Shown: positions 1-64,000 of the stretch, one piece after another
Layout: every line of letters starts with the position of its first letter
How positions within the stretch are numbered: position 1 is the stretch's first letter
Source of the DNA: a virus
IMG/VR virus record: IMGVR_UViG_3300042890_002891
Coordinates: 124,001 to 188,000 of that record
Strand: one strand, 5' to 3'
DNA: 64,000 bases
Position numbers and translations under genes: made by a program
The notes under the pieces: model-generated
Told to the model about the DNA's origin: nothing
What the model saw: only the letters and a program-made list of their open reading frames with translations
Database searches by the model: none

Positions 1-475
1 AACTCAATGCAACCAATCTATGAGCACGTACATGTCTGTTTAGACTGATATAGGTGTTGTCACTGTCAAAGTTTTTGTCCAGCACCGGTTCTATCAAACT
101 GTATTCAGCACGTTGATTTGTCCAGTCACCGCCCCAGGCAATGATATGCAGATTAGGCTCACTGAGTTCGTTCTCTAATTGTTCTACACTGGTAAACAAT
201 ACTATTTGTGTGTCAGGATGACGACGAGCAAATCCTTCAATACTGATAACTCCTGATTGTTGACGATCCTGCCACCAGTTGAATTCACTCCATCCATGCA
301 ACATATCCTTGATTCCCACAAACACCACTGGAGACTGGCATTGTGCGCTTTGCAAAAATCTATCCATGGCCAGTGTATCACAACTCCACAGATAGTAACT
401 TTCATTGTTGCCCACTAGTTCTTGAAATAGTGGTAAACTACAATCATCATACACTGCTTGGCTTATTACATACAT
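1..475 (-). CDS. Hypothetical protein, 3' end outside window
   Basis: The ATG at 475 is joined to the stop of the preceding gene by a TAATG overlap, and the frame stays open to the window edge, giving at least 158 residues. The visible part has no clear catalytic motif. Near the edge it reads YISLNRHVRAHRL, a pattern I associate with exostosin-like or glycosyltransferase-related phage proteins, but this is only a resemblance. It leads, in transcription order, out of the window as the last member of a run of small genes. Product unknown; the coding call itself is secure because of the coupling and open frame. Confidence 0.6.
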   Translation of the reverse strand, partial: MYVISQAVYDDCSLPLFQELVGNNESYYLWSCDTLAMDRFLQSAQCQSPVVFVGIKDMLHGWSEFNWWQDRQQSGVISIEGFARRHPDTQIVLFTSVEQLENELSEPNLHIIAWGGDWTNQRAEYSLIEPVLDKNFDSDNTYISLNRHVRAHRLVALS

Positions 476-1113
476 TAGATTTGTCCTGCCACACGAACTG
501 AATACCAGTCTTGCCGTAGCTGCCGCGCCTGCTCCAACATTGGTTCAATATTCATTTGATTGCACACCAACATGTATTCTTCCACAAAGGCCTGTTCACT
601 TGCCAACATCTTGGTTAAATTTATAGATTTCATATGGTATTGTTTTTTGTAGTTTTCAAACAGTTGATTTTCGTTGCCACGTGTATCAAATCCTAATTTT
701 TCTTGTTGACCGGATACCCATGCTCCCCATTGGTCTAAATCAAGGTCTACATAATAAAATTCAGTTGGATCTATGTTCACAAAATAATTTTCAAATTCTC
801 CCGGATGTACCGGCAACACTATTCTAGAATAGTGCAGCCCACAAAATACATTGAGCAGTCTATACTGTGCATTTTCTAAAAAATCAGCATGAGCTCTATG
901 AAACTGTTGCCAACTGTCAAATTCTTGAGTTACTTGACCAAAGCGATAATTTTCCAATCTGTCAAAATTGTCAGGAACTGGCGTTCCTTGATCCAGGTGA
1001 TGATCCAGTTGGTCTTTTCGCAGCAGCGGCATGGTGTCTTCTCCTAGAGAAAACAATCTGGCTAGAAAGTTGCCTGCATGCCCGGGCAGATACAACAAGA
1101 TCACAGTCTTCAT
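475..1113 (-). CDS. Sulfotransferase-like or P-loop-like protein of unknown function
   Basis: A 212-aa protein beginning MKTVILLYLPGHAGNFLARL. A beta strand followed by a Gly-rich loop and helix resembles the PAPS-binding loop of sulfotransferases or a degenerate P-loop. No second diagnostic motif is evident, so sulfotransferase activity is inference. It is followed 8 bases downstream of the gene at 1121-1744, whose N-terminus has a similar Gly-rich loop, so the two may be distant paralogs. Such proteins are common accessory genes in marine T4-like phages. Acidic and aromatic-rich C-terminal half. Confidence 0.55.
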   Translation of the reverse strand: MKTVILLYLPGHAGNFLARLFSLGEDTMPLLRKDQLDHHLDQGTPVPDNFDRLENYRFGQVTQEFDSWQQFHRAHADFLENAQYRLLNVFCGLHYSRIVLPVHPGEFENYFVNIDPTEFYYVDLDLDQWGAWVSGQQEKLGFDTRGNENQLFENYKKQYHMKSINLTKMLASEQAFVEEYMLVCNQMNIEPMLEQARQLRQDWYSVRVAGQI

Positions 1114-1120
1114 GCTCTAC

Positions 1121-1744
1121 TTATAGGTGCATGAGCCGCAGAGATTTTTTAGATTGTAGCCGAATCCAGTGATCCAGGAATTTGAGTTGATGTGTATTGG
1201 GAGGATCTATTATATTTTTTCCGTGGGCAAACTCTTTGAGGTTTATAATCTGGTCTGGAGAATACTCTTGAATTATTTTGGGCACCGCCGGATCAACTGG
1301 CTGTCCGTTGAATGTGTCTGCATCCTTGATAATTTGTCTTAGGTAGACTTGATTGTTATCCGGAGCATGGGTGCATCGTCTAGTCTCATCTGTAAACCAC
1401 CAGGCCTGTTTTTCCCAAGCCAGTCTCAGTTGCAGGTGCAGGTCGGCATATAGAAAAATCTTAAAGGTATCATTGGGTATTGACCGATTGTAATCACCCC
1501 AGAATGGATTGCACACCAGGAACAGCTTGCGGCCTGCTAGTTGTTTTAATTCATGATTGTTGGGCCAGATTTCTTGGGTTTTCCATTGGCTACGATCACG
1601 CATCAATTCTGGTGAGAACTGATGGTTGATCATTTCCCACGTTTCATCGATGCTGTGTTGAAAATTGCCGGACAACAATAGATAGTAATACAACGCAAAA
1701 CCGCCGGACCCACCTTGATAAAGGATGCAAACGTCTTGTGTCAA
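1121..1744 (-). CDS. Hypothetical protein with Gly-rich N-terminal loop
   Basis: 207 aa. The N-terminus YQGGSGGFALYYYLLLSG places a glycine-rich turn before a hydrophobic helix, as in sulfotransferase-type nucleotide-binding folds, but I cannot identify catalytic residues. The middle region (VCNPFWGDY, IFLYADLHLQLRLAWEKQAWWF) is rich in aromatics. It starts 3 bases downstream of the large polyprotein gene at 1748 and precedes a second P-loop-like gene, so all three are probably co-transcribed. Function not established. Confidence 0.55.
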   Translation of the reverse strand: MTQDVCILYQGGSGGFALYYYLLLSGNFQHSIDETWEMINHQFSPELMRDRSQWKTQEIWPNNHELKQLAGRKLFLVCNPFWGDYNRSIPNDTFKIFLYADLHLQLRLAWEKQAWWFTDETRRCTHAPDNNQVYLRQIIKDADTFNGQPVDPAVPKIIQEYSPDQIINLKEFAHGKNIIDPPNTHQLKFLDHWIRLQSKKSLRLMHL

Positions 1745-1747
1745 AGG

Positions 1748-4700
1748 TTACTGTGTTTTGATAATGCTGGCCATGAGTCTGAGTCTACTTTCGTGGACTG
1801 CTTGGGCTGACTGTTTGGCATCCTGATCAAACTGTTTCTTTGTGGCCTTGACAATTCCGCTGAAGCGACGATCACCAGTTTTGCGATCACCTGCGGAATC
1901 AGCAGCAGTGGCAGCAGCACCGGCTTTGGTTTTGTATCTGGCAAGAGTAGCAGGGCTGAGTTCGTCTAGTTGTTTATTATCGGTTGCTGCGTCTTGCTGA
2001 CCTGTTAGTGCTTGCAGCAATGCTCTAGCAACCACACGATCTTTTTCTTGTTCATCGTCAGGCAACTGATCATAGTCAATGTTCATCAACTTTGCTCGTT
2101 GTTGAAGTTTTGCTTCTAGTTTGCCAGCGGCTCGTAATTTTTCTGTGTCATCAAATTGTTCAGGATTTTGCACAAATGCTTGAGCAGTGGTATTCCAACC
2201 TTGGTGAATGGCATCGCTGATGGCTTCGATGTCTGTGACGCCTTGATCAATCATTTGTTTGGCATACGCAGCTGATTTCAAGTTTGCTTGCCATCCAAAT
2301 GTGTTGCCAGGGCTACTACGACCATATCCGTATGCAGTATCCAGTGCTTCGTCACTGACAGTTGCCAGTTGTTGTACGCTTAACTGCTGGTCATTGCCTT
2401 CCGACACACCTCTACCTAGTTGTCTTAGATCAGATGTCAGCACTGTTTTTGTAGTGGCACTGGACGGAATTGTGATACGAGCATGCTCTCGGTCCCGGCT
2501 CATGTCAACCACTTGTGCTTTTTGGTCAATGTACCGTACTGTGTCACCTATCTGTATCTTTTTCATGGACACACCGCCAAGATTGACTGGTCGATCACCT
2601 GCATAGTTACCGTGGGCTTCTGAGATATCCTGTTCGGTCATTGAACTCATTTCAATGTAGCCTTTTTCTTGTGCGTCACTCCATCTGGCCCATTCACGAT
2701 TATCTATTGACACTGTGGTTCTACCTGTAGTACCGGAGTACTCTGAGTTGTCATCGTACTTGGAACTGTTGATATCATCTACTGCTTGTGACCACTGTTT
2801 CTTATCATCAAAGAATTTTTTAGTTGGTGCTGATGGCAAATTGATGCCACGAGTTCCACCCATGTGATCCACATCAAACGGGAAGCTGCCTTTGAAGTTG
2901 TGGGCTTCTGCTATGCCTTGCTCGGGCAGTTGACCCGCAGGGCCTGCCATTTTGTTTCTTGCGCCGCGCTTGATTTTGTATTCACGGTTGGGACTAGTCA
3001 ACTTCATATTACCCATGATCTCTCGGGCTTGGGCCACACTGTGATATGTTCCTTCTTTTTTGCCATCTCTATAAATGCTATACACATACTCTGCATCAGG
3101 AGTGTGTCCCAAGGTGTAGTTGACAGATCCATCTGCGGCTGAGCCTTCCGCCACACCTTGCTGTTTAAGTTTAGCAGTAACTACTGGATTCTTACTTGTA
3201 CCAAATCTTGCTACTGCTTTCTTGATTGCTTGTTCTTTAGTGCCACTGAAAGTCATAGTGTGTGATGTGCCACCTGTCTTGGTGCCAACTGTAACTACCC
3301 ACTGTTGATCAGAGCCTTCCGCCACGCCTTGAGAAGCATTCTTTGAAATTTTGAAATACTTTTGTCCCTTGACAATATCAACTACATCCAACAGCCCTTT
3401 TTTATACAGGTAGTAATCAGTACCTTCCATTCCAGCGACCCCACCTGGGCTTCGGGGATTTGGATCAATACCTGCTGCTCTTAACATATCTGCACGACTG
3501 CGAACTTTTCCATCCTGCATCACTCTCAATACTTTTTTCATTTTATCATTGATTGTGTTTGGAACTTTGGACAACCAAGAATCATAATTTATCTTGAGTT
3601 TGCCTTCCGCCATGTCTTGCTCTCCATCAGAGCTAAGAATAGATTCTAATTCATCTACTATTTTATCATATTGAGGTGTGCCGTCAATTTCCTCGGGATT
3701 AGTGATAACTCCAGTTACATAAACCATTGCTCTATAGAACTCAGGGCTATCATCAACTGCGGCCTTTACTTCAGGAACAGTTTTATAGATTTGAACCATC
3801 TTTCTTGCCAAGCCACGGTATTTGTTATTAATGTCTATTACTGTGCCTTCCGCCACACCCTGCTCATCCAACTCATCATCTGTTCCCATGCGGTCATCTT
3901 CGAGTCCTGCTATGTCTGCTGCACCGCCTGCGTCTCCGGCTGTTTGTTGTATGGCCGACCATAGGCGCAGTGGAGCAACCAGATCATCACCGCGAAATTC
4001 AATGTGGTCACCAAAGCGATCCATCACAGCATAGTAAGCAGGTTCAGAGTCAATGAAAAATTTCACTTCATCATCAGATCTGGCACCCTGCAGATTGTCT
4101 TGCGATTCAAATTGGTCTGCATCTTTAGCGACTCTACGCTCACTGCCTTGAGCAGGGAAACCTTGTTGTGATTGTTGGGTCGGTTGTTGAATTTTTTGTG
4201 CTGCTGGATTGGATAATTTTGCTGCTGCTGCTTTTGTTTGAGCGATGGTCATCCAGGTGTTTCGCTGTCTACTGTCCATGGGTTGACCTCGTTCTGCAAC
4301 CATTTGGGCGTAAATTTCTTTAGCCAGGGCATTTACATCTTGATTTTGTTGTATGCGAGGATCATCTCGACGCATATTAAAAAGGTCAGACGTGGTATCT
4401 TTGGCCATGACTTGCTCGTCTAAATTCCTAAAAAAGCCGTGCCATATTTTGTTGCCATTATTGACATGTATGTCTGTTATCATAAACCCTGTATTACTGA
4501 TGCCCAGGTCTTCCAACCAAGAATCAAATTCAAAAATAGCACTATCTTGATCTCGACGAGCCAATTGAGTAAACCGTTTTTGGTCCACATCTGCCAGCCA
4601 CTTGTTTCCCAGGCCAGATCTTACAGAATTTAGTAGTTTAATTAATTCTTCATCAGTTAGTTTAAAAACGCCACCGTCTCCACCGCCATTACCATCGTGA

Positions 4701-5251
4701 TTGCTATCACTGCTGGGTGCAAATTCGTTTAATCGGCCTTTTGCCATACCTTGCTCTTTGAGAGCACCGTAATTTTTTAGTAGCATGTTAGCGCCCTGAA
4801 CAAAATCAGCATCAATTTGATACAGCATTTTTACTAGTTCTTGGTGTTGGCGAGCAGCCAGGGCCGGTTCAGGACTGTAGGATCTGTTACCTGACATTAT
4901 TCTATTAGATGCAGTGTCACGAGAACGTGCAATACGATCATATTCTTTTCTAAATTCTGGATTTGAAAAACTGAATTTATCTGCTGTGCTCCGCACTCGT
5001 TGATATTCAGCTCTTGCTGCTGGGTTTTGAAGCTGTGCGGGACCACCTGCTGGTGCTACTGGAGTTGACCCCATTGGCGGTTCTGTTGCGTCATCATCAT
5101 CATCTGTTGCTGTTGCTGGTGCTGCTGCTGAAGTGTTTACACCTGGTAAGTTTTGCAAGTTTGGGTAAATTGGATTACCGTTGGCGTCAAAGGTCACACG
5201 TTCCGTTAGGTTGTCGGTGGAGTTAGGTTTGAAAAATTCGTCAAGTATCAT
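1748..5251 (-). CDS. Large modular repeat-punctuated protein, candidate processed polyprotein
   Basis: 1167 aa, highly charged. It is divided by copies of a short motif of the form QGVAEG, QDMAEG, QGIAEA, QDISEA or RGVSEG near residues 166, 463, 543, 639, 696, 776, 872 and 945. The segments between them are unrelated to each other and 50-290 residues long. One segment (about 885-940, KKIQIGDTVRYIDQKAQVVD) looks like a KOW/SH3-type barrel. The N-terminal part has an Ala/Thr/Asp-rich linker, and the C-terminus is lysine/alanine-rich. The punctuation fits (L/I/V)xE sites of T4-type prohead proteases, so I infer a head-packaged polyprotein. No enzymatic domain is recognised. Confidence 0.7.
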   Translation of the reverse strand: MILDEFFKPNSTDNLTERVTFDANGNPIYPNLQNLPGVNTSAAAPATATDDDDDATEPPMGSTPVAPAGGPAQLQNPAARAEYQRVRSTADKFSFSNPEFRKEYDRIARSRDTASNRIMSGNRSYSPEPALAARQHQELVKMLYQIDADFVQGANMLLKNYGALKEQGMAKGRLNEFAPSSDSNHDGNGGGDGGVFKLTDEELIKLLNSVRSGLGNKWLADVDQKRFTQLARRDQDSAIFEFDSWLEDLGISNTGFMITDIHVNNGNKIWHGFFRNLDEQVMAKDTTSDLFNMRRDDPRIQQNQDVNALAKEIYAQMVAERGQPMDSRQRNTWMTIAQTKAAAAKLSNPAAQKIQQPTQQSQQGFPAQGSERRVAKDADQFESQDNLQGARSDDEVKFFIDSEPAYYAVMDRFGDHIEFRGDDLVAPLRLWSAIQQTAGDAGGAADIAGLEDDRMGTDDELDEQGVAEGTVIDINNKYRGLARKMVQIYKTVPEVKAAVDDSPEFYRAMVYVTGVITNPEEIDGTPQYDKIVDELESILSSDGEQDMAEGKLKINYDSWLSKVPNTINDKMKKVLRVMQDGKVRSRADMLRAAGIDPNPRSPGGVAGMEGTDYYLYKKGLLDVVDIVKGQKYFKISKNASQGVAEGSDQQWVVTVGTKTGGTSHTMTFSGTKEQAIKKAVARFGTSKNPVVTAKLKQQGVAEGSAADGSVNYTLGHTPDAEYVYSIYRDGKKEGTYHSVAQAREIMGNMKLTSPNREYKIKRGARNKMAGPAGQLPEQGIAEAHNFKGSFPFDVDHMGGTRGINLPSAPTKKFFDDKKQWSQAVDDINSSKYDDNSEYSGTTGRTTVSIDNREWARWSDAQEKGYIEMSSMTEQDISEAHGNYAGDRPVNLGGVSMKKIQIGDTVRYIDQKAQVVDMSRDREHARITIPSSATTKTVLTSDLRQLGRGVSEGNDQQLSVQQLATVSDEALDTAYGYGRSSPGNTFGWQANLKSAAYAKQMIDQGVTDIEAISDAIHQGWNTTAQAFVQNPEQFDDTEKLRAAGKLEAKLQQRAKLMNIDYDQLPDDEQEKDRVVARALLQALTGQQDAATDNKQLDELSPATLARYKTKAGAAATAADSAGDRKTGDRRFSGIVKATKKQFDQDAKQSAQAVHESRLRLMASIIKTQ
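2396..4756 (-). repeat. Eight dispersed copies of a 21-bp in-frame repeat in the 1167-aa gene
   Basis: Copies lie at 2396-2416, 2614-2635, 2902-2923, 3143-3163, 3314-3334, 3602-3622, 3845-3865 and 4736-4756. The best plus-strand version is GCCTTCCGCCACACCTTGCT, which on the coding strand gives QGVAEG. Several copies match in nearly all bases, including third codon positions, although the flanking segments are unrelated. The copies at 2614 and 2902 are more diverged and encode SEA/AEA. Confidence 0.85.
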
Positions 5252-5252
5252 G

Positions 5253-5933
5253 TTATGCTTCTTCTATGTAATCTGCTGAGGAATTTCTGGCAGCATTTTT
5301 TCTATGTGCCTGAAACATTCTCACGGCCATGTCTGCTTCATCCAGACTTCTGAACCGACTGGGCAACACCCGACCCAGATGACGGATTTCAAAACCGCGC
5401 ACCTGATCGCCATAACATTCCAGGCATGTGCCATCTTCCAGAGTGATAGTTTTTACAGGACCAGCTTCGGCCATCACAGGGTTGATTGTGGGCGGCGGAA
5501 CATAGTCTTCACCGCTGGGTTCGTCTTGAGTGGGGTCTTCCGACACTTCTTGATCGTCGGCCTTGGCTGGATTACGGTCTTGTATTTCTTTGCTGGCCTT
5601 GCGTTCTAGTTCTTTTTTCTTGTCTTCCAGTTGATCCAGATACTGTGTAAGGTCTTTTCTGACCCGGCTCAGCATGTCTTCGTCAATCTCGGCCATGCGT
5701 TCGGCCAGTGCAGTCTGAGTGGGTACCACATCATCTCCTACCATGTACCGGCCAAAGGGTTTGGATTGCTTGTTGCTGCCCAGCACCGGAGACACCGTTT
5801 CAGGCTTGAACAAGGCCGGCAATTGTGGCACTGATTTTTGTTGTGCGTTGAGTCCCGATTTTGTTTTGACAGGAGTAATGTCTGACTCTATCACAGCCAG
5901 ACGTTTTAGTATATTGGCGATGCTGTTGCTCAT
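5253..5933 (-). CDS. Conserved phage hypothetical protein, coiled-coil centre
   Basis: 226 aa. Residues 75-120 form a charged probable coiled coil (QYLDQLEDKKKELERKASKE). The C-terminal third (TITLEDGTCLECYGDQVRGFEIR and on to RSLDEADMAVRMF) is a compact domain that I recognise as recurring in marine T4-like phages, of unknown function. It contains DQEVSEDP and VMAEAG, which resemble the processing-type motif of the neighbouring polyprotein, and it ends DYIEEA. Its ATG overlaps the stop of the Dps-like gene by ATGA, and its stop lies just before the 1167-aa gene, so the three are translationally linked. Confidence 0.6.
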   Translation of the reverse strand: MSNSIANILKRLAVIESDITPVKTKSGLNAQQKSVPQLPALFKPETVSPVLGSNKQSKPFGRYMVGDDVVPTQTALAERMAEIDEDMLSRVRKDLTQYLDQLEDKKKELERKASKEIQDRNPAKADDQEVSEDPTQDEPSGEDYVPPPTINPVMAEAGPVKTITLEDGTCLECYGDQVRGFEIRHLGRVLPSRFRSLDEADMAVRMFQAHRKNAARNSSADYIEEA

Positions 5934-6370
5934 GCTCTATTGTCTTTCAGATAACTACGCAATTGCCAATGATATTTTCCATGCTGACTTAGACGTCCTG
6001 CCACAAAGTCAGCAATACCCTGTTGATTTTCTTGTTCTGCTTCGGCAAAGCACTGATTCAACAGATCAATCATTTGTTGATTGTTGGCCAACAGTTCTTC
6101 AATCATGAGTCGAGCACGTGGTATTTTGGTCTGACCTGAAATTTGTGTAAGCTCGCCAAAACGTTCAAAACTGGCCGGTGCATACTCGTCAAGATATCTT
6201 ATGTACTCGGCAACAGGATCTACGGCTGAATACGCATCTTGGTAGATGTTCTGGAAAAAATCATGCAGTTCGCCAAAGTCCGGCCCTTCCACATTCCAGT
6301 GAAAGCCCTGGGCTTTTAGATAGTAGGCAAAGTTAGTTGCCAATAGAGTTTTTAAACTGTCCGCGAGCAT
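5930..6370 (-). CDS. Dps-like ferritin-family protein
   Basis: 146 aa, the right length for a Dps/ferritin four-helix bundle. Helix A carries FHWNVEGPDFGELHDFFQ and helix B continues QDAYSAVDPVAEYIR, matching the Dps ferroxidase pattern H-W-N-V-x-G with later His, Asp and Glu ligands. Known Dps proteins store iron, detoxify peroxide and often coat DNA. A phage copy beside proteins with capsid-targeting-like N-termini could protect packaged or replicating DNA, which is inference. It overlaps the upstream 70-aa gene by 38 bases and the downstream gene by ATGA. The DNA-binding basic tail of E. coli Dps is absent. Confidence 0.8.
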   Translation of the reverse strand: MLADSLKTLLATNFAYYLKAQGFHWNVEGPDFGELHDFFQNIYQDAYSAVDPVAEYIRYLDEYAPASFERFGELTQISGQTKIPRARLMIEELLANNQQMIDLLNQCFAEAEQENQQGIADFVAGRLSQHGKYHWQLRSYLKDNRA

Positions 6371-6545
6371 TCTTGTTCCTTTTGTATTCCTTGGGCGTGT
6401 TAGGCGTAGGATCTGTAGAGTATTTACCTGTCAACAAGGAACCACCTGATCTTGCGACCATGCCCATGGGCTGGCTTACAGTGGCCATGCTGCCCGTCCC
6501 ACTGGTACCCACCGAGATGTCTTCCATTATTTCATATGCTCTCAT
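6333..6545 (-). CDS. Small protein with capsid-targeting-like N-terminus
   Basis: 70 aa from the ATG at 6545; a TTG six bases upstream would add two residues. The start MRAYEIMEDIS has the shape M-R-x-x-E-(I/F)-x-E seen at six other proteins of this window and in T4 internal-protein targeting peptides. After it comes a Gly/Ser/Met-rich stretch and a basic tail (TPKEYKRNKNARGQF). It overlaps both neighbours (6532 and 6370). Function unknown; possibly a packaged basic peptide after processing. Confidence 0.6.
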   Translation of the reverse strand: MRAYEIMEDISVGTSGTGSMATVSQPMGMVARSGGSLLTGKYSTDPTPNTPKEYKRNKNARGQFKNSIGN

Positions 6546-6834
6546 TTTCAATCCTTAACAGTGAGTTTTTTACTATGCGTGAGTTTACTGGACCTTCTGC
6601 AATTCTCACGTTTTTCACTTCAATTGTGCCGCATGCTGGCGGAACTAATTCCCAACGCAGTTCGTACTTGCCTGGCGCAGCCCAGATCTGCAGAAATTCT
6701 TCCAGATACTGTTCTCTCCAGACCCAGGTTCGTTCTGCAAACAGTTCATTGTTCACATACACTCTGTAGTTGGGATCAGCTCCAGTCCAGTCCACACTCA
6801 CGTCTGCTTTGACTATCACAAACTGGCGGGTCAT
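6532..6834 (-). CDS. Small beta-rich protein, possible carbohydrate-binding or structural domain
   Basis: 100 aa, predicted mostly beta: FVIVKADVSVDWTGADPNYRVYVNNELFAER, then YELRWELVPP and GTIEVKNVRIAEG. The layout of a short ligand name-strand followed by a glycine-poor sandwich resembles carbohydrate-binding-type domains in phage structural proteins and is similar in style to the gene at 15732. No catalytic residues seen. It overlaps the start of the 70-aa gene by 14 bases. Confidence 0.5.
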   Translation of the reverse strand: MTRQFVIVKADVSVDWTGADPNYRVYVNNELFAERTWVWREQYLEEFLQIWAAPGKYELRWELVPPACGTIEVKNVRIAEGPVNSRIVKNSLLRIENESI

Positions 6835-6854
6835 TGCGACACAGTCAGATCAAA

Positions 6855-7544
6855 TTAGGCCGCAGCGGTATCAGACGGTGCCAAAGCCACTGCGTTGGCC
6901 ACACGACGGTCAGTATGCAGTCCAGCACTGCGTTCATAGAATTTGTCCATTATTTCAGCAGCAGCGGCTGCTGATTGTGCAGCTTTTAATTTATTGCCCG
7001 CTGCTTTTTCTGTGTTGTTGAATTCCCACTGTATGAATTCCAATTGATCTTGAAGACTGGATCCTTTTATAGGCCTGCCCATTTGTGCTTGAAAATCTTT
7101 CTGCCGTGGTGGGTGCCATTGAGCAATACCGTATGCTTGGCCGCCATCGCCCACGGCTGCTGGATTGATATTTTTGCCTGACTCGGCCTGCAGATTGCCA
7201 ACAATGCCCGCGGCCTGTGCTGCTGACCAACCCTGTTGTGTAAAGAACTTCAGGGCCGTGGCTGCATTGGCCGATGATCCGGCTGCTGTGGCAGGTGCAG
7301 TTGTTTGTCCGCGAGCAAATTCTCCCAGATTGGGCAATTTTATTTTGCTGCCCACAGTTATCTGCCCAGTGGCAGGAATGTCCGGATTCATGTAAAGCAG
7401 GCCGGACACAGTGGTGTCAGAGGCCTTGGCCAATTTTTCCAGAGTGTCTCCTGCTTGCACAGAATACATTTTGCCCGGCACACTAGGATCCACAGCCTCG
7501 GCTAGAACTCTACTGCTGCGAGGCAAAAAATCACAAGATTTCAT
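6855..7544 (-). CDS. LysM plus phage tail-lysozyme-type peptidoglycan hydrolase
   Basis: 229 aa. Residues about 26-75 form a LysM domain (MYSVQAGDTLEKLAKASDTT to GSKIKLP). Residues about 95-215 match the phage tail lysozyme type: ALKFFTQQGWSAAQAAGIVG, then LQAESG with the probable catalytic Glu, then GIAQWHPPRQ. It would bind and cut cell-wall glycan strands. The N-terminus has RVLAEAVD, another (L)xE-type site about 17 residues in, so it may also be processed and carried in the particle (inference). It lies between cargo-type genes, not in the lysis cassette, which favours an entry role. Confidence 0.8.
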   Translation of the reverse strand: MKSCDFLPRSSRVLAEAVDPSVPGKMYSVQAGDTLEKLAKASDTTVSGLLYMNPDIPATGQITVGSKIKLPNLGEFARGQTTAPATAAGSSANAATALKFFTQQGWSAAQAAGIVGNLQAESGKNINPAAVGDGGQAYGIAQWHPPRQKDFQAQMGRPIKGSSLQDQLEFIQWEFNNTEKAAGNKLKAAQSAAAAAEIMDKFYERSAGLHTDRRVANAVALAPSDTAAA

Positions 7545-7545
7545 G

Positions 7546-8577
7546 TTATCCTTTTAGCAAGGTGCTCAGGCGACGCATGCGGCTCACACTCTCTTCAAAA
7601 TTTGATTCACGCACTGGGTTTGCCGGTGCTGCGGCATTCTGGCGATCCCATGCAGCCTGTGCAGCGTAACCAGTACTTGGTCTCGGAGTAGCTGGTTTTG
7701 GTGCACCGCTGGTGCTGTGTGTTTTACCATACTGTTGATCCCATGCCATCTGTGCAGTATAACCAGTGCTTGGTCTTGCTGGCGCATACATGGGGTTGCG
7801 AGGCATTGTATTAGTAGGGCCTAGTTTTTCGTTTGCCGGTGGTGTGGCATTCTGTGCCATTTGTGTAGCTGTAGGACCACCGGCACCACCACGACCGCTG
7901 CCTGCATCACCAGGTTTTGCAGCAGACAGAATAGCACCGGAAGTGTTGGGTCCAATTTTACCGTCAGCAGGGAGGCCATTCTTTTGTTGAAAGGCCTTGA
8001 TAGCTGCTGTGTCAGGTTGGCCATTCTTGTAAAGTCCCATACTGCTGGCATATCCCAGGATGGCTGGGCTGATTGTGGAACGGGCAGGTGCTTTGGCAGG
8101 AGGTGTAGTGGTTTGCACAGTATTTGCAGTATTTGCAGCATTTGCTGCCACGGCTGCATCCACACCAGTCACATTGTCAGGCTCACCACTGGCTGCCACA
8201 GCATCAGCAACCGGAGTTGCTGCTGGTGCCGCTGCTGGTGCTGCTGCTGGTGCTGCTGCGGGTGCTGCTGCGGGTGCTGCCGCAACTGTTTCACCAGGTA
8301 ATGGTGCAGGCAGTCTTGCCATGATATATTTGTCCATGGGATCCGCACCACCCAACCACTTTAGTTGGCTTGGTGTGAGACTGGCTCTTGCTGTGGCTGC
8401 ATCAGGATACGGTGTTGCTGCCTGGGCTCCACCACCAAGTGCGCTGGCAATTTTTCTACCAAAGCCCTTGATGGAATCCAGGTTTTTTGCACCTTGTGCT
8501 TGTTGTGCTGCAAATTCAGCATCTGTCATTGGTGTGCCATCGCGCCCGGCTTCGTTTAAAAATTCACTTGATCTCAT
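7546..8577 (-). CDS. Peptidoglycan-binding protein with capsid-targeting-like N-terminus
   Basis: 343 aa from the ATG at 8577, chosen because it gives MRSSEFLNEAGRD, matching the shared N-terminal motif; an upstream in-frame start would hide it. A PAPA-type alanine/proline repeat (about residues 100-130) and a threonine/alanine linker lead to a peptidoglycan-binding type 1 domain (GYASSMGLYKNGQPDTAAIK, AFQQKNGLPADGKIGP). The C-terminal part contains two similar RPSTGY(T/A)AQ(M/A)AWD units. Likely a virion-associated cell-wall binding protein, probably processed after the LNE site. The next gene downstream is the LysM-lysozyme. Confidence 0.75.
   Translation of the reverse strand: MRSSEFLNEAGRDGTPMTDAEFAAQQAQGAKNLDSIKGFGRKIASALGGGAQAATPYPDAATARASLTPSQLKWLGGADPMDKYIMARLPAPLPGETVAAAPAAAPAAAPAAAPAAAPAATPVADAVAASGEPDNVTGVDAAVAANAANTANTVQTTTPPAKAPARSTISPAILGYASSMGLYKNGQPDTAAIKAFQQKNGLPADGKIGPNTSGAILSAAKPGDAGSGRGGAGGPTATQMAQNATPPANEKLGPTNTMPRNPMYAPARPSTGYTAQMAWDQQYGKTHSTSGAPKPATPRPSTGYAAQAAWDRQNAAAPANPVRESNFEESVSRMRRLSTLLKG
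8209..8292 (-). repeat. Tandem Ala-Pro codon repeat
   Basis: On the plus strand the units GGTGCTGCTGCG and close variants repeat about six times, encoding (AAAP)n on the minus strand inside the 343-aa gene. It is a flexible linker and a likely site of replication slippage. Confidence 0.8.
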
Positions 8578-8620
8578 AGTTTTTCCTTTTTCGGATAGTC
8601 CGATTTGTTGTTTATTTATT

Positions 8621-9058
8621 CTATTTGCCCTGTGCTGCCAATCTTGCACCATTGTTAAAGCTGTTGCTGTAGCTCAGGGCACTGCGGTTACCTCGGGCCT
8701 TGGACCAGGCATAACCGGCTCTGTGACCCGAACAATCCTTGGTACAAGGTGAGCCCAGGAAACTGAGTTCATCCAATGGTGTAATCATTGGTTCCCAAGA
8801 TTCCCCAGCGTCCCCGGCCTTTTGCTGGACTGCTTGAATAGTTGCCATGGGATATTGTTTTTCAATTTTTTCCATGGCTTGATTATACATCTGAACTTGA
8901 CTAACAACATCTGCTGCAGCCAGTGCGGTGTTTAGTCCGGGTATGAAGTAAAGCAATGTGGACAACAGTGGAAATTTATCCTTGAGTTCTGTGTAGGCAT
9001 TTCCCTTGACTTCTTGCCCAGCAAATTTTGTTTCATGAATGAATTCACTGGCTCTCAT
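8621..9058 (-). CDS. Small protein with capsid-targeting-like N-terminus and CSGH motif
   Basis: 145 aa. It starts MRASEFIHETK, one of the clearest copies of the shared leader. A hydrophobic helix follows (LLSTLLYFIPGLNTALAAAD). The C-terminal end carries CTKDCSGHRAGYAWSKARG and SFNNGARLAAQGK, a motif pair I recognise from short domains in many phage proteins, of unknown role. Its ATG overlaps the stop of the 1345-aa gene. I infer head packaging and N-terminal trimming after the IHE site. Confidence 0.65.
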   Translation of the reverse strand: MRASEFIHETKFAGQEVKGNAYTELKDKFPLLSTLLYFIPGLNTALAAADVVSQVQMYNQAMEKIEKQYPMATIQAVQQKAGDAGESWEPMITPLDELSFLGSPCTKDCSGHRAGYAWSKARGNRSALSYSNSFNNGARLAAQGK

Positions 9059-12000
9059 TTGGCTGCTCCAAATACAGGACCGCTCACATACTGTCCCTGT
9101 TGATTCAGCACGCCAGATCTTAGTTGATCTACCATGGCATCAGTGATGTGTCTGCGACGCATGTGTGGGACAATGATGTGTACTTCCACAGGATCGTTGC
9201 CTTCTTGCTCCAGAATACTGTGCATTCTGTGGCGGCCGTCATGATTACTCACATGTGCCATCTGGCTAAAATCTTCTGATTCCCAGGCTTCAGGAATCAC
9301 CACTGTGAGCCAGGGTGCGCCCACGCCTTTTTCGTCCAGATTCTTTTTGATGTATTCAATGGTCTCACGCTCGTCTGCAGATTTGACATCTAGAGGCAAC
9401 GCCAATTCCAAAAACATACTGGGACGCATGACCACTTGCAGGCCTTGATATCCAATTTGTTGATTGTTGGGCACTGCTCCAATGCCCGAGGCATTGTTGA
9501 TTTTTAGTTCATTTACAATCTGTTCGTTGGTATCTGAGCCATCGCTCTGAACCGGATACACCTCAGTTGGCACACTGATGCTGTTGGTTCTAACCCATTC
9601 ACCTGCAATTCTATTGGCATCCACTTGACTGTTGCCTATGCCGCCAAATCTATACAATTCTTCTCCGGTGTTGCCATCTACAATTTTCCATTGGCCGTTC
9701 CAGAAGCCTCTGGGTTGTGCTATGGGGATATCTATGTCAATGTCTTGCACTCCAGGAATTGGAGTGGGTGCTGCGGCTGCCTGGCGTTGGCGTTGTAGAT
9801 CCAGGGTGCTGCCCGGGATCGGTGCACCAGGCTCTGTTACTGTTGTTCCATCCTCGCGTTCCAGTCGGTACCCGCCTTCACTTGGGTGACTGTAATTGTA
9901 TATTTCCCATCGATCCAGGGCTTCCTCATCACTACCAGCACGGAACGCCATGCGAGCCACGCTGCTTTGTGCATCGCTGATATAATAGTTTTGTGTCTGA
10001 AGAACGGGTCCTGCTAACTCAACACTGAACTCATTGGTATTGATTCCAGGATTTTGTTGTTGCAAGTAACGATTAGCCAGGATCCGTGCTGTGTCGGCAT
10101 CTGATGCTGCCACTGTGGTCACTGGCGTGCCTGCTGCATTTTTGACCACATAGCGTTGTCTTGATCCTGAGGTTGCTGCTGGCTCCTTGGTTGCTGCCGG
10201 CTCCGGAGCAGGATTCTTTTTCAGGCCACGTTCCAGCTGTGCCTGTTTCACAAAACTGCGCAGAGCAGCCTTGGGTATTTTGCCAGCCACATAGTCCACA
10301 AAGTAACGGATTGTGCTGTCGTCCTTGCTGTCAGCAGTCAGCAACTTGTACAATTTCTTCTGATACTCTTGACGATACTTTTCAGGATCAACCGCAGCAT
10401 CCAGAGCCACAACAAATCTCAACAGGGTAGGTTCAATCAGGTCAAAGTTGTCACCCAACCAGTCGCCGCCGGGACTGCGGAATTCCACATAGCCGTCTTT
10501 GGTATTGATACTGGTGTACTTGGCAGTGGTGCCCGAGTGAATGGCCTTGGTAGCAAGACTATCCATGTTGGCTTTCATCTTGGTCAACAGTGCAGCCGCA
10601 GGGCCAGGATTTGATCTTATGTTGTCCTTGACAATCTTCATGGCACTCTTGGCATAGGTATTGCCTGCACGACCAAAATTTTCCAGCACTCGCTCGTCAC
10701 CCAGCAGCACAGCCAGTTTCACAAAGTCCAGTTTTTCTTGGCTAAAGCCCGGCACACTCACGTTGATGTGCAGACCAGTTGAGTCATTGGTATAACAGCC
10801 TGTGCGATTTGCCCAGGCACGGACCTTGTTCAGATCACTCAGCATTTCATCTATGGGCAAGGGCGGACTCACAAACTCCAGGCCTTGGTCGTCATCACTG
10901 TCAGGATCAAGACTGCCATCGGGTTCAACCACATAGCGTCCGGCCTCGCGGCGCCCACCATGATATCGATCACTGGCATTGACCGGACGGCCAATTGCGT
11001 CACTGAAGTCGTCGCCTACCTGATTGATGTCAACATTGGATTCGGGGTCAGTGTAGTAGGGCCATGAAATGGTGTATTCACGCAACACATCACTCATTTG
11101 GTCAATACCAATATCATTCAACCAGGTGGATTCTGTCCAGTCACCTTGCATGTCGGATTCGTATACTTCTCGGGCAGATTCATAGATCGAGCTGTCGTCT
11201 TGCGCCAACCATTGTTCTTCAACAAATTCTTCCAGCATTGCACCTGTGCGCTTTTCAATCATTTGATCACGTTCTGCTTCGGGCAGCTCTCGATAGAACA
11301 AATCTTGTTCCAGTTCTTCACGGGCAGTGGCTTCGGCTTCGCCGCCATCAAACTCGCTGTTGTTCACAACATAGTCACGCAAGAAATCGCGGCCTTCTTC
11401 ATACCAGCCTTCACTGATCTTTTCAAATTGCCACTGGCGGAAGTCTTCGTACAACTTGTCGTTGAGTCTGCGAATGTCGCCCCTGCTGTTGTAGTCGCCG
11501 TCGTCAAAAAAACGAACAATGTCGTCAATGTCATTGGCAGACTCGTCACGATCCATGTCCTCTTCAGCGTCACCGCCGCCTTCTCCGGGCACAATCATTT
11601 CAAATTCCATACCTGCCAGGGCACCTGTCTTGGCAGCTTCTCGTCGTAGATTCTTGCTGCCCATGTTGATTTCAAACAGGTCCTGTTCTTCAAATAATTC
11701 TAGCTCACGTGCCAGACTTTCTGCCAAGGTGTTGGTGGGTTTCATCAACAGTGCAGGATGTCCCTGTGCGTCTGTTTGCAATCCAAGTTTGTTGGCTTCT
11801 TTGCCCACAGCACCTGGACGCACGTCTCGGGTCAGGGCCATGACAAAGCGAGGATCGCGGGCTTGTTTCTTTGTAGGGATGTAGCCTGATGCTTCTTCTA
11901 GTGTGACACCATCAAACATCTCAGGTTGCTCATCGGCCCAGTCTCGCATGATACGACCTGCCATGGCATTGGCTTGATCTTCATACGGGCTACCTGTTGC

Positions 12001-13092
12001 ACCAGCATCCAAGGGCAACGGCTCGCGCTCGTCCTGTTGACGATGTGTCATTTCATGTGCCATGGTGCGAAGTATGTCCAGCACATGGCGACCCGATGTG
12101 GCCAAGATCAAGGTGTTTGAGTCTGGATCATACTGTCCAAAGCTGCCATTTTCTTGACTCCATTCAGGAGTGGTTTCCAGTCTCAGCTCGGGTGGATTTT
12201 CCAGTTGCAGTTTGTTCACACAGCTGGAATAGAAGCGATTCAAGATTTTTCGAAGTTGATCAGGATCTGTGCTTTCGTCCACCTGTTCGGCTTCGGTGCC
12301 AGCAGGATGATCTTGGCCAGCATAGGCCGTGCCCGGATACCAGTAATCACGCATGCCATAGTTGACTGTTTTTCGTTCACGAGGTCGTGTGTTGAGACTG
12401 AGTTCTTGATCTCTAGCTGCTGTCTTGGCAGCCAGCAGGTCGGCAATGCAGCCTTTATTGCGTAGCAGTTTGAACGCAATGTTTTCGCAGCCAAACTCGC
12501 CGTTTTTCTCCAGACCTGTCTGGCGCATGGTCTTGATCTTGTTCCAGAGCGAGTCTATGGCTTCGAGATTTTTTGTTTTTATGGCAGCATGAATTCTGGC
12601 GTCAAGGTCAGCTGTTTTGCTTTGCACACAGTTGTCATCAATCTTGGCTCGTCGGCGTTGTGGCACCTGCAGCCAGTCAGAGTTTTTTACACTGTAGATG
12701 CCCTGTGAGTGATGTGCTTGATCAGCAGGTTGCACATAGAGTTCTACATCTGCGCCGCCAATGCGAATGTTGTGCGTGTCGTTGTATTGATATTTCTTGG
12801 CATCAAACAGTTCTTGATACACAGGATCATCGGGCATTTCTACCACCAGATGCAGGTCAATGTCTGAATTTGCAGTGTAGGAATAAGCAGCGTTGGAGCC
12901 GCTGAGTGTGATGTCTACCAGCTTGAGATCATCCACACCCAGAAACTCTCGGAAGTCATCGGCCACTGCCAGCAGTTTTTGTTGAACCTCAGGCAGCAGG
13001 TGCTCGTCTGTGCCCCACAATGCAGGGTTCAGACGGCGATGGAATTTTACAGCATCTGCAAGATTAAAGGAGTTCAGTTCGTTGATGTTCAT
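9055..13092 (-). CDS. Giant multi-domain protein: nucleotidyltransferase, zinc metallopeptidase, amidoligase, ParB-like
   Basis: 1345 aa. Residues 55-125 are a polymerase-beta-type nucleotidyltransferase (GSNAAYSYTANSDIDLHL, with G65-S66, D77 and D79). Residues about 300-390 hold a metallopeptidase site HEMTH at 346-350 and a downstream E371. Residues about 490-900 resemble amidoligase/glutamate-cysteine-ligase folds (GMEFEMIVPGE, GLEFVSPPLP, TGLHINVSV, YVEFRSPGG). An acidic insertion lies near 510-650. The last 150 residues contain VSNHDGRHRMHSI, a ParB/Srx-like pocket. Acidic linkers such as EQVDES and DLFEIN separate domains. Such a fusion is too large for one enzyme and suits a cargo polyprotein (inference). 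Confidence 0.75.
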   Translation of the reverse strand: MNINELNSFNLADAVKFHRRLNPALWGTDEHLLPEVQQKLLAVADDFREFLGVDDLKLVDITLSGSNAAYSYTANSDIDLHLVVEMPDDPVYQELFDAKKYQYNDTHNIRIGGADVELYVQPADQAHHSQGIYSVKNSDWLQVPQRRRAKIDDNCVQSKTADLDARIHAAIKTKNLEAIDSLWNKIKTMRQTGLEKNGEFGCENIAFKLLRNKGCIADLLAAKTAARDQELSLNTRPRERKTVNYGMRDYWYPGTAYAGQDHPAGTEAEQVDESTDPDQLRKILNRFYSSCVNKLQLENPPELRLETTPEWSQENGSFGQYDPDSNTLILATSGRHVLDILRTMAHEMTHRQQDEREPLPLDAGATGSPYEDQANAMAGRIMRDWADEQPEMFDGVTLEEASGYIPTKKQARDPRFVMALTRDVRPGAVGKEANKLGLQTDAQGHPALLMKPTNTLAESLARELELFEEQDLFEINMGSKNLRREAAKTGALAGMEFEMIVPGEGGGDAEEDMDRDESANDIDDIVRFFDDGDYNSRGDIRRLNDKLYEDFRQWQFEKISEGWYEEGRDFLRDYVVNNSEFDGGEAEATAREELEQDLFYRELPEAERDQMIEKRTGAMLEEFVEEQWLAQDDSSIYESAREVYESDMQGDWTESTWLNDIGIDQMSDVLREYTISWPYYTDPESNVDINQVGDDFSDAIGRPVNASDRYHGGRREAGRYVVEPDGSLDPDSDDDQGLEFVSPPLPIDEMLSDLNKVRAWANRTGCYTNDSTGLHINVSVPGFSQEKLDFVKLAVLLGDERVLENFGRAGNTYAKSAMKIVKDNIRSNPGPAAALLTKMKANMDSLATKAIHSGTTAKYTSINTKDGYVEFRSPGGDWLGDNFDLIEPTLLRFVVALDAAVDPEKYRQEYQKKLYKLLTADSKDDSTIRYFVDYVAGKIPKAALRSFVKQAQLERGLKKNPAPEPAATKEPAATSGSRQRYVVKNAAGTPVTTVAASDADTARILANRYLQQQNPGINTNEFSVELAGPVLQTQNYYISDAQSSVARMAFRAGSDEEALDRWEIYNYSHPSEGGYRLEREDGTTVTEPGAPIPGSTLDLQRQRQAAAAPTPIPGVQDIDIDIPIAQPRGFWNGQWKIVDGNTGEELYRFGGIGNSQVDANRIAGEWVRTNSISVPTEVYPVQSDGSDTNEQIVNELKINNASGIGAVPNNQQIGYQGLQVVMRPSMFLELALPLDVKSADERETIEYIKKNLDEKGVGAPWLTVVIPEAWESEDFSQMAHVSNHDGRHRMHSILEQEGNDPVEVHIIVPHMRRRHITDAMVDQLRSGVLNQQGQYVSGPVFGAAK

Positions 13093-13109
13093 ACGAACTG
13101 TATTTACCG

Positions 13110-14033
13110 TTACTCAACAGTAGCAGTTTCTTGCTTGATTTTCTTTCGGCTGCTGGCAATGACCGTGGCTTCCACAGCCACTTCTGGCGCAGCCACTGGT
13201 GTTGCACTGGTGTCCACGATTTGCGGCTGTGCTGCTGCCTGATTGCTCAGAGCCATTTGATGCAGATCTTGATAGAGCTTGTCCTGTGTTTGATAGTCAA
13301 ACACATAGGTGCCTGTGTGTTTGAGCAACACACGCTTGTCAACCCAGACTTGTCCACCAATATCACGCCAGTTTTCACAGAATGTCCAGTCTTCTGAGTA
13401 ATAGCGATTTTCACGCACTGCTGTGTCAAAGTAGGTTTTCATGTAGATATTCAACACAGGATCAAGTCCAATGTCATTGGTAAAGGATTTTACCGCAGGG
13501 TGAGCATTGAGTTTGTCAAATACATCACGTTTGATCAGCAAAAAGCCTGTGCCAGTTTTGGTAACTTCGATCAGGCCCGACGGATCGTTTTGATCAGCAT
13601 CAGGAATACCGTTCACACACCACTTGATTGGCAGGCTCTTCATGGGGTACAGGCCGCCGATCACGTCTTTTTGTGCATTCAACATCACCAACAGGTGCCA
13701 GGGTTCCCAGCCAATGTCAGCGTCGATAAACATCAGGTGTGTGCTTTCTTTGGTGTGCAGGAACTTGGCAGTGAGAGTGTTTCTGGCACGGCTGATCAGA
13801 CTTTCATTGGTCATTGTTTCCACTGTCCAGTCAATGCCAAGTTGTCTTGCAACATTGGCCCACTTGATAAAGCTCATGAATGTGCTTTCAGTCAACTGGC
13901 CACCATAGCAGGGCATGCATATGTGGACTCGGGTGGTTTTCAAGTAGTCAATGTTGACTTGAATACTTTGTTGACCACCATTTTGGTCCACAGGTGATGC
14001 GTTCTGATAAGGTAATTGTTGTTCGTCTGCCAT
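13110..14033 (-). CDS. Glycosyltransferase family 2-like (GT-A) protein
   Basis: 307 aa. It opens with a short Gln/Asn-rich tail, then VHICMPCYGGQ, and has MFIDADIGW near residue 122, which fits the DxD metal site of GT-A enzymes, and a later SEDWTFCENWRDIGG that fits the acidic catalytic region. The C-terminal 50 residues are Ala/Val/Pro-rich and end in a basic stretch. Phage enzymes of this type may glycosylate DNA, capsid or host surface; the acceptor cannot be told. Separate from the giant gene by 17 bases. Confidence 0.7.
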   Translation of the reverse strand: MADEQQLPYQNASPVDQNGGQQSIQVNIDYLKTTRVHICMPCYGGQLTESTFMSFIKWANVARQLGIDWTVETMTNESLISRARNTLTAKFLHTKESTHLMFIDADIGWEPWHLLVMLNAQKDVIGGLYPMKSLPIKWCVNGIPDADQNDPSGLIEVTKTGTGFLLIKRDVFDKLNAHPAVKSFTNDIGLDPVLNIYMKTYFDTAVRENRYYSEDWTFCENWRDIGGQVWVDKRVLLKHTGTYVFDYQTQDKLYQDLHQMALSNQAAAQPQIVDTSATPVAAPEVAVEATVIASSRKKIKQETATVE

Positions 14034-14093
14034 TTGTTACTCCGTAAAATAGTATTTCTATTTACAGAGTATAACAGGCCACCAGATTTTTTT

Positions 14094-15716
14094 CTACCTG
14101 GATTCGTCCAGATAATCTGCAGAATCGTCAGCCTGTTGTTTCAGCGACTGAATCTTTGTTTTCAAGCTGGCAATCTCTGCGGCCATGCGTCGAATCTTTT
14201 GATCCATCTCATGATCATCCACATTGCTGTGCATGAGACTGCGTTGCACCCACTTGTCAAACGCTGATTCAGGGTCTGCTGCCAGGTTGGGATAGTGGCG
14301 TTTGGCATAGTTCTTGATGGCATTTAGTTCAGAGTCATTGGTTTGATTGCTGGCTTCGTTGACACCTTGTGCAATTGCTTCTCTGGCCTGGCGTTCATTT
14401 TCTGCTTTGAATTTTTGTATAGCTTGACTGTCAGTGAGTTGTCCACGATCCAATGCTTGCCAAATTGATAAATCAAATGTAAGAAGTTTTTTTTGTACGG
14501 CTTGTGCAAAACTAAGTTCATTGGTGCCGCGGCCCTGCCAATCAGGCTTCTGGCCCCATACAACTGATATAGACCTATCGTCGGGCAGTGTAATCCTCAT
14601 ACGCTCGCCGTAAAATACATATTTACTACCTTGCCAGGTAAAAGCAAGATCGCCATTCACTGTTCGTCCCATGCTCCAGCCATGCTTTTTAATCAAAGCA
14701 TCAACTGCGGCTTGATCTGCATTTTCAGCCACATGTGTGTTAGAGACTTCCGCCACACCTTGCTCTTTTATATTAAATATTTTCTTTGCTTTATCATTGA
14801 GATTGCTGGGTCTAATAAGTTTAGCAGGTATTGTTTTTGCTTGGGACTGTATTGCCTTATGTAGTCTATGGTTGCCATCGAGTATCCAGGCTATTTGATC
14901 TTGCTCATCTACCATTATTAAAATAGGAAATTGTTTAGACACTGTTACTTGATTAACTCTTTCCATTTCTTCTGGGTTACCGTCCCAATGAAGTAGTTTA
15001 CTCTTTAGATTATCGTTTATCGGTAAATTTATTTGTTTAATGTGTTTGGTTAATTCTAAAATATCCTGTAGTGTAATTTTATCTGTGCCTTTGGACCAAC
15101 TTGAGTCGGCACCGCCTTCCGCCATATCTTGTGCTTCTGCACCCATGGCAGTGTCCAGCATGTCAACCACATTGGCCGCCAACTTGGGATTGCTTTGTGT
15201 CTCAGGATACAGGCTCATCACCAGGGCTGTCTTGCGTTTGGGGTTGAGAGTGGGCCATGCCGATCGTATTTCTGTGGCTGATGTCATACCGGGCCCAAAC
15301 TCCACTGTGGGCAGGTAAGCCATGTAGGCATGCTGAGTCATTGGAGCCATGTCATCACTGATGGGTTGCAGATATGCAGGCGTGCCATCTTTCTTGGTAG
15401 CACCTGCCACAGGAGGCTTGTCAGCGTCTTTTTCACTGCGAACAAAGATCAACTGTGTGTCTGCAGGATTGTAACTCTTGGTAATCTCATCCGCACGGAA
15501 TGGGCTTTTGACTTGATAGAACTTTCCAGGAGGAACACCGGCCAGTTGTGCTAGTTTTTCTTTGAGTTTGAACGGAAATGGTCGAGCAGAAGTGTCGTTG
15601 GTGGCCGCTACCTTGACATCAGCGCCAGGAAAAGCCTGCTCAGCAGATTGATACAGTGCTAGGTGGCCTGCGTGAAAAGGGTGAAATCCACCAGGCATGA
15701 TGACTAATTGTTTCAT
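14094..15716 (-). CDS. Modular protein: HxGH nucleotidyltransferase, ParB-like domain, repeat-punctuated
   Basis: 540 aa. Residues 1-190 are a cytidylyltransferase-like domain (GGFHPFHAGHLALY, with later ATEIRSAWP). After AQDMAEGG near 194, residues about 200-317 form a ParB/Srx-like module (ILIMVDEQDQIAWILDGNHR). EQGVAEV near 317 and AQGVNEAS near 448 then separate a small beta module (HGWSMGRTVNGDLAFTWQG) and a helical C-terminus that ends in a coiled coil. The same separators occur in the other giant proteins, so this is a further candidate processed polyprotein. No SD is obvious; TAAATA lies just upstream of the ATG. Confidence 0.75.
   Translation of the reverse strand: MKQLVIMPGGFHPFHAGHLALYQSAEQAFPGADVKVAATNDTSARPFPFKLKEKLAQLAGVPPGKFYQVKSPFRADEITKSYNPADTQLIFVRSEKDADKPPVAGATKKDGTPAYLQPISDDMAPMTQHAYMAYLPTVEFGPGMTSATEIRSAWPTLNPKRKTALVMSLYPETQSNPKLAANVVDMLDTAMGAEAQDMAEGGADSSWSKGTDKITLQDILELTKHIKQINLPINDNLKSKLLHWDGNPEEMERVNQVTVSKQFPILIMVDEQDQIAWILDGNHRLHKAIQSQAKTIPAKLIRPSNLNDKAKKIFNIKEQGVAEVSNTHVAENADQAAVDALIKKHGWSMGRTVNGDLAFTWQGSKYVFYGERMRITLPDDRSISVVWGQKPDWQGRGTNELSFAQAVQKKLLTFDLSIWQALDRGQLTDSQAIQKFKAENERQAREAIAQGVNEASNQTNDSELNAIKNYAKRHYPNLAADPESAFDKWVQRSLMHSNVDDHEMDQKIRRMAAEIASLKTKIQSLKQQADDSADYLDESR
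14352..15134 (-). repeat. Three copies of the 21-bp in-frame repeat in the 540-aa gene
   Basis: Copies at 14352-14372 (diverged, encoding QGVNEA), 14746-14765 (CTTCCGCCACACCTTGCTC, nearly identical to copies at 3143 and 3845) and 15114-15134. They separate the domains of the 540-aa protein. Confidence 0.8.
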
Positions 15717-15731
15717 ACCCAGTATTTAGCT

Positions 15732-16166
15732 CTACATGTTTTCTAGCATCCAGATATAGATCGGGGTAGTAAACTTCAGAGTCACAGTGCCGTTGCAGCC
15801 CAGTTCGCCATAGAACTTGTGAACCGATAGTTCTCCTGAGCCGTTGAAATTGTGTTGATATTCAGCGAGATCTGGCACCAGTTGATTCAGTGCAATGCCA
15901 TCAAATTCAATGTCGCTCACAGAAATTCTAGCGTCGCTGATAATCGTGTTGTTGGCATCCACCTGGGTGTGTTCACTCAGTTTGTTTTTTAACACCAAGC
16001 GCAATTCGTGCTCACCGTCATTGTCTGAAATATCTGCACTGAATTTGTGACTTTCTTGAACATGTGCCTGATCAAACAGTTTCTGATTGTCTATCCAAAT
16101 TTCCATGCCCAAGGGCACAGCAGCCGTGGTAGGTGTAATAGTGCAACTAAAACTAACAGTGGTCAT
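15732..16166 (-). CDS. Beta-sandwich structural protein, carbohydrate-binding-like
   Basis: 144 aa from the ATG at 16166, which follows the upstream gene with a 1-base gap; a longer frame exists but would overlap. The sequence alternates short strands: MEIWIDNQKLFDQ, HELRLVLKNK, ARISVSDIEFDGIALNQL. The pattern of a named ligand strand plus DGEHELR resembles xylan-binding-type sandwiches found in phage structural proteins. No enzyme motif. The three genes 15732, 16168 and 16542 are tightly linked and probably encode small virion parts. Confidence 0.55.
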   Translation of the reverse strand: MTTVSFSCTITPTTAAVPLGMEIWIDNQKLFDQAHVQESHKFSADISDNDGEHELRLVLKNKLSEHTQVDANNTIISDARISVSDIEFDGIALNQLVPDLAEYQHNFNGSGELSVHKFYGELGCNGTVTLKFTTPIYIWMLENM

Positions 16167-16167
16167 G

Positions 16168-16542
16168 CTAGTAGGTGGCCTGTACAGTTTCAATAATGCC
16201 GTCAGTGAAATTTGTTACCACGGCCCGTAGCCATGTGAAATTTCCCGTGACTGTTTGATAGTAGGTATCAGTTATTGTGGTAGAGTCAGCAGTGGATCCA
16301 TCGCCGTATGCAGCAACATCAAACCAGCGTGAATCTGCAGGATCAGGATCCAGCGTGGCCTGCACAGTTACTTCGCCTTGAACGCCGCGAAATACCCAAC
16401 GCAGAGTTTGTACGCCGCCACGTCCGCGATAGTAATTGGCTGCTTTTTGTGGCGTGCCAATAAAATCTTCAGAGCTGCCATCGTAGTTGCCTGATGGCAC
16501 ACCGTATTCGGTATAAGACAGCAGGGCAACAGTAGTAGTCAT
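16168..16542 (-). CDS. Small beta-rich virion-type protein
   Basis: 124 aa. The motif series NYYRGRGGVQTLRWVFRG, VTVQATLDPDPADSRWFDV and TWLRAVVTNF is one I recognise from small structural proteins of cyanophage-like genomes, with an ATL-DP-W-D core. The exact particle location is unknown. The ATG overlaps the stop of the 55-aa gene at 16542 (TAATG). Confidence 0.6.
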   Translation of the reverse strand: MTTTVALLSYTEYGVPSGNYDGSSEDFIGTPQKAANYYRGRGGVQTLRWVFRGVQGEVTVQATLDPDPADSRWFDVAAYGDGSTADSTTITDTYYQTVTGNFTWLRAVVTNFTDGIIETVQATY

Positions 16543-16709
16543 TATGCAGGTACAATTTCTACAATGGTACCGTCACCAGCTAGAGCTTCTACCACTGAAG
16601 CAATTTCAGCGAGATTTTCCGGGGTCAGGGGTAGTGCAGAGGATTGGTCCGTGTTGGGCACCAATTTGCTCACAGTAATCACAAGGGTTTGTTCAATAAG
16701 TTTTGCCAT
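16542..16709 (-). CDS. Small acidic protein, 55 aa
   Basis: Read directly on the minus strand from the ATG at 16709 to a TAA at 16542-16544, which overlaps the start of the next gene. The product begins MAKLIEQTLVITVSKLVPN and continues with an acidic helical part (PENLAEIASVVEALAGDG). No recognised domain. The coupling on its downstream side and the lack of a competing frame support the call. Confidence 0.6.
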   Translation of the reverse strand: MAKLIEQTLVITVSKLVPNTDQSSALPLTPENLAEIASVVEALAGDGTIVEIVPA

Positions 16710-16715
16710 AGTCTT

Positions 16716-17414
16716 TTATTTAGCCTGTATAGGTAGGGTTTTGTTGATAATTCCCGGACACACCAGACTCAACATCAACAAGAGATCTGGGTCGTCGTGA
16801 TCTACAAAATGATGGTCGCGTGTGGCCAATCTGCCGGGACGTTCAAGTTTTTCGCAAAATGCTCTGGGAATTCTAAACAAATCTTGTCGCCCCAGCAGGA
16901 ACTTTTTGACTCGAGCACTGGTGTCCGGATCCCACCATCGACTCTTCAAAAACGTGCGGTACTGATTCACAGGGTTCACCAGCATCACAGTGTCTTTGGG
17001 GTACACTACCACCGCTTGACCAATCAACCACCGATCAATATATTCAACTTGACTCATGTACTCTAGGGTGGTCAGTTCGTTGGTGTACAAAAACACATGA
17101 TCATACTGAATCATTATTTTGCATGACTTGGGCAAGCCTCGCAGCAGATCGCACATGTTGTGCAAATCACCACGCTGCTGAGTATCTGCCAGAGACGGAG
17201 CATTTGTGCCAATCCCAATGACATCACCACGGTAGCGACCATAGTAATTTTCCAAGCGGCGGTCAAGATCCGCATGATCAAAACTGCGCATGCACCAGGC
17301 AAACCTCAGGTAAAACTGCATGCGATACTGATACTGATCAAAAAACAGTCGATCGCGTGGTTCCTGACGGATATCTTTAATCTTGCTCACTGACTGGATC
17401 CAGTAATCTAACAA
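16716..17414 (-). CDS. Hypothetical protein
   Basis: 232 aa, rich in Tyr, Arg and Asp. It starts inside the last 38 bases of the ClpA-like gene (MLDYWIQSVSKIKDIRQ), an overlap typical of this genome. The body contains IMIQYDHVFLYTNE and VVVYPKDTVMLVNP, resembling alternating beta-alpha elements, and the tail is a run of hydrophobic residues. I do not recognise the family. Its linkage to the ClpA/DnaJ genes could suggest a shared transcript only. Confidence 0.5.
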   Translation of the reverse strand: MLDYWIQSVSKIKDIRQEPRDRLFFDQYQYRMQFYLRFAWCMRSFDHADLDRRLENYYGRYRGDVIGIGTNAPSLADTQQRGDLHNMCDLLRGLPKSCKIMIQYDHVFLYTNELTTLEYMSQVEYIDRWLIGQAVVVYPKDTVMLVNPVNQYRTFLKSRWWDPDTSARVKKFLLGRQDLFRIPRAFCEKLERPGRLATRDHHFVDHDDPDLLLMLSLVCPGIINKTLPIQAK

Positions 17415-19674
17415 TGTTGTCTGCTGTCACCACAGGAATCACATCAAACTGCACCACATCATCTGTTACACCTACTGTGATGTCGCAGTCACTGAGACGA
17501 TCAAACAAGATTCTCTTGCTCAAGGGCACACGAATCAGTTCATCAATCTTGCGACTCAGAGGCCTTGCACCCATTTTGCTGTCGTAACCCTTGATGGCCA
17601 GTAGTTCAATCACAGGCTCTGAGAAAAACAACCGAATGTTCTTGGATGCCACTGATGTCTTGAGTTCGTCCAGGAACTTGACCACAATCTTCTTGATGGC
17701 CAAGGTATCCAGTTTGACAAACTTGCAGATCTTGTCAATACGATTACGCAGTTCAGGTTTGAAGAACTCTTTCAATGCACGATCTTCTTCACCAGATTTT
17801 TCCAACTCACTGGAGAATCCAATGTTGTTGTTTTCATTGTCTCTGGCACCCAAGTTTGAGGTCATGATAATGATGGTATTTTTGCAATCTACCCGTTTGC
17901 CATTGGCACCTGTGAGATGCCCTTCGTCCAGCATCTGCAACAAGATATTGGTAACGTCAGCATGTGCCTTTTCAATTTCGTCAAACAGGATCACAGCAAA
18001 TGGATGTTTGCTCAGATCCGAGATCAGTTTGCCACCACCCACATTGCCATCTTCAAAGCCCACATAGCCCGGAGGTGCACCAATCAAGCTGCTGACTGAA
18101 TGCTTTTCCTGAAACTCACTCATGTCGTATCTCAACAGATGCATGTCTAGATTTTCACTCAACAGCTTGGCCAATTCAGTTTTGCCTGTGCCAGTTGGGC
18201 CCAGAAACAAAAAGCTGGCCATGGGCTTGTGTGTGCTGCCAATGCCCGAGAAGTTGATGTACACTCGCTCCAGCACAGCATCCACAGCACCTTCTTGACC
18301 ATAGAGTTTTTGTTTGATGTTGCTTTCAAGTTCCACAATCTTGGTTGAACGCTCGTTTTGCAATCTATCAGTGGGCACACCGGTGACCCGGGCCACCTGC
18401 TGTTCAATCATGCTCTTGTTCACTGTGACCATGCCTGCATCCTTCACACGCTCTCTAGCACAGGCAGCATCCAACAGGTCAATTGATTTGTCTGGATTCT
18501 TTTTGTCATGAATGTATCGGCCCGCCAGTTCAACTGCTGCGGTCATGGCCTCTGTGTCGATCATCACATTGTGGAATGCTTCCAGTCTGGGGCTGAGTCC
18601 GATCAGAATCTTTTCTGTAGTTTCGGTGTCTGGTTCATCTATGGTGAGCCTGTAGAATCGTCTCATGAGTGCGCGATCCTTTTCAAAGCTCTCGTAGTAT
18701 TCTTCCCAGGTGGTGCTGGCAATAACCTTTAGATTGCCCTTGGTGATTGCGGGCTTCAGCATGTTGGCAAAGTCCAGGCTACCTGAACTGCCGGCACCTG
18801 CACCCTTCATGGTATGCGCTTCGTCTACAAACAAGATACATTTCTTCTTGGATTCCAGTGCAGCAATCACAGCCTTGAACTTTTCTTCAAAGTCTCCGCG
18901 ATACTTTGATCCTGCTACCAGAGCACCGATTTCCAGGCTCCAGACTTCGTAGTCCTTCAAGAACGCAGGCACACGTCCGGCCACAATCTCCTGTGCCAGA
19001 CCTTCAATGATGGCAGTCTTGCCCACACCAGGATCGCCCACCATGAGCACGTTGGCCTTGAAGCGGCGGGCCAGCACAGCAATCATTTCTTCCAGTTCTG
19101 TTGTGCGCCCAATTAGCGGTTCCAAAGTATCCGACTTGGCCAGGGCTGACAAACTGGTGCAGTATTCTTCCAGGATCTCAGTGGCCTGCTGATCATTGAG
19201 ACCAGCCACAGGATCCATCTTGTAGTTCTTTCTCCAGAAGTCCACAAACTCGGCTTTTTGCACGCCAAACTTCAGCAAGAAGTAGTGTGCATGGCTGTTG
19301 GTTTCGCCCATGATGGCCAGATACAGGTCAATGGTCACAATTTGTCTGCGTCCACTAAACAACACCTGTGTTATTGCACGATTGAATACTCGTTCCAGGC
19401 CGGATGTTTTTCTAGGAGTAAAATCTGGAATGTCGCTGATTATGCCTATCAGGCTGTCCAGGTAGCCGCAGAGTTCGTTTTCCAGCATGGCCACATCGCA
19501 ACCGTACTTGGTCAAGGTGTTTCTAAAAGGCACATGTCTGATCAGGCTCAGCAACAGATGTTCTGTCATCACGTATTCGTGTTTCCAGGTCTGCGCAATT
19601 TTTATAGAGCCATCAATGATGGCTTCAATTTCGGGGTTGTCTTGCATAGCGTTTTGTCCGTGTGGTGTGCTCAT
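17377..19674 (-). CDS. clpA-like: ClpA-like double-AAA+ unfoldase
   Basis: 765 aa with the order of ClpA: N-domain (EHLLLSLIR), D1 Walker A GDPGVGKT at 213-220 and Walker B FVDEAH near 282, D2 Walker A GPTGTGKT at 492-499 and Walker B LFDEIEKAH. There is no ClpB middle domain. At 618-620 an IGF tripeptide stands where ClpA has the IGL loop that docks on ClpP, so use of host ClpP is possible. No phage ClpP is seen here. A sigma70-like promoter at 19680-19708 lies so close that the second Met (19647), which aligns better with ClpA, may be the real start. It lies next to a DnaJ-like gene. Confidence 0.9.
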   Translation of the reverse strand: MSTPHGQNAMQDNPEIEAIIDGSIKIAQTWKHEYVMTEHLLLSLIRHVPFRNTLTKYGCDVAMLENELCGYLDSLIGIISDIPDFTPRKTSGLERVFNRAITQVLFSGRRQIVTIDLYLAIMGETNSHAHYFLLKFGVQKAEFVDFWRKNYKMDPVAGLNDQQATEILEEYCTSLSALAKSDTLEPLIGRTTELEEMIAVLARRFKANVLMVGDPGVGKTAIIEGLAQEIVAGRVPAFLKDYEVWSLEIGALVAGSKYRGDFEEKFKAVIAALESKKKCILFVDEAHTMKGAGAGSSGSLDFANMLKPAITKGNLKVIASTTWEEYYESFEKDRALMRRFYRLTIDEPDTETTEKILIGLSPRLEAFHNVMIDTEAMTAAVELAGRYIHDKKNPDKSIDLLDAACARERVKDAGMVTVNKSMIEQQVARVTGVPTDRLQNERSTKIVELESNIKQKLYGQEGAVDAVLERVYINFSGIGSTHKPMASFLFLGPTGTGKTELAKLLSENLDMHLLRYDMSEFQEKHSVSSLIGAPPGYVGFEDGNVGGGKLISDLSKHPFAVILFDEIEKAHADVTNILLQMLDEGHLTGANGKRVDCKNTIIIMTSNLGARDNENNNIGFSSELEKSGEEDRALKEFFKPELRNRIDKICKFVKLDTLAIKKIVVKFLDELKTSVASKNIRLFFSEPVIELLAIKGYDSKMGARPLSRKIDELIRVPLSKRILFDRLSDCDITVGVTDDVVQFDVIPVVTADNIVRLLDPVSEQD

Positions 19675-19679
19675 AGTTT

Positions 19680-19708
19680 AGTATACAATAAATTAAGGAT
19701 TAGATCAA
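19680..19708 (-). promoter_or_regulatory. Sigma70-like promoter for clpA-like gene
   Basis: On the minus strand TTGATC (19703-19708), a 17-base spacer and TATACT (19680-19685). The -10 box is 5 bases from the first ATG (19674), so transcription would begin at or after that codon and favour the ATG at 19647. Confidence 0.55.
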
Positions 19709-19720
19709 CCTATTAGGTAC

Positions 19721-20503
19721 TTATTCGGCAGATTCTTGTTGAATAGCAGCCATTAATTCTGGGGAAATTTTACCTGGGATTCTAGCAGCCACACGAATCA
19801 GCATGTCTCCGGGTTGTCCTGAACGATCCGGTAATCCACGCCCTTTTGCTCGCAGCATGCTGCCAGGTTGTGTGCCCGGAGGCACAGTGATTTCAATCTT
19901 GTTGCCCCGTATGTCCAGCATGGTAATGGTGCCACCCGCAATCAGTTTCCAGACCACTGTGGTGGCTTCGGTCACCACACTACTGCCATTTCGTTGCCAG
20001 GCTCGATCCGGATGCACACGAAAGGTCACCACTAGATCCAGGCCATCAGGACCAATGCCACTGAACTGCACATTGTCGCCATCTTCGATGCCTGTGGGTA
20101 TGTTGATCTCAACATTGTGTGTGCCAGTTGGTGTGCCAATGCTGACCACTCTGGGTCCAGGTGTGGCCACGTCCTGGATGCGTATCCACAGTGTCATCCT
20201 GGAGTGAGAACTGCGTTGTGGCTGCTGGAACTTGGCTCCAAACATGTTGAATATTTCATTGAAATCAAACTGCCCACCGGGGCCCTGTCCAGGATGCCCG
20301 CCAAACTGTGGTCGTGGGTGGTCGTAGTCTGCTCGCTTTTGTGCATCTCCCAGCACAGCATATGCTGACTGGATCTCTTGAAATTTCTTTGTGTCACCGC
20401 CCTTGTCCGGGTGATGGGTACTGGCCAATTTTCTAAAAGCCTGTTTGATTTGGTCTGCGGTGGCTGTTCGGGCTACACCTAGCGCGGCATAATGATCGGT
20501 CAT
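19721..20503 (-). CDS. DnaJ/CbpA-like J-domain co-chaperone
   Basis: 260 aa. The J domain has HPD at 31-33 ([19 protein letters not shown]). A Gly/Pro-rich linker with FNMFGAKF follows, then two beta-rich client-binding domains with [13 protein letters not shown] and [12 protein letters not shown]. There is no CxxCxGxG zinc finger, so it is a type B, CbpA-like protein. It would stimulate host DnaK, perhaps during phage assembly, beside the ClpA-like gene. A hairpin in its leader contains the likely SD (AGGA), see 20504-20535. Confidence 0.88.
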
Positions 20504-20535
20504 GAAAAAGTCCTGTACAGTAATTATACAGGACT
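20504..20535 (-). promoter_or_regulatory. SD-sequestering hairpin or terminator upstream of DnaJ-like gene
   Basis: The minus strand reads AGTCCTGTA, a 9-base loop, TACAGGACT, then TTTTTC and the ATG. The right arm holds AGGA, the only SD-like sequence, 7 bases from the start. The loop carries TATAAT. The element could terminate transcripts from upstream, hide the SD in read-through mRNA, or leave it free in mRNA started at the loop. These readings are inference. Confidence 0.5.
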
Positions 20536-20551
20536 AGGTGCATGAAGTCGA

Positions 20552-20758
20552 TTACTTCTTGCCCGGAACCACAGTGCCTTCCAGCTTCTTGTGCTGTTTG
20601 ACCTGTTTGCAGTTTTGTTTGATTTTGCCTGTTTTGGGATCGGTAACTGCTTTGCCGGCTTTGTCTTTGACGTCAACACAGACCTTTCGGGTCTCTGTGT
20701 CTGCGGCTGTGGCTGTGAGTGCGAATAATGCTGTGGCTAAAACGATTGCGTATTTCAT
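20552..20758 (-). CDS. Small secreted basic protein
   Basis: 68 aa. It starts with a signal peptide (MKYAIVLATALFALTATAA, cleavage expected after ATAA) followed by a Lys-rich mature part with two Cys (KVCVDVKDK and KIKQNCKQVK) that could form a disulfide. Likely periplasmic. No family recognised. A hairpin just downstream at 20504-20535 may end its transcript. Confidence 0.6.
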   Translation of the reverse strand: MKYAIVLATALFALTATAADTETRKVCVDVKDKAGKAVTDPKTGKIKQNCKQVKQHKKLEGTVVPGKK

Positions 20759-20761
20759 ATG

Positions 20762-20905
20762 TTATCTCCAAAAGAACAAAATTGTTTTCAGTCGATCAAT
20801 CGACTTTTGCAAATACTTGGTTTGAATCGTTTTGGCAAACTCGGGCTGTGGAAAGTTCCAGCCGACGAATGCTCCTAGTGCTATCCAAAATAATGTTTCT
20901 AACAT
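20762..20905 (-). CDS. Small membrane protein, 47 aa
   Basis: Read directly from the ATG at 20905 to TAA at 20762. The start MLETLFWIALGAFVGWNFPQ is one hydrophobic segment followed by an amphipathic basic tail. Very similar short proteins are common in cyanophage-type genomes; function unknown. An SD-like GGAG lies upstream (the reverse of CTCC at 20911-20914). It sits 3 bases before the 68-aa secreted gene. Confidence 0.65.
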   Translation of the reverse strand: MLETLFWIALGAFVGWNFPQPEFAKTIQTKYLQKSIDRLKTILFFWR

Positions 20906-20914
20906 GATATCTCC

Positions 20915-21418
20915 TTATCTTTCTGGGAATGGTGGAATCACAGGAGCAGCCTTGCCGCCGAATCCTGACACAACTTGTGATGGATCTACTGCTGGTGCAG
21001 AGTTCCAACTGGGTGCAGGTGTGTATGTTGTTGCTGGTGCACTGCCAAACATGCCACTGCCAAAGCTGGGTGTGGCTGGTGTATTAGGCACTGGGAATCC
21101 ACCGGGTGTGGAAGCTCCTGCTCCGCCATTGTTGGCTCCTGCTATTTTTTCTTGGGTACGCCCCATTGCTGCAATACCCAACACTGCACCCATGGCAATG
21201 TGGAACAGGCCTGCACCTTGTAGCGTGAGTGGTTGCCATTGTGCCATGGTACCCACTTTCATCACTGCCTGCAACAGGCTCCAGAGCACAGGAAACAGCA
21301 TGAAGTCACAGGCACATACTGCCATGTACATCCAGCCCATCATGGGGCGCCATTTGGAATTCATCCAGTCTTCTTTTTTCTTTTCTGATTCACTTGGTTG
21401 TTTTTGTTCTTCTGCCAT
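20915..21418 (-). CDS. Holin-like membrane protein (GTA holin 3TM type)
   Basis: 167 aa. After a charged N-terminus (EKKKEDWMNSKWRPMMGW) there are two to three hydrophobic helices (MAVCACDFMLFPVLWSLL, AGLFHIAMGAVLGIAAMG), matching the RP-x-x-GW start and layout of the three-helix holin family found in gene transfer agents. The C-terminal 70 residues are a Pro/Gly/Ala-rich tail. It probably forms lesions in the inner membrane that release the endolysin. It is the first of a series of membrane proteins up to the GH19 gene at 26788. Confidence 0.65.
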   Translation of the reverse strand: MAEEQKQPSESEKKKEDWMNSKWRPMMGWMYMAVCACDFMLFPVLWSLLQAVMKVGTMAQWQPLTLQGAGLFHIAMGAVLGIAAMGRTQEKIAGANNGGAGASTPGGFPVPNTPATPSFGSGMFGSAPATTYTPAPSWNSAPAVDPSQVVSGFGGKAAPVIPPFPER

Positions 21419-21455
21419 GAGTTTCCTTTGAATATGTTGTGAGATATTTATGCTG

Positions 21456-21938
21456 TTATCGTGTGACTATGGTCCAGGTTATTGCTATAACAGGCACAAT
21501 TACTGACACGGCTCCAATTGCCAGCAGTGTGTTCATTATAGTATTGTACATGGCTTCACGGTCACGCTGTTGTTGGTCTATAACGGCCTGTTCCGCAGCA
21601 CGCCGTTCTTTGGCCATTCGGGTGCGTTCTGCCATCATTTCATTCCAGACGTCAGCGTTGCCCGACCAAAACAGTATGTCTTTGAGTTCTTTTTCGTTGT
21701 CCCTGAGAGCCTTGCTAGCCATGGCAATTTCAAGTGCATCCGAACTGATTTGGGCGTCAGTTTTGTTGACAGCAGCAATACGCATCCGAGTGCTGGCCAC
21801 GTGCACCTGATCTGCTGCATGATAAAACTGGCTGAATTCTTTGTACAGGCCCGAAACATCTTTGCCCAGTTGTACCGCTGCTTTGATGCCCTTGACTGCA
21901 CCTTGAGCCATGGCAAATGCTGTGAATGGGTCTATCAT
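21456..21938 (-). CDS. Conserved phage protein with C-terminal transmembrane helix
   Basis: 160 aa. The N-terminus MIDPFTAFAMAQGAVKGIKA is a conserved phage signature. A long helical, probably coiled-coil middle (ELKDILFWSG to AAEQAVIDQQQRDREAM) leads to a hydrophobic helix at the end (LLAIGAVSVIVPVIAITW). This single-span topology could be part of lysis or membrane remodelling; no function is known. Its ATG overlaps the stop of the next upstream gene (21935). Confidence 0.6.
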   Translation of the reverse strand: MIDPFTAFAMAQGAVKGIKAAVQLGKDVSGLYKEFSQFYHAADQVHVASTRMRIAAVNKTDAQISSDALEIAMASKALRDNEKELKDILFWSGNADVWNEMMAERTRMAKERRAAEQAVIDQQQRDREAMYNTIMNTLLAIGAVSVIVPVIAITWTIVTR

Positions 21939-22189
21939 TTTTCAGCTCGTCGTTCAGCTGCTCTAGCAGCGTCCCAGGCTGCACGGTCTACAGGCCAATA
22001 TGGCACCATGACCCAGCGACAAATCTGTCCATTTTCCAGGAATTCATTTGTGCCATAGGTTTTTCTACCTACATCACACACTTTGTCTAGGCGTTGCCAG
22101 TGACGATAATTTTGAGGCGGCAACACATACTGGTCAGCGGATGCTGATAGTACTGTTGTTAGAATAATTATTGACCATCGTGCATGCAC
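21935..22189 (-). CDS. Small secreted protein
   Basis: 84 aa with a signal peptide (MHARWSIIILTTVLSASA) and a short mature region with two Cys (LDKVCDVGRK and NGQICRWVMV) and an Ala/Arg/Glu helix at the end. Likely periplasmic. It overlaps the following gene by ATGA. No family assigned. Confidence 0.55.
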   Translation of the reverse strand: MHARWSIIILTTVLSASADQYVLPPQNYRHWQRLDKVCDVGRKTYGTNEFLENGQICRWVMVPYWPVDRAAWDAARAAERRAEK

Positions 22190-22256
22190 TGTTATACTCC
22201 GGGCAAAAGTTGCCCAGTGTATTTACAGATTCTTTGCGTTAGAGCAAATTGGGTGG

Positions 22257-22805
22257 TTAGATCATCCAGGTGGCCCAGAGCCAAATGCCCTGGCTCATCA
22301 GCACTGCACCTACTAGACCCACACCAATGCTGGCCCAGAACATGCCCATGCTCACGGCCAATATAGACGCACTTAATAGCACAATGCTCAACTGGAATGC
22401 ACTGCCAGCAAATGTCAGCCATGGGCTGTGCAGTTTTGCCTGGTCTCTATCTGCTTCTAGACCTCTAGCACGAGCCATGAGTTCTTGTTTGCCTTCGCCG
22501 GTCTTGGGGTCGCTTTCGTAGCGATCAATCTTGGCAGTCAGTGCCGCAACTTTCTGACTATCTCGACGAGCCACTGCTTCGTCACGAGCATTTTCAGCAA
22601 TGGTTTGTTTGATACTCTTGGCCTGATAAAAGTTCCAGGTGTCGTTGGCACGGATTGTGTTGGTCAGCACACTGCTGCTGATACCGTTGGCAATGTAGGT
22701 GTTCACTGCCAACAAGGCTGCCACCACTGTGATTACCCAGCCGGCTCGGTCCTTGATATGTGCTTCACGTTCTGATCTTGATTGAATTGGTTTTTGGTCG
22801 GCCAT
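22257..22805 (-). CDS. DUF4337-type membrane protein
   Basis: 182 aa. One N-terminal helix (VVAALLAVNTYIANGI), the signature WNFYQAKSIKQTIAE and a coiled coil, then two C-terminal helices (FQLSIVLLSASILAVSM and IGVGLVGAVLMSQGIWLW). This order and the NDTWNFYQAKSIK motif match the DUF4337 family of inner-membrane proteins. The role is unknown; it is common next to phage lysis genes. Confidence 0.7.
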   Translation of the reverse strand: MADQKPIQSRSEREAHIKDRAGWVITVVAALLAVNTYIANGISSSVLTNTIRANDTWNFYQAKSIKQTIAENARDEAVARRDSQKVAALTAKIDRYESDPKTGEGKQELMARARGLEADRDQAKLHSPWLTFAGSAFQLSIVLLSASILAVSMGMFWASIGVGLVGAVLMSQGIWLWATWMI

Positions 22806-22820
22806 GTTGTTTCCTTTGAA

Positions 22821-23408
22821 TTATTTACCAGCCAGGGGATTGTCAATGGCCTTCTGAATCTTGACATCAACTTCGCGTTTGAGTGCATCTACTTCACGAC
22901 CAATTTCTCTACGGGCATCTGCCATTTCCTTGCGGATGGCATTTACTTCGCTGCGAGCTTTTTCTAGATCTTCTTGAACACCTTTACGAGCTGCTCGCAT
23001 TTCTGCCTCGGTCTCTCTTTGTGCTTGTTTTACACTGCGTTCAACTGCTTCTGTTACTGACTCGTTGCGGCGAATATCGTTCTTTAGATCATTCTTGATG
23101 TCACGAGTGTAGTCGCTGGTCTTGCCTGAATTTTCTTCAATCACTGCCAGTCGTTTGTCAAAGCCCGATAAGTCTGGTGCAGAGTATTCAGCAATCTTTT
23201 TCTTCATGCCCTGATAGTCCTTGTACACTTCAAATGCACCGTACAGTCCGCCCAGCAATGAACTGGCCAGTGTGACTGCTACCATGAGTTTGGCCGGTGT
23301 AAATTCATATCCGCCAATTGAGATCACGGTATCCTTGCTGGCATACTTCTTGACCGCTGCTTCAGCTTGATCAATTGTGGCATTAACATCTTTGATTTGT
23401 TCTGTCAT
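22821..23408 (-). CDS. Membrane-anchored coiled-coil protein
   Basis: 195 aa from the ATG at 23408. A membrane segment (AVTLASSLLGGLYGAFEVY) near residue 50 is followed by APDLSGFDKRLAVIEE and a continuous charged coiled coil to the end (ARRE, EVDALKREVDVKIQ). Homologs with the FEVYKDY-APDLS signature occur in marine T4-like phages. It may be a virion- or membrane-associated scaffold. No enzyme motif. Confidence 0.6.
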   Translation of the reverse strand: MTEQIKDVNATIDQAEAAVKKYASKDTVISIGGYEFTPAKLMVAVTLASSLLGGLYGAFEVYKDYQGMKKKIAEYSAPDLSGFDKRLAVIEENSGKTSDYTRDIKNDLKNDIRRNESVTEAVERSVKQAQRETEAEMRAARKGVQEDLEKARSEVNAIRKEMADARREIGREVDALKREVDVKIQKAIDNPLAGK

Positions 23409-23409
23409 T

Positions 23410-25023
23410 TTATTGTTCCTTGTTGTATTGACTGTCAACTATTTGTTTCCAACGAGTTTCATTGGCTCCGCTGAGTTGACGCTGTGCGGATCTGTTGTCT
23501 ACTGTGGCCTTGTAGTATTGTTTTGCTACTGTGGCGCCCAGAGCATCAGGCACTGTACTGTTTTGATATGCACTAAAGCCCGGCACATATCCTATCAAGC
23601 CCACCAGCAGGCCTTGTGTGGCTGTTTGTGCTTCCATGGTTGCTGCTCGGCCAATATCTTTGGCCAGTTCCTTGGCTTTTTCTGTGGCTGCTGCTCTAGC
23701 TGCTGTGGCATTGCCGCCGGCTTTCTTTTCCACACTGGCCACAGCACCTTCTGTTTTTTTGGCATCAGCCTTTTGTTCTGCTGCTGCACCAGGAGGCGGT
23801 GGTGGGGGTGGTGCAGACGCTGAGTTCATTGTGCTGGCACTGGGCGGTGCATTGATCACTGATACAGGAGAAGTTGCTGATGTTGCAGCCGGTGTGGCCA
23901 CAACTGAATCCACAGTGGCATCGCCTGTGGCCGAAACCACATTGGCAGGATCATTGCGTTGAACTTCCGCTGTGGTGGTCAGGGACGAATTAACAGCAGT
24001 GGTCACAGCAGGGTCCAGGTTCACAAGATACTTGATAGCATAAGCAGTCTTGTATCCTGTACATTTGTTGCTGAACAAGCTGTCCAACAAACACTGTTGG
24101 TTCAAGTATGCTTCTGCATAGCCCGGGCAGTCAGTAGCATACAATGGACTCAATGAACACTGTTGTGTTTTATATGCTGCTGCATATCCTGCACAGTCAC
24201 TCATGTAAAGTGGACTGATACTACATTGTTGGTCGTGATAGGCCGCAGCATAGCCAGGACAATCTGTTGCGTAAAATGGGTTGGCATCACACTGCTGTGT
24301 TTTGTAGGCAGCAGCATATCCAGGACAAGTGGTTGCATACAGGGGATTTGCTGCACACTGTTGGTCATAGTAGGCCTGTTGATACCCGGGACAAGCCGAA
24401 TTATACAAAGGATTAGAACTGCATTGCTGTGAAAAATATGCTTGAGCATAACCAGGACAAGCACTGTCCGACAAGGGGTTAGAATTGCATTGTTGAGCAA
24501 ACACAGCCGCCGCATAACCTGAGCAAGTGGTAGAACTCAATGGATCGGCAGCACACGGATCAACAGTGTATACTGCGTTGCTATACATATTATAAATGCT
24601 GGCATTGCCACTTACTGATGGCGTCATTTTAAATGTGCCCAGGGTTGTTATATCTCGTGTGTTGTTAAATCTATATTGGTAACTTTGATTACTAGATTGC
24701 CATACGCCCTGATGAGACCAGGTTTGATTAAGGATACTGATGTTTTCACTGTCCCTGATGTTTACGTTGACACTGGCATAGTTTGCCATCCACCAGGAGC
24801 AACTACCGTCCTGATTGGTTGCTGTGCATTGAGTATCGCCAAATGAATATCTGTATCCATAATTAAAACCGTGTATTTGTACACCCGCCCCCACTGAACT
24901 CAGTGCCTGATTAATAGCATAGATTTGAGTTCCTGTTGTTCCGGACAGCAGATTGCCGCTGACAGTTTGTGCTGTTGTGCAGCCAATCCAGAGCATTAGC
25001 AGTAATGCTGCCAGTTGCTTCAT
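23410..25023 (-). CDS. Secreted Cys-rich tandem-repeat protein
   Basis: 537 aa. Signal peptide MKQLAALLLMLWIGCTTAQ; because of the Cys it could also be lipidated, though a clean lipobox is lacking. After a 150-residue beta-rich domain come eight repeats of 22 residues with two Cys each (form CxxNPLYxxxCPGYAxAYxxQQ). A Pro/Ala/Val-rich linker (APPPPPPPG) and a helical C-terminus with a central membrane-like stretch follow. Repeats of this type occur in marine phages without a known role. The paired cysteines suggest a disulfide-stiffened stalk outside the cytoplasm. Confidence 0.65.
   Translation of the reverse strand: MKQLAALLLMLWIGCTTAQTVSGNLLSGTTGTQIYAINQALSSVGAGVQIHGFNYGYRYSFGDTQCTATNQDGSCSWWMANYASVNVNIRDSENISILNQTWSHQGVWQSSNQSYQYRFNNTRDITTLGTFKMTPSVSGNASIYNMYSNAVYTVDPCAADPLSSTTCSGYAAAVFAQQCNSNPLSDSACPGYAQAYFSQQCSSNPLYNSACPGYQQAYYDQQCAANPLYATTCPGYAAAYKTQQCDANPFYATDCPGYAAAYHDQQCSISPLYMSDCAGYAAAYKTQQCSLSPLYATDCPGYAEAYLNQQCLLDSLFSNKCTGYKTAYAIKYLVNLDPAVTTAVNSSLTTTAEVQRNDPANVVSATGDATVDSVVATPAATSATSPVSVINAPPSASTMNSASAPPPPPPPGAAAEQKADAKKTEGAVASVEKKAGGNATAARAAATEKAKELAKDIGRAATMEAQTATQGLLVGLIGYVPGFSAYQNSTVPDALGATVAKQYYKATVDNRSAQRQLSGANETRWKQIVDSQYNKEQ
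24027..24555 (-). repeat. Eight tandem 66-bp units encoding Cys-rich repeats
   Basis: Each unit encodes 22 residues with the core NPLYxxxCPGYAxAY. The units differ in many bases, so they are old compared with the fibre repeats at 49021. The last unit ends in AYAIKY and loses the QQ. Confidence 0.85.
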
Positions 25024-25496
25024 TTTTCACGTACACTGGCAGGAATACGACTAGGGTCAGCGTCCCAGACGGCCTTGGCTTCTGCACCAATTTTGCCGTC
25101 GACCGGGCAGGGTGTTCCGGCATTCATCATGGCGTCAAACACTCTACGGTCCTGACACATGGCAGCAACAGCAGCCACTTTCATGCCCATGTCATACAGA
25201 GTCTTGCTTATCTTTAAGCGTTCGCAGTTGTAGTCCACTTGTGTGTTGCCAAAGCTGAGGCCAAAGATTTGTGTTTGAGCTGCTCCACTAACGCCTGTGA
25301 CACAGATGTCTGAGTTGATGCTGGTGATGCTGGGTGCAATAGCACTGGGAGGAGGGCTGACCACAGTGGTCTTGCTGTCGCTGATGCTGCTGGTCTTGCT
25401 GTCACTGGTGGATTGAGTCACAATTGGGTCTGACTGTGCTTGGGCCATCACACAGATGCTGATGCCCAGTGCCGTCACTAGTTGTTTTAGATTCAT
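25020..25496 (-). CDS. Secreted conserved phage protein with four Cys
   Basis: 158 aa with a signal peptide (MNLKQLVTALGISICVMAQA). The mature protein has a Ser/Thr-rich linker and then a conserved domain DICVTGVSGAAQTQIFGLSF, YNCERLKISKTLYDMGMKVA, MCQDRRVFDAM and AGTPCP. Four Cys in this domain suggest disulfides. I recognise it as frequent beside the Cys-repeat gene in marine phages. Its ATG overlaps the stop of nothing upstream; a promoter with a dyad lies at 25514-25543. Confidence 0.6.
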   Translation of the reverse strand: MNLKQLVTALGISICVMAQAQSDPIVTQSTSDSKTSSISDSKTTVVSPPPSAIAPSITSINSDICVTGVSGAAQTQIFGLSFGNTQVDYNCERLKISKTLYDMGMKVAAVAAMCQDRRVFDAMMNAGTPCPVDGKIGAEAKAVWDADPSRIPASVREK

Positions 25497-25513
25497 TGTT
25501 GATCCTTGTTATT

Positions 25514-25543
25514 ATAATAGTCTTGCACAGTATCATGTGCAAG
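25514..25543 (-). promoter_or_regulatory. Sigma70-like promoter with internal dyad
   Basis: On the minus strand TTGCAC (25537-25542), 17 bases, TATTAT (25514-25519). An inverted repeat CTTGCACA/TGTGCAAG (25522-25529 and 25536-25543) covers the -35 box and spacer, suitable as an operator for a repressor (inference). The rest of the 25497-25629 gap shows nothing clear. Confidence 0.45.
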
Positions 25544-25629
25544 CTACTATATTTAATCTGGATCAATCAATCATTAACCTGGTAGAAAAGTTACATGCCC
25601 ATCACATGTTCTGACACGCTGGGCGTTTG

Positions 25630-26130
25630 TTATTTTCTCACTTCCTTGGTCACATCCGGCCACCATTCTGGATCGGGATTTAGCTTGTTCTTGTACAGTT
25701 GTTTGATGCGTGTTTCGTATTCCGCTTTGCTGCCTTGTATTCGACCAGAAACCACATCCAGCACATAGTTCAGTGTGACTGCGTTGGCACTGAGTGTGGC
25801 ACATCTGGCACTTACTTCGTTCTTCAGTAGGTCCAACAAGATGCTTTCGGATGATTCTGCCAGCACTCTCACAAACTTCTTGGGCACATGCAGATCTATA
25901 GTGCTGTAGACAAAATCATAGTGTGGTTCTGGGCAGCAGTGAAGCACATACTCGTCCAGCACTTCAATGCGTTTGAAGCCATCTTTGTCGTACCATACAG
26001 CACGATTTTCTGTGAGTTCGTCAGGCTGACCCAGTTTCTTGGTCAGGCTTTTGACAAATGCCACAGGTTCGCTATTGCGCCACTGTGCAAGTGAATTTTT
26101 GGATTCTGTTAGTATTTCATGTACACGCAT
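25630..26130 (-). CDS. Protein with capsid-targeting-like N-terminus, unknown function
   Basis: 166 aa. It starts MRVHEILTESKN, matching the shared leader with an LTE site. The rest is an alpha/beta protein (EVLDEYVLHCCPEPHYDFVY, SESILLDLLKNEVSARCAT) without a known motif. ATAAATA lies 6 bases before the ATG and no SD is seen, so a leaderless late mRNA is possible. Probably head cargo by analogy with the other leader-bearing genes. Confidence 0.55.
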   Translation of the reverse strand: MRVHEILTESKNSLAQWRNSEPVAFVKSLTKKLGQPDELTENRAVWYDKDGFKRIEVLDEYVLHCCPEPHYDFVYSTIDLHVPKKFVRVLAESSESILLDLLKNEVSARCATLSANAVTLNYVLDVVSGRIQGSKAEYETRIKQLYKNKLNPDPEWWPDVTKEVRK

Positions 26131-26135
26131 AGCTG

Positions 26136-26780
26136 TTATTTATTCTCTACCCAAAAGCCCAGTCTATCTCCGCCAATGCTGGGATACCAGATCGAGCCTG
26201 GTGGCTGCGGTCCGGGATCGTCTTTCCATACCGGATATATCACATCACCTGTGTGATTGGCAAAATCGTCATTCCATCTCAGATGTACTTCTATTATCTT
26301 GCCATCCACATATTCCACGTTGACCCAGGGCATCAGTTGCCACAGATCTTCTAGCACCTGTGGAAATTTGTGCTGATCTGAAATTCGCTCCCAGCGACAG
26401 AATCTATCTAGTCTATCGCTGCTGCGAAATCCTTCCACCGCTAATTGCTGTATGCCATGATGAAAATCCACACTGGTGTGACGACCATCAAACCATTCGG
26501 TCCAGAAATATCCATCTGGTACTGAATCAGTGTCCGCGGGTGTGAGCCATTGCTTTGTGGCGCCACGACTCATCATGCGTATGTTGGTTATGGGTCGCAC
26601 AATGTACCAGCCTGGCCTGGGAACCGGAATGCCGGCTGGGCCAGCTGAGTATCCGTTTTTACGTGCCAGTATCAATTTGTCATAGATCCAGAGATAATCT
26701 ACAGGACAAGTTGCCCATACATCTTTGTCATCTATATAGACCATTGCACCAGCAGCAGTGGGTGGTTGGCCAATGTTCAT
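26136..26780 (-). CDS. Conserved phage hypothetical protein
   Basis: 214 aa, aromatic-rich (22 or so Trp/Tyr). Motifs include PGWYIVRPITNIRMMSRGA and YPVWKDDPGPQPPG, which I associate with an uncharacterised family in T4-like marine phages, possibly an ATP-grasp-like fold (GWYIVRP), but this is weak. It lies between a cargo-type gene and the endolysin. Confidence 0.5.
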   Translation of the reverse strand: MNIGQPPTAAGAMVYIDDKDVWATCPVDYLWIYDKLILARKNGYSAGPAGIPVPRPGWYIVRPITNIRMMSRGATKQWLTPADTDSVPDGYFWTEWFDGRHTSVDFHHGIQQLAVEGFRSSDRLDRFCRWERISDQHKFPQVLEDLWQLMPWVNVEYVDGKIIEVHLRWNDDFANHTGDVIYPVWKDDPGPQPPGSIWYPSIGGDRLGFWVENK

Positions 26781-26787
26781 TGCTGTG

Positions 26788-27405
26788 TTATACTCCCATC
26801 ACGTGCAGAGCATGTTCATAGTGACTGATACGATCTTCCAGGCCAATGTAGCCACCATTGATGGCTCGGGTCAGTCCCTTGATATCGCCGGCATCGGCAT
26901 AGCGATTCAGATTGTTGGTTTCCCAAAACCAACAGGCGCTTTGTGCAGCACCTTCAAATGTGGCCAGATATTCTGCTGCTTCTTCCACAGGGATATCCAT
27001 GCTGCCTGCAAAGAATGTGTAGTTGTCTCGGCCGGTGAGCTGAATAAGTCCACGTCCGCAGTAGCGCCAGCCATCTCCAGACGCTTCGTCACCGTTGCCC
27101 ATTCTGTTGGCATACACTCGATTGGCAATGCGCTCAGGCTTGTTGGCATACTGTGCTGCAATGTCTGCTGTGGGGAAATACTTGGCAAAGGTTTTCATTA
27201 AACTAGCGGCCTTGTAGTTGAGATTTTCCTTGATAAAAACAAAGTTACCTGACTCATGGGCGCACTGTGCCACAAATGCTGCCACACGTTGTGGAGTGTT
27301 GATTTCGTAGTCATCCAGCAACTGTTCCAGGGCTGCATACCAGTGGTCAATGTGGGGATTCTTGACCATTTGTTTTAGTTGTTCTTTGGTTAGTATTGTG
27401 CTCAT
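26788..27405 (-). CDS. GH19 chitinase-type endolysin
   Basis: 205 aa, a lysozyme-like glycoside hydrolase 19. The probable catalytic Glu lies in VAQCAHESGNFVF, and the family signature YCGRGLIQLTGRDNY follows near residue 115. It lacks a signal peptide and so depends on a holin. It would cut peptidoglycan between N-acetyl sugars at lysis. It is followed by a TM protein (27402) and a lipoprotein (27596) with overlapping starts, the arrangement of a lysis cassette. Confidence 0.85.
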   Translation of the reverse strand: MSTILTKEQLKQMVKNPHIDHWYAALEQLLDDYEINTPQRVAAFVAQCAHESGNFVFIKENLNYKAASLMKTFAKYFPTADIAAQYANKPERIANRVYANRMGNGDEASGDGWRYCGRGLIQLTGRDNYTFFAGSMDIPVEEAAEYLATFEGAAQSACWFWETNNLNRYADAGDIKGLTRAINGGYIGLEDRISHYEHALHVMGV

Positions 27406-27599
27406 TTTGTTTTCTTTCTTATCAAGTCAAATGCTCGCCACACTGCCCAAGCGGCCAGCACAGCAAATATCACAGTCACAGCAATGTCTGTTGTGGTCCA
27501 TTCCGCTGGTGGCAGCTCTTGTGCTGTGTATTGTTTGAGTTCTACCGCGTTAGCAGCAGGATGCTGAGCATTGTATTGCTCTTGTGCATGATTGTTCAT
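27402..27599 (-). CDS. Single-pass membrane protein, possible spanin or holin partner
   Basis: 65 aa: a 37-residue polar N-terminus, one hydrophobic helix (DIAVTVIFAVLAAWAVWRAF) and a basic end (DLIRKKTK). It overlaps the endolysin start and the lipoprotein gene. The C-terminal anchor and position in the cassette suggest a role in lysis, but topology alone cannot settle between holin and inner spanin. Confidence 0.55.
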   Translation of the reverse strand: MNNHAQEQYNAQHPAANAVELKQYTAQELPPAEWTTTDIAVTVIFAVLAAWAVWRAFDLIRKKTK

Positions 27600-27865
27600 T
27601 TGCCCACGCCTTCAAAGATGCGGCGTTGTATTTCATACCATTCAATCCAGGCATCTGTTTTCACAGCACACTCATAGTAGGTGCTGTAGTTGATGGTGAT
27701 GGTTCTGCTGACGTCACTGAGTAGGGCATCGTCTTTTAGTTTCTGCAGGTTGGGACAGGTAACCATGGCCTGCTTTCCCGGTGCTTCGGGGAATGTCATT
27801 GACACAGGTACCAAGGTGCTGCATGCTGATAATAAGAGTGCTAGTGCTAATACAAAGATTTTCAT
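27596..27865 (-). CDS. Small lipoprotein, candidate outer spanin
   Basis: 89 aa from the ATG at 27865. The start is set by an ATGA overlap with the 769-aa gene. The signal is MKIFVLALALLLSAC with a lipobox LSAC, so the mature protein begins with lipidated Cys and stays at the outer membrane. The mature part has PEAPGKQAMVTCPNLQKLK, a Cys that could pair with a partner. Beside the endolysin this fits an Rz1-type outer spanin (inference). Confidence 0.65.
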   Translation of the reverse strand: MKIFVLALALLLSACSTLVPVSMTFPEAPGKQAMVTCPNLQKLKDDALLSDVSRTITINYSTYYECAVKTDAWIEWYEIQRRIFEGVGK

Positions 27866-30171
27866 TTTTTCTTGGCCCTTCCTGATTTCATATTTGCTAA
27901 CCAATGGGCTAGTTGTCCTTTGCGTCCACCCTGCTTGGCAGTTTTGCGTAGACTGCTTACACTGGCTTTGGTGTTGATACCGTGACGTTTGGCATCGCCT
28001 TTGTCTTGAGGATTGCGACCGTCGGCAAAGTTTTCATCGACTTCTTTATCCATTCGTTGAGCTTGTTTAAATGCGGTATCATACCTTTTGCTATCTTGTG
28101 TTGCTGGATTGCGTATAGCATCATCACCGCCAATACGGCCTTTTTGTATATTAGTAGCCAAGGTGTTGGCCAAGGTGTTAGTTCCAACAAATTTACTGCG
28201 TAGTTTTGCCTGTTTCATGCCTTGGATAGCTTGTTTTGTTTCTGGTCCAGTGTAGGCATTTACTTGGAATACAGGAGTTTGTTTATTGGCTCTAGGAATA
28301 TCTTGCACTCCGGTTTCGCAACGAACTGCAAGAGGCTCGCTTGGTATGTCTAGGCGTTTAAAATAAAAACTACTATTAGTCTTGATATCTTGTATCCAAA
28401 AAGCTCCACCCTTTGGCACCTTATCTTCTAAATCAGGAATCATATCTACCATGGTTACAAGATTACTCATCATTCTGGGACCTATGTTTCTAGTCATAGC
28501 ACGGATTACACTGTGATTATCAAGATATACTATCCAGTCACCTACACGATGTTTAATAATTTCGGTATGCTGATGATTCGAGCCTTCCGCCACAGCTTGC
28601 TGACCTCCGGTCCATGTTGCCATGAGCAAATTGTCTGAATCGTAACCGTATAACTTGCTCAATTTATTTTTAACAGCAGGGGTGAGTTGGCCATTTCCAG
28701 GCACAACATCAAATGCCCAATAGGTACGGTTGTTGTTTTTGGCCACAAACTGTCCACCCAACTGCATCAATTGATCTATAGTGTTGTCAACTTGTCTGGA
28801 CTTGTCAAGCTGGAAGTCGGCTAGATCCAACAGTCCTTTGATCTCAACCCCAGGAATAGAGGCCAGGCTCAGCCAGTTTCTACGACCGCCGGGAGTTTGA
28901 CTATCGCCAGAAATCAAGGTCTTTTTCATTATGGTCAACACAATGCCATACAAGGCTCGGGCCAGGCCGCGTCCGCGATAGTTTTCGTCAACAGTGATAG
29001 AACCAACTTGAACACTGTCAGGAATCACACCTTTTCCCAAGTACAAACCTGCCACAATAGACGGTTTTGTTGTTCCGGGAATTCCAGGATCAAGAATATG
29101 CACATAAGAATCGTATGTGATTGAATACATCAAGCCACTGCCGCCCGGCAGGGCACGAAGGTGTTTTTTTCCTGGAGTACTGAAACGGTCTAGTGTATCT
29201 TTACCGCCACGAAAATGAGATTGCTTCATGTTCTCAATTTCTGTCAAGGAGCCTTCTGTCACATCCTGCTGCTGGTAATAGAAACTGTGAACATCGGTTT
29301 CTGGATCGTATTTTACCACAAGGTCGTCCAACACAAACTCATCACCATATTCTTCCACAGCTTGAGCAAAGCCAGTGGCATCGCCAAAAACATGCTCTAT
29401 AACGTCATCATCTGTGCAGTTGCCAATATAGCTTAGATTGTTCTGGCCTTCTGCTAGGCCCCGCTGACCCTCGTGTTCTCCACGCATGGCACGGTCAACA
29501 TAGTCGTCTGACACTGCTTGTTCTAGGTCCACTTTGACACCCAGTTGTTTTGCCAGTGATAATATTTTGTCACGACTCATGGAGTCTTGATATATTGCAC
29601 TTAGACTTGCTTGGCCTTCACTGTAATCACCCCATTCTTGCCATAATGGAACAACTCCGTCAATTTGTTTTAGTCCGCGATACATCTTTTTCTGCAATGC
29701 AGGATCAGTGGCATCTGGGAATTGTGGATTAACACATACAAATTCTATTTCTTTGTATCCAGCCGGTGCTTCTGAAACATCTTGCTTGCCTGCCTGTGTG
29801 GCTATCTGCATGGCATTGGCCAAGTCTTGTTTAGTGAACCGTTTCAATTCACCACGCAGCATCGCCTGCTTGATCTCTTCGGGCCCAAAGTTCACATACT
29901 GTGTGTCAACACCACCTGTTGTGTCTGGTCCCACCAACTGTTGTTCATTGTCGAATCTACCACGGCAGTCATATGCCGTGCCATCTGGCGCCACTGTGTA
30001 CACATGATCCACACGATACTCAGTGTCATCAGCAGCATCATCGTCATAGCCTACATGGGCACGTATTTGCCAATCAGGGTGCAACTGCTTCAATGCCATG
30101 GCCATCACATGACAGTGTCCTGCCATAAAATCGTGACCCTTGACTTCTGAAACAAATTCACTTGCTCTCAT
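27862..30171 (-). CDS. Modular protein with capsid-targeting-like N-terminus: peptidase-like, GNAT, basic tail
   Basis: 769 aa. It starts MRASEFVSEVKGHDF. Residues 10-125 look like a papain-like fold (AGHCHVMAMAL, later VDHVYTVAPDGTAYDCRG), giving possible Cys-His-Asp residues. Separators KQDVSEA near 128, QRGLAEG near 235, QQDVTEG near 300 and QQAVAEG near 523 divide it. The 306-523 module is a GNAT acetyltransferase (VGSITVDENYRGRGLARALY). The last 60 residues are strongly basic (NPQDKGDAKRHGINTKASV, LAHWLANMKSGRAKKK), a tail I recognise in marine phages and probably DNA-binding. Candidate packaged, processed polyprotein. Confidence 0.75.
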   Translation of the reverse strand: MRASEFVSEVKGHDFMAGHCHVMAMALKQLHPDWQIRAHVGYDDDAADDTEYRVDHVYTVAPDGTAYDCRGRFDNEQQLVGPDTTGGVDTQYVNFGPEEIKQAMLRGELKRFTKQDLANAMQIATQAGKQDVSEAPAGYKEIEFVCVNPQFPDATDPALQKKMYRGLKQIDGVVPLWQEWGDYSEGQASLSAIYQDSMSRDKILSLAKQLGVKVDLEQAVSDDYVDRAMRGEHEGQRGLAEGQNNLSYIGNCTDDDVIEHVFGDATGFAQAVEEYGDEFVLDDLVVKYDPETDVHSFYYQQQDVTEGSLTEIENMKQSHFRGGKDTLDRFSTPGKKHLRALPGGSGLMYSITYDSYVHILDPGIPGTTKPSIVAGLYLGKGVIPDSVQVGSITVDENYRGRGLARALYGIVLTIMKKTLISGDSQTPGGRRNWLSLASIPGVEIKGLLDLADFQLDKSRQVDNTIDQLMQLGGQFVAKNNNRTYWAFDVVPGNGQLTPAVKNKLSKLYGYDSDNLLMATWTGGQQAVAEGSNHQHTEIIKHRVGDWIVYLDNHSVIRAMTRNIGPRMMSNLVTMVDMIPDLEDKVPKGGAFWIQDIKTNSSFYFKRLDIPSEPLAVRCETGVQDIPRANKQTPVFQVNAYTGPETKQAIQGMKQAKLRSKFVGTNTLANTLATNIQKGRIGGDDAIRNPATQDSKRYDTAFKQAQRMDKEVDENFADGRNPQDKGDAKRHGINTKASVSSLRKTAKQGGRKGQLAHWLANMKSGRAKKK
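28582..29788 (-). repeat. Four copies of the 21-bp in-frame repeat in the 769-aa gene
   Basis: Copies at 28582-28602 (GCCTTCCGCCACAGCTTGCT, close to consensus), 29251-29271, 29446-29466 and 29768-29788. The last two are more diverged. They fall between the recognised modules. Confidence 0.8.
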
Positions 30172-32148
30172 TTAGCAGTTCCATTTACGCAGGGCCAGAG
30201 CCTTGCGGGTAGGTTTACCATTGGGCTTTTTCATTGGGCCTTTTACGCCGCCCATTCTGGCACAGAATGATTTGCGGCGTTTGGCTGCTTTGGAGCCAGG
30301 CTTGAGTTTTGACGGCTTGGTTGTGACTGCTGTTTGCAGTTTTGATCCGGGATTCTCTCTGCGATAACTGGCCACACCCTTGGCGTTGAGCCCGCCCCGG
30401 GCGCTCTTGCCTTCTTTTCTGCGCCAGGCTGCTGTTTCGTACAGTTCGTGATCATCCACTGACTCAAAGTCTTCCCAGATCACATCTGAATCCACACCAT
30501 GTGATTCGGCCAGTTGTTCTACCATGTCTTCGATCATGTCAAACTGCTGATCTGTTGTGAGTTCTTCTGTGACAGGCACACAGTTGGGCACCTGGCGGCC
30601 ACTTTTGTTTTTCATGCCCTGTTGCTGATAGCCGTCCCAGCATTTTTCATCCAGTTGCTGTTCTGCCATGCCTGGCTTTTGTTTATAAATTGTAACTTGT
30701 GTTGAACTGTTGAACTGGCCGCCATTTTGTTCAATAAAGTCAAGTAGTTGATCATATGCGGCTTGAGCAGTTTGACCACCTTCAAAACGCCGAGATACAA
30801 TCTCAATACCTATTCCATTTCCTTCTATAGAATTATCTCTTTCTACCTGATATGCTCTGCCAATTTTGTTTTGGATCATGCTAACAACAGATTGATCTGG
30901 ACACAACACTTCAATTGCAAATGCTACTGGATATTTGCCACCAAGCAGTTGCGTTGCTTTGTAAGGCGAAGTTTTTACCGTGTTGAATTCTTCCGAGCCT
31001 TCTGCCACACCTTGCTTTTTATTGTCTTGCTGTTTATCGCCTTGACGCCACCAATATGCGTTGTATTCTTTGCTGTCGTAGCCAGGTACTTTGGCATCAC
31101 TACCGTGTTTGGCACGCCACTCACGCTTGAATGCGTTGTATTGTGTCATACCTTTGTCTTCCGCTACACCTTGCTGACTATTGATGCTTACATAGGCGAC
31201 TGGAATAGTTTTCATCTCAGCTAACCAAAACGCCACCATTCTATGACGGCCTTCCATAACAAACAAATGTGGATCACCTGCTTCTACATAGATGGGCAAT
31301 GGCTTTGCTCCACGCTTTAACAACTTCAAAATACGATTAGTGCGGTCTTCATCTTCGGGAAATTCATCATATGTCCCATACATTTCACGAATCTGTTTGA
31401 TGAACTTTTCAATAGATTCTTGCTTGACTTCAACTGACAATTTATCAGGAGTAGTATTCATCCAATCAGCAACATCGTCTAAATCTTGCTGATTGTGTTT
31501 TGAGCCTTCCGCCATGCCTTGCTTCTTGATAGGAGTTAGTGTAAAATCTTTATTGACTAAAAATTGCTTTCTTTGTCTGGGACCGATCTTTTGTCCATCG
31601 GTATAGTGGAATAATACTTCAACATAAACTTTGCCGTCGTGCTTATAGTATTGAATGTCAGTATAGGCACCTGCCACTTTTTCAGGATCTAAATATTGGT
31701 TTAACGCAGTCCCTATTCGACTTCTGATTTGTAGTCGAGGAGTGAACTTAGCATCTTCTTCTTCACCTTCCGCCACGCTTTGCTTTTTAGTCTCTGGTGG
31801 TTTGGCCACACCGTCTTTGCCTCGGACCAACCCAAGTACGGCAGACATATCTCTAGCACCTTTGAGAGCACCCTGGGCTAGTTTCTTTTCTTTTGATCCC
31901 ATCTTGGGTGCAGAGTCTTTGGAGCCTTCCGCCATGCTTTCTGACTTGTTGCCATAGTTGCTGGCACCTTTTTTGCGACACTGTACCAAACGACCAGACG
32001 CATAGGCACTGGGCCATACTTTTGCTGAAGCCTTGACCTTGTAGTAGCAGGCATCTTTCTTTTCTATTAGATCTGAATATTCCATCAAGGGTCCACCACA
32101 GTGCGGACATTTTTGTTGTGATTCTGTAATGATATCATTTATGTTCAT
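30172..32148 (-). CDS. Modular protein with targeting-like N-terminus, ParB-like module and basic C-terminal domain
   Basis: 658 aa. The start MNINDIITESQQK has an (I)TE site. Next come a zinc-ribbon-like CPHCGG and KVWPSAYASGRLVQCRK, a DUF5872-like element. Separators SESMAEG (68), KQSVAEG (121), KQGMAEG (208), QQGVAED (324), KQGVAEG (377) and KPGMAEQ (490) cut it. The 209-320 module contains LFVMEGRHRMVAFWLAE, a ParB/Srx-like pocket. The last 85 residues are basic (KEGKSARGGLNAKGVASYRR, KSFCARMGG), matching a DUF6321-type domain common in marine phages. Likely packaged and cut into modules; the tail may bind DNA. Confidence 0.75.
   Translation of the reverse strand: MNINDIITESQQKCPHCGGPLMEYSDLIEKKDACYYKVKASAKVWPSAYASGRLVQCRKKGASNYGNKSESMAEGSKDSAPKMGSKEKKLAQGALKGARDMSAVLGLVRGKDGVAKPPETKKQSVAEGEEEDAKFTPRLQIRSRIGTALNQYLDPEKVAGAYTDIQYYKHDGKVYVEVLFHYTDGQKIGPRQRKQFLVNKDFTLTPIKKQGMAEGSKHNQQDLDDVADWMNTTPDKLSVEVKQESIEKFIKQIREMYGTYDEFPEDEDRTNRILKLLKRGAKPLPIYVEAGDPHLFVMEGRHRMVAFWLAEMKTIPVAYVSINSQQGVAEDKGMTQYNAFKREWRAKHGSDAKVPGYDSKEYNAYWWRQGDKQQDNKKQGVAEGSEEFNTVKTSPYKATQLLGGKYPVAFAIEVLCPDQSVVSMIQNKIGRAYQVERDNSIEGNGIGIEIVSRRFEGGQTAQAAYDQLLDFIEQNGGQFNSSTQVTIYKQKPGMAEQQLDEKCWDGYQQQGMKNKSGRQVPNCVPVTEELTTDQQFDMIEDMVEQLAESHGVDSDVIWEDFESVDDHELYETAAWRRKEGKSARGGLNAKGVASYRRENPGSKLQTAVTTKPSKLKPGSKAAKRRKSFCARMGGVKGPMKKPNGKPTRKALALRKWNC
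30660..31944 (-). repeat. Six copies of the 21-bp in-frame repeat in the 658-aa gene
   Basis: Copies at 30660-30679 (diverged), 30997-31017, 31156-31176, 31504-31524, 31765-31785 and 31924-31944. On the plus strand the shared core is (G/A)CCTTC(C/T)GCCA(C/T)(A/G)C(C/T)TTGCT. Four are nearly identical to copies in genes 12-28 kb away. Confidence 0.85.
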
Positions 32149-32588
32149 TTTTTCTTTCCTTTTGTGCTGACATTTATTGCTGCTCCTGAACGATTGGCGT
32201 CAGGATCTTGTCGTCGTTTTCTGGCCGCTGCTGATGCACGACCTTTCTTGCCCAGTGCATTGGCCTTGGCTCGTGGCAAACACTTGGGCTTGCCTTCTGA
32301 TTTGGAACCTCGAGCACAGTCACCGCGTATTTTGCCGTCTGGTCCAAAGCGTACCCATTTGTCCTTGAACCAGTCTCGAAGATTTTCATTCACGTCTGAG
32401 TCAGCATGTGCCTCACACATGCCACAGTCTTCGCACACCATTTCCATCACAGTGTCATCAACAGATTCGTTGTGTTTGCGTTTGCCTGCACAATGGGCCT
32501 TTTGTGAGAAGCCTTTTGGGTGAGCACAATTGATGCTCTTTTTGTATTTTGGGCTCCACTTTTCAGTGACAAATTCTGTGGCTCTCAT
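32145..32588 (-). CDS. DUF5872-type basic protein with capsid-targeting-like N-terminus
   Basis: 147 aa. It starts MRATEFVTEKWS. There are eight Cys, some paired (ESVDDTVMEMVCEDCGMCE). The C-terminal half carries WFKDKWVRFGPDGKIRGDCA and KPKCLPRAKANALGKKGRAS, a signature I know from DUF5872-like domains. The end is very basic. It overlaps the start of the 658-aa gene, with which it shares the zinc/DUF5872 style. Probably a packaged DNA-binding protein (inference). Confidence 0.65.
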   Translation of the reverse strand: MRATEFVTEKWSPKYKKSINCAHPKGFSQKAHCAGKRKHNESVDDTVMEMVCEDCGMCEAHADSDVNENLRDWFKDKWVRFGPDGKIRGDCARGSKSEGKPKCLPRAKANALGKKGRASAAARKRRQDPDANRSGAAINVSTKGKKK

Positions 32589-33025
32589 TTGACTGGCTCC
32601 GCTGCACGATTGTGTGCCTGAACAAATGGTGCAGGTATCACACAGGTGTTGTCGTATTTGACAACTTCGCGATCCACAAACTGCACAATGTCTTGACCAC
32701 GACGTGTGATATATTCAGTTTTCTTTATGACTCTGGTTTCTATTTTGACATTGGCGTCCTTGGAGGCAGCTTGGGCCACCACAATCTGTGCTTCAAGTTT
32801 GGCCACTCGCTCACGCCAGGTCTGTTCCACAGCAAGTCCACCACGGAAATACACACCCAGAACCAGCAGTGCGATACCCAGGACTTGTGCAGGTATTCGA
32901 TACTGATTGACCAAGGGCAGTGTTTTGATGAAAAAGGCCACAACGGTCAACACAATGCCCGCTATCAGCAGGCCATTGCAGAACCACAAGATTACGCTGT
33001 CCGGGAGATATTGCAAGATAAACAT
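32585..33025 (-). CDS. Two-helix membrane protein, possible Rz-like inner spanin
   Basis: 146 aa. Two transmembrane helices (FCNGLLIAGIVLTVVAFFI and AQVLGIALLVLGVYF) are followed by a helical periplasmic part (RERVAKLEAQIVVAQAAS) and a conserved end CVIPAPFVQAHNRAAE. That ending resembles Rz-like lysis proteins (C-x-(V/I)-P-x-x-F/V-x-x-H-N/D-x-A-A). ATAAATA sits 6 bases before the ATG and no SD is seen. It overlaps the 147-aa gene by ATGA. Confidence 0.6.
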   Translation of the reverse strand: MFILQYLPDSVILWFCNGLLIAGIVLTVVAFFIKTLPLVNQYRIPAQVLGIALLVLGVYFRGGLAVEQTWRERVAKLEAQIVVAQAASKDANVKIETRVIKKTEYITRRGQDIVQFVDREVVKYDNTCVIPAPFVQAHNRAAEPVK

Positions 33026-33061
33026 ATATGATATTTATCCGTCCGGAACCGTGTTGTGTGT

Positions 33062-33916
33062 TTAGGTCAGACCCATGCTTTTTCTAATGGCTGTGCCTGA
33101 TATGCTGGTGACGGATTCATCAAAGGTTTCTTCTGCATGTGTGTAGCCCACACCGCGACCCCAGCCAATATGCACAATGTTGGGCACAATTTGTATTTCA
33201 TACTGTCCCTGGTATAGCGGATCTAGATCTCGCTTGATGGCTGCTCGAACCTGATCAATTGCAAAAGGATTTGATCCTTGCCAGCCCTGTACATCGCGCA
33301 CTTGAATAACCACTTGCCCTGTGCGGGCTATGAGTCTTTCAAACAAGGCTCTATGCCCTGCATGCCAAGGTTGCCAGCGTCCCATCATCTGCACAGTTTC
33401 CCGCTTCCAGTCAAACACAGGTCTGCGACGATTTTCAAGAATATGGTTTCCAATAAATTCAGCCCATTTGTCTGCGTCTTGTTCTGTCACACGGAAATCA
33501 TATACTTCAGGTTCAACAAAGGCCCGGTTGGTATCTTCAAATCGGCCAGCGTCAATGGTGTCTACCCAAATTGTCCAGTCTGCTTTGAAGTTGTTGCGCA
33601 TCTCAACCAAGGGTGCCACAAAATCACAGATCACATAGTCACTGGTGCAGCTGAGTGCAAAATCAGCCATTCTTATGCTCTGGCGTATGCGTCCTTCACG
33701 GCTGAAGTCCCAGTCATTGAATCTTTTGCGAACATCGTCAGCATTGAACCAGTCCACTGTGCATGAATATGCAGACGGAGCCATTTCCTGATTGATCATT
33801 CTGCTGACAGGCATGTGTCGAATAGTGCTGTTGGTTTCCAGGAACTTTTTCAAGGCTGTGGCCAAGAATGTTTTACCTGCTCCGGGCAGGCCCATTATGA
33901 GAATTCGTTGTGGCAT
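33062..33916 (-). CDS. Bifunctional APS-kinase-like and nucleotidyltransferase fusion
   Basis: 284 aa. The N-terminal half has a P-loop GLPGAGKTF at 9-17, then NADDVRKRFNDWDFSREGR and ICDFVAP, like adenylylsulfate (CysC-type) kinases. The C-terminal half has GRWQPWHAGHRALFERL and SISGTAIRK, the HxGH and ISxTxIR motifs of the cytidylyltransferase superfamily. The N-P-F-A-I-D linker favours one polypeptide. Similar fusions occur in marine T4-like phages. The true substrates are not known; sulfate activation is one option. Confidence 0.75.
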   Translation of the reverse strand: MPQRILIMGLPGAGKTFLATALKKFLETNSTIRHMPVSRMINQEMAPSAYSCTVDWFNADDVRKRFNDWDFSREGRIRQSIRMADFALSCTSDYVICDFVAPLVEMRNNFKADWTIWVDTIDAGRFEDTNRAFVEPEVYDFRVTEQDADKWAEFIGNHILENRRRPVFDWKRETVQMMGRWQPWHAGHRALFERLIARTGQVVIQVRDVQGWQGSNPFAIDQVRAAIKRDLDPLYQGQYEIQIVPNIVHIGWGRGVGYTHAEETFDESVTSISGTAIRKSMGLT

Positions 33917-34536
33917 TATGTGTGTTTCCTTGAAGCATGTTGTGCAAGTTGATCTGTTGGTTGAGCACCAACAGCGCCAAAGTATTTGGCATTGGTATCA
34001 TCTGCTAGTATGGCTGTGATTCTGGGATCCGTAGTTGCAATGGGGAAATTTAATTGTCGCCCAATGGATTCCAGATACTTGTGCCCATAAAGATGCAGTA
34101 GTTCATAGCTCAAGAACACAGGTGCTGCTAGATTGTCAAATTCTTTGAGTGACTGGTCCAGGGTCACTGCACCGCGCACTCGAGTCTGCTGCATACGCAC
34201 AATGTTTTGATCGCGACCTAGTACGCCAAAAATCACTCTGTGACCCAGGTTCTGCACACCACGCACAAAGCCCTTGAAGTCGGGTACTGTGGCTGTGCCA
34301 TTATTCATGTAAGGCACACTCATTGATGTCACAAACCAGTCTGCTTGTCGCCAGCTCATTTCATTCAGTCTAGAAGGATCTGCCCAGGCCTGTGCAAATG
34401 GCTCTTGATCGTGACCAATCCAGTGTGTGTCCAGAAGCGCACGCCATCCCAGTACCTGCGGATGTAGAGCAAATATCTTGCTCCATAAGTGGTTGCCTGC
34501 GCCTTGCGGGCCTGTTAGTATTAGTAGTGTTTTCAT
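33916..34536 (-). CDS. P-loop kinase-like protein
   Basis: 206 aa. It begins MKTLLILTGPQGAGNHLWSK, a P-loop-like GPQGAGN with the usual Lys replaced by Asn-His, so ATP hydrolysis is doubtful. Its relatives appear in cyanophage-type genomes next to the APS-kinase-like gene. The stop overlaps the next start as TAATG. It could act as a sulfotransferase-like or nucleotide-binding protein. Function unknown. Confidence 0.6.
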   Translation of the reverse strand: MKTLLILTGPQGAGNHLWSKIFALHPQVLGWRALLDTHWIGHDQEPFAQAWADPSRLNEMSWRQADWFVTSMSVPYMNNGTATVPDFKGFVRGVQNLGHRVIFGVLGRDQNIVRMQQTRVRGAVTLDQSLKEFDNLAAPVFLSYELLHLYGHKYLESIGRQLNFPIATTDPRITAILADDTNAKYFGAVGAQPTDQLAQHASRKHT

Positions 34537-34557
34537 GTTGATTTTACCTTTGTTCGA

Positions 34558-35082
34558 TTACTGCTTTTTCCACCACCACACTGTTCTGACAAGACCAGTT
34601 ATGTTTTTGTTTCTGTCAGATACTGGACCTTTCACAATGTCCAATCCAAATTCTTCGGACATTTCGTCGATCCAGGGTTTGCTCCAGCGGTAGGGCCACC
34701 CACTCTTGACCGATTCGGATTCAGACACTAGTGGTTGAACTCGCATCACAATGTATCCGCCTGATTTAACCCATTTTACCACTGTGGCCAATTCTTTGTA
34801 GGTTGCAGCTCTGTCCCGGTATTGCAATGATCCCAGTGCCAGCACTGCATCTACGGAATTATCTGCCACGGTCATGTCATTTATATCGCAGCAATAGTCC
34901 AGGTCATCATGGGGGTGTTTGTCAAATCCAATTAAATTTTTTATTTTTCCTTTAAAAAAATTAGACCCGCACCCCACATCAATTACCAAAGAAGGACACA
35001 ATGCGTTTACTTCATCAATTAGATTTGATCCTGAATATTCAAAACCATTTAATTTTATCTCAGTGCTGTCCTGGTTTGTCAT
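34558..35082 (-). CDS. SAM-dependent methyltransferase
   Basis: 174 aa, class I methyltransferase. Motif I is VIDVGCGSNFF near residue 33, followed by IGFDKHPHDDLDY (acidic motif II region) and VDAVLALGSLQYRD. It shares this pattern (DVGCG-x-x-F-KG-x-I-x-NL-x-G) with the plus-strand gene at 36195, so the two are paralogs. Substrate unknown; possibly surface or nucleic-acid modification. Confidence 0.75.
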   Translation of the reverse strand: MTNQDSTEIKLNGFEYSGSNLIDEVNALCPSLVIDVGCGSNFFKGKIKNLIGFDKHPHDDLDYCCDINDMTVADNSVDAVLALGSLQYRDRAATYKELATVVKWVKSGGYIVMRVQPLVSESESVKSGWPYRWSKPWIDEMSEEFGLDIVKGPVSDRNKNITGLVRTVWWWKKQ

Positions 35083-35134
35083 ATTACTGTTACCTTTATA
35101 TCTGCTGCATTTTGGTTCCGGGATCTGATATATT

Positions 35135-36112
35135 TCATTCTTTACTTAAATCAATTCGACTCAGCACCGGAATAAAGGCGGCACGTAATTCGTCCATTTG
35201 TTTGCGCAATCCTGCAGGAGTCAACTCAGATTCTTCATAAAATACCACCTGACCGTCAGCCCATTCTTTGTACTCTGCAGAACGCACAGCAGCACTGAAC
35301 TCACGCTGATACCAGTTCACCACAGCAGAGTCTGCTCCTGGAGGCAATTGAATACTCCAGGCCGCATACACATTGATGCCAGGTGCCACAGTATTCAACA
35401 ACGGCACAGCAGGAAACTGTGGCATGCGTCTTGTGCCTGTGAATCCAATGGGTTTTACCTTGCCTGCGTCAATCAGAGCCTTGGCCACTGCAATAGGCAA
35501 GATACCAAATTCAGTACCTTGTGTGCCGTCGTAGCTGGCCACGCTGGTCACAGCAGGCGTGGGCCCATTGAACTTGATTGGCCGAACTAGATCTCGATTG
35601 CCCCGGCCCCGGTCCATCAAGTATTCAAATGCAGTTCTATGAGCACCGCCGCCCACAGCCACGCTGATGGGTGCTGTGGTGGTACGAATCAATCGCACAA
35701 ATTGTTCAGGTGTGTTGATGTCACTGCGCACACTGGCCACCAAGACCAGTGGTGATTTGCCCATGGTCAGCACATCCACAAAGCTGTCGTACTTGTATTT
35801 CTTTATGGATTTTTCCCAGATGTCATTGGTAACATAGCTGCTCATGTGGCTGGGCAGGTTGATGGTGTAGCCGTCGGGCACAGCTTCCAGCACCTTGTTG
35901 TTGGCAATCACGCTGTCTGCTCCGGGAATATTCTGCACCACAAATACCACTGTGGGATTGGTTTTCTGCACAATTGCTGCTAGTTTGCGAAAGGCAATTT
36001 CGTTGCCTGCACCTGGGGTGTTGCCCACAATCACAGTAACAGGCTTAGTTGGCTCCCAGGCCATGGCTATTGCAGGTGCCAGTAGCAGGGCTAATAATAA
36101 TTTTTTGATCAC
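35135..36112 (-). CDS. TctC/Bug-family periplasmic solute-binding protein
   Basis: 325 aa from a GTG at 36112, chosen because AAGGAG precedes it by 7 bases and a signal peptide follows directly (VIKKLLLALLLAPAIAMA). The mature protein begins WEPTKPVTVIVGNTPGAGNE and includes VVQNIPGADSVIANNKV, ANPQ-type variant PDGYTI, and GVVEFG-like segments of the tripartite tricarboxylate receptor family. Such receptors bind carboxylates in the periplasm for TctAB transport. No transporter partner is present here. A phage copy is unusual and suggests a host-derived auxiliary gene, perhaps from a betaproteobacterium. Confidence 0.85.
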   Translation of the reverse strand: MIKKLLLALLLAPAIAMAWEPTKPVTVIVGNTPGAGNEIAFRKLAAIVQKTNPTVVFVVQNIPGADSVIANNKVLEAVPDGYTINLPSHMSSYVTNDIWEKSIKKYKYDSFVDVLTMGKSPLVLVASVRSDINTPEQFVRLIRTTTAPISVAVGGGAHRTAFEYLMDRGRGNRDLVRPIKFNGPTPAVTSVASYDGTQGTEFGILPIAVAKALIDAGKVKPIGFTGTRRMPQFPAVPLLNTVAPGINVYAAWSIQLPPGADSAVVNWYQREFSAAVRSAEYKEWADGQVVFYEESELTPAGLRKQMDELRAAFIPVLSRIDLSKE

Positions 36113-36177
36113 TTGTAGTCTCCTTAAATAAAGTATCAACACAACAAAATATTTAATTCTGTTGTAAAATTCTACTT

Positions 36178-36185
36178 TATTTATA
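36178..36185 (-). promoter_or_regulatory. T4-late-promoter-like TATAAATA upstream of TctC-like gene
   Basis: On the minus strand the exact octamer TATAAATA lies 66 bases upstream of the GTG start, in an AT-rich intergenic region between divergent genes. It matches the T4 late -10 element. Confidence 0.55.
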
Positions 36186-36194
36186 AAAATTTCT

Positions 36195-36929
36195 ATGAAT
36201 ACCAAAATTTTCTCCCTTCTTGTAAAAAATCTAAACCTGGCTTTTCCTCTGGGCAAGCATGATCAGATCCGAGCCAGCATTGGTGCTGACACTGTGATAG
36301 ACGCCTTGCCCTGGACGCCCGCACGTTATCGCAAGTTTCGAGACGCTGTGGAAGCTGAGCTGAGCCTGCCCTGTGAATACTGCGGAACACTACAGGAGAT
36401 TTGTGATGATCTCAGTGAACGCTACACACACAGATTTTTTGCTGAAATCTGGAAGCCACGCACAGGCGACTATGAACACACAGGATGGGAACTGGCAGAT
36501 GAAGTTAACCGCTTGAATCCTGTGAGTGTGCTGGATGTGGGCTGCGGATATCATCCTTTCAAAGGGCGCATACAGAATCTTGTGGGGATAGATCCCTACA
36601 ATAACTGCGCAGATTATGAAGTGGATATTCTAGACTACCGGGTCAAGCCTGCTAGCCACGACGTGATCATTGCTCTGGGTGCAATAAACTTCAATTCACG
36701 TGCGGACATTGAATCACGTTTTGCGCATTGTGTGAGCCTGCTAAAGACTCAGGGTAAATTCTTTTTACGAGCTAATCCGGGTATAACACACAAGACAGGA
36801 CCTTATGTGGAAATCTTTCCGTGGACGTTTGAAGTGGTAAATGAATTTGCAGAAAAGTACAATCTGCATCTGGACACCTTCAAAAAGGATGCCAATGATA
36901 GACTGTACTTTGTCTATACCAAACAGTGA
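36195..36929 (+). CDS. SAM-dependent methyltransferase
   Basis: 244 aa, one of only two plus-strand genes. Residues about 110-180 carry VLDVGCGYHPFKGRIQNLVG and HDVIIALGAINFNSRADIE, close to the minus-strand methyltransferase at 34558, but with a 110-residue N-terminal extension (LPCEYCGTLQEICDDL). The start has no clear SD. It runs convergently into the SGNH gene by 16 bases. The pair of homologs on opposite strands suggests a local duplication or inversion. Confidence 0.75.
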   Translation: MNTKIFSLLVKNLNLAFPLGKHDQIRASIGADTVIDALPWTPARYRKFRDAVEAELSLPCEYCGTLQEICDDLSERYTHRFFAEIWKPRTGDYEHTGWELADEVNRLNPVSVLDVGCGYHPFKGRIQNLVGIDPYNNCADYEVDILDYRVKPASHDVIIALGAINFNSRADIESRFAHCVSLLKTQGKFFLRANPGITHKTGPYVEIFPWTFEVVNEFAEKYNLHLDTFKKDANDRLYFVYTKQ

Positions 36930-37549
36930 CCTAACAGATACAAGGCGGCCTTTTCGTGTGCTGCCTCTAATGGGTGCCCGCCTGGCCCAATTGCAAAATT
37001 ATTTTGTTTGCTCCAATCCACAAAATTTAATTTATCGAATTGCTGTAAATGTGGTTGTATCTGTTGTTGCAGTACCAGCATACCTGGGCTAGCATGCCAT
37101 CGGTCCTCAAACAACAGATCATCCATGTAGGTCATGCAAAATTTTTTGCCCGCAGCAGTTAATGCCTGAACAGCAGTATTGATCCAGATTAGATTGTGTA
37201 ATTTATCTGCGTAGTCTGCGTGAATATTTTGATAGTAGTATTGAGCCCGTGGATGGTCATGGTTGGGATTCAAACTGTGCCATTGATCGTTGCCTGCAAA
37301 AATATAATCCCAGCGCATGGTCCAGGTCCAATTGACAATGTAAAGATCAGTTTGATCTTTTGCTAGTTCGTCGAGTATATTGTTGAGTATGGACAAGTTC
37401 CCGCAACCGCTGCGGGCTAAACAATTATAGTCGTGTCCTAATCTCTGTGCTATCACCGCAGGCCACGTTGTACGGCTGTGTTTCTTTGGGTGAGAATCTG
37501 CGTGTTCTGCTCCGTGTATAAACGAGCATCCGAACCCGGTTACAGTCAT
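36914..37549 (-). CDS. SGNH/GDSL hydrolase-like protein
   Basis: 211 aa. The N-terminal GFGCSFIHG gives the Ser of block I (S9), CLARSGCGNLSILNN matches block II Gly and block III Asn, and GPGGHPLEAAHEKAA at the end gives a catalytic His but without the usual DxxH Asp. It may deacylate host polysaccharide or lipid. TAAATA lies 6-8 bases before the ATG. It converges on the plus-strand methyltransferase. Confidence 0.65.
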   Translation of the reverse strand: MTVTGFGCSFIHGAEHADSHPKKHSRTTWPAVIAQRLGHDYNCLARSGCGNLSILNNILDELAKDQTDLYIVNWTWTMRWDYIFAGNDQWHSLNPNHDHPRAQYYYQNIHADYADKLHNLIWINTAVQALTAAGKKFCMTYMDDLLFEDRWHASPGMLVLQQQIQPHLQQFDKLNFVDWSKQNNFAIGPGGHPLEAAHEKAALYLLGHCLV

Positions 37550-37558
37550 TGATACTAT

Positions 37559-38134
37559 TTAAAGGATACCAGCAGCGGCTTGTATGGCCCGCATGCCCGC
37601 ATCACGTTGATAGATGTTTTTTGTGGTAATTCCTGCTGCCACACGCATTTCGTTTAGGTCACCTTCTGTGCGTTCACGATACTCGTTGGGAGTTAGTGGC
37701 ACCAGTTCGGCAAATGTTTCTGGACTCCACTCATGGCGCTGCTTTTTGTACACCATGACCCAGTCTTCGGGCTCATACTCTGTGAGTGTGCCTAGGTCGC
37801 CTAGGATTTCTTCAATTTGTTTGGGTGCAGCATTGCGTCTGCGCATTTCAAGATACACTAGATAACGATTGGGTTTGATTTCACCGGGGCTGGTGTCTGC
37901 ATCCAGCACAAAATCATAGCCCTTTTCAAACCAGCTGGTTAGATCCTTGGCAGCTTGGCGATCACGCACAAAAAAGCTCACCACAATTACATCAGAATCT
38001 TCGCCCATTTTGCTACTGAATTCGTCAATATGAATCGTGGGCTTCATTATGCCCTCTAGGTCTTTGTAGCCTAACCCTTCGTTAAGCTGCTGGGGGGACT
38101 GCTGTGGGTTGCTGAAGTTGTTGTTGTGCTGCAT
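37559..38134 (-). CDS. Conserved T4-like phage protein
   Basis: 191 aa from the ATG at 38134 (GAGAAAG lies upstream); the alternative start is 38047. Core sequence IHIDEFSSKMGEDSDVIVVS, FFVRDRQAAKDLTSWFEKGY, DADTSPGEIKPNRYLVYLEM matches a protein I recognise from cyanophages and related myoviruses, with no known function. The N-terminus overlaps the 194-aa gene by about 50 bases. It ends with repeats of alanine (AIQAAAGIL). Confidence 0.6.
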   Translation of the reverse strand: MQHNNNFSNPQQSPQQLNEGLGYKDLEGIMKPTIHIDEFSSKMGEDSDVIVVSFFVRDRQAAKDLTSWFEKGYDFVLDADTSPGEIKPNRYLVYLEMRRRNAAPKQIEEILGDLGTLTEYEPEDWVMVYKKQRHEWSPETFAELVPLTPNEYRERTEGDLNEMRVAAGITTKNIYQRDAGMRAIQAAAGIL

Positions 38135-38666
38135 TTGCTTTCTCATCATCTTTGTATTGATCTTGGTCCAGGTCTTGTGCATAAGCATCATCCAGATCCT
38201 GCAGATCAATTTCTTCATCTTCTAGATCAATGGATCCGGTGCGTATGTCAGAAATCAAGTTTTTGGGTATCACAATCTCCACCAGCCAGACCTTTTTGGT
38301 TATTAATCGAGCAATGTGTGTGCCGCCCAGGTAGTCGCTGGGTTCTGTGACCTTGATAGGAATCTTCATGTTGACTTTTTTGAAGTTTACATCACAGTCA
38401 AATGGCAAAAGTCTGCGTCCGCCACGTGGGTCGGGCATGAGATTTTCGGGCCACATAAAGATGCAGGTCACCTTGTATTTGCCAATATCGGGACCTTGCA
38501 CCAGTTCACCGCGATCCCAGTTGCGAAATGCATACACATCCATTTCGTCCAGCACACGTTCAAAGTCCAGCAGGGTCAACAAACTGCCCTCACTCAGGTA
38601 AATGTCGCGAATATTGTCCGCAACATTCCAGTAGTCTGTGTGATCTTTAAAGATATTTTCGTCCAT
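38082..38666 (-). CDS. Conserved T4-like phage protein
   Basis: 194 aa. The sequence LTLLDFERVLDEMDVYAFRN, WDRGELVQGPDIGKYKVTCI and MPDPRGGRRLLPFDCDV is well conserved in cyanophage-type genomes; no function is known to me. The C-terminal 50 residues are acidic then Gln-rich (low complexity). ATAAATA lies 5 bases before the ATG, with no SD. It is normally next to the 37559 gene in related phages, which supports a shared role. Confidence 0.65.
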   Translation of the reverse strand: MDENIFKDHTDYWNVADNIRDIYLSEGSLLTLLDFERVLDEMDVYAFRNWDRGELVQGPDIGKYKVTCIFMWPENLMPDPRGGRRLLPFDCDVNFKKVNMKIPIKVTEPSDYLGGTHIARLITKKVWLVEIVIPKNLISDIRTGSIDLEDEEIDLQDLDDAYAQDLDQDQYKDDEKANAAQQQLQQPTAVPPAA

Positions 38667-38744
38667 GCAGATATTTATGGCAAGTGAATAGAACCTGTAG
38701 GCTTTGAATTCCGGTATTAATGGCTAAATCTTGTGGCCACAGTG

Positions 38745-39854
38745 TTAACTTATTTTGACCCAACCGTATTCCACAGTGACAGTGTTGCCGGATGCGTTGT
38801 TGATGCCAAAAGAGAATACATTGGTATTGGCCACCACAGGAGCAGCATTGCTTATAGCACCGGCTGTGCCAATGATCTGAGCAGGTATGCTGGTAAACAA
38901 AATAAGATTTCCGCCACCTTCGTAGTTCCAGGCAAACTGTTGACCTATCACTGGCACATTGATATTGGTTACAGTTGCTAGAGCATTCCACGCAATGATA
39001 CCATTGGGTATGTTGCCTTCTACCCACATCTGATAGGTGTTGTTGCCATCCACTGTGAAACTCTGTGTGCTGTTGCCTGTGGGCACTGTCCAAGCGCCGT
39101 AAGATTTAGTGACCACATTGCCCGAGGTGCCTGTTACGTTTAAGTTGCCAGTGACTGTGGCGTTGCCTGCGACACTGATGTTGCCACCGGTGATATTGCC
39201 CGAAAGATCAATATCTCCCACTACATTGAGGCCATCCTCAACAGTGACAAAAGTTGAATCATCACTGGAGATGTTGTTGATCACTAGATTGCTACCAGTA
39301 ATATTGCCCAAGACAGCAACCGCTCCCACAACGTTGAGTCCGTCTTCTATGGTGACAAAAGTTGAATCATCACTGGAGATGCTGTTGATCACTAGATTGA
39401 TTGCATCCAGGTTGCCAGCAATGATGTTGCCAGCAGTGATGTTGCCAGTGGTACTCACAGGATTTGATCCCAGTGCAGCCAAGTTGGCCACAACATTGGC
39501 GTTGCCGTAGCTTGATACAATCCCAGTCAGCTGTGATCCGTTGCCCACAAAGTAATTGCCGCTGATGTTGCCAGTTGCACTAACAACACCTGTGACATAT
39601 GCACCGGTTGTGGCAAACACTGCCACGTTGGATACACCGCCAACAGTGACATTGGCATTGCCATTTATGGTCTGTATGTCTATGCTGGTTGTGCCATTTT
39701 GAATTCTGTCGCCCAGAATGTTGCCGCTGAGTGTGGCGTTGCCGCTCACGCTCAAATTGCCAGTGATTGCTACATTGCCTGTAATCGACAGCGTATTTGC
39801 TCCAGAATTTAAATTTATCAAATAATCGCTATTGGTTACAAGAGATGACGACAT
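38745..39854 (-). CDS. Tail-fibre-like protein with GNITGGN-type repeats
   Basis: 369 aa. Repeated units such as NISGNYFVGNGSQLTGIVS, NISSDDSTFVTVEDGLNVVG (twice) and GNITGGNISVAG form a beta-helix-like stalk. The C-terminal 110 residues are a beta-rich tip domain (WVEGNIPNGIIAWNALATV, NVFSFGINNASG). Fibre proteins of this type form trimers on the virion that bind the host. It is one of three related fibre genes in this window. The ATG is 41 bases from ATAAATA at 39895-39901. Confidence 0.75.
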   Translation of the reverse strand: MSSSLVTNSDYLINLNSGANTLSITGNVAITGNLSVSGNATLSGNILGDRIQNGTTSIDIQTINGNANVTVGGVSNVAVFATTGAYVTGVVSATGNISGNYFVGNGSQLTGIVSSYGNANVVANLAALGSNPVSTTGNITAGNIIAGNLDAINLVINSISSDDSTFVTIEDGLNVVGAVAVLGNITGSNLVINNISSDDSTFVTVEDGLNVVGDIDLSGNITGGNISVAGNATVTGNLNVTGTSGNVVTKSYGAWTVPTGNSTQSFTVDGNNTYQMWVEGNIPNGIIAWNALATVTNINVPVIGQQFAWNYEGGGNLILFTSIPAQIIGTAGAISNAAPVVANTNVFSFGINNASGNTVTVEYGWVKIS

Positions 39855-39894
39855 TGTGTTGGCCTTTAAAATAAGTAGATTTTATCTAACCAGT

Positions 39895-39901
39895 TATTTA
39901 T
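39895..39901 (-). promoter_or_regulatory. Late-promoter-like ATAAATA for fibre gene
   Basis: ATAAATA on the minus strand, 41 bases upstream of the fibre ATG at 39854. It lies in the 198-base gap 39855-40052, whose other visible element is an imperfect inverted repeat (about 39947-39962 with 40004-40019). Confidence 0.45.
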
Positions 39902-40052
39902 TCAGTAAGATATAGAACTGCGTGGTTTTGTTGTCAACGCCACAGCCTAATACTTAGTCCAGTATTCTCTGAAATCTCGGTGCATAGATCTTCAGTTGCA
40001 AACACCTAAATATTAGGCTGGACGCAACCAGCACAATACAGGAGAACCGCAC

Positions 40053-40796
40053 TTGAGTAGACAAAGAGGGGCCAAAGCCCAAACACAAAAAAGAGTAGCA
40101 GCACAAATGGTAGAAAACACAATTCCGTTTAATTCAGAATCCAAACAGAGACAACGCCGCATAGACTTGATCCCTCGAACACGAAATCAAGAAACCCTGG
40201 TGATGGCTCTGCAAGATCCTGCCACGCATATTGTGGTCACAGTGGGACCAGCTGGCACAGGTAAAACATACCTGGCCATGGTGGCCGCTGTTAGAGCACT
40301 CAAACAAGGAGAATGTGAACGTATTGTGATGACTCGCCCTGCAGTGGGAGTCGAAGGAGAACAACATGGTTTCTTGCCGGGCAATCTTGTTGCCAAGATG
40401 GAACCATGGACCCGTCCGTTACTGGATGTCATGCGAGAATTTTATCGCCCTCAGGACATTGTAACCATGATCGAAGACCAAGTAGTGGAGATAGCGCCTC
40501 TGGCATTCATGCGCGGCCGTACTTTTAAAAACAGTTGGATAATAGCAGACGAAATGCAAAACGCAACTCCTGCCCAGGCCAAGATGTTAATGACTCGTAT
40601 CGGACAAAACAGCAAAATCGTTATAACAGGAGATGTCGAGCAGGCAGACCGTAGCAACGGCGACAATGGCTTGATGGACCTGTGTAATCGATTACGTGCT
40701 CATCCAGTAGCAGGCATGGAAGTATGTGCTCTAGAAGCTAGAGACGTGCAGCGCCATAAAATTATTGGTGACGTGTTGAAACTGTATTCTCGCTAG
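40053..40796 (+). CDS. phoH: PhoH-family P-loop ATPase
   Basis: 247 aa from a TTG at 40053 with GGAG 8 bases upstream; a Met start would lose the conserved SRQRGAKAQTQKR N-terminus. Walker A GPAGTGKT at 65-72, then RPAVGVEGEQHGFLPG, IADEMQNATPAQ (Walker B) and GDVEQAD. PhoH is a very common phage ATPase, once linked to phosphate stress and probably acting on RNA; its real function in phages is unclear. It is the second plus-strand gene and overlaps the HAD gene tail to tail. Confidence 0.9.
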   Translation: MSRQRGAKAQTQKRVAAQMVENTIPFNSESKQRQRRIDLIPRTRNQETLVMALQDPATHIVVTVGPAGTGKTYLAMVAAVRALKQGECERIVMTRPAVGVEGEQHGFLPGNLVAKMEPWTRPLLDVMREFYRPQDIVTMIEDQVVEIAPLAFMRGRTFKNSWIIADEMQNATPAQAKMLMTRIGQNSKIVITGDVEQADRSNGDNGLMDLCNRLRAHPVAGMEVCALEARDVQRHKIIGDVLKLYSR

Positions 40797-41373
40797 GAGC
40801 AATTATAGAATAAATTTCTCGCCAATTTTTAACAACCGGATACGGGCACACATGATGCATGTTGTGCCCGTGTTCTACCAGTATGCTTTTCAGGCCCATG
40901 GCATGGCCAACATCGGCATTTTCGGGCTTGTCCTCACACCACCACATGCCACTGTCACGATAGAACTCTAGTGCAGAGTCTTTGTCTGCGCCGGTGTCCA
41001 GGCAAATCACACTTTCAATTGCATTGCCAAACAGTTTGTGCAGATTCATTTCTCTCAGCTTGGCAGCATTTCGATCCAGGCTCAGACTGGTGATCACTCG
41101 AAACTGATAGCCATGTTCTTCATACAGGCGTTTGACATAGTAGGTGGCATCACGTAGAGCAGGCAAGAAGCCCACAGCAGCCGATTCGTTGAAGGTCTTT
41201 ACAACCTTTTTGGCGTCTTTTTCTTCCAGTTCACGATAGTGATGATGTAGGAAATAACTTTTCTTGTTGTCTGCTGTGAGTGTGTATCCGCGCTCCTGCA
41301 TCCAGACTGAGAATGCCCATTCCCAGTCAAGTAAGACGCCATCAGCGTCAGTTAGTATCAGTCGATTCTTCAT
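40762..41373 (-). CDS. HAD-superfamily phosphatase
   Basis: 203 aa. Motif I is LTDADGVLLDW (D9 nucleophile, D11), motif II is RVITSL and the later WWCEDKPENA gives motif III/IV acidic residues. Phage HADs of this size include 5'(3')-deoxyribonucleotidases and polynucleotide-repair phosphatases; the substrate is not fixed. It overlaps the radical SAM gene's stop (41370) and converges with phoH. Confidence 0.75.
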   Translation of the reverse strand: MKNRLILTDADGVLLDWEWAFSVWMQERGYTLTADNKKSYFLHHHYRELEEKDAKKVVKTFNESAAVGFLPALRDATYYVKRLYEEHGYQFRVITSLSLDRNAAKLREMNLHKLFGNAIESVICLDTGADKDSALEFYRDSGMWWCEDKPENADVGHAMGLKSILVEHGHNMHHVCPYPVVKNWREIYSIIAPSENTVSTRHQ

Positions 41374-42272
41374 TGGGTTCCTTTAGGACAGTTATATTGA
41401 CATGCTGGAATAGAATCCAGCGTTTGATAAAAATCAACCACAGCTGGTTGCTCTAGTATGCTGGTCAAGCTGGTGGTATTGATATTGTATGCTTTTTTGT
41501 TTTTGCCAAATTCTGTTTTATAATAGAATCGGTGATCAGCAACATAACAACAAGGACTATAGTAGCCGTCGGCTGTGACGAAGTGATGATCTCCGGGGGC
41601 GCACCTGGCATCAACTCTGCCTGATCTATTGTGATTTTTCCAGTCCTGTTGATCATTGTATCTTGAGCCCAGTAAATCAGTTGTGGGTATTAGATGTTCA
41701 GTTTGTTCGTCAAATCTATCACTTGGCGAAATCTCAAAGTGATCTATGCCTAGTGATTGACTCAGAGCGTGAGCTTGATCAATACAGGTCTGATTAAATG
41801 CAAATGGTATAAATTTCCAGGTGGTTACACACTGTGCCCGAGCACAAATTGTCATTGCTGATTGTATCGACGTCCAGTCTGCATTTGTTCTATACTGAGT
41901 GAAATTTTCTGGTATGCCATCAACTGAAAATGTAACTGAGTCATTTTTGTCTAGACACGATGTTAATTCTTGCCACCACTCGGATTTTTTATGGCTACCA
42001 TTAGTGATTATTGTGACTGCTGCGCCACGCTGTTTGAACTGTTGTATCATGCTTATAAAATCAGGATGATAGATTGGGTCGCCGTAGTTGCCGCAAAATG
42101 TCACAGGCATATTGGTCAAATCAATATCCAAAAACTGCATCAACACCTCTACGTCCAGACTATGATTGCGCCAGTGCTGCGGCCATTGCTGTATAAATCT
42201 GGTTCTAGCACAACCTGCACATTTCAATGTGCAGATGTTTGTGGGTTCAATGTGCAGTGCTTGTATCCGCAT
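41370..42272 (-). CDS. Radical SAM enzyme
   Basis: 300 aa from the ATG at 42272, giving MRIQALHIEPTNICTLKCAG with the CxxxCxxC cluster site at C14, C18 and C21. The rest fits a partial TIM barrel (NGDPIYHPDFI, AAVTIITNGSH, VTFSVDGIPEN) and a Cys-containing C-terminal region (CCYVADH, IPACQYNCP) like a SPASM/twitch domain. It may modify a peptide or tRNA. The next radical SAM gene lies 280 bases upstream, separated by a 102-aa gene, so the three may act together. Confidence 0.8.
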   Translation of the reverse strand: MRIQALHIEPTNICTLKCAGCARTRFIQQWPQHWRNHSLDVEVLMQFLDIDLTNMPVTFCGNYGDPIYHPDFISMIQQFKQRGAAVTIITNGSHKKSEWWQELTSCLDKNDSVTFSVDGIPENFTQYRTNADWTSIQSAMTICARAQCVTTWKFIPFAFNQTCIDQAHALSQSLGIDHFEISPSDRFDEQTEHLIPTTDLLGSRYNDQQDWKNHNRSGRVDARCAPGDHHFVTADGYYSPCCYVADHRFYYKTEFGKNKKAYNINTTSLTSILEQPAVVDFYQTLDSIPACQYNCPKGTQ

Positions 42273-42555
42273 CTTGTGACACTGTAGTTTCTGGTTTGAC
42301 AATTTCGTAGCCGTTTTCATTGAACAGTCGTTCAATGGTTGAAGCATAGTGTTGATGATAGTAGGTCACAATTCTGTCCCAGTCCCTGGGAACCTGCACG
42401 CCGTTCATGCTGCACTTGACCACCTGGAGTTTTTTAAAGTCCAGGATCACGCTGGCAGTTTGCAAATCTCTTGCTCTGATGTTTTTGCTCACAGCCATTG
42501 CTTCGTCAATTTTGCCATCGGCCTTGGTGTAGTAGGTAAGTGTGAGATATCTCAT
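42247..42555 (-). CDS. Small conserved phage protein, possible radical SAM partner
   Basis: 102 aa, alpha/beta. Sequence RYLTLTYYTKADGKIDEAM, NIRARDLQTASVILDFKK, VVKCSMNGVQVPRDWDRIV. It lies between two radical SAM genes, overlapping the first by 26 bases and the second by ATGA. A precursor-peptide or tRNA substrate is conceivable but nothing in the sequence proves it. Similar small proteins occur in marine phages. Confidence 0.55.
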   Translation of the reverse strand: MRYLTLTYYTKADGKIDEAMAVSKNIRARDLQTASVILDFKKLQVVKCSMNGVQVPRDWDRIVTYYHQHYASTIERLFNENGYEIVKPETTVSQDADTSTAH

Positions 42556-43682
42556 GATGTCAATTGATATTTTTTCATAATTTCATTATATTTTTCTAGT
42601 GTGTTTGCTTTTGGCGCACACAACCCGCACAAGCACTGGTATTTTTTACATTGTATAATTGGTAAAGAATCAGTGTCAAGTTGACCGCGCAAAGTAGATA
42701 ATATATTGTCAGTGTCATTGAGATTGCCAATAGGACCCACTTCACCTTTAAAATTCATCTTGCAATCTTTGTTTACATAAACTTCTCCATTGACTTGTTT
42801 TACATAAAGAAAGAAATGATTTACACTACAATACCAGTCTGGAAATTTATTTTCAACATAAAAATGTCGTTGCTTGTAATTTTGATCAGTACAAGTTTGT
42901 CGTCCACCACAACATGCTCTGCCAACATCAGTTAAATGCACTCCCTTATCGGTATTTTCAAAGGGAGAATATTCACCAAAAGTAGACGATTTATACAACT
43001 TATCAAACCATTGCACTTGTTGCTGATTATATATTCTTTTGTTGTCGACTGTTCCACTATCTCCGTCAAGCTGTCTAGGCAAACTTTTAATATTGTTTTG
43101 ATCCAACCAACTTAGCATGTTCTGCGCATCAGAAAAAAGATCCGCTTCTTGGTGCATGAGCACTATGCATTTTTGTCGGCAGCCCGAGTCTCTAATGGTC
43201 AGCAGGTTGTCACAAAATTGTTGTTTTTGTTTTTTAGTACTTTCTGTATGATAACTTACAGTAAATTCATCAATGAACGGAATAATTTGTACCAGGCGTT
43301 TTTTGCTAATAATAGCATTGGTAGTGGTAGTTACTGTTAAATGCCAACGAGCAGAATATTTCTGATGTTCTTCTTTAACCTGACTCAATATTTTGACAAT
43401 TTCTGGATGATGCAAACTTTCACCTCCATACACGTTTAAGATCACATATTTAATTCCTTTGGATTTTGTATTCATGTACAAATCCACATATTCGAACATA
43501 AATCTCAGTGACTTCAAACACTCAGCCAATGGCGGATGCGTGGTTGAGTTATCGTGGCCGCCGTGAATACCGGTAGGACAATATGTGCAATCTAAATTGC
43601 ATTTTAAAGTTAGTTCCCAGTCCAACAGGAATGTTATTCTGTTGTTGGGATCTATAGCAGGTTCTAGAGTGTTAAAATTCAT
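42552..43682 (-). CDS. Radical SAM enzyme with C-terminal Cys-rich domain
   Basis: 376 aa. CNLDCTYC gives the [4Fe-4S] ligands C28, C32, C35. Motifs NVYGGESLHH and VSYHTES follow. The C-terminal 130 residues have about 10 Cys (RACCGGRQTC, NKDCKMNF, KKYQCLCGLCAPK), fitting a SPASM-like auxiliary cluster domain. Tryptophan- and histidine-containing context is typical of peptide-modifying enzymes, but the target is not visible. It is divergent from the 41370 enzyme. Confidence 0.8.
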   Translation of the reverse strand: MNFNTLEPAIDPNNRITFLLDWELTLKCNLDCTYCPTGIHGGHDNSTTHPPLAECLKSLRFMFEYVDLYMNTKSKGIKYVILNVYGGESLHHPEIVKILSQVKEEHQKYSARWHLTVTTTTNAIISKKRLVQIIPFIDEFTVSYHTESTKKQKQQFCDNLLTIRDSGCRQKCIVLMHQEADLFSDAQNMLSWLDQNNIKSLPRQLDGDSGTVDNKRIYNQQQVQWFDKLYKSSTFGEYSPFENTDKGVHLTDVGRACCGGRQTCTDQNYKQRHFYVENKFPDWYCSVNHFFLYVKQVNGEVYVNKDCKMNFKGEVGPIGNLNDTDNILSTLRGQLDTDSLPIIQCKKYQCLCGLCAPKANTLEKYNEIMKKYQLTS

Positions 43683-43688
43683 TTAAGA

Positions 43689-44612
43689 TCAACTAATCTG
43701 ACTAAGTTCAATTAGTGTAGCACTCAGATTGATTTCAACGTCGGCCACAGCATTGTGACTGACCAGGCCGTTGCGGATGATCACAATGGCTTGATCTTGA
43801 CGTTCAGGAGTTGACCCCCAGAGATCAAGATTGTCGTACATCCAGCGGAATATTTCTTCTGCTTCTTCTGGTCCCGAACTCTGGCACAGCAGAGTTCTTG
43901 CCTCACGTGTTTTGCCACGTTTGAACATGTCCACACAGTCCAACTTCCAGTCTCGTGCGCTGCGGTCACTAGCACCGGGAGGATTCAGAGCACCTGATTG
44001 CGAGTTCAACTGCACCAGATTCAAACACTTGCGCAGATCCGGATATGTGGCCTTGACATAGCTGTCCAGTACGTCTAGATCAAAGGTCACGTTTTCTGTG
44101 ACCAACACAGTGGCCACCCTGGCTGTGAATTCTGTATGATCAGTCTTGACAATGTGGAATCCCTGGCAACGACTGTGCAAGGGCGCAATGATCTTGTTGG
44201 GAAAATTACAGGTAAGAATAAATCGCACACTGCCCGAATAGTCTTCCATCAAGTTGCGCAGAGCAGGCTGTACACTATTGGGATTCATGTAGTCAGCTTC
44301 GTCAATTAGCACTATCTTGAATTTGCCAAATGGCATGGTCTGACAAAAGCTGATCAGTTTGTCCACCCATTCGACCTTTCTAGCTTCTTTGGATCCGTTT
44401 GCGTACAACACATCATATTCGTCAATGCCTAGCTCGTTGATCAAGAGTTTGGCCAGAGTTGTTTTGCCTGTGCCGGCTGAGCCACTCAGTAACAAATGCG
44501 GAATTGATCCTTCACGAATCCAGGTTTCTACTTGTTCTCGTTGAGCATCGTCAACGAATACATAGCCATCAATTGTGCTGGGGCGGTACTGTTCTACCCA
44601 AAGTTGTTTCAT
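43689..44612 (-). CDS. 44: Sliding-clamp loader large subunit (T4 gp44-type)
   Basis: 307 aa. Sequence WVEQYRPSTIDGYVF, Walker A SGSAGTGKTT at 43-52, Walker B LIDEADYM at 102-109, and SRC at 147-149. It is an AAA+ RFC/gp44-type clamp loader ATPase that loads the sliding clamp onto primed DNA; gp62 and gp45 would lie outside this window. The start overlaps the 57-aa gene by 44 bases. It identifies the T4-like lineage. Highly confident. Confidence 0.92.
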   Translation of the reverse strand: MKQLWVEQYRPSTIDGYVFVDDAQREQVETWIREGSIPHLLLSGSAGTGKTTLAKLLINELGIDEYDVLYANGSKEARKVEWVDKLISFCQTMPFGKFKIVLIDEADYMNPNSVQPALRNLMEDYSGSVRFILTCNFPNKIIAPLHSRCQGFHIVKTDHTEFTARVATVLVTENVTFDLDVLDSYVKATYPDLRKCLNLVQLNSQSGALNPPGASDRSARDWKLDCVDMFKRGKTREARTLLCQSSGPEEAEEIFRWMYDNLDLWGSTPERQDQAIVIIRNGLVSHNAVADVEINLSATLIELSQIS

Positions 44613-44742
44613 CTTGTGCTTTCTGTTGTGGTTCAGGGACGGGTTGTGTATTTTCTAGATCTCTACCAAAGATGGCATCCCATCTGTTATCGTATTCTTG
44701 CTGGGCCACACTGTATGGTCGTGGTCTTGAACCTTTGCTCAC
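44569..44742 (-). CDS. Small conserved phage protein, GTG start
   Basis: 57 aa, starting with a GTG at 44742 that overlaps the stop of the membrane protein gene (GTGA). It begins VSKGSRPRPYSVAQQEYDNR and ends DAIFGRDLENTQPVPEPQQK plus a short tail. The N-terminus is one I recognise as a common cyanophage small protein. Its 3' end runs into the gp44 start by 44 bases, so it is translationally coupled to the clamp loader. Function unknown. Confidence 0.65.
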   Translation of the reverse strand: MSKGSRPRPYSVAQQEYDNRWDAIFGRDLENTQPVPEPQQKAQDETTLGRTVPPQHN

Positions 44743-44906
44743 ACCAGTTCCTCTACTACCCCAAGCACCTCGGCTGCAATAATAAATGCACCGCCGAGCA
44801 TGATTGCTCCTTGGATAAAAGCAATGCCGGCAACTACTCGTAGTGCGCTCTTGGCCAGGCTTACATAAAAGTGACCGCGGCTGGGGTCTTTGGGTTGTAT
44901 TTCCAT
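44739..44906 (-). CDS. Small membrane protein, 55 aa
   Basis: From the ATG at 44906 (GGAG upstream). It has two hydrophobic stretches (VVAGIAFIQGAIMLGG and AFIIAAEVLGVVEEL) after a polar start MEIQPKDPSRGHFY. Similar proteins sit upstream of gp44 in cyanophage-type genomes. A consensus sigma70 promoter precedes it, so this early transcript covers the clamp loader as well. Confidence 0.65.
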   Translation of the reverse strand: MEIQPKDPSRGHFYVSLAKSALRVVAGIAFIQGAIMLGGAFIIAAEVLGVVEELV

Positions 44907-44930
44907 CTGTATTCTCCGTTGATATAGCGT

Positions 44931-44959
44931 ATTATAATGCAACACTGAGGAATTGTCAA
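44931..44959 (-). promoter_or_regulatory. Consensus sigma70 promoter for clamp-loader operon
   Basis: Minus strand TTGACA (44954-44959), 17-base spacer, TATAAT (44931-44936): a perfect match. The ATG of the first gene is 24 bases downstream. Confidence 0.8.
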
Positions 44960-44981
44960 CAGGCCAACTTGCCAAACTGTT

Positions 44982-45461
44982 CTATTTCTGTGACAGTACT
45001 TTATGACTTTCGGCAGCAACCACACGTCGTCGTAGGCTTGAACTGGAGAAGCTGTGATCGCGTCCGTTGAATACCAGTTCGATTCCTCGCAGGGCGCCTG
45101 CTTCGCGACCAGTAAAATCTTTGTCACAATATTCCACACCCAGAATACGCACATCCACAGGCAAGATCAACAACAGATCCACAAGGTCTTGTTCAGTTTG
45201 ATACACCACAACTTCATCCACATAGCGACACGCTGCCAATTGAATCTGACGCTCTACTATGCTTTGAATAGGAGCATTTTTTGTGTCTGGTCTATCTATT
45301 GTGGGATCAGTTTGCAAGCCGCATATGAGATAGTCACAGTGGTTCTTGGCTTCACTCAGCATGGCAATATGGCCGGCATGTGGTCCCATGTCAAATGTTG
45401 AGAAGGTGATGCCAATTCGTTTGCCATCTGCCTTGAGTTGTTTGATGTGATTGAAGATCAA
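44982..45461 (-). CDS. Cytidylyltransferase-like nucleotidyltransferase
   Basis: 159 aa. GITFSTFDMGPHAGHIAML holds the HxGH site, then CDYLICGLQTDPTIDRP and SSSSLRRRVV close to the ISxTxIR motif. It is a small glycerol-3-phosphate cytidylyltransferase or RfaE-type enzyme. I recognise a similar gene in many marine phages, so a surface-sugar or lipid nucleotide may be the product, but the acceptor is not shown. Coupled by ATGA to the GroES-like gene. Confidence 0.75.
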   Translation of the reverse strand: MIFNHIKQLKADGKRIGITFSTFDMGPHAGHIAMLSEAKNHCDYLICGLQTDPTIDRPDTKNAPIQSIVERQIQLAACRYVDEVVVYQTEQDLVDLLLILPVDVRILGVEYCDKDFTGREAGALRGIELVFNGRDHSFSSSSLRRRVVAAESHKVLSQK

Positions 45462-45859
45462 TTGTGTTGCATCCAGCTGGGTTTGGCTTCTATGTGAATG
45501 GCACCTGAGAATGTAAGATCGTCGGGTTTCTCATCCGCAGTCATCATGACGTCTTTGGGATCAACTCGACGCAGAGTAATTTTTCCTGTTTCGTCTTCAA
45601 TGTCCAGACCACGAGTCCAACGCCCGTGTTCCACACAGATCCAGTCGCCGACTCGAATATCCTGCTGATCTGGACCCACTGCATACACTCGACCCCAGCG
45701 TGGTCTGATACCTGTGCTTTTGCCATTGTCGGTCATGATAATGATACCGCCTGTGCTGAGACGTTCTTCAAAGTTCATGTCACTCACAATAACTGACTCC
45801 CCCAGCGGAACCAGTTGTTCTCGGTCAATTCGGTGTGCTGCGTATGCTGCTTTGATCAT
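45458..45859 (-). CDS. GroES/gp31-like co-chaperonin
   Basis: 133 aa. VPLGESVIVSDMNFEERLS followed by the mobile-loop-like GGIIIMTDNGKSTG, then PRWGRVYAVGPDQQDIRVGD and ICVEHGRWTRGLDIED. The order matches Cpn10 with its roof loop. T4 gp31 replaces GroES so that host GroEL folds the capsid protein; this gene may do the same. It is larger than E. coli GroES by a C-terminal extension. TAATG links it to the next gene. Confidence 0.8.
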   Translation of the reverse strand: MIKAAYAAHRIDREQLVPLGESVIVSDMNFEERLSTGGIIIMTDNGKSTGIRPRWGRVYAVGPDQQDIRVGDWICVEHGRWTRGLDIEDETGKITLRRVDPKDVMMTADEKPDDLTFSGAIHIEAKPSWMQHN

Positions 45860-46263
45860 TATTCTTGGTCCTTTTGTTGTGCTGCTCTCGCCATGGCTGC
45901 TGCCAATCCTGCTGCTGGCGGTGTTGCTTCAGGCAGAGCAACGCCTGCTTCTCGACGTGCTTGACGTTGTGCGCGAGCCTGTTCTAATTTTTCTTTTGCT
46001 GCGGATTGATCAACAGCAGTTTCAGTTTCTCTTTGCGCCCTGGAACTGGCAGCTATTGGGCCAGCTGCGGTATTGGTCTGTCGATTAAGAGCACGATTTA
46101 CCTGTTGTGATCTAGTAGCAATAATGTTGCCGTCAGCATCCAGCCTGTCACCGCGGGCATTCACGTTCATGTTGCCAACTGCTCGCACAGTTTCGTTTTG
46201 TACTTGTAATGCACCAAGGTCCACAATTTTTCCTTGTGCAGTTTTGTAAATCTTCTTTGACAT
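45859..46263 (-). CDS. Conserved phage protein, low-complexity C-terminus
   Basis: 134 aa. The N-terminal 40 residues (KTAQGKIVDLGALQVQNETV, VGNMNVNARGDRLDADGN) are a motif frequent in marine phages. The remainder is Gln/Ala/Arg-rich and probably disordered or helical. It may be a structural or assembly protein; the function is not known. Linked to the GroES gene by TAATG. Confidence 0.6.
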   Translation of the reverse strand: MSKKIYKTAQGKIVDLGALQVQNETVRAVGNMNVNARGDRLDADGNIIATRSQQVNRALNRQTNTAAGPIAASSRAQRETETAVDQSAAKEKLEQARAQRQARREAGVALPEATPPAAGLAAAMARAAQQKDQE

Positions 46264-46284
46264 AGTTTCTCCTTGAATTGATAT

Positions 46285-46806
46285 TTAACGCAGAAATTCT
46301 GCGATATCTAAATTGTAGTGCAAGCTGTCTATGCGGTGTACTTTCAATAGATACAACACATAACTGGCAACTGCGCTGCCTCGACCCACACCCCAAATCA
46401 CACGATTCTGGTGCATGGTGTCCACTAAAAATTTAAGATAACGCAACAGATCAAACAGACCACGTGCTTGATAAAGCAAGAGTTCTTCGCCTACTCGTTG
46501 TAGTGCTGCATCACTGGAACACAATCCCAACACATGTTCTGCAATGTCGAGATTCTTGTATTCTTCGGGCATGAACCAGTTGAGTTGGTTTGCTGAGTCA
46601 AATTGTTCTTGTGTGGTTGCTTGTGCAGTCAATTCATCATATCTAATGATACTGGGTACCTGTTCCAATATCGCAGCAACACTGCTCAAATCCACCGCAG
46701 CATCCATCAGCAGATTGTTTATGATTGTCGCAGGTTGACCCTGCATGAGCAAGTTCACGCCATCATCTTCTGAATAGATAATTTGACCCAGGTGATCAGT
46801 TTTCAT
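46285..46806 (-). CDS. DnaE-derived fragment (DNA polymerase III alpha-like)
   Basis: 173 aa from the ATG at 46806. The C-terminus RVIWGVGRGSAVASYVLYLL and then DSLHYNLDIAEFLR reproduce the GRGSAA-S-Y-L-DPL-FERFL part of the DnaE catalytic region, but the rest of the 1100-residue polymerase, including its PHP and finger domains, is missing. It is conserved with this size in other marine phages by my recollection, so it is likely a reused fragment and not a decaying pseudogene. It cannot polymerise alone. It overlaps the 202-aa gene by 11 bases. Confidence 0.7.
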   Translation of the reverse strand: MKTDHLGQIIYSEDDGVNLLMQGQPATIINNLLMDAAVDLSSVAAILEQVPSIIRYDELTAQATTQEQFDSANQLNWFMPEEYKNLDIAEHVLGLCSSDAALQRVGEELLLYQARGLFDLLRYLKFLVDTMHQNRVIWGVGRGSAVASYVLYLLKVHRIDSLHYNLDIAEFLR

Positions 46807-47404
46807 CAAGGGGAAACTTGGCAAATACCACAGTGTTTGATTCGATTGTGGGTCGTTGTGCATCACTCCAGTCAAGGTCTAGCTCTCGCCAGCTGGGGGT
46901 TCGATTGAGTTTGACCACTTGTTTTTTACTGTTGCCAGTTTGTTTAAAATTGTTATGGGCAGGATTTGAATCCTGCCACCAGCCGGGTTGATCCATCAGG
47001 GTTGCGCCTTCATGTTCGCTGTGTAGATATCTAATGTTATCACCCAGCTCACTTTGTATGGCCACGGCCGTCACATGCATTCGATCTTCCACAATAGCAT
47101 TCAGCTTGCAGTATAACACAAGACCCACTATCTGGTCAATCGGTTGTTCGGGTAGCGGAGTAAAATTGATACCTGCTGCTGCCAGCAATTGCATTTGTTC
47201 TCGATCTTCCTGGTGCACAAACACTGTGTTAACAAGTTCATGATAGACAAAATGATTGATTCTGTCCATACAAGTTGTGTGATCTTCGGACACTGCGGTA
47301 TTGGTAATCATGGATATGGTGGCTGTGTAATCGTTGAGTTGCAGGCGATTTTCAAACCATATGGCTGCACGCCAGGTCATGTCGTATTCAAGTCGCACGT
47401 TCAT
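46796..47404 (-). CDS. Conserved phage protein, unknown function
   Basis: 202 aa. It has YHELVNTVFVHQEDREQMQL, GINFTPLPEQPIDQIVGLVL and DPSWRELDLDWSDA-type segments, all acidic/aromatic. It seems to be always near the DnaE-like fragment in related phages, so the two could act together, perhaps at the replisome (inference). Coupled upstream to the 79-aa gene. Confidence 0.55.
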   Translation of the reverse strand: MNVRLEYDMTWRAAIWFENRLQLNDYTATISMITNTAVSEDHTTCMDRINHFVYHELVNTVFVHQEDREQMQLLAAAGINFTPLPEQPIDQIVGLVLYCKLNAIVEDRMHVTAVAIQSELGDNIRYLHSEHEGATLMDQPGWWQDSNPAHNNFKQTGNSKKQVVKLNRTPSWRELDLDWSDAQRPTIESNTVVFAKFPLDEN

Positions 47405-47640
47405 GATATATCAATCTTGGATTTAAAAGCGTCGTCGTCCCCATCTCGGGGTTTGTTGAGTTCGGCTATTTTTTGTTGGTGTTTGGTTGTGTAGCTTTCG
47501 ATAGCCATACGCAATTGATCACACAGATAACCATTGCCAGTTCTATATGCAATGCCTAATTTTTTGTGCAGTTCGGATATCTTTGACCCCAGTTGTTCCG
47601 GGGTCAAGCTATCTAGGTTGTTAATAAAGGGATGTTCCAT
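47401..47640 (-). CDS. Small helical phage protein
   Basis: 79 aa from the ATG at 47640 (GGAG upstream). MEHPFINNLDSLTPEQLGSK and HKKLGIAYRTGNGYLCDQLR form a predicted helical pair. I recognise the SLTPEQL-x-x-K-x-x-EL-x-KKL type from cyanophages. A near-consensus promoter precedes it. It leads a transcript with the 202-aa and DnaE-like genes. Confidence 0.6.
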   Translation of the reverse strand: MEHPFINNLDSLTPEQLGSKISELHKKLGIAYRTGNGYLCDQLRMAIESYTTKHQQKIAELNKPRDGDDDAFKSKIDIS

Positions 47641-47659
47641 TCGACTCCTTGCTGAAACT

Positions 47660-47688
47660 AGTTTACAGCAAATGCCGATAGATGTCAA
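47660..47688 (-). promoter_or_regulatory. Sigma70-like promoter
   Basis: Minus strand TTGACA (47683-47688), 17 bases, TAAACT (47660-47665). The start codon at 47640 is 19 bases downstream, with GGAG between. Confidence 0.65.
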
Positions 47689-47697
47689 CTAGTTTGA

Positions 47698-48627
47698 TTA
47701 ACTTATTACAGCGTTGATTACCACAAAGTTCAGCACAACAGCTTCACTCTGACTGCTTGCGGAATAGTTGCCAACGGTGATTCTAGCAGATCCAGCAGCC
47801 ACAGCATCAATGGTTGCAGTGTATGTGGCCGCAGTTGCGCCAGATGCCACATTCACAATCAACACATCGGTAGCTGTAATAAAACTATTGGTCAGTGTAA
47901 AACTAACTTCTGCGGCAGCTGCCAAGGCAGCGGCATTCATGGTGATTTGGCCGCAAAGTGTGTTGAGAGTAACTCCAGTTGATTTATCAGTAGCCTGGGT
48001 GACTGCGCCGCCAGCACCTGTGGCATATCCGATTTGTGCTTGATTGCTGCCCAGTAATGGTCTGTTGAGATCAAAAATAGTAACGCTTGCGCCGCCATCG
48101 TTGGTGACAAATTCAAATTCGTAAGTACCAGTTGCCTGGAAGGTGATTACATTGCTGCTGTAACCTTGAATACCTGTGGTCCCCACGCTGACAGCAACAG
48201 GAAGAGTAACAGTGTGAGACACATCAGACACAGTGATCTGCACACGCACCAGACCGGCTGCACCAGCAGCAGGAAAGTTGGCAAAGGCCAGGCTGATTGC
48301 ACCACTAGTGGTCACTGTTTGATAGTGACCAGTTGCATAGTTGATTGTGACTGTGCCGGACGTGGTTCCTAGCGCAACCCTGTTGGCACTGAAGTTGGCA
48401 ATGTCAGCACTGGTCAGTGGACTGCCAGCCATGTCATTGTCCAGAGTGGTACCTGTGAGTGCAGCCTTGAGCACCGATTTGTTTTGTAAATCAGTTATTT
48501 CAGCGGATGCATACTGAAAATTGGTTTTGGTATTGGTAAAATTGTCACGAAAGCCCTGGCTGTCGTTGTCTTGCCCGGCAACTGGGTAGGTGCCGTCGAT
48601 GTCGTTTGGGTTGATGCTACTTGTCAT
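47698..48627 (-). CDS. Fibre-associated or virion structural protein
   Basis: 309 aa. The N-terminus PNDIDGTYPVAGQDNDSQGF followed by RDNFTNTKTNFQYASAEITD is a signature of structural proteins in marine T4-like phages. The rest is a Gly/Ala/Thr/Val-rich beta structure with a possible C-terminal domain (SFTLTNSFITATDVLIVNVA). It likely sits at the fibre base. ATAAATA at 48651-48657 lies 24 bases upstream of the ATG. Confidence 0.65.
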   Translation of the reverse strand: MTSSINPNDIDGTYPVAGQDNDSQGFRDNFTNTKTNFQYASAEITDLQNKSVLKAALTGTTLDNDMAGSPLTSADIANFSANRVALGTTSGTVTINYATGHYQTVTTSGAISLAFANFPAAGAAGLVRVQITVSDVSHTVTLPVAVSVGTTGIQGYSSNVITFQATGTYEFEFVTNDGGASVTIFDLNRPLLGSNQAQIGYATGAGGAVTQATDKSTGVTLNTLCGQITMNAAALAAAAEVSFTLTNSFITATDVLIVNVASGATAATYTATIDAVAAGSARITVGNYSASSQSEAVVLNFVVINAVIS

Positions 48628-48650
48628 AATCTATCCTGGGTTATTAGATG

Positions 48651-48657
48651 TATTTAT
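48651..48657 (-). promoter_or_regulatory. Late-promoter-like ATAAATA
   Basis: Minus-strand ATAAATA, 24 bases before the ATG of the structural gene at 48627. Confidence 0.45.
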
Positions 48658-48679
48658 TGTACTTTTGAATGTACCATAA

Positions 48680-49897
48680 TTATCCTGTTCTGTACCAACT
48701 TGTATTGCTAACTCGGTAAACATATCTATAGCCTGTGCCAACCACGGTACTACCAGCAAATGTTGGTAATACAGTACCAGTTCCAACTGCTAAAGTTACT
48801 GTGTTTCCACTTATGGCAAAATTACAAATTTGTCCATCTCTTGGGCCTGTGGGCATATTTAAGGTTGCTGTGTATCCAACATTGTTGGCTATTAAAATAT
48901 TGATGCTGTTAGTTGTACTTAGACTGTAGGTATTGGTCGCTGTGATGTTTGCATACGCCGGAACGTTGACATCTATATAACGGCTACTTACACCGGTAGT
49001 AATAATATTGCCGCCAGTGATGTTGCCTGTTACACTTGATAGCCCACCTGTTAGGATATTGCCAGCAGTGATGTTGCCTGTTACACTTGATAGCCCACCT
49101 GTTAGGATATTGTCAGCAGTGATGTTGCCTACGGCACTAATAGCACCAGGAGCAGTTAAATTGCCAGTTGTGCCCAGGATCCAGGTGTTAACACCTGCTG
49201 TCAATGACATACTTTCAGGAGCAGATATAAAACCGGAAGTAACATTGAGGCCATCCTCAATGGTGACAAAAGTAGAATCATCACTGGTGATGCTGTTGAT
49301 CACTAGATTGCTGCCAGTAATGTTGCCGGTTACAGAGACAACTGATCCAAGATGACTTGAACCAGTTACGTTACCAGTTGCACTATAACTTGCAGCAGTA
49401 GATGCTCCAGTGACTGCAATGGTGTCACCGGTGATTGTTCCAGTGGCACTTATTAGCCCACCTGTTAGAATATTGCCACCAGTGATAGTTGACGTGGCAC
49501 TTACTAGGCCATTATTTAAGATATTGCCACCAGTGATGTTGCCGGTTACAGAAACAACTGATCCAAGATGACTTGAACCAGTGATTGTTCCAGCAGCACT
49601 TATTAGTCCACCTGTTAGGATATTGCCAGCAGTAATGTTGCCATTATTCACAATATTGCCACCGGTAATTGTTCCAGTAGCACTTATTGACCCACTGGTA
49701 GCAATGTTACCGCCTGTGATGTTACCACTTGCACTAACTGATATCAATGTTCCTACTGAAGTAATATTGGCCTGATTGGACCCAGTCACATATCCTGCTG
49801 TGTTGGCAAACGCTTTGACGTTGGCAAAGTTAGCATCTAATTGACTTAATGGTATATTGCCAGTGTCGCCGGCAAAAATATATGGGACTGTAGACAT
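48680..49897 (-). CDS. Tail-fibre-like repeat protein
   Basis: 405 aa. It begins TVPYIFAGDTGNIPLSQLDA and NFANVKAFANTAGYVTGSNQ, then carries about 15 GNITGGNILTGGLISATGTI-type units, with near-identical 17-residue tandem copies near 49021. The C-terminal 90 residues form a tip (YVDVNVPAYANITATNTYSL to RDGQICNF and YVYRVSNTSWYRT), with a common phage-fibre ending. It is one of three related fibre genes. Likely receptor-binding and prone to recombination in the repeats. Confidence 0.75.
   Translation of the reverse strand: MSTVPYIFAGDTGNIPLSQLDANFANVKAFANTAGYVTGSNQANITSVGTLISVSASGNITGGNIATSGSISATGTITGGNIVNNGNITAGNILTGGLISAAGTITGSSHLGSVVSVTGNITGGNILNNGLVSATSTITGGNILTGGLISATGTITGDTIAVTGASTAASYSATGNVTGSSHLGSVVSVTGNITGSNLVINSITSDDSTFVTIEDGLNVTSGFISAPESMSLTAGVNTWILGTTGNLTAPGAISAVGNITADNILTGGLSSVTGNITAGNILTGGLSSVTGNITGGNIITTGVSSRYIDVNVPAYANITATNTYSLSTTNSINILIANNVGYTATLNMPTGPRDGQICNFAISGNTVTLAVGTGTVLPTFAGSTVVGTGYRYVYRVSNTSWYRTG
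49021..49122 (-). repeat. Near-perfect 51-bp tandem duplication in fibre gene
   Basis: 49021-49071 and 49072-49122 differ in one or two bases. The unit encodes 17 residues of the GGLSSVTGNITAGNI type. The near-identity points to a recent duplication, compared with more diverged units nearby. Confidence 0.85.
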
Positions 49898-49903
49898 TAA
49901 TTG

Positions 49904-52366
49904 TTATCCTAAAATGGTCTTTCGGGGAAATACAAGATATTTATCATATGCATCGGTGTCTGAATACATGTCAACTGGTGCTTCAAATCTCATACTGGTA
50001 GCATCAAAAGTAGTAGTCTTTCCGTTGTAATTGTTAGACCAGGATACTATTTCAGCACTATCATTTATCCATTGTACCAATTGCCCACTGTTGTTTTTCC
50101 ATCCAGGAGTGGTTGTTGTGCTACCATCGGCGTCGAATGTGGTTTCGGCTGGGGTAGGAACCCAGGCACCGGTCGAACTGTCAGCAACAGGATCCCAGCT
50201 ATAACTGAGCAGTCGATCCAGTTCGTATCGGTCAACTTCAAAATCTACTCGGTTGAGTTGTGTTCCGTATTTTGATTGTATGTTGTAGGCAATCTGTCCT
50301 GAAGTTCCGGGCTTGCAATAGGTTATTACCCAGGCAGGTGTAAACCCCAGTACTTGCCCATTGGTTTGTTTGCTCAACATCCACAATGGCAATATGTTTG
50401 AAATTTGGCCAACCACATCAATCACCTGGTCTCGCATGTTGGGCAAACTGTTGGGATACACTGTGGTAATTTCTGAAGAGTCACCGGGACTGATTGGATA
50501 CGGCAAGGTAACTTGTTTGCTCACACTGATTCCTTGACTGTTCACAAGGTTATCTTGTACTGCACTGTATACCACTTCGTAGATTATGTTGCCGGCTGCA
50601 TCCAGGGCTTGTGCTGTTTTGATTTCGCCTAACACCAAATTCTTCCAGTAGTGATTTTTGTAAAGACTGCTCATGTACAGCTCATAGGTACTGCTGGTCA
50701 ACCCAAAGCAGTGATCGTAAATTACTGATGTTGATATTCCAAAATTTGGATCTGCTGGTCTAAATATCAAGTCTGGTGGAAAGATATCTGTGTTCTGTAT
50801 CAACTGGTTGACCAAGGCTCGGTCAGCAAATGGTGGCATGGCCTTGATATAGAGATTTTCATAAGGTTCGTTGTAGGCTCGTACCACCATGACTGTGAAA
50901 GTTTTATACACTGATACCAGACCATCCACGCTGAAAGCATTCACAGTAAATGTACAGCTCATGTCAAACGTGGTTTCGTCCGCACTCAATCTTGTTCTGA
51001 GATTTTTATCAAACGTGGTGGTTCCAAGATCCAGAGCAAATGTATTGAAACTCACACGCCCTGCAATGTCTCCCGATGGCAGCAGTTGTGTTCCCTGAGG
51101 TAAACGATTGAATACCCCTATGTTGGGAGACGGATAACTGCCGGGTTTAAGTTTGTATTGCAGACTTCTACCACCGGTGTTCACAGCTTCTACCTTTAGC
51201 AGGCTGGTGGCACCGTTGTCAATTGTGCCCAGGTCCGCAGCAGTGAGCCAAACAACGTCAGTGTCCACTTGTCCTACAACGGTCAGAGTAAACACATACG
51301 GATCACTGCGTAGATCAGGATTGTTTGTTTTTCTCAATATCAGAGCAAAAGTATAGGTTTGTTCTGTGGCGCCCATGTCTGGCAGGTATCCATACAACCA
51401 ACCTGAGAAAGTATCCAGTGTGGTTCCTGGAGGCAAAGTATACAGAGAGCCATCACGATAATCCACATACTCTATTACGTCTCCATCAAAATCTTGCCCA
51501 ACAAACTGGTAAGCCCAGAAATTGTCCGATCTAACTGTGCCAAGGTCACTGGGCACTGCATTGATCAAGAATGGCACCCGGTTAGGACTAACGTCAGCAG
51601 TAACAAACGTATTGTCAGTAGTAAGAAAGGTAGTGTCAGCAGTCATTGAACTCTTGCCGTACACATAAATTTCGTAGGTTCTTATGTCACTTTCTTTGCC
51701 ATCGGTAACTTCCAGAGTAAACTGATAGTTGGTGCTAACACTGTTGCTGGCAAAGTCAAATGGATACTGATCAAATCCTTGTCCGTCTCTACTGAATCCA
51801 GCCTCCTTGGTTACTGGCACCAATGGTATAATGTATCCCGAAATGAGCCCTGCAGCGGAAATTGTTAGGCCCGGTGGAAGTTCGCCAGCGGCCACAGAAA
51901 TCACAGTGGTCTCGCCAGGATCGGTATTACTGATCTGAATTTGTATAGGTGCAATTGGAGCACCATCATAGAATGTACCTATGTTGCCGGCTGGCGTGAC
52001 AAATTTTGGAGCGTCTTGCCCAGTAACAGTAAGAGTAAATGTGCGATCTGCTATTCGATCAACCAAAACTACCCCGTTGACTACTCGTTCAGTATATGCT
52101 CTCACAGCAAATTTGCTGGTTACATTTCTTGCTACTTCGGTGGGCACACCTTGCAAACTGGCAATGGCCTGTGGTATGCCTATGATCAAGCCGGTTCGGG
52201 TACACTGGATGCCTGCAGGAAGTTCCCCAGCAATCATGACATAGTACACCAGATCGGGATTGTTGGGATCTACAGGATCATAGGCCTGTAACGAGATTTG
52301 GTAAAATATACCCTCAGGTATTGTGCCAAGGTTTCCTGCCTGAGTGACCCAAACTGGTTGCGCCAT
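49904..52366 (-). CDS. Virion protein with Ig-like (He_PIG-type) repeats
   Basis: 820 aa. It starts AQPVWVTQAGNLGTIPEGIF and repeats modules with AGELPAGIQC, AAGELPPGLTI and GTTLDTFSGWL, the signature of putative Ig/cadherin-like (He_PIG) domains, about four in the first 450 residues. The C-terminal 350 residues form a different structural domain (DVVGQISNILPLWMLSKQTN, NYNGKTTTFDATSMRFE). Such proteins decorate virion surfaces of marine myoviruses. It lies between two fibre genes, in the same transcript. Confidence 0.7.
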   Translation of the reverse strand: MAQPVWVTQAGNLGTIPEGIFYQISLQAYDPVDPNNPDLVYYVMIAGELPAGIQCTRTGLIIGIPQAIASLQGVPTEVARNVTSKFAVRAYTERVVNGVVLVDRIADRTFTLTVTGQDAPKFVTPAGNIGTFYDGAPIAPIQIQISNTDPGETTVISVAAGELPPGLTISAAGLISGYIIPLVPVTKEAGFSRDGQGFDQYPFDFASNSVSTNYQFTLEVTDGKESDIRTYEIYVYGKSSMTADTTFLTTDNTFVTADVSPNRVPFLINAVPSDLGTVRSDNFWAYQFVGQDFDGDVIEYVDYRDGSLYTLPPGTTLDTFSGWLYGYLPDMGATEQTYTFALILRKTNNPDLRSDPYVFTLTVVGQVDTDVVWLTAADLGTIDNGATSLLKVEAVNTGGRSLQYKLKPGSYPSPNIGVFNRLPQGTQLLPSGDIAGRVSFNTFALDLGTTTFDKNLRTRLSADETTFDMSCTFTVNAFSVDGLVSVYKTFTVMVVRAYNEPYENLYIKAMPPFADRALVNQLIQNTDIFPPDLIFRPADPNFGISTSVIYDHCFGLTSSTYELYMSSLYKNHYWKNLVLGEIKTAQALDAAGNIIYEVVYSAVQDNLVNSQGISVSKQVTLPYPISPGDSSEITTVYPNSLPNMRDQVIDVVGQISNILPLWMLSKQTNGQVLGFTPAWVITYCKPGTSGQIAYNIQSKYGTQLNRVDFEVDRYELDRLLSYSWDPVADSSTGAWVPTPAETTFDADGSTTTTPGWKNNSGQLVQWINDSAEIVSWSNNYNGKTTTFDATSMRFEAPVDMYSDTDAYDKYLVFPRKTILG
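49938..49944 (-). promoter_or_regulatory. Late-promoter-like ATAAATA inside the end of the upstream gene
   Basis: Minus-strand ATAAATA, 41 bases before the ATG of the fibre gene at 49897, within the last codons of the 820-aa gene. Confidence 0.4.
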
Positions 52367-52368
52367 TT

Positions 52369-54453
52369 TTACATTCTTCCTACAACAATTTCTATAATTC
52401 CACTTGAACCGTTAAAGTCTTGCAGGGCTTTGCCAATCACAGTGCCCATGGCAGGTGCAGCACAGGCCTGTGCATGACCGTTACCTGCACTTACCATCAT
52501 GTCACCTTTGGCCACAGTGCCAACCACTAGAGTAGGCACTCGTCCTGTTAGTGCTACCACAGCGCGATGTTCAGCGGTGAGACCATTGTTCATTAGATAA
52601 CTGGGCTTGTCAGAAATTACACCAGCCACACGAGCGTCATTTACAACCTGGCTCTGAGTAACTTCTTTTGAGCCGCCAAAACTGACCACGGTGCCGGTTG
52701 CAAAATCAGCATCACCTTCGTAGACTTCGGCCAAGTCAGCATACAGTGCTGTGGTTGCCTGGGCAAACACTCTGTTAAAGTAATTGGTTGAATTACCAAT
52801 GTTGCCCACTGCATTGCCTGCACCATTCACAATAGCTGTGGCAAACCCATCTGAGTTGACATAGAGGAATCCGGGCGTCAATATATTACCACCTGTAACA
52901 TTACCAACAGCACTTATCAAGCCACCTGTGACAACATTACCACCTGTGATGTTGCCAGTTGCTGACGCAGTACCGCCAGTAGCCAAATTGCCACCAGTGA
53001 TAGTTGACGTGGCATTTACTAGGCCACCAGTTATGACATTACCACCCGTGACATTGCCAACAGCACTTATCAAGCCACCTGTAACATTGCCAACAGCACT
53101 GATCAGGCCACCTGTGACTACATTGCCACCGGTGACGTTGCCTGTAGCTGATATCAATCCTTCTGTGCGCAAATTACCACCTGAGATGTTGCCGCTTGCA
53201 ATAATCAAGCCGCTTGTGATAAAATTACTGCCCTGTATATTACCGGTGGCCGACACTGTGCCGCCGAGTAAAATATTGCCACCAAAGATGTCACCAGTTA
53301 TACTTGCTGTACCGCTTGTGATCAAGTTGCCACCAGTAATTGTCGCTGTGGCACTTATCAAGCCGCCTGTGACAACATTTCCACCAGTAACGTTGCCGCT
53401 TGCACTAACAACCAATCCCAAGTGACTTGAACCGGTTACGGTACCAGTTGCACTTATCAGGCCACCTGTGACAACATTTCCACCTATGACGTTGCCACTT
53501 AGTGATGCTACTGATCCCAACAAACTTGAACCGGTTACAGTGCCAGTTGAACTGATCAAACCACCTGTGACTAAATTGCCACCTGTGATGTTGCCACCAG
53601 AACTTATCAAGCCTCCGGTGAATACATTACCACCTGTAATATTGGCCGAACTTGTAATTGTTGACGTGGCACTGATCAGGCCACCTGTGAGCACATTGCC
53701 ACCGGTGATGTTTCCTACCGCACCAAATCCTGCTTGCGAGAATTCAAATAGGTTGGTTACCCCACCAATATTACCGATTATGTTACCACCCGCTGCAGGA
53801 ATGCTCAACACTGTTGATCCATTGGTCAGTTGTGTTGCTGCGCCCACATTGCCGGTTGCAACAATACCAGTCAGACCCGAACCATTGCCCGAAAAGAAAC
53901 TGGCAGCAACATACGCACTGGTTGTGATATTAGCCACAGAATTTATTGTGCTTAAAACATTACCGCTCAGGCTCATGCCCACAGCGTTTAAATTGTTTGC
54001 AACCACATTGCCCGTGGCCGAAATTACTGCACCTATAATGCTTGATCCAGTTACTGACCCAGTTGTGGTTACGTTGCCACCTTGCACTGTGCCCACCGCA
54101 GACACTGCTCCGGCGGTGGTTATGTTGCCGCCGATTATATTACCCGTGGACGAAATCGTGCCTGCTGTGCGAATGTTGCCGCCCTGCAAAGTACCAGTTA
54201 TAGTGGCCAGTCCAGTGACTATGGCACCAGTTTGAGTGATGTTGAGCACATTTGCCACATTGCCCGAGCTGATTACAACATTGCCGTTGGCTACTGGAAT
54301 ATTAACATTTGAAGAACCGTTGGCAATACCTGAGACACCACCAGTGGCAAATAGTTGGTTAAAATTGTCGTTTGTTTTTATAAATGCCGTGCGAATCGGG
54401 TCGCCCTGACCATCATTTGCGCTTGAACCGACGTTTATTATTAATTGAGTCAT
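52369..54453 (-). CDS. Long tail-fibre protein with G2-peptidase-like tip
   Basis: 694 aa. It starts TQLIINVGSSANDGQGDPIR, a start I have seen in cyanophage fibres. More than 25 units of the type NVTGGNVVTGGLISATGT follow. The C-terminal 120 residues (ALYADLAEVYEGDADFATGT, VVSFGGSKEVTQ, VAGVISDKPSYLMNN) resemble the peptidase G2/intramolecular-chaperone-like tips of phage fibres, which may self-cleave after trimer formation; cleavage is not proven. Likely the receptor-binding fibre. The stop is 2 bases from the 820-aa gene. Confidence 0.75.
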   Translation of the reverse strand: MTQLIINVGSSANDGQGDPIRTAFIKTNDNFNQLFATGGVSGIANGSSNVNIPVANGNVVISSGNVANVLNITQTGAIVTGLATITGTLQGGNIRTAGTISSTGNIIGGNITTAGAVSAVGTVQGGNVTTTGSVTGSSIIGAVISATGNVVANNLNAVGMSLSGNVLSTINSVANITTSAYVAASFFSGNGSGLTGIVATGNVGAATQLTNGSTVLSIPAAGGNIIGNIGGVTNLFEFSQAGFGAVGNITGGNVLTGGLISATSTITSSANITGGNVFTGGLISSGGNITGGNLVTGGLISSTGTVTGSSLLGSVASLSGNVIGGNVVTGGLISATGTVTGSSHLGLVVSASGNVTGGNVVTGGLISATATITGGNLITSGTASITGDIFGGNILLGGTVSATGNIQGSNFITSGLIIASGNISGGNLRTEGLISATGNVTGGNVVTGGLISAVGNVTGGLISAVGNVTGGNVITGGLVNATSTITGGNLATGGTASATGNITGGNVVTGGLISAVGNVTGGNILTPGFLYVNSDGFATAIVNGAGNAVGNIGNSTNYFNRVFAQATTALYADLAEVYEGDADFATGTVVSFGGSKEVTQSQVVNDARVAGVISDKPSYLMNNGLTAEHRAVVALTGRVPTLVVGTVAKGDMMVSAGNGHAQACAAPAMGTVIGKALQDFNGSSGIIEIVVGRM

Positions 54454-54472
54454 AGATACACATCCTCTAAGG

Positions 54473-54479
54473 TATTTAT
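54473..54479 (-). promoter_or_regulatory. Late-promoter-like ATAAATA
   Basis: Minus-strand ATAAATA, 19 bases upstream of the long fibre ATG at 54453. The gap 54454-54551 shows nothing else clear. Confidence 0.45.
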
Positions 54480-54551
54480 GGCCTAAATTGGAAAGCTCAA
54501 ATGATGAACTATGGGCATTGCACCCATATCAACCCCAGTTAACTGAGTGTA

Positions 54552-54872
54552 TTAAACTGAGAAACTAGATCCGCAACCGCAGGTGCTGGCAGCTTGCGGG
54601 TTAGCAATCACAAAACTGGCACCCATGATATCTTCGCGATAGTCAATGTCCGCGCCATTGAGATACTGCATGCTCATGGCATCTACCACAATTTTTACTT
54701 CTTCGTACACAAAGTCAAAATCATCTTCGGCCTGTGTTTCTTCAAACGTAAAGCCATAGCTGAACCCTGAGCATCCGCCGCCCTGCACAAACACTCGCAG
54801 CATGATGCCAGGCTTGTTTTCTTCAGCAAATAGTTCTCGCAGTTTGGTCACTGCACCAGGTTTGATATTCAT
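54552..54872 (-). CDS. A-type iron-sulfur carrier (IscA/ErpA/HesB-like)
   Basis: 106 aa from the ATG at 54872, which overlaps the SOD stop as TAATG (an in-frame upstream Met is less likely). The three cluster-binding Cys are C34 ([13 protein letters not shown]) and C98, C100 (STCGCGSSF). It would carry Fe-S or iron to apo-enzymes, such as the radical SAM enzymes of this phage (inference). Direct coupling with an SOD suggests a joint role in iron and oxidant handling. Confidence 0.88.
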
Positions 54873-55420
54873 TAAAGTCTTTCGTTGCAAACGTCCCAGT
54901 CAATGATCTTCCAGATATTGTCAAGATAACGTTCTTTGTCCCACTGGTAATCTGTGGCCCAAACGTGTTCCCACCAGTCTACCAGCACACAGATGTCTGT
55001 GCGCACAGCATGATTAGCAATTGTTTTGATAGCACCTGTAGTACTTAGATAAATCCAGCCCGAGCCCTGAATCTTCATGGCAGTTTGTTTGAACTCTTCG
55101 CGAAAATCTTCATAGGTTTTGAAGTGTTCTTCTATCAGGGCAAGTACTGCACCACGTGGACGGTTGGCACCCTTGGGAGCCCGAAGTTGGGGGAAAAACT
55201 TATTGTGTAGAAAACTACCAGCACGATTAAAATCTGCATTGCCTTCTCCTGCATTGTAGCGGCGGGCATAGCCCTTGGCTAGATGCCCGTAGTGATAGTT
55301 GATGCTGTCTGCACTCAGTACCGGCATCAGATCTTTTTCACCATAGGGCAAAGGAGTGGTTTCCAGCTTGGCTGGTCGTGTGCTGGCTTCAACAAGATCA
55401 ATTGTATTTCTGATGTCCAT
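54872..55420 (-). CDS. Iron/manganese superoxide dismutase with N-terminal extension
   Basis: 182 aa. Metal ligands are all visible: H43 (NYHYG), H72 (FLHNKFF), D148 and H152 (DWWEH). It would turn superoxide into oxygen and peroxide. Relative to bacterial SOD it has about 20 extra N-terminal residues, [16 protein letters not shown], whose LVEA resembles the capsid-targeting leaders of the window. It may therefore be head cargo (inference). ATAAATA lies 5 bases before the ATG, with no SD. TAATG coupling leads to IscA. Confidence 0.9.
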
Positions 55421-55428
55421 AATGATAT

Positions 55429-55644
55429 TTATTTCCTTCTGGTGATTCGGCCACGGGCAAGATCATAAGGGGTGAATTCCATTTCTACCCGATCTCCCAG
55501 CAAGACCTTGATGTTGTTTTTTCTCATGCGGCCCGACAAGTGTGCCAGCACCACAGTGTTTAGGTTGTCTATTTTTACACGGAACATGGCAGAGGGCAAC
55601 ACTTCCTCCACATACCCTTCCATGTTTATGGTGTCTTCTTTCAA
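55429..55644 (-). CDS. infA: Translation initiation factor IF-1
   Basis: 71 aa. The start is a TTG at 55644, chosen because KEDTINMEG matches the N-terminus of bacterial IF-1 (KEDNIEMQG). The S1/OB fold shows [32 protein letters not shown] and [12 protein letters not shown]-1 assists start selection on the 30S subunit; a phage copy is unusual and could bias initiation, for instance toward phage mRNAs. It is short of no key region. It sits 8 bases from the SOD gene and is probably co-transcribed with it. Confidence 0.88.
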
Positions 55645-55670
55645 CAGTATCTTTCGTTTTTCATAGACAA

Positions 55671-56075
55671 TTACTTAGCAGCAAAATCCAACTCAGCTGT
55701 GATTTTTTGCAGGCGATCAAAACGGAAACTGCGCCATTCGTTCTTTTCTGTGTCAAATACTCGAACACTGTGCGGGTCAGGTTGTTTGCGCGGCTTTCGA
55801 CTTTCGGTCAAGCCATCTGGGTTGGTGACAGAGGATTTGAAGATTGCGCCCACAGGTGCCGGTGGAATTCTGCTGCTGTCCAGAGTGCATCGCATGCTGC
55901 GTTCTGTGCCGTCAGCTTTGACAAAATCCACTGTGATTTCGCTGGTGATCAACAGGCCCCGGACCCAGGCTCGTATTTCAGCTTGTCCTGCTTCGTCTGC
56001 TTCTTGATACTGTGTTCCGGGTGCGTTTTTCAGCAAGCGAAACACTTCTGCTTTTTCCCAATCTAGTGTTGTCAT
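55671..56075 (-). CDS. WYL_2/DUF2693-like SH3-barrel protein
   Basis: 134 aa from the ATG at 56075, which has AGGAGA upstream and ATAAATA before it. It has a helical N-terminus, then [26 protein letters not shown], and the end [20 protein letters not shown], a signature of the Sm-like SH3-barrel proteins called WYL_2 in marine phages. A nucleic-acid or ligand-binding regulator is likely. Function not proven. Confidence 0.7.
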
Positions 56076-56107
56076 ATGTTCTCCTAAATATTTATTAATC
56101 GGTGTTG

Positions 56108-56281
56108 TCATAATCCCCATCTCAATCGATACCATGCATAGTCAGTGCCCTTGCGAAAGTAGATAACATCATCCCGGTGATACCAACGAGTTTGATCACG
56201 ATCGCCACCGGGTCCAAACGTGTCTATGATCCATATCAGCTGTTTTATGTCTACAGAGTTTGCGGGCAAGGACCATGTCAT
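56108..56281 (-). CDS. Small FxLKWS-family paralog, 57 aa
   Basis: Read directly from the ATG at 56281, which overlaps the stop of the 106-aa paralog (ATGA), to TGA at 56108. The product contains IIDTFGPGGDRDQTRW and ends YAWYRLRWGL. It is the last and shortest-core member of six overlapping paralogs (56108-57470). The common pattern is W-x3-TFG, RW, YWF and a C-terminal F-x-L-K-W-S. Function unknown. Confidence 0.7.
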   Translation of the reverse strand: MTWSLPANSVDIKQLIWIIDTFGPGGDRDQTRWYHRDDVIYFRKGTDYAWYRLRWGL

Positions 56282-56598
56282 GACCACTTCAACACAAACC
56301 AGTCCCGGTCCCGAGCGTCACGAAACCAGAACTTGCCACTGTCCGCATACCAACGGGCATTGGCCTCCCTTAGGTCAGGCGAAGGGCCAAAGGTGTTGTT
56401 CATCCAGACCACCATGTCATACCACTTGCCTTCTGCGTTCCCAGGAGTCACTGTTAGATACTCTTGTCCATACACTCGACCTGTGCTGTGCTCTAGATAA
56501 AAATCAAATATCATGCCCATACTCTTCAAAACTTGTTTATCGATATCATCGCTCATGGCTTGAGCTGCTTTTTTTAATAGCGTTTGTTCCAGGTTCAT
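56278..56598 (-). CDS. Small FxLKWS-family paralog, 106 aa
   Basis: From the ATG at 56598 that overlaps the previous stop. It has an extra 55-residue N-terminal domain (LLKKAAQAMSDDIDKQVLK, HSTGRVYGQEYLTV) before the shared core DMVVWMNNTFG, NARWYADSGKFWF and DWFVLKWS. The extension is not shared by other members. Position and overlap show coupled translation. Confidence 0.7.
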   Translation of the reverse strand: MNLEQTLLKKAAQAMSDDIDKQVLKSMGMIFDFYLEHSTGRVYGQEYLTVTPGNAEGKWYDMVVWMNNTFGPSPDLREANARWYADSGKFWFRDARDRDWFVLKWS

Positions 56599-56828
56599 GA
56601 CCATTTCAGTGCAAACAGTGCAGCAGTCTTGCTATCAGTGAACTGCCAAACGGTGCCACCGTCTGCCTGGTGTTCTTCACGCCAGAGATCAGTGTGTATG
56701 CTATTGCCAAACGTATTGCAGCACCAGTCAAACATGTTGATATATCCATTTCGATCTGCTTGATCGTAAGTTAACCTGATTCGATATTTCCACTTTCGTG
56801 CATCTTGTCGTCGTTGTTTGGAGTTCAT
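56595..56828 (-). CDS. Small FxLKWS-family paralog, 77 aa
   Basis: From the ATG at 56828, start fixed by ATGA overlap. N-terminus basic (MNSKQRRQDARKWKYRIRLT), then the core MFDWCCNTFGNSIHTDLW, TVWQFTDSKTAALFALKWS. The TFG and LKWS motifs fit the group. Unknown function. Confidence 0.7.
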   Translation of the reverse strand: MNSKQRRQDARKWKYRIRLTYDQADRNGYINMFDWCCNTFGNSIHTDLWREEHQADGGTVWQFTDSKTAALFALKWS

Positions 56829-57028
56829 GACCACCTCAGTGTAAACCACATGTGGTATTTTTTGTTGTCAAACCAATAAATGTCCGGTCCCAGTGGGTAC
56901 ATCAGGTCCGCTGCTGGATCTCGACCCAGTCTGTACCACGCCTGATCAAACTTGCCCAGGTGTTGTTCACACCAAGGCACCACCTGATCCATTGAACTGG
57001 TGGTAGTGGCCCGGTACAAAAAATTCAT
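56825..57028 (-). CDS. Small FxLKWS-family paralog, 67 aa
   Basis: From the ATG at 57028, ATGA coupled. Core MDQVVPWCEQHLGKFDQAWY, YPLGPDIYWFDNKKYHMWF and end TLRWS. Here TFG is replaced by HLG, so the member is more diverged. Unknown function. Confidence 0.65.
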   Translation of the reverse strand: MNFLYRATTTSSMDQVVPWCEQHLGKFDQAWYRLGRDPAADLMYPLGPDIYWFDNKKYHMWFTLRWS

Positions 57029-57309
57029 GCCCATTTCAACAAGAACAAGGTTCTATCCGATTCTTCACGGAACCAGTATTTTCTATCACTGCCTACCCAG
57101 CGCCCTTTGTCTTGGTCTGCCCACACAGTGTCACCAAATGTTGCTCGCACCCATAACTCGATGTTGTACATTTCTGTTACGTTGTAGTACCGAGGTTGCA
57201 CCCAGTAGGGCCAATTGGGTTGTAATACTGCTTGACCAGTGTCAAGCCGTTTCTTATCGGTTACCAATTCGGTCCAGCGAGATTCTGCCATAGCACGTTT
57301 CTTTATCAT
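57025..57309 (-). CDS. Small FxLKWS-family paralog, 94 aa
   Basis: From the ATG at 57309, ATGA coupled to the 54-aa member. An N-terminal 45 residues (RWTELVTDKKRLDTGQAVLQ) precede the core ELWVRATFGDTVWADQDKGR, KYWFREESDRTLFLLKWA. It best shows the consensus of the group. Unknown function. Confidence 0.7.
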   Translation of the reverse strand: MIKKRAMAESRWTELVTDKKRLDTGQAVLQPNWPYWVQPRYYNVTEMYNIELWVRATFGDTVWADQDKGRWVGSDRKYWFREESDRTLFLLKWA

Positions 57310-57470
57310 GACCACTTGAGTAAAAACATCAAGGCTTCTTTTTCATTGCCAAAACAGTAATCAATTGTTGCGGTATTGTATGAGAAGTTGGTGATATAAC
57401 TTGGACAATGCTGCTTGGCCCAGGCCAAAGGCTTCCAATCAAAAGGATCGTAGGGCAAAGTGACTGTCAT
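57306..57470 (-). CDS. Small FxLKWS-family paralog, 54 aa
   Basis: Read directly from the ATG at 57470. The product reads MTVTLPYDPFDWKPLAWAKQ and ends NEKEALMFLLKWS. It is the first gene of the six-gene overlapping run and lies 5 bases from the 132-aa gene. The shared ending with the other five members is the best evidence that it is real. Unknown function. Confidence 0.65.
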   Translation of the reverse strand: MTVTLPYDPFDWKPLAWAKQHCPSYITNFSYNTATIDYCFGNEKEALMFLLKWS

Positions 57471-57475
57471 GCTGC

Positions 57476-57874
57476 TTATCCACGGCGCATGGTTGCGATG
57501 TCATGTGCTTCTTGATCGCTGAACACCGGCACTGCATTTGATTTGTGCATGGTACCAATGCCAAGAATTTTTGTGCCTGTGTATTGCGGATTAGGTTTGC
57601 TGGATACTGCTCCTGAATGTCCGGTGTCACGGCTGGGAATGTGCGCGGTGCCTGCACGATCTGTCACACCGGTTAGATTGTACACCAAGGGCTCTGCTGC
57701 CAGGGCACGTCGACGCTTCTTTTCTTCTGCAGCCACGCCTTGACGTTTCAGCAGTTCTTTCCAGCTGGAATCCAGCTCACGAGCCAGTCGTGCTTCCTCG
57801 GCATTGCGGTATTTGAACTTGCCCTTCTTTTTACCATTAAGACTAAGAGCAGGTCCAACTAGATGAAACGTCAT
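57476..57874 (-). CDS. Conserved phage hypothetical protein
   Basis: 132 aa. The N-terminal 50 residues are a basic helix (GKKKGKFKYRNAEEARLARE, KRQGVAAEEKKRRRAL). The C-terminus NPQYTGTKILGIGTMHKSNA and VPVFSDQEAHDIATMRR is a signature recurring in marine phages. It starts a transcript with the six FxLKWS paralogs, under a consensus promoter at 57907-57935. Function unknown. Confidence 0.65.
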   Translation of the reverse strand: MTFHLVGPALSLNGKKKGKFKYRNAEEARLARELDSSWKELLKRQGVAAEEKKRRRALAAEPLVYNLTGVTDRAGTAHIPSRDTGHSGAVSSKPNPQYTGTKILGIGTMHKSNAVPVFSDQEAHDIATMRRG

Positions 57875-57906
57875 TGAAATATCCTTTGTGGCTCAATCAT
57901 GTGCTT

Positions 57907-57935
57907 ATTATAGCACAGAGTGAATTAATAGTCAA
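57907..57935 (-). promoter_or_regulatory. Consensus sigma70 promoter
   Basis: Minus strand TTGACT (57930-57935), 17 bases, TATAAT (57907-57912), 33 bases before the ATG at 57874. It should drive the 132-aa gene and the six paralogs downstream. Confidence 0.75.
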
Positions 57936-57936
57936 G

Positions 57937-58662
57937 TCACAATTGATCCGCGTTGATGATATTGATCTGAGATCGAATTTCTTTTGGAATGCACAACATA
58001 TTTTGATAGTCTATTTTTAAAAACTCATAATCTGGCACCGCGGCCAATGTGTGTTTTATTGCGTCCGCTCCTGTGATAAAAAATTCCACCCAGATATATG
58101 GACGATATTTTTGTATGGTCTCAATGCCGCCTGCCAAGGCAGCACACTCATATCCTTCCACATCTAGTTTGATAAAATCCAATCGATCCAGGGCCAGGCC
58201 GTCAATGGTTTTTATTTCGATTGCTGTGCCCGGGCCAGTCTCTGTAATCTGCACACAACCAAAGTCTTGTGGCATACCGTAATCAATTGGAGGCACCCGG
58301 GCTGTGCCAGGGTGTTCACCAAGCCCGGCGTTGTGCAACTCACAAAAGTCAATGTCATTCAGAGCCAGGCTACCTGACAGCGCACGGTACAACTCGCGTT
58401 GTGGTTCAAAACTAATGATTCGTGGTTTCTTTGCTCGTATGTTGTTGGCCACAGGAATTGTAAAGAAACCTGCATTGGCACCACCGTCAATGATCACAGC
58501 CCCCTGTGGAACTGTGCCCAGTATGGCAAAGATGTTGCGCAGTTCATCTTCGATGTGTGTGGCACCTGTTTTGATCAAGGCTTCTGCTTGAAAACTACAG
58601 TGTCGATTTATGATAAACCGACCGTGTATGCTATCCAGCACCACAAAGTTTGGTACAGTCAT
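57937..58662 (-). CDS. FkbM-family methyltransferase
   Basis: 241 aa. Motif I is VIIDGGANAGFFTIP, then IISFEPQRELYR (adenine-ribose motif) and FIKLDVEGYECAALAG, the FkbM signature. Such enzymes methylate sugars, peptides or other small groups; the target cannot be told. It overlaps the start of the 100-aa membrane gene (ATGA). Confidence 0.85.
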   Translation of the reverse strand: MTVPNFVVLDSIHGRFIINRHCSFQAEALIKTGATHIEDELRNIFAILGTVPQGAVIIDGGANAGFFTIPVANNIRAKKPRIISFEPQRELYRALSGSLALNDIDFCELHNAGLGEHPGTARVPPIDYGMPQDFGCVQITETGPGTAIEIKTIDGLALDRLDFIKLDVEGYECAALAGGIETIQKYRPYIWVEFFITGADAIKHTLAAVPDYEFLKIDYQNMLCIPKEIRSQINIINADQL

Positions 58663-58961
58663 TTAAACAACACAAGAGCCATCATCACAGCCTGCACAAT
58701 AAAGCCCAGACCAATTGTGATAATGTTTAGATTGTCCTTGAGTACTATGGCCCGCAAAAACAACAAGACCAAGGCACTCCACATAAACAGCACCAGATCC
58801 AGACTGGGTGGGCGATCGCTGAGTCCTGTGATCAGAGCCAGCATTGTGGGCACAGTGGCAGCATGCAACAGGATAGCTGCCAACCAGCCCAGAGTATCTG
58901 CTGAAATTCGAGCCAGGGAATTTGCCACAAAATCACGTGCAATGTTGATGTCAAATTTCAT
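58659..58961 (-). CDS. Small multi-pass membrane protein
   Basis: 100 aa with three hydrophobic helices (LGWLAAILLHAATVPTMLAL, LVLFMWSALVLLFLRAI, ITIGLGFIVQAVMMALVLF). No charged catalytic residue. It overlaps FkbM and the SleB-like gene, in a small cassette. It may assist the hydrolase or act as a holin-like component; unproven. Confidence 0.6.
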   Translation of the reverse strand: MKFDINIARDFVANSLARISADTLGWLAAILLHAATVPTMLALITGLSDRPPSLDLVLFMWSALVLLFLRAIVLKDNLNIITIGLGFIVQAVMMALVLFK

Positions 58962-59533
58962 GCTTTGTCTCCGTAAAAAATATGGTTACCAATTTTTTCA
59001 ATTCGGGGCAGTTTCCAACCTGGGCTCACATAGTCCGCATGATAGAACAATGCGTTTTCAAGACTGGGCAATCGGAATTTTTCCAACAGCACCTTCTTGG
59101 CCACTTCTTCACTTTCTTTCCAGAGTGCAGGATGCACTGGTCGAATCTTGTGATTGCTTTCGCAGTACCAGCTGAACTGACACACTACCTTTTGATAGAA
59201 TGTGTTCTTCTGATATACCACTCCACACACGGTGGGGGCAAACTTGCCCGATTCTACTCGGTTCAGTGTGACCTGAGCAACACCTACCTTGCCCTCAAAG
59301 GGTTCCGAGGCAGCTTCCCAGTAGATGTTTCTGGTGAGACAATCCAGTTGTTTGGTGTTTTCAGCAGCACTTACATAGCCGGTGGGCAGGTTGCGATTGT
59401 CTTGGCGTAGTTGACTCAGCTTGGAATTGCAGGCTGCAAACACAGCCGCGAACACCAGCACAAGTCCGATGGCGTTGAGAGCTCTAGAGCTCCATTTGGC
59501 CATTTTTAGATTTTGATAGATTTTTGTTTTCAT
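58958..59533 (-). CDS. SleB-type cell-wall hydrolase
   Basis: 191 aa. An N-terminal anchor (ALNAIGLVLVFAAVFAAC) precedes CLTRNIYWEAASEPFEGKVG and VAQVTLNRV, the hydrolase_2/SleB signature with probable catalytic Glu in YWEA, then NALFYHADYV. It is a lytic transglycosylase-like enzyme found in spores and phages. Its membrane anchor favours a role at the host envelope. A promoter with an upstream palindrome lies at 59565-59657. Confidence 0.8.
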   Translation of the reverse strand: MKTKIYQNLKMAKWSSRALNAIGLVLVFAAVFAACNSKLSQLRQDNRNLPTGYVSAAENTKQLDCLTRNIYWEAASEPFEGKVGVAQVTLNRVESGKFAPTVCGVVYQKNTFYQKVVCQFSWYCESNHKIRPVHPALWKESEEVAKKVLLEKFRLPSLENALFYHADYVSPGWKLPRIEKIGNHIFYGDKA

Positions 59534-59564
59534 GGTAGTTTTACTTACTCAGTTGGGTTGAAAT

Positions 59565-59578
59565 CCGGACTAGTCCGG
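59565..59578. promoter_or_regulatory. 14-bp perfect palindrome downstream of promoter
   Basis: CCGGACTAGTCCGG, in the leader between the promoter at 59629 and the SleB ATG at 59533. It could be an operator or a small mRNA hairpin. Confidence 0.4.
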
Positions 59579-59628
59579 GCCAAAATGGTAGCGTTTTGCC
59601 ATTAACTAGGGAGTTAACCCCATCAACA

Positions 59629-59657
59629 ATTATAACATCAAGTTCAATTGTTGTCAA
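59629..59657 (-). promoter_or_regulatory. Consensus sigma70 promoter for SleB-FkbM transcript
   Basis: Minus strand TTGACA (59652-59657), 17 bases, TATAAT (59629-59634): perfect match. It lies partly in the 3' end of nadE and directs the hydrolase, membrane and FkbM genes. Confidence 0.75.
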
Positions 59658-60438
59658 TCATGCACACCGGAATTGGCAACATCTTGTGCAGATTGGCCTC
59701 TCGGATTTTGCGATAGCGTTGAAGATTACGGGTTTGGTCTTTGCTGAGTTTTTCTGTCCAGACCATGGTGTCCAGGGCCATGGCCAGTTCCAGTTCTGGG
59801 TAGGTCATGCCTAACTGATCTTCGTCAGTTCTGCGATCATTCCAGAGTCCGTCAGTGGGGGCAGCGTCAATGATTTCTTGCAGCAGGCCCATTTCACGTC
59901 CCATGTCCCAGACATCAGTTTTGAGGCAATCTCCAATGGGGCTGATGTCCACGCCACCGTCGCCGTACTTGGTGTAGAACCCCACACCAAAGTCTTCTAC
60001 TCGATTGCCAGTGCCCACCACAATGCCACCGTTGCACTGAGCAATCTGATACAGGCTCATCATTCGCAGTCTTGCACGGCTGTTGGCAAAGGCCAATTGT
60101 TCTTGGGAATTGGATTCTTGATCTGTTGAGCACACAGGGCCAACCTTTTGTTCAAAGGCAGCAAACACCGGAGTAAGATCCAGGTTGATGTGAGTCACAG
60201 TGGCGTAGTTGTGTGTAAGCCAGGCCGCATGATCTTCACTGAGCTGTTTCTGTGCTGACACCTGATAGATGGGCATGCTAACCACAATTGTTGGGAGTCC
60301 GGTCATGGCGCATAGTGTGCTCACAACAGAACTGTCAATACCGCCTGACACCCCAACCACCAGAGTTGATATCTTGGACTTGGTGGCATATTGTTTGATC
60401 CACTTCACAATATGACTGATTCGTTTTTTTGGTTTCAT
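59644..60438 (-). CDS. nadE: NAD synthetase, ammonia-dependent type
   Basis: 264 aa. The ATP pyrophosphatase motif SGGIDSS is at 31-37, then GNRVEDFGVGFYTKYGDGGV and DISPIGDCLKTDV, the NadE signature, and a C-terminal DEDQLGMTYPELELA. It turns nicotinate adenine dinucleotide into NAD using ammonia (no glutaminase domain). A phage NadE could restore NAD during infection or defeat NAD-depleting defence (inference). Length is near the usual 270. Coupled upstream to the 162-aa gene by ATGA. Confidence 0.9.
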   Translation of the reverse strand: MKPKKRISHIVKWIKQYATKSKISTLVVGVSGGIDSSVVSTLCAMTGLPTIVVSMPIYQVSAQKQLSEDHAAWLTHNYATVTHINLDLTPVFAAFEQKVGPVCSTDQESNSQEQLAFANSRARLRMMSLYQIAQCNGGIVVGTGNRVEDFGVGFYTKYGDGGVDISPIGDCLKTDVWDMGREMGLLQEIIDAAPTDGLWNDRRTDEDQLGMTYPELELAMALDTMVWTEKLSKDQTRNLQRYRKIREANLHKMLPIPVCMIDNN

Positions 60439-60920
60439 AGTTGATTCAACTTAGGTAATGTTTTGAGCTTTGCCCACATCTGGGATTTTTCTCGGCATTG
60501 TTGCTCTAACTCACGATAACGGTCGCCTAACTCACGCAATTGATCCCATTCTGCTTCAAGTTCAGTTGCGGGCTGCATCCAGTTCAGGCGCTCTTGTAGT
60601 GCTGCCAGAGTGGCCAGGAGGCTTGTGCCGTTGATTGTGATGTCTGCTGACTCGCCCTGGAGATCAATTTTGCCACTGGCGTTGACAGTGACCGGGGCCT
60701 GGCCAACACCAGTGGTGCCATTTGTCCAGGTTGGAGTCGCACCATAAGGGCCGGTGTTGCCAAAATAGGTACCGCTGGTGCTGCTGCCAATTGCTGTGAT
60801 TGGACCAAAAGGCATGCCCACGGTGTTGCCATGACTTGTGACGGTATTGCTGCCATTGATGTTCCAAACGCTTTTCAAAGCGTCAGGATCAATAGGATAG
60901 GATACTGTGCGGCTTTTCAT
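60435..60920 (-). CDS. Conserved phage protein, Gly-rich then coiled coil
   Basis: 161 aa from the ATG at 60920 (fixed by ATGA overlap). The first 90 residues are Gly/Thr/Asn-rich, fibre-like (NTVTSHGNTVGMPFGPITAI). Then IDLQGESADITINGTSLLAT and a coiled coil LEAEWDQLRELGDRYRELEQ. I recognise the type from cyanophages. Possibly a small structural or assembly protein. The stop is overlapped by nadE. Confidence 0.6.
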   Translation of the reverse strand: MKSRTVSYPIDPDALKSVWNINGSNTVTSHGNTVGMPFGPITAIGSSTSGTYFGNTGPYGATPTWTNGTTGVGQAPVTVNASGKIDLQGESADITINGTSLLATLAALQERLNWMQPATELEAEWDQLRELGDRYRELEQQCREKSQMWAKLKTLPKLNQL

Positions 60921-61093
60921 TCTGGTGCTTTTTTCAGCTGCCACGAGCCGTCTTTGAGATCGGTCCAGGTCAAGGTGTCGCCCTCGTCCCAGCCCATTTG
61001 ATCACATAATTCTTGTCCAAGATCCAGAATCAACTGTTCTGGATCTTCAGGATCTTCAACTATTTGCCGGACTAGTATGTTTGGTTTTGTCAT
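60917..61093 (-). CDS. AbrB/SpoVT-like small protein
   Basis: Read directly from the ATG at 61093 to TGA at 60917; 58 aa. DLGQELCDQMGWDEGDTLTW and LKDGSWQLKK resemble the swapped-hairpin AbrB/MazE DNA-binding fold (L-G-W-x-E-GD-x-L-x-W). A regulator or antitoxin-like role is possible but no toxin is linked. It overlaps the 57-aa gene by 38 bases and the next gene by ATGA. Confidence 0.6.
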   Translation of the reverse strand: MTKPNILVRQIVEDPEDPEQLILDLGQELCDQMGWDEGDTLTWTDLKDGSWQLKKAPE

Positions 61094-61229
61094 GACTTTT
61101 TGAGTGTTGATACCACACCGCCAGTCGAGTCAGTTTCTCTTGAAGCAGCTGATCTCGTTGCAGCGGTGTTAGTGTTGTGGGCCATTCAGTAGAAATCCTA
61201 ACGGGCAATTGAAGATCCCGATGAATCAT
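61056..61229 (-). CDS. Small hypothetical protein, 57 aa
   Basis: Read directly from the ATG at 61229, which overlaps the stop of the histone-like gene (ATGA), to TGA at 61056. It begins MIHRDLQLPVRISTEWPTTL and has an Arg/Gln-rich helical core LQRDQLLQEKLTRLAVWYQH. The C-terminal 15 residues overlap the next gene. Coupling favours a real gene; function unknown. Confidence 0.5.
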   Translation of the reverse strand: MIHRDLQLPVRISTEWPTTLTPLQRDQLLQEKLTRLAVWYQHSKSHDKTKHTSPANS

Positions 61230-61417
61230 TTTGCCACAGTAGCCAAGGCTTCTTTTTCCGCTGTGATTTCTTTGCGGCGTTCTTTGATGCCCTTGCTCAT
61301 TTCTTGCAGAGCTTTTCTAGCACGAGCCGCGGCTGCTTTCACACCCTTGGCTGTGAACTTTTCATTTTCTGCAATGTATGTGTCGTAGGCTGCTACAATT
61401 GATTCGTGTTGTGTCAT
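61226..61417 (-). CDS. Histone H1-like small basic protein
   Basis: 63 aa. FTAKGVKAAAARARKALQEM and KGIKERRKEITAEKEAL give an Ala/Lys/Arg-rich helix, similar to bacterial H1-like proteins and to small cyanophage proteins of that style. It probably binds DNA or RNA. It sits in an early transcript with an AbrB-like gene. Confidence 0.6.
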   Translation of the reverse strand: MTQHESIVAAYDTYIAENEKFTAKGVKAAAARARKALQEMSKGIKERRKEITAEKEALATVAK

Positions 61418-61671
61418 TTTGATTTCTCCTTGATGATGACTATATTCATGCCTTGAGCCACAGCCTGTTCCAGTTTGGCACTGTAGCTCTCAGCGTCGAA
61501 TTCTATGATCTGATACTGTTGTCCTGATAGCCAGTCTTCCATGCACTGATCCTGAAGAAATATCGGATCATGTTCTGAACTACCTGCTGCCACCAGCGCC
61601 TCGTGCCAAGTGTACTGTGTGAGTGTTCGACCCGGGGCTACAAAGTTCTGTATCATAGTGTAATTATACAC
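61414..61671 (-). CDS. Small hypothetical early protein
   Basis: 85 aa (or 80 from the second Met at 61656). FVAPGRTLTQYTWHEALVAA, QYQIIEFDAESYSAKLEQAV, GMNIVIIKEK. No domain recognised. It is the first gene after a perfect promoter, whose -10 lies at the first ATG, so the second Met is the better start. Coupled by ATGA to the histone-like gene. Confidence 0.55.
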   Translation of the reverse strand: MYNYTMIQNFVAPGRTLTQYTWHEALVAAGSSEHDPIFLQDQCMEDWLSGQQYQIIEFDAESYSAKLEQAVAQGMNIVIIKEKSK

Positions 61672-61675
61672 TATG
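61654..61675. promoter_or_regulatory. 22-bp interrupted palindrome over promoter -10
   Basis: CATAGTGTA, ATTA, TACACTATG: perfect 9-base arms with a 4-base centre, covering the TATAAT at 61663-61668. It looks like an operator. Confidence 0.5.
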
Positions 61676-61691
61676 CGCGGTCACTTGTCAA
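61663..61691 (-). promoter_or_regulatory. Consensus sigma70 promoter
   Basis: Minus strand TTGACA (61686-61691), 17 bases, TATAAT (61663-61668). It directs the genes from 61671 to nadE. Confidence 0.8.
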
Positions 61692-61693
61692 TA

Positions 61694-61909
61694 TTATTGG
61701 ATGACAATATGACGACGTTGCCAAGAATCCCATATAACAGTAAGATCCCATTCTTCCACCCAACTCAGTTGAAACAGGCCCAGAGCCTGATAGTCAGGCA
61801 GGGTCAATCGATTGTCAACAATACGGGCTCGGGCGGCAGGATTGTTTTTTATCCAAGATTTGAATTTGGCATCTGACGCATCGCCGCGATATAGGATAAT
61901 GTATTGCAC
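61694..61909 (-). CDS. Small conserved-looking protein, probable GTG start
   Basis: 71 aa from a GTG at 61909; the frame is open further upstream but through a terminator hairpin, so the longer form is unlikely. LYRGDASDAKFKSWIKNNPA, RIVDNRLTLPDYQALGLFQL, DLTVIWDSWQRRHIV. Aromatic and compact. No known family. Start uncertain. Confidence 0.45.
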   Translation of the reverse strand: MQYIILYRGDASDAKFKSWIKNNPAARARIVDNRLTLPDYQALGLFQLSWVEEWDLTVIWDSWQRRHIVIQ

Positions 61910-61947
61910 AAGGTTGATGTGGAACAGTATCCACAAAATATTTAGCC

Positions 61948-61971
61948 AAAAGAAAAGGCTCCAGGGAGCCT
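61948..61971 (-). terminator. Rho-independent terminator
   Basis: The minus strand reads AGGCTC, CCTG, GAGCCT, then TTTTCTTT, a 6-bp GC-rich stem and U-run, 24 bases after the stop of the 111-aa gene at 61995. Confidence 0.75.
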
Positions 61972-61994
61972 CTGTCTTGCAGGATCTGCTGCTG

Positions 61995-62330
61995 TTAGGC
62001 AGGAATGTCTGCTGTGGCTGGAGCCTTGGCACTAGCAACACGAGTTGCCTTGACCTTGATCTCGCCCTTCTTGGCCACCTTGGATTTCTCGGCCAGTTTG
62101 TTTGCTACTGCAAAGCCAGCATCACCGATGGTGATACCCAAAGTCTGCAGGTGTTGCAGAGCTTCCAACTTGGTCATTGCCTTGGGCAATTCCATCAAGT
62201 TGATGTTGGTGCAGTTGTTCTTGTTAAGAATCTTGATACGTGCTACCAAGTCATTTGCAAAACGGACCTTGACGGTGCCATCTGCATTGGTTGCGGTGCC
62301 TGCTACGGTAAAAGTTTTTTCTGTTGCCAT
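61995..62330 (-). CDS. Conserved small phage protein
   Basis: 111 aa from the ATG at 62330 (GAAAGG upstream). FTVAGTATNADGTVKVRFAN, LMELPKAMTKLEALQHLQTL, then an Ala/Lys-rich tail ending ATADIPA. It has its own promoter and terminator, so it is a single-gene early unit, likely highly expressed. I recognise the type from marine phages; function unknown. Confidence 0.7.
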   Translation of the reverse strand: MATEKTFTVAGTATNADGTVKVRFANDLVARIKILNKNNCTNINLMELPKAMTKLEALQHLQTLGITIGDAGFAVANKLAEKSKVAKKGEIKVKATRVASAKAPATADIPA

Positions 62331-62381
62331 TATAAAGTTGCCTTTCAAAGTTTAAAAATGCTGTTCTGCACAGCTGACCTA

Positions 62382-62410
62382 ATTGTAACAAAAAGAGTGA
62401 TCAGTGTCAA
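62382..62410 (-). promoter_or_regulatory. Near-consensus sigma70 promoter
   Basis: Minus strand TTGACA (62405-62410), 17 bases, TACAAT (62382-62387), upstream of the 111-aa gene. Confidence 0.7.
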
Positions 62411-62463
62411 CCTTTTTGTTGCAATAGATTGGGTTGAGTTTACCGAATTGGTAAACTGTTTGT

Positions 62464-62592
62464 TCATTTTGCCATTTCCTGCGAAGTTTGTTTGATGGTG
62501 CTCACACCCTGATCTGCTAAACGAGCCAGACCACTGAAGCCAATTGTGCTGACCACAATGCCCAGTACAAATCCAATTATGATTTTGGTCAT
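62464..62592 (-). CDS. Small membrane protein, 42 aa
   Basis: Read directly from the ATG at 62592 to TGA at 62464. MTKIIIGFVLGIVVSTIGFS is one hydrophobic helix followed by a short polar tail. Near-identical layouts are common in cyanophage-type genomes. It follows the 95-aa gene with a 1-base gap. Function unknown. Confidence 0.65.
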   Translation of the reverse strand: MTKIIIGFVLGIVVSTIGFSGLARLADQGVSTIKQTSQEMAK

Positions 62593-62593
62593 G

Positions 62594-62881
62594 TTATGCG
62601 TACTCCCCAACCTTGGTCAACATGTTGGCAGGCACTTTCCACAAGCCACTGACTGAACGTACTGTGACATACTTGATAGCAATCTTCATGACCACACCGG
62701 TCACATTCTTTCCTAGCTTGGTGCTGTCAAAGTTCACGTTGTCGCCAACTGCAAGACTTCGCTTGGTTGACTGGCCCAGTTGCGCACGAGCAAATTTCAC
62801 AGCGTCAATCATTGAACTGAGTTCTGTGTTGGTCCAGGTGCCACTGATGATAGCTGAGTTGATGTCTTGAATAGTCTTCAT
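62594..62881 (-). CDS. Small KOW/SH3-barrel-type phage protein
   Basis: 95 aa from the ATG at 62881. A helical start (MKTIQDINSAIISGTWTNTE) is followed by SLAVGDNVNFDSTKLGKNVT, GVVMKIAIKYVTVRSVSG, LWKVPANML, a small barrel with a G-x-V-x-K-I core. Common in marine phages, role unknown; possible nucleic-acid binder. Preceded by one of three near-identical promoters. Confidence 0.65.
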   Translation of the reverse strand: MKTIQDINSAIISGTWTNTELSSMIDAVKFARAQLGQSTKRSLAVGDNVNFDSTKLGKNVTGVVMKIAIKYVTVRSVSGLWKVPANMLTKVGEYA

Positions 62882-62912
62882 ATCTTGCTCCGGTTTGTTG
62901 CTGTATGTGTGT

Positions 62913-62941
62913 ATTATAGCATTTGGGTGAATATTGGGCAA
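62913..62941 (-). promoter_or_regulatory. Sigma70 promoter, copy 1 of a three-fold repeat
   Basis: Minus strand TTGCCC (62936-62941), 17 bases, TATAAT (62913-62918). It shares most of 45 bases with the promoters at 63381 and 63723. Confidence 0.8.
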
Positions 62942-62942
62942 C

Positions 62943-63350
62943 CTATTTTGTCAACTCATATGGTTGGTTCCAGGCACCCACATTCACGTCAACATACCAG
63001 CCTACATCAAAGTAGTCGGATTGGATGTCGCTGCGGTCATGATTTCCAACGTTCATTGCAGCAAAGATTTCTTTGAAGAAGCTCAGTGCCCGACCGTCAA
63101 AGTGTTCCTGGTACCAGTAGGGATTCACATCCAGGGACTTCACAGCAGGGTTGCCGTTGCGGAATCCGCCGGGCTGTGCTGCCACGGTGCTGTTGTAGTT
63201 GCCAATGAAGTCAATGGCACCACTCTTGATATTCAGCACAAAACTAGAATGATTGCGTACTGCAAGCGAACCCTTGACCTTGTACTTTTTCAGGATGGCC
63301 TTGATAGCCGGTGCTAGTTGTGCTTTGCGTTCTTGATTGAAGTATGCCAT
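62943..63350 (-). CDS. Conserved hypothetical phage protein
   Basis: 135 aa. MAYFNQERKAQLAPAIKAIL, YKVKGSLAVRNHSSFVLNIK, SGAIDFIGNYN, then a long part ending VDVNVGAWNQPYE. I recognise the MAYFNQE and S-L-V-x-N-I-K-S-G pattern from phage and plasmid proteins of unknown function. Own promoter at 63381-63409. Confidence 0.65.
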   Translation of the reverse strand: MAYFNQERKAQLAPAIKAILKKYKVKGSLAVRNHSSFVLNIKSGAIDFIGNYNSTVAAQPGGFRNGNPAVKSLDVNPYWYQEHFDGRALSFFKEIFAAMNVGNHDRSDIQSDYFDVGWYVDVNVGAWNQPYELTK

Positions 63351-63380
63351 TTTGGGTTCCTTGTTGCTGTGTATGTGTGT

Positions 63381-63409
63381 ATTATAGCATTTCGGTGAAT
63401 ATTGGTCAA
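63381..63409 (-). promoter_or_regulatory. Sigma70 promoter, copy 2 of a three-fold repeat
   Basis: Minus strand TTGACC (63404-63409), 17 bases, TATAAT (63381-63386). The surrounding 45 bases are almost identical to those at 63723. Confidence 0.85.
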
Positions 63410-63413
63410 CCGA

Positions 63414-63692
63414 TCACATGCTCCAGTAAGTTTCTGAAGAAGGAGAGCAAAAGTAAGGTGTGTTCACGTCCTCTTGGAACTCTTGACCACTCATCAAGTT
63501 CTTGCGAGTGACCTGGCGTGGCTTGTAGGTCTGAGTGTTTACCACGTCCAGTTCATCAACTGTGTAACCTGCTTTGCGGCAAACACGAGTTCGGGTAGCA
63601 CAGGCCGATCCAAACGTCTTGTAGGCACGGGTACGATTTGGGCCATCTGACACAATAAGTCCAGTAGCCTTGGCAATAATGTAGTAACTCAT
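63414..63692 (-). CDS. Small conserved phage protein
   Basis: 92 aa from the ATG at 63692. MSYYIIAKATGLIVSDGPNR, TFGSACATRTRVCRKAGYTV, then RQVTRKNLMSGQEFQEDV and a short end. Basic in the middle. Known to me only as a hypothetical phage protein. Own promoter at 63723-63751. Confidence 0.6.
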   Translation of the reverse strand: MSYYIIAKATGLIVSDGPNRTRAYKTFGSACATRTRVCRKAGYTVDELDVVNTQTYKPRQVTRKNLMSGQEFQEDVNTPYFCSPSSETYWSM

Positions 63693-63722
63693 TTCGTATT
63701 CCTTTTTGCTGTGTATGTGTGT

Positions 63723-63751
63723 ATTATAGCATTTCGGTGAATATTGGTCAA
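63723..63751 (-). promoter_or_regulatory. Sigma70 promoter, copy 3 of a three-fold repeat
   Basis: Minus strand TTGACC (63746-63751), 17 bases, TATAAT (63723-63728). Confidence 0.85.
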
Positions 63752-63767
63752 CCGAAAAGTTCACAGT

Positions 63768-64000
63768 TTATTCGTGCTTTACGCCCAGTGCCTGCACTGT
63801 TTTCACACCGTCTGCTGTGAGATAAAGTACACGATTGCGGGTAGCAGTGACAACAAATATTGCTCCTTCAGTGCCGTCGCCCCATGTGTCAAATCTCACA
63901 GCAGGGTCCTTGAGCAAGGTAGTTATGGCCATCTTGCGGGCACGTTCGCCTTCGTTGTAGGTGCCGTTGCATCCGCACATGCAGCCTGGTCGGCCTGCGT
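63768..64000 (-). CDS. Small phage protein, 5' end outside window
   Basis: The frame stays open through the window edge: AGRPGCMCGCNGTYNEGERA, then KMAITTLLKDPAVRFDTWGD and a C-terminal VLYLTADGVKTVQALG. The GRPGCMCGC motif, which I recognise from phage proteins, continues upstream of the Met at 63980, so that Met is probably internal. Three closely spaced Cys may bind metal. Function unknown. Confidence 0.6.
   Translation of the reverse strand, partial: AGRPGCMCGCNGTYNEGERARKMAITTLLKDPAVRFDTWGDGTEGAIFVVTATRNRVLYLTADGVKTVQALGVKHE

Follow-up and report, generated by a model that had tools for sequence, protein, structure and literature searches.

A short in-frame repeat joins exchangeable protein modules in large phages and is a probable protease site

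A short DNA repeat, AGCAAGGTGTGGCGGAAGGCT, recurs in frame in four long genes of the 64,000-nucleotide stretch of viral DNA analysed here (the window), and relatives of this virus have swapped protein modules with breakpoints at the repeat. We consider it likely that the four products are polyproteins in which the repeat acts both as a cut site for a T4-type protease and as a homology joint for general recombination, drawing on a shared pool of modules. One short sequence thus seems to be a cut mark and a recombination joint at once. Both roles had been proposed from the DNA letters alone; the recombination role is now shown by natural junctions, and the protease role is probable. Two of the refuting conditions set out with that proposal, variable silent positions and a lack of module exchange in relatives, were contradicted by the results below.

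The four genes named as carriers of the repeat in the original prediction are indeed open reading frames on the minus strand, and the N-terminal leader is clear in two of them only:

1748..5251, minus strand: putative polyprotein gene 1, 1167 aa, at least 6 modules
14094..15716, minus strand: putative polyprotein gene 2, 540 aa; module 1 cytidylyltransferase-like (weak), module 2 ParB-like (weak)
27862..30171, minus strand: putative polyprotein gene 3, 769 aa; one GNAT-like module (below the Pfam cut-off)
30145..30171, minus strand: N-terminal leader MRASEFVSE of gene 3, capsid-targeting-like
30172..32148, minus strand: putative polyprotein gene 4, 658 aa; ends conserved, about 5 modules between
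32122..32148, minus strand: N-terminal leader MNINDIITE of gene 4, capsid-targeting-like

At up to 5 mismatches, the consensus matched the minus strand of the window at 13 sites, where 20 Markov shuffles predicted 0.1 for either strand, and the plus strand nowhere. The 13 sites were all in frame and lay inside the four genes. When 6 mismatches were allowed, the minus strand gave 21 matches (0.85 expected per strand), of which 16 fell in the four genes, one in the gene at 5253-5933 (DQEVSEDP) and four elsewhere, where they do not read as the motif. An earlier count of about 20 copies is fair if decayed ones are included, because more of these are visible at the protein level only (for example, QGVNEA and QDVSEA). 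Other genes had been said to lack the repeat, which is correct except for the weak relative at 5253-5933 that had itself been pointed out. All eight matches that the 261,673-bp record contains at up to 3 mismatches fall in the window. The repeat had been described as a 21-bp unit; the unit stands, with its sharply conserved part corrected to the 20-21 bp of the consensus, whose edges are sharp and whose flanks are close to background information. One copy, at 4735-4755, has lost the Glu of the proposed peptide motif, (K/Q)QGVAEG(S). The individual copies are as follows:

2395..2415, minus strand: repeat GRGVSEGN, 6 mismatches
2902..2922, minus strand: repeat EQGIAEAH, 6 mismatches
3142..3162, minus strand: repeat QQGVAEGS, exact consensus; right parent of the L245 junction
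3313..3333, minus strand: repeat SQGVAEGS, 3 mismatches
3601..3621, minus strand: repeat EQDMAEGK, 4 mismatches
3844..3864, minus strand: repeat EQGVAEGT, 2 mismatches; left parent of natural junctions in L245 and L239
4735..4755, minus strand: repeat EQGMAKGR, 4 mismatches, Glu lost
5534..5554, minus strand: weak relative DQEVSEDP, 6 mismatches; in the next gene (5253-5933)
14744..14764, minus strand: repeat EQGVAEVS, 1 mismatch
15113..15133, minus strand: repeat AQDMAEGG, 5 mismatches
28581..28601, minus strand: repeat QQAVAEGS, 1 mismatch
29250..29270, minus strand: repeat QQDVTEGS, 4 mismatches
30996..31016, minus strand: repeat KQGVAEGS, 1 mismatch
31155..31175, minus strand: repeat QQGVAEDK, 3 mismatches
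31503..31523, minus strand: repeat KQGMAEGS, 2 mismatches
31764..31784, minus strand: repeat KQSVAEGE, 4 mismatches; left edge of a module present in L239
31923..31943, minus strand: repeat SESMAEGS, 6 mismatches

Silent positions proved far less variable inside the repeat than outside it, and the identity at wobble positions noted originally, despite unrelated flanking modules, withstood several controls. Among 71,612 pairs with unrelated flanks, formed from copies selected at up to 5 mismatches, fourfold-site discordance was 0.19 at Gly, 0.15 at Val, 0.19 at Ala and 0.30 at the last Gly, as against 0.68-0.69 in the flanks. Copies were for the most part selected through DNA similarity, a choice favouring conserved ones. 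A second set of 72 copies, identified through the protein motif in loci that had been retrieved by protein similarity, showed weaker yet clear conservation (discordance 0.24-0.40 vs 0.65-0.73). Its preferred codons were GCG (53/72; background 9%), GTG (48/56; 30%), GGT (55/72; 43%) and CAA (70/72; 73%), and the Glu codon showed no silent bias in this set (GAA in 64/72, p 0.08). The repeat codons were also conserved in GC bins of 6, 79, 78 and 44 copies, a set whose fetching pattern was biased towards GTG and GGC. The N-terminal leader served as a control: in 116 distinct cases alike as protein, its codons were roughly at background, apart from two clear exceptions, AGA (Arg) and AGT (Ser4). 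Judging from these controls, every exchange would re-copy the repeat, which would explain why its silent positions are alike across unrelated modules.

Exchange of modules at the repeat was seen in relatives and also between two genes of the window. Alignment breakpoints between polyproteins fell on the repeat at 6-8 times expectation, both for interior starts (167/1190; 26.9 expected) and for interior ends (203/1128; 24.9 expected), although the underlying alignment pairs are non-independent. In L239, part of gene 1 (1179-1407, 96%) is fused to part of gene 4 (365-645, 91%) within one gene, and the two segments overlap by 20 bp, namely, by the repeat. In L245, the repeats at gene-1 positions 1388 and 2090 are fused into one that carries the position 5 base of the left parent and the position 21 base of the right parent; one L245 junction reads EQGMPKGH and has lost Glu. 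A junction in L218 apparently used only part of the unit (AGCAAG) and shortened the spacer, in line with microhomology; exchanges are bordered by decayed copies too. Reading frames are open across the natural junctions shown. Pairs of copies sharing one flank shared either the left (106) or the right (104), with both flanks shared in 1, in counts set by identity thresholds, with identical copies removed and intermediate pairs omitted. Sharing on one side indicates that modules were exchanged and not that the unit inserted itself into a protein that is otherwise conserved. When crossovers were mapped in these pairs, positions 1, 3 and 5 tracked the left module and positions 18-21 the right module; the middle of the repeat was near baseline in both sets, so that the ends alone were resolved. 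A conserved motif, alike at silent sites, borders the exchanged segments, as in motif-guided recombination of phage genes.

The pattern is present in at least 120 viral contig stretches, some of them by chance. In ORFs of at least 100 aa, 496 copies were in frame and 6 out of frame. A search of 50,697 public phage records gave no near-exact copy, and work on cultured phages would therefore not have met the repeat. A scan of prokaryote genomes returned 11 places, each with a single copy and none within a module array; plasmids had only 18-base exact or imperfect matches. The peptide QGVAEG was absent from the open-access PubMed Central papers searched, and may be in print elsewhere; titles and abstracts on the topic in the same open-access collection described no comparable joint.

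Purifying selection acts strongly on the Glu codon. The nonsynonymous to synonymous ratio was 0.04 at Glu, the most constrained codon, and 1.38 at Gln. At the Val codon, 39 of 41 single-base amino-acid changes led to Met or Leu, and among 210 decayed copies Glu was kept in 204 and P3 was V, M, L or I in 209. The T4 prohead protease gp21 is described as cleaving after L/I-x-E (PMC9026906); the repeat differs in having mostly Val at P3. From the codon selection, the T4 motif, the leaders and the S77 proteases of relatives, we infer that the repeat is a protease site of the hydrophobic-x-Glu type. Clean processing should deplete such motifs within modules; the trend was the opposite, with 406 hydrophobic-x-Glu-small motifs vs 217 expected from shuffles. 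Cutting may accordingly reach beyond the joints, or the module borders may miss decayed joints.

Some of the phages with the repeat carry signs of a T4-like head. T4 internal proteins are targeted by a 10-residue leader (PMC9026906). Of 1351 ORFs in repeat phages, 169 had a strict leader pattern, as compared with 0/110 and 0/234 in two control sets. Within repeat loci, 33 of the 111 ORFs with the repeat had this pattern, and so did 149 of the remaining 1030. Among 16 large related records, six had a T4-type S77 prohead protease, and the same six had Gp23; neither was detected in the other 10, which may be fragments. L-x-E was kept in 6/6 capsid proteins, and a Glu-Ser pair after hydrophobic-x in 5/5 aligned proteases (6 found). 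A T4 portal was found in 7 of 17 records. In the window's own record, no S77 protease, Gp23 (Pfam) or T4 portal was detected, and a closer S77 profile built from related phages gave no hit in it or in 10 further records; the window's record may be a fragment.

We suggest that the four genes encode strings of small modules that are probably packed in the phage head as polyproteins and injected. A T4-type prohead protease would cut (K/Q)QGVAEGS between Glu and Gly, freeing the modules in the head. As DNA, the repeat is a short block of identity in a constant reading phase that would join unrelated modules in frame, within one genome and between phages; the junctions attest the joining, and the enzyme is probably a phage recombinase or one that anneals short homologies. 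The outcome would be a cassette-like pool of modules with a probable anti-defence role, common to a group of uncultured large phages that are at least partly T4-like.

Could the exchange instead be driven by a dedicated system, with the repeat as either a recombinase core site or a homing-type endonuclease target, in the manner of an integron for protein modules? The sharp unit of 20-21 bp with its conserved silent positions, a crossover within it and the single orientation per record (56/56 matches, in 17 records chosen for bearing the repeat) would all suit such a system. Against it, no recombinase is so far known to be associated with it, the strand with the repeat showed no special fold, hairpin or integron-type folded single-strand site (z 0.68 and 1.09, two sequences), and exchanges also used the partial unit in L218 and decayed copies; we regard this explanation as unlikely. 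It is doubtful, too, that large uncultured T4-like phages hold community-wide cassettes of injected modules in which the in-frame 20 bp are both a release site and a dedicated, integron-like recombination site. Rickettsia palindromic elements insert into genes in frame, and a mobile mini-element of 20 bp that inserts itself, with modules as bystanders, would be in keeping with the many copies, their sharp edges and their strong frame bias. The missing palindrome and the sharing of one flank at a time make this very improbable.

A plain flexible linker, never cut and spread by recombination as a spacer tolerated anywhere, would account for both the exchange and the silent-site identity without a protease, and sits well with the lack of a detected S77 protease in the window's record. 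Such a linker would need no Glu, yet Glu is the most constrained codon while Gln is free, and P3 is hydrophobic in all but one of the decayed copies; we think it has little likelihood. That the silent positions are kept as a codon or RNA signal, for translation or mRNA, agrees with their conservation but not with the rare GCG (7-13% background) among the kept codons or with the lack of a fold, and seems highly unlikely. Assemblers can be misled by repeats, and contigs could be chimeric at this one. However, the usual assembly words are longer than 20 bp, frames are open across the junctions, and the gene-1 array (residues 1-1167) is 100% identical (rounded) in three other contigs, L233, L234 and L235, whose sample numbers differ; an artefact is extremely improbable. 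We favour a probable protease site that doubles as a joint for general recombination.

Short conserved sequences guide the exchange of variable segments in other phages. The T-even tail adhesin gp38 recombines between conserved motifs, and PeSL cassettes of T4-type phages are intergenic control cassettes exchanged in this way. Those cases concern receptor-binding loops or intergenic cassettes, whereas the present repeat is coding, is a probable protease site and occurs in many genes and phages. Integron gene cassettes likewise form a pool with a common short site, but consist of whole genes moved by a dedicated integrase, as opposed to protein modules. T4 IPI, IPII and IPIII have a short N-terminal leader ending in hydrophobic-x-Glu, after which gp21 cuts, and many proteins of the repeat phages start with a putative leader of this kind. 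The mature form of IPI, 76 residues long, is an injected protein that blocks a restriction enzyme (PMC3012670 and PMC9026906), a size like that of the internal modules here (median 75 aa). Unlike the separate T4 internal head proteins, several modules here share one chain and are linked by a common 20-bp joint. The polyvalent proteins that phages and conjugative elements encode, which Iyer et al. 2017 liken to viral polyproteins, hold several domains (2 to 15) in one chain and in phages are predicted to be packaged; that study raises recombinational variability as a possibility for kinase cassettes (PMC5512222). They differ in being released by embedded peptidase domains, and the available text mentions no conserved DNA joint (PMC5512222). 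Exchange of protein parts is ongoing among phages as domain mosaicism, for which the available text of Smug et al. 2023 mentions no shared short joint (PMC10684548).

If our reading is right, phages release many effectors from one chain and trade modules frame-safe via one short sequence, and protein-level cassette evolution is seen in action. The dual role of protease site and recombination hot spot would become directly testable, and the repeat would serve as a tag by which hundreds of unknown modules, perhaps with anti-defence roles, could be located in environmental phages.

The effector-type matches in the window genes (cytidylyltransferase, ParB-like and GNAT) all scored below the Pfam cut-off; the C-terminal end of gene 4 is DUF6321, above the cut-off, a domain without known function. 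Genes 2 and 3 had no phmmer match among solved structures, and the whole gene-4 protein, predicted alone, gave a poor model (mean pLDDT 39.8). Modules were clustered by single linkage, whose largest cluster (46 members) chains several different modules. A shared module of 62 aa that comes from outside the window was predicted to adopt a compact beta-beta-beta-beta-alpha fold (mean pLDDT 80.3); it matched no solved structure at E 0.001 or better, and its one match in a viral structure set was an uncharacterized protein of an uncultured phage.

The window is taken from a virus record of 261,673 bp (bases 124001-188000) and encodes a T4-type clamp loader (phrog_168, 2.1e-75), together with tail families, lysis families and long minus-strand genes. 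Its four polyprotein genes and three leader-bearing genes are as follows.

1748-5251, minus strand, gene 1, ORF of 1167 aa
14094-15716, minus strand, gene 2, ORF of 540 aa
27862-30171, minus strand, gene 3, ORF of 769 aa
30172-32148, minus strand, gene 4, ORF of 658 aa
8621-9058, gene with the leader MRASEFIHE
32145-32588, gene with the leader MRATEFVTE
7546-8652, ORF with the leader MRSSEFLNE, start probably at 8577

The repeat consensus, AGCAAGGTGTGGCGGAAGGCT, occurred with up to five mismatches at 13 minus-strand sites of the window, versus 0.1 expected from 20 shuffles, and at no plus-strand site. All 13 lie in frame inside genes 1-4, as the original prediction, which confined the repeat to these genes apart from weak relatives at 5253-5933, had it. 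Across the whole record, the eight matches with at most three mismatches all fall within this stretch. The repeat core is found in two linked versions, GGTGTG (QGV) and GGCATG (QGM), the latter with two bases altered together (for example, window 31503-31523).

A pattern scan of IMG/VR showed that at least 120 stretches carry the repeat pattern, some of them by chance; among the matches listed, 138 of 150 sit in the frame of the longest ORF. GC content reached 52% or more in 21 of 120 stretches among the matches listed. Since most of these resemble chance matches, such stretches were excluded from later counts, although one of them, L099, appears genuine. In 17 large records, selected for holding the repeat and searched with a pattern free at silent positions, each record had all its matches on the same strand (56 matches in total, with three records contributing just one), and a reversed control pattern gave zero matches. 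A 34-nt query against 50,697 public phage records returned just two 17-base exact matches, and a 20-base pattern was found at 11 places across 84,980 prokaryote species, each represented by one genome; every place was a lone copy outside any module array. No public phage record matched gene 1, gene 3 or either of two module peptides; the cytidylyltransferase-like part of gene 2 matched two such records, and the gene 4 ends matched 522, mostly cyanophages.

The repeat is conserved at silent positions. In 210 copies from loci with a GC content under 52% (16/226 excluded), information rises sharply at -2 and drops at +18, counted from the Gln codon. Disagreement at fourfold sites, counted over 71,612 pairs with unrelated flanks, was 0.19 for Gly, 0.15 for Val, 0.19 for Ala and 0.30 for the last Gly, versus 0.68-0.69 in the flanks, which confirms the predicted base identity at wobble positions despite unrelated flanks. 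Because these copies had been chosen by DNA similarity, we redid the count on 72 copies located by protein motif, in loci retrieved by protein similarity. CAA was used in 70/72 (background 73%), GGT in 55/72 (43%), GTG in 48/56 (30%) and GCG in 53/72 (9%); the Glu codon GAA (64/72) showed no difference from background (p 0.08). The N-terminal leader served as control: its protein is alike in 116 distinct cases, with codons roughly at background, AGA for Arg and AGT for Ser4 being the clear exceptions. Thus, protein selection alone does not account for the silent conservation of the repeat.

Module exchange with breakpoints at the repeat, also predicted, was evident among relatives. Alignments among 165 non-redundant ORFs that carry the repeat had 1190 interior starts, of which 167 fell on the repeat (26.9 expected), and 1128 interior ends, of which 203 did so (24.9 expected); the p-values are too small because alignment pairs are not independent. 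An earlier whole-locus count gave the same pile-up. Among 385 copies with full flanks and identical copies removed, 106 pairs shared the left flank only, 104 the right only and one both, an edge whose sharpness is partly by construction, owing to this pair selection. The breakpoint count is the fair test.

Natural junctions involve the window itself. In L245, another viral contig stretch, gene-1 sequence runs as far as the repeat at 1388 and is there joined directly to the sequence that follows the repeat at 2090, both sides being 97-98% identical to gene 1. In the one remaining repeat, position 5 matches the left parent and position 21 the right, which places the crossover between these two positions. 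Three more contigs with different sample numbers (samples possibly not independent) carry an identical gene-1 array, which argues against an assembly chimera. L239, on the same contig as L178, has gene-1 1179-1407 (96%) followed by gene-4 365-645 (91%), the 20-bp overlap being the repeat; a single gene of another phage thus fuses modules from two separate window genes. Elsewhere, both gene-4 ends are kept (92%) around different modules (L154), and one 62-aa module is present as a tandem pair separated by the repeat (L118, about 830-1240), as unequal crossing over would give. L218 carries the gene-4 module 988-1123 (98%) inside a different polyprotein, and one of its junctions seemingly uses AGCAAG only, with a shortened spacer, which suggests microhomology. 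That a dedicated, integron-like recombination system acts on the repeat seems to us improbable. The in-frame 20-bp joint is common to many genes and phages. There are known precedents for leader-bearing internal proteins that are packaged, for polyvalent effector proteins and for motif-guided recombination; what is new, as far as the literature searched shows, is that a single in-frame sequence of 20 bp unites a probable release site with a recombination joint.

Judged from its sequence, the repeat resembles a protease site. In T4, gp21 cleaves after L/I-x-E, and a 10-residue leader directs internal proteins into the head (PMC9026906, PMC9958956). Nonsynonymous/synonymous ratios per possible change, in 390 distinct copies, were 0.04 for Glu, 0.32 for Ala, 0.35 for the following Gly, 0.49 for the first Gly, 0.76 for Val and 1.38 for Gln, and 39 of 41 single-base amino-acid changes of Val led to Met or Leu. 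Among 210 decayed copies, Glu was retained in 204 and the P3 residue was hydrophobic in 209; Some observations fit this reading poorly, as do the missing leaders and head genes noted below: Glu is lost from one window copy and from one L245 junction, and cut-like motifs in module interiors are enriched, not depleted (406 versus 217 in shuffles).

A strict leader-like start was present in 169/1351 complete ORFs of repeat phages and in 0/110 bacterial and 0/234 GC-rich viral control ORFs. Repeat ORFs had it in 33/111 cases versus 149/1030 for other ORFs of the same loci, and two of the four window polyprotein genes lack a clear leader. The leader-bearing non-polyprotein genes suggest separately packaged proteins alongside the polyproteins. 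An S77 protease was found in six of 16 other large records, with Gp23 in the same six; neither was found in the other ten, which may be fragments or have a different head. The same holds for the window's record, where S77, Gp23 and a T4 portal were not found. All six capsid proteins have L-x-E at residues 40-42, and the five proteases aligned (six found) all have a Glu-Ser pair after hydrophobic-x. The nearest public-phage capsid proteins are those of Vibrio phage 2.275.O (69.6%), Sinorhizobium phage Phosso (68.3%) and Pseudomonas phage PA5oct (66.9%); large T4-like phages are thus, among public phages, the closest capsid kin of the six records, a placement confined to these six.

The median internal module has 75 aa, about the size of mature T4 IPI, an injected anti-restriction protein of 76 residues (PMC3012670). 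Weak family matches among modules are to cytidylyltransferase, ParB-like and GNAT families. Cyanophage virions contain a cytidylyltransferase family (PMC3037559), to which gene 2 may be related. The gene 4 ends recur in cyanophage proteins, and in P-SSM2 one of these is situated between gp15 and gp16. One module family of related loci has a predicted fold of a compact small domain, with no significant match among solved structures. We infer an anti-defence role for the modules.

The window also holds a 12-bp tandem array of the CTGGTGCTGCTG type (8211-8285, within gene 7546-8652). A 1345-aa protein of polyvalent-like make-up (9055-13092), without the repeat, combines an amidoligase (Pfam, above cut-off) with a metallopeptidase-like stretch (below cut-off). 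An NAD synthetase-like gene lies at 59644-60438 (phrog_11189, 7.4e-80).

Follow-up and report, generated by a model that had tools for sequence, protein, structure and literature searches.

The 64-kb window analyzed here, one continuous stretch of a 261,673-bp viral record, harbors a confirmed cassette array of small single-domain proteins, in which the end of one protein, the start of the next, and the likely site of recombination fall on the same few nucleotides. This coincidence explains how such an array can grow and shrink without breakage. The array belongs to a large and hyperdiverse family of genes in large uncultured phages, which is missing from the family libraries searched and whose array genes are short enough for annotation to miss. 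We infer that the array is a modular, early-expressed set of host-interaction proteins engaged in counter-defense or takeover, a reading held with evenly balanced confidence.

Six paralogous genes in tandem

The array consists of six consecutive minus-strand genes encoding proteins of 54, 94, 67, 77, 106, and 57 amino acids (aa), which together occupy positions 56108–57470 of the window (Table 1). From the second gene on, each start codon lies inside the ATGA that closes the preceding gene. Coordinates, lengths, and overlaps are all as given in the original prediction, which further held the six genes to be paralogous and their common feature to be a C-terminal core preceded by variable N-termini. 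Paralogy is borne out by a 61-position profile of the six proteins, which, searched against the whole record, returned exactly these six, at E-values of 1e-20 to 1e-24, with homology reaching beyond the tail. This homology covers ~60 residues, upstream helix and strands included, at ~15–30% identity among paralogs, with tryptophan, glycine, and aromatic positions in common. Five open reading frames (ORFs) in the window end in F-x-[LMIV]-[KR]-[WFY], all of them array members; the remaining member ends in YRLRWGL, outside this pattern. At least five more members of the family reside elsewhere in the same record, outside the array.

Table 1. The array operon and its surroundings, in window coordinates
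Feature	Position	Strand	Remarks
Promoter TTGACT-17-TATAAT	57907..57935	-	near-perfect sigma70-type; 11/12 consensus, TG before -10
132-aa gene	57476..57874	-	opens the operon; phrog_27048 (unknown function), PHROG E 1.7e-23
Array gene 1	57306..57470	-	54 aa, almost all core; own-record profile search E 1.9e-22
Array gene 2	57025..57309	-	94 aa; orthologs in ~30 contigs; AlphaFold2 mean pLDDT 83
Array gene 3	56825..57028	-	67 aa; own-record profile search E 1.1e-24
Array gene 4	56595..56828	-	77 aa, leader MNSKQRR; own-record profile search E 5.5e-23
Array gene 5	56278..56598	-	106 aa; leader LLKKAAQAMSDDIDKQVLKSMG, weak profile-level resemblance to major capsid protein helix
Array gene 6	56108..56281	-	57 aa; own-record profile search E 1.5e-24
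Junction of window/L015 cassette difference	56108..56111	-	ATGA; 203-nt clean indel, ATG to ATG
WYL_2 gene	55671..56078	-	next downstream of array; PF10902 E 1.9e-9

A common core with a confidently predicted fold

The AlphaFold2 model of the 94-aa protein (mean pLDDT 83, core above 90, pTM 0.70) comprises a helix followed by a strand–strand–helix–strand–strand–helix arrangement, and its core forms the C-terminal domain. The LKW of the tail constitutes the last turn of the final core helix. The model of the 106-aa protein agrees with it, at lower confidence. The division into common core and variable N-termini is thus strongly supported, both by sequence and by a confident predicted core.

This core matched nothing in sequence searches of Pfam, PHROGs, NCBIfam, and the PDB, and fold searches of the PDB with both models returned nothing similar, with no E-value below 1. 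In a viral library, the only good Foldseek matches were uncharacterized proteins of uncultured Caudovirales, four of them at E-values of 1e-11 to 2e-4, with a probability near 1 for ~10. The matches in BFVD include A0A6J5T1G0, A0A6J7WGK8, A0A6J5KVW6, and A0A6J5L6V8. These proteins, represented by predicted structures only and without a described family or function, share the predicted fold and are probably members of the array family. Searches of the open-licence literature found no description of it.

Arrays in related phages

An alignment of the six proteins is too diverse for scanning a sequence collection, so that single members and a junction motif, TTTNNNYTNARRTGGTCATGA, were used instead. 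Two scans of viral contigs with single members uncovered ~30 contigs with similarly built arrays of 4–11 genes each, and iterated profiles gathered 137 unique proteins in 29 groups. The junction-motif scan returned at least 513 members, at ~75 of the 80 loci listed and with up to ~20 per locus, and the reversed-sequence control of the member search at these loci gave none at E < 0.01. Overall, profile relatives number more than 500 in ~100 viral contigs, with array-bearing contigs of up to 374 kb; the relatives' loci having been fetched by sequence patterns, frequencies among them are biased, and the serine in KWS is over-counted at loci fetched with the TCATGA pattern. Conservation in related genomes, on which the original prediction had made itself depend, is accordingly present, in arrays of up to ~20 genes. 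A tblastn search of cultured phages with three members gave no convincing match, and bacterial genomes gave none to the array family.

Members also occur in other arrangements. A coupled pair of likely members, dispersed between thyX-like and epimerase-like genes on the minus strand (G000:C1:60929-61518), is possibly the seed of an array. A possible member at G000 222306-222566 sits between ClpX-like and Hsp20-like genes, in a region outside the window (G000 221413-223779, L063) where homologs of ClpX, ClpS, and Hsp20 were recognized by eye. A 190-aa ORF (L171 2634-3203, plus strand; AAYFMLNF...VMAKLRFG) resembles two members fused head to tail without a stop.

Junctions, cassette turnover, and selection

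TGG is the penultimate codon at 298 of 376 ATGA junctions. The overlap imposes NNA as the last codon, and the residue after the tryptophan (S, L, A, E, T, Q, G, V, and others) is therefore dictated largely by this overlap and not by the protein. The final position of the proposed terminal motif F-x-L-(K/R)-W-(S/A/G) is accordingly no conserved motif residue. That the LKWS codons might double as a Shine–Dalgarno element does not hold in general, because motifs of this kind were found 4–14 nt upstream of just 147 of 412 ATGA starts.

Direct repeats of 12–20 nt mark the cassette junctions. Each cassette appears to close with the same ~12–20 nt (TTN-AGR-TGG-TCA-TGA), next start codon included, such that recombination between any two 3′ ends would preserve both frame and coupling. 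Cassettes are gained and lost whole, presumably because every 3′ end repeats this sequence and carries the next start codon. Indeed, related phages display a colinear order, 3-1-4-6-0-5-8-(16/20)-2-(19)-9-(13)-7, with whole genes present or absent, and pairwise alignments of close relatives contain clean indels of 203, 206, 230, 239, and 723 nt, the last of which takes out three cassettes together. These indels extend between ATGA junctions or begin inside the common ATTGAGRTGGTCATGA 3′ end. In L015, the closest array relative, the junction that ends the window's array holds one extra cassette, a 69-aa member (L015:5785-5994). Nucleotide identity between the two is ~100% in some cassettes and 70–90% in adjoining ones, and such jumps between neighbors suggest exchange.

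The original prediction invoked diversifying selection on the N-termini, a claim that, in its usual sense, the substitution rates do not support. Between the window and L015, dN/dS is 0.24 in the N-terminal part and 0.19 in the core; across ten ortholog groups, the respective ranges are 0.14–0.93 and 0.10–0.53. Low throughout, these values mark real proteins under purifying selection, with somewhat freer leaders. Diversifying selection acting point-wise, at the level of single columns, found no support in these ratios. Instead, the variety stems from the gain and loss of whole cassettes and from the exchange of leaders between cores.

The closest known precedents are the nin region of lambda and lambdoid phages and similar phage arrays, where small genes with start/stop overlaps undergo whole-gene replacement at conserved boundaries and serve accessory functions. 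The array resembles them in its start/stop overlaps and in whole-gene gain and loss at the boundaries. Unlike nin genes, which are not one paralogous family, array genes share a common core; moreover, their boundary sequence is a conserved protein end, their paralogs reach ~20 in number, and their leaders are swapped. Nor did the core match any PHROG or Pfam family that would relate it to nin genes.

Leaders: Swapping and origins

When the N-terminal parts, split off from the core, were set against 1,076 long ORFs, several of these leaders matched the major capsid protein (MCP). Pfam Gp23 (PF07068) was found in 7 of 128 members (best E-value 5.6e-13), as was PHROG_138. A capsid profile built from T4 gp23 and six large-phage capsid proteins detected ~20 members near or below 1e-3, the best at 1e-15, and none in reversed sequences. 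These relatives' leaders match two short segments of Gp23. The first, present in most of them, corresponds to T4 gp23 residues 94–132, the conserved VRRxxPxLIAxxIxGVQPM..GxxFxLR stretch; the second is a helix around AExxxxLAxEIxxEIDxEI. At ~15–60 residues and fused to an unrelated core, the capsid leaders do not make their bearers capsid proteins: a full-length Gp23 domain is absent from the members, which match only profile positions 1–51 and 134–227 in ORFs of 92–138 aa, whereas for genuine capsid genes on contigs of this kind the match to Gp23 covers ~350 positions. Of the 15 contigs searched, 5 proved to have a full Gp23-type capsid gene. The window's own record gave no match to Gp23 or TerL, and may be incomplete or divergent.

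Leaders and cores have been shuffled against each other. Four or more core lineages, mutually only 20–40% identical, bear the capsid leader. Conversely, one core lineage (KYKFSRAKWY...DAWSRW...KDYEWFxLRWS), represented at 65 loci, bears many unrelated leaders. Among these are the capsid segment, DLET linked in chains with a Q-motif/Walker A (GRQTGKS) and SNLCKEIxLP, NLCKEI...QLCTLG, and others without a match. The SNLCKEI and QLCTLG leaders match the phages' NrdA, with profile E-values down to 8e-6, at the same positions each time, and not in reversed sequences; the stretch concerned is one that we take to be the catalytic-cysteine region. Only 33–38 of 72 nt agree between these leaders and their own nrdA gene, so that the resemblance resides in the protein and is probably old. 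For the same reason, mimicry of the phage's own genes at the DNA or RNA level is disfavored.

Thus, in the relatives, some leaders derive, as judged by homology, from pieces of the phage core proteins MCP and NrdA. Leaders around a Walker A motif score weakly against phrog_2 (E 0.0024) and phrog_19 (E 0.007); they are at best terminase- or helicase-like, which is suggestive of an origin in a P-loop ATPase. Exonuclease, terminase/helicase, and endolysin origins are leads only. One member (L122:3388-3678) carries the leader MFKGRGFVQLTGR, which resembles a GH19 endolysin motif (GRGFVQLTGR) and is a possible captured fragment, scoring E 0.2 with phrog_181 and 0.0025 in ORF matches.

The six leaders of the window itself mostly match nothing, and only that of the 106-aa gene appears weakly capsid-like. 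The profile of its leader group picks MCP residues 199–225 first among the 1,076 ORFs (E 1.5e-4), with the next ORF at 0.83 and the best of 30 column-shuffled profiles at 0.03.

Operon context

The sigma70-like promoter heads the window's array operon, 33 nt upstream of its first gene, the phrog_27048 member, which stops 5 nt ahead of the start of array gene 1. Sites of the form TTGAC-n-TATAAT number six in the window, with 0.15 expected, and all lie on the minus strand, the strand of the array. The promoter sequence suggests that the operon is expressed early. Directly before the array of a relative, L027, no promoter of comparable quality was found. Downstream, the WYL_2 gene shares its frame with ATGACAACACCG at 56111, a possible coupled start; translational coupling thus seems to continue from the array into that gene.

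The array's neighbors in the window include genes for NAD synthetase, a cell-wall hydrolase, a methyltransferase, WYL_2, IF-1, superoxide dismutase, and Fe-S proteins. In another relative, G001, the array is flanked on one side by a UvsW-like helicase gene and on the other by genes for exonuclease, primase, and helicase, which places it among replication genes. Both neighborhoods would fit an early or accessory role better than a structural one.

Proposed function and its rivals

In the host-interaction reading, the core would serve as the common scaffold or docking part of each cassette protein, and the leader, or the protein surface, would give target specificity by choosing the host partner. 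The cassettes are probably early-expressed, judging from the promoter, and translationally coupled, judging from the overlaps; the array would let the phage change its set of proteins by recombination, with coupling undisturbed. The original prediction's description of the proteins as adaptors, perhaps anti-host, is compatible with this anatomy and with the likely early promoter. Against the host-interaction reading stand the absence of point-wise positive selection, which is expected for some arms-race proteins, the lack of a match for most of the window's own leaders and for the core in known protein families, and the want of a comparably good promoter before the array in L027.

A more specific scheme, which we consider doubtful, is that the scaffold and its interchangeable leaders form a combinatorial, changeable set of decoys against host immune sensors or rival phages. 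Part of the leaders would be mosaics of the best-conserved peptides within phage core proteins: the Gol-type capsid segment, the NrdA catalytic-cysteine loop, Walker A, and perhaps exonuclease DLET. They would mimic phage parts sensed by defense systems, and the core would present them, leaving sensors occupied or mis-activated. The ~20 members with a capsid segment, mostly the 94–132 equivalent, speak for this, as do the few terminase- or helicase-like leaders and the retention of homology in protein rather than DNA. Residues 94–132 of gp23 would cover the Gol region, as far as a placement in the first quarter of the protein allows. Gol, a 29-residue stretch in the first quarter of T4 gp23 and its most conserved one, binds EF-Tu and triggers Lit (PMC3014915), and CapRel senses capsid proteins directly (PMC9712102). 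The recurrent capsid leader would correspond to the gp23 stretch that holds Gol; in T4, however, Gol lies inside full-length gp23, whereas the array's leader sits in a separate fusion protein. Since Gol activates Lit, a soluble Gol peptide could hurt the phage in the presence of Lit. Motifs of NrdA and exonuclease are not among the known triggers, and our estimate is kept low because NrdA leaders fit no known sensor. Furthermore, most leaders match nothing, and conserved motifs are the easiest to detect, so that the apparent choice of leaders may reflect detection bias. If the leaders were decoys, they would point straight to what bacterial immune sensors recognize. The same origin in essential core proteins common to related phages could also suit weapons against co-infecting phages, in which capsid, RNR, and ATPase fragments act as dominant negatives on a competitor's assembly or replication. 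Yet such fragments would also hit the producer, since these segments occur in its own capsid protein and NrdA as well, and what the NrdA pieces contain is an active-site motif, not a known interface; this use as weapons we judge improbable.

Marginally less improbable is a non-adaptive origin, in which leaders are random captures during cassette recombination and only the core matters. In its favor, leaders are mosaic and often unrecognizable; against it, recurrence over numerous contigs is confined to a few segments (two capsid, one NrdA), and in most ortholog groups purifying selection acts on the leaders themselves. A role as minor virion or assembly proteins, which the capsid-derived leaders and the fibre-like genes a few kb from the window's array might suggest, is quite unlikely given the strong sigma70-like promoter on the operon, the placement among replication genes in G001, and the heavy gene gain and loss between close relatives. 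Least likely is that the common tail acts only at the DNA level, as a signal for coupled translation or for recombination, in proteins without a common function. This would accommodate the recurrent 3′ end and its TGG-NNA-TGA junctions, but the proteins are homologous over ~60 residues, upstream helix and strands too, and have low dN/dS over their entire length; dispersed members outside the array retain the motif, for which reason this explanation is already largely refuted.

Other features of the window

Several further features of the window deserve mention. A 29-nt promoter sequence, TTGACCAATATTCACCGAAATGCTATAAT, is present twice on the minus strand, at 63381-63409 and 63723-63751, 342 nt apart; together with four further near-perfect promoters, the pair suggests that the window's right end is an early-gene region. 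On the same strand, positions 17377-19674 encode a ClpA-like ATPase (phrog_4871), and 52369-54453 a 694-aa protein with GGNVxTGGLISATG-type repeats and a tail-fibre-like C-terminus, which has no Pfam match. Finally, genes for an Fe-S_biosyn assembly protein, an iron/manganese superoxide dismutase, and IF-1, an unusual gene for a phage, follow in a row at 54552-55644, likewise on the minus strand.
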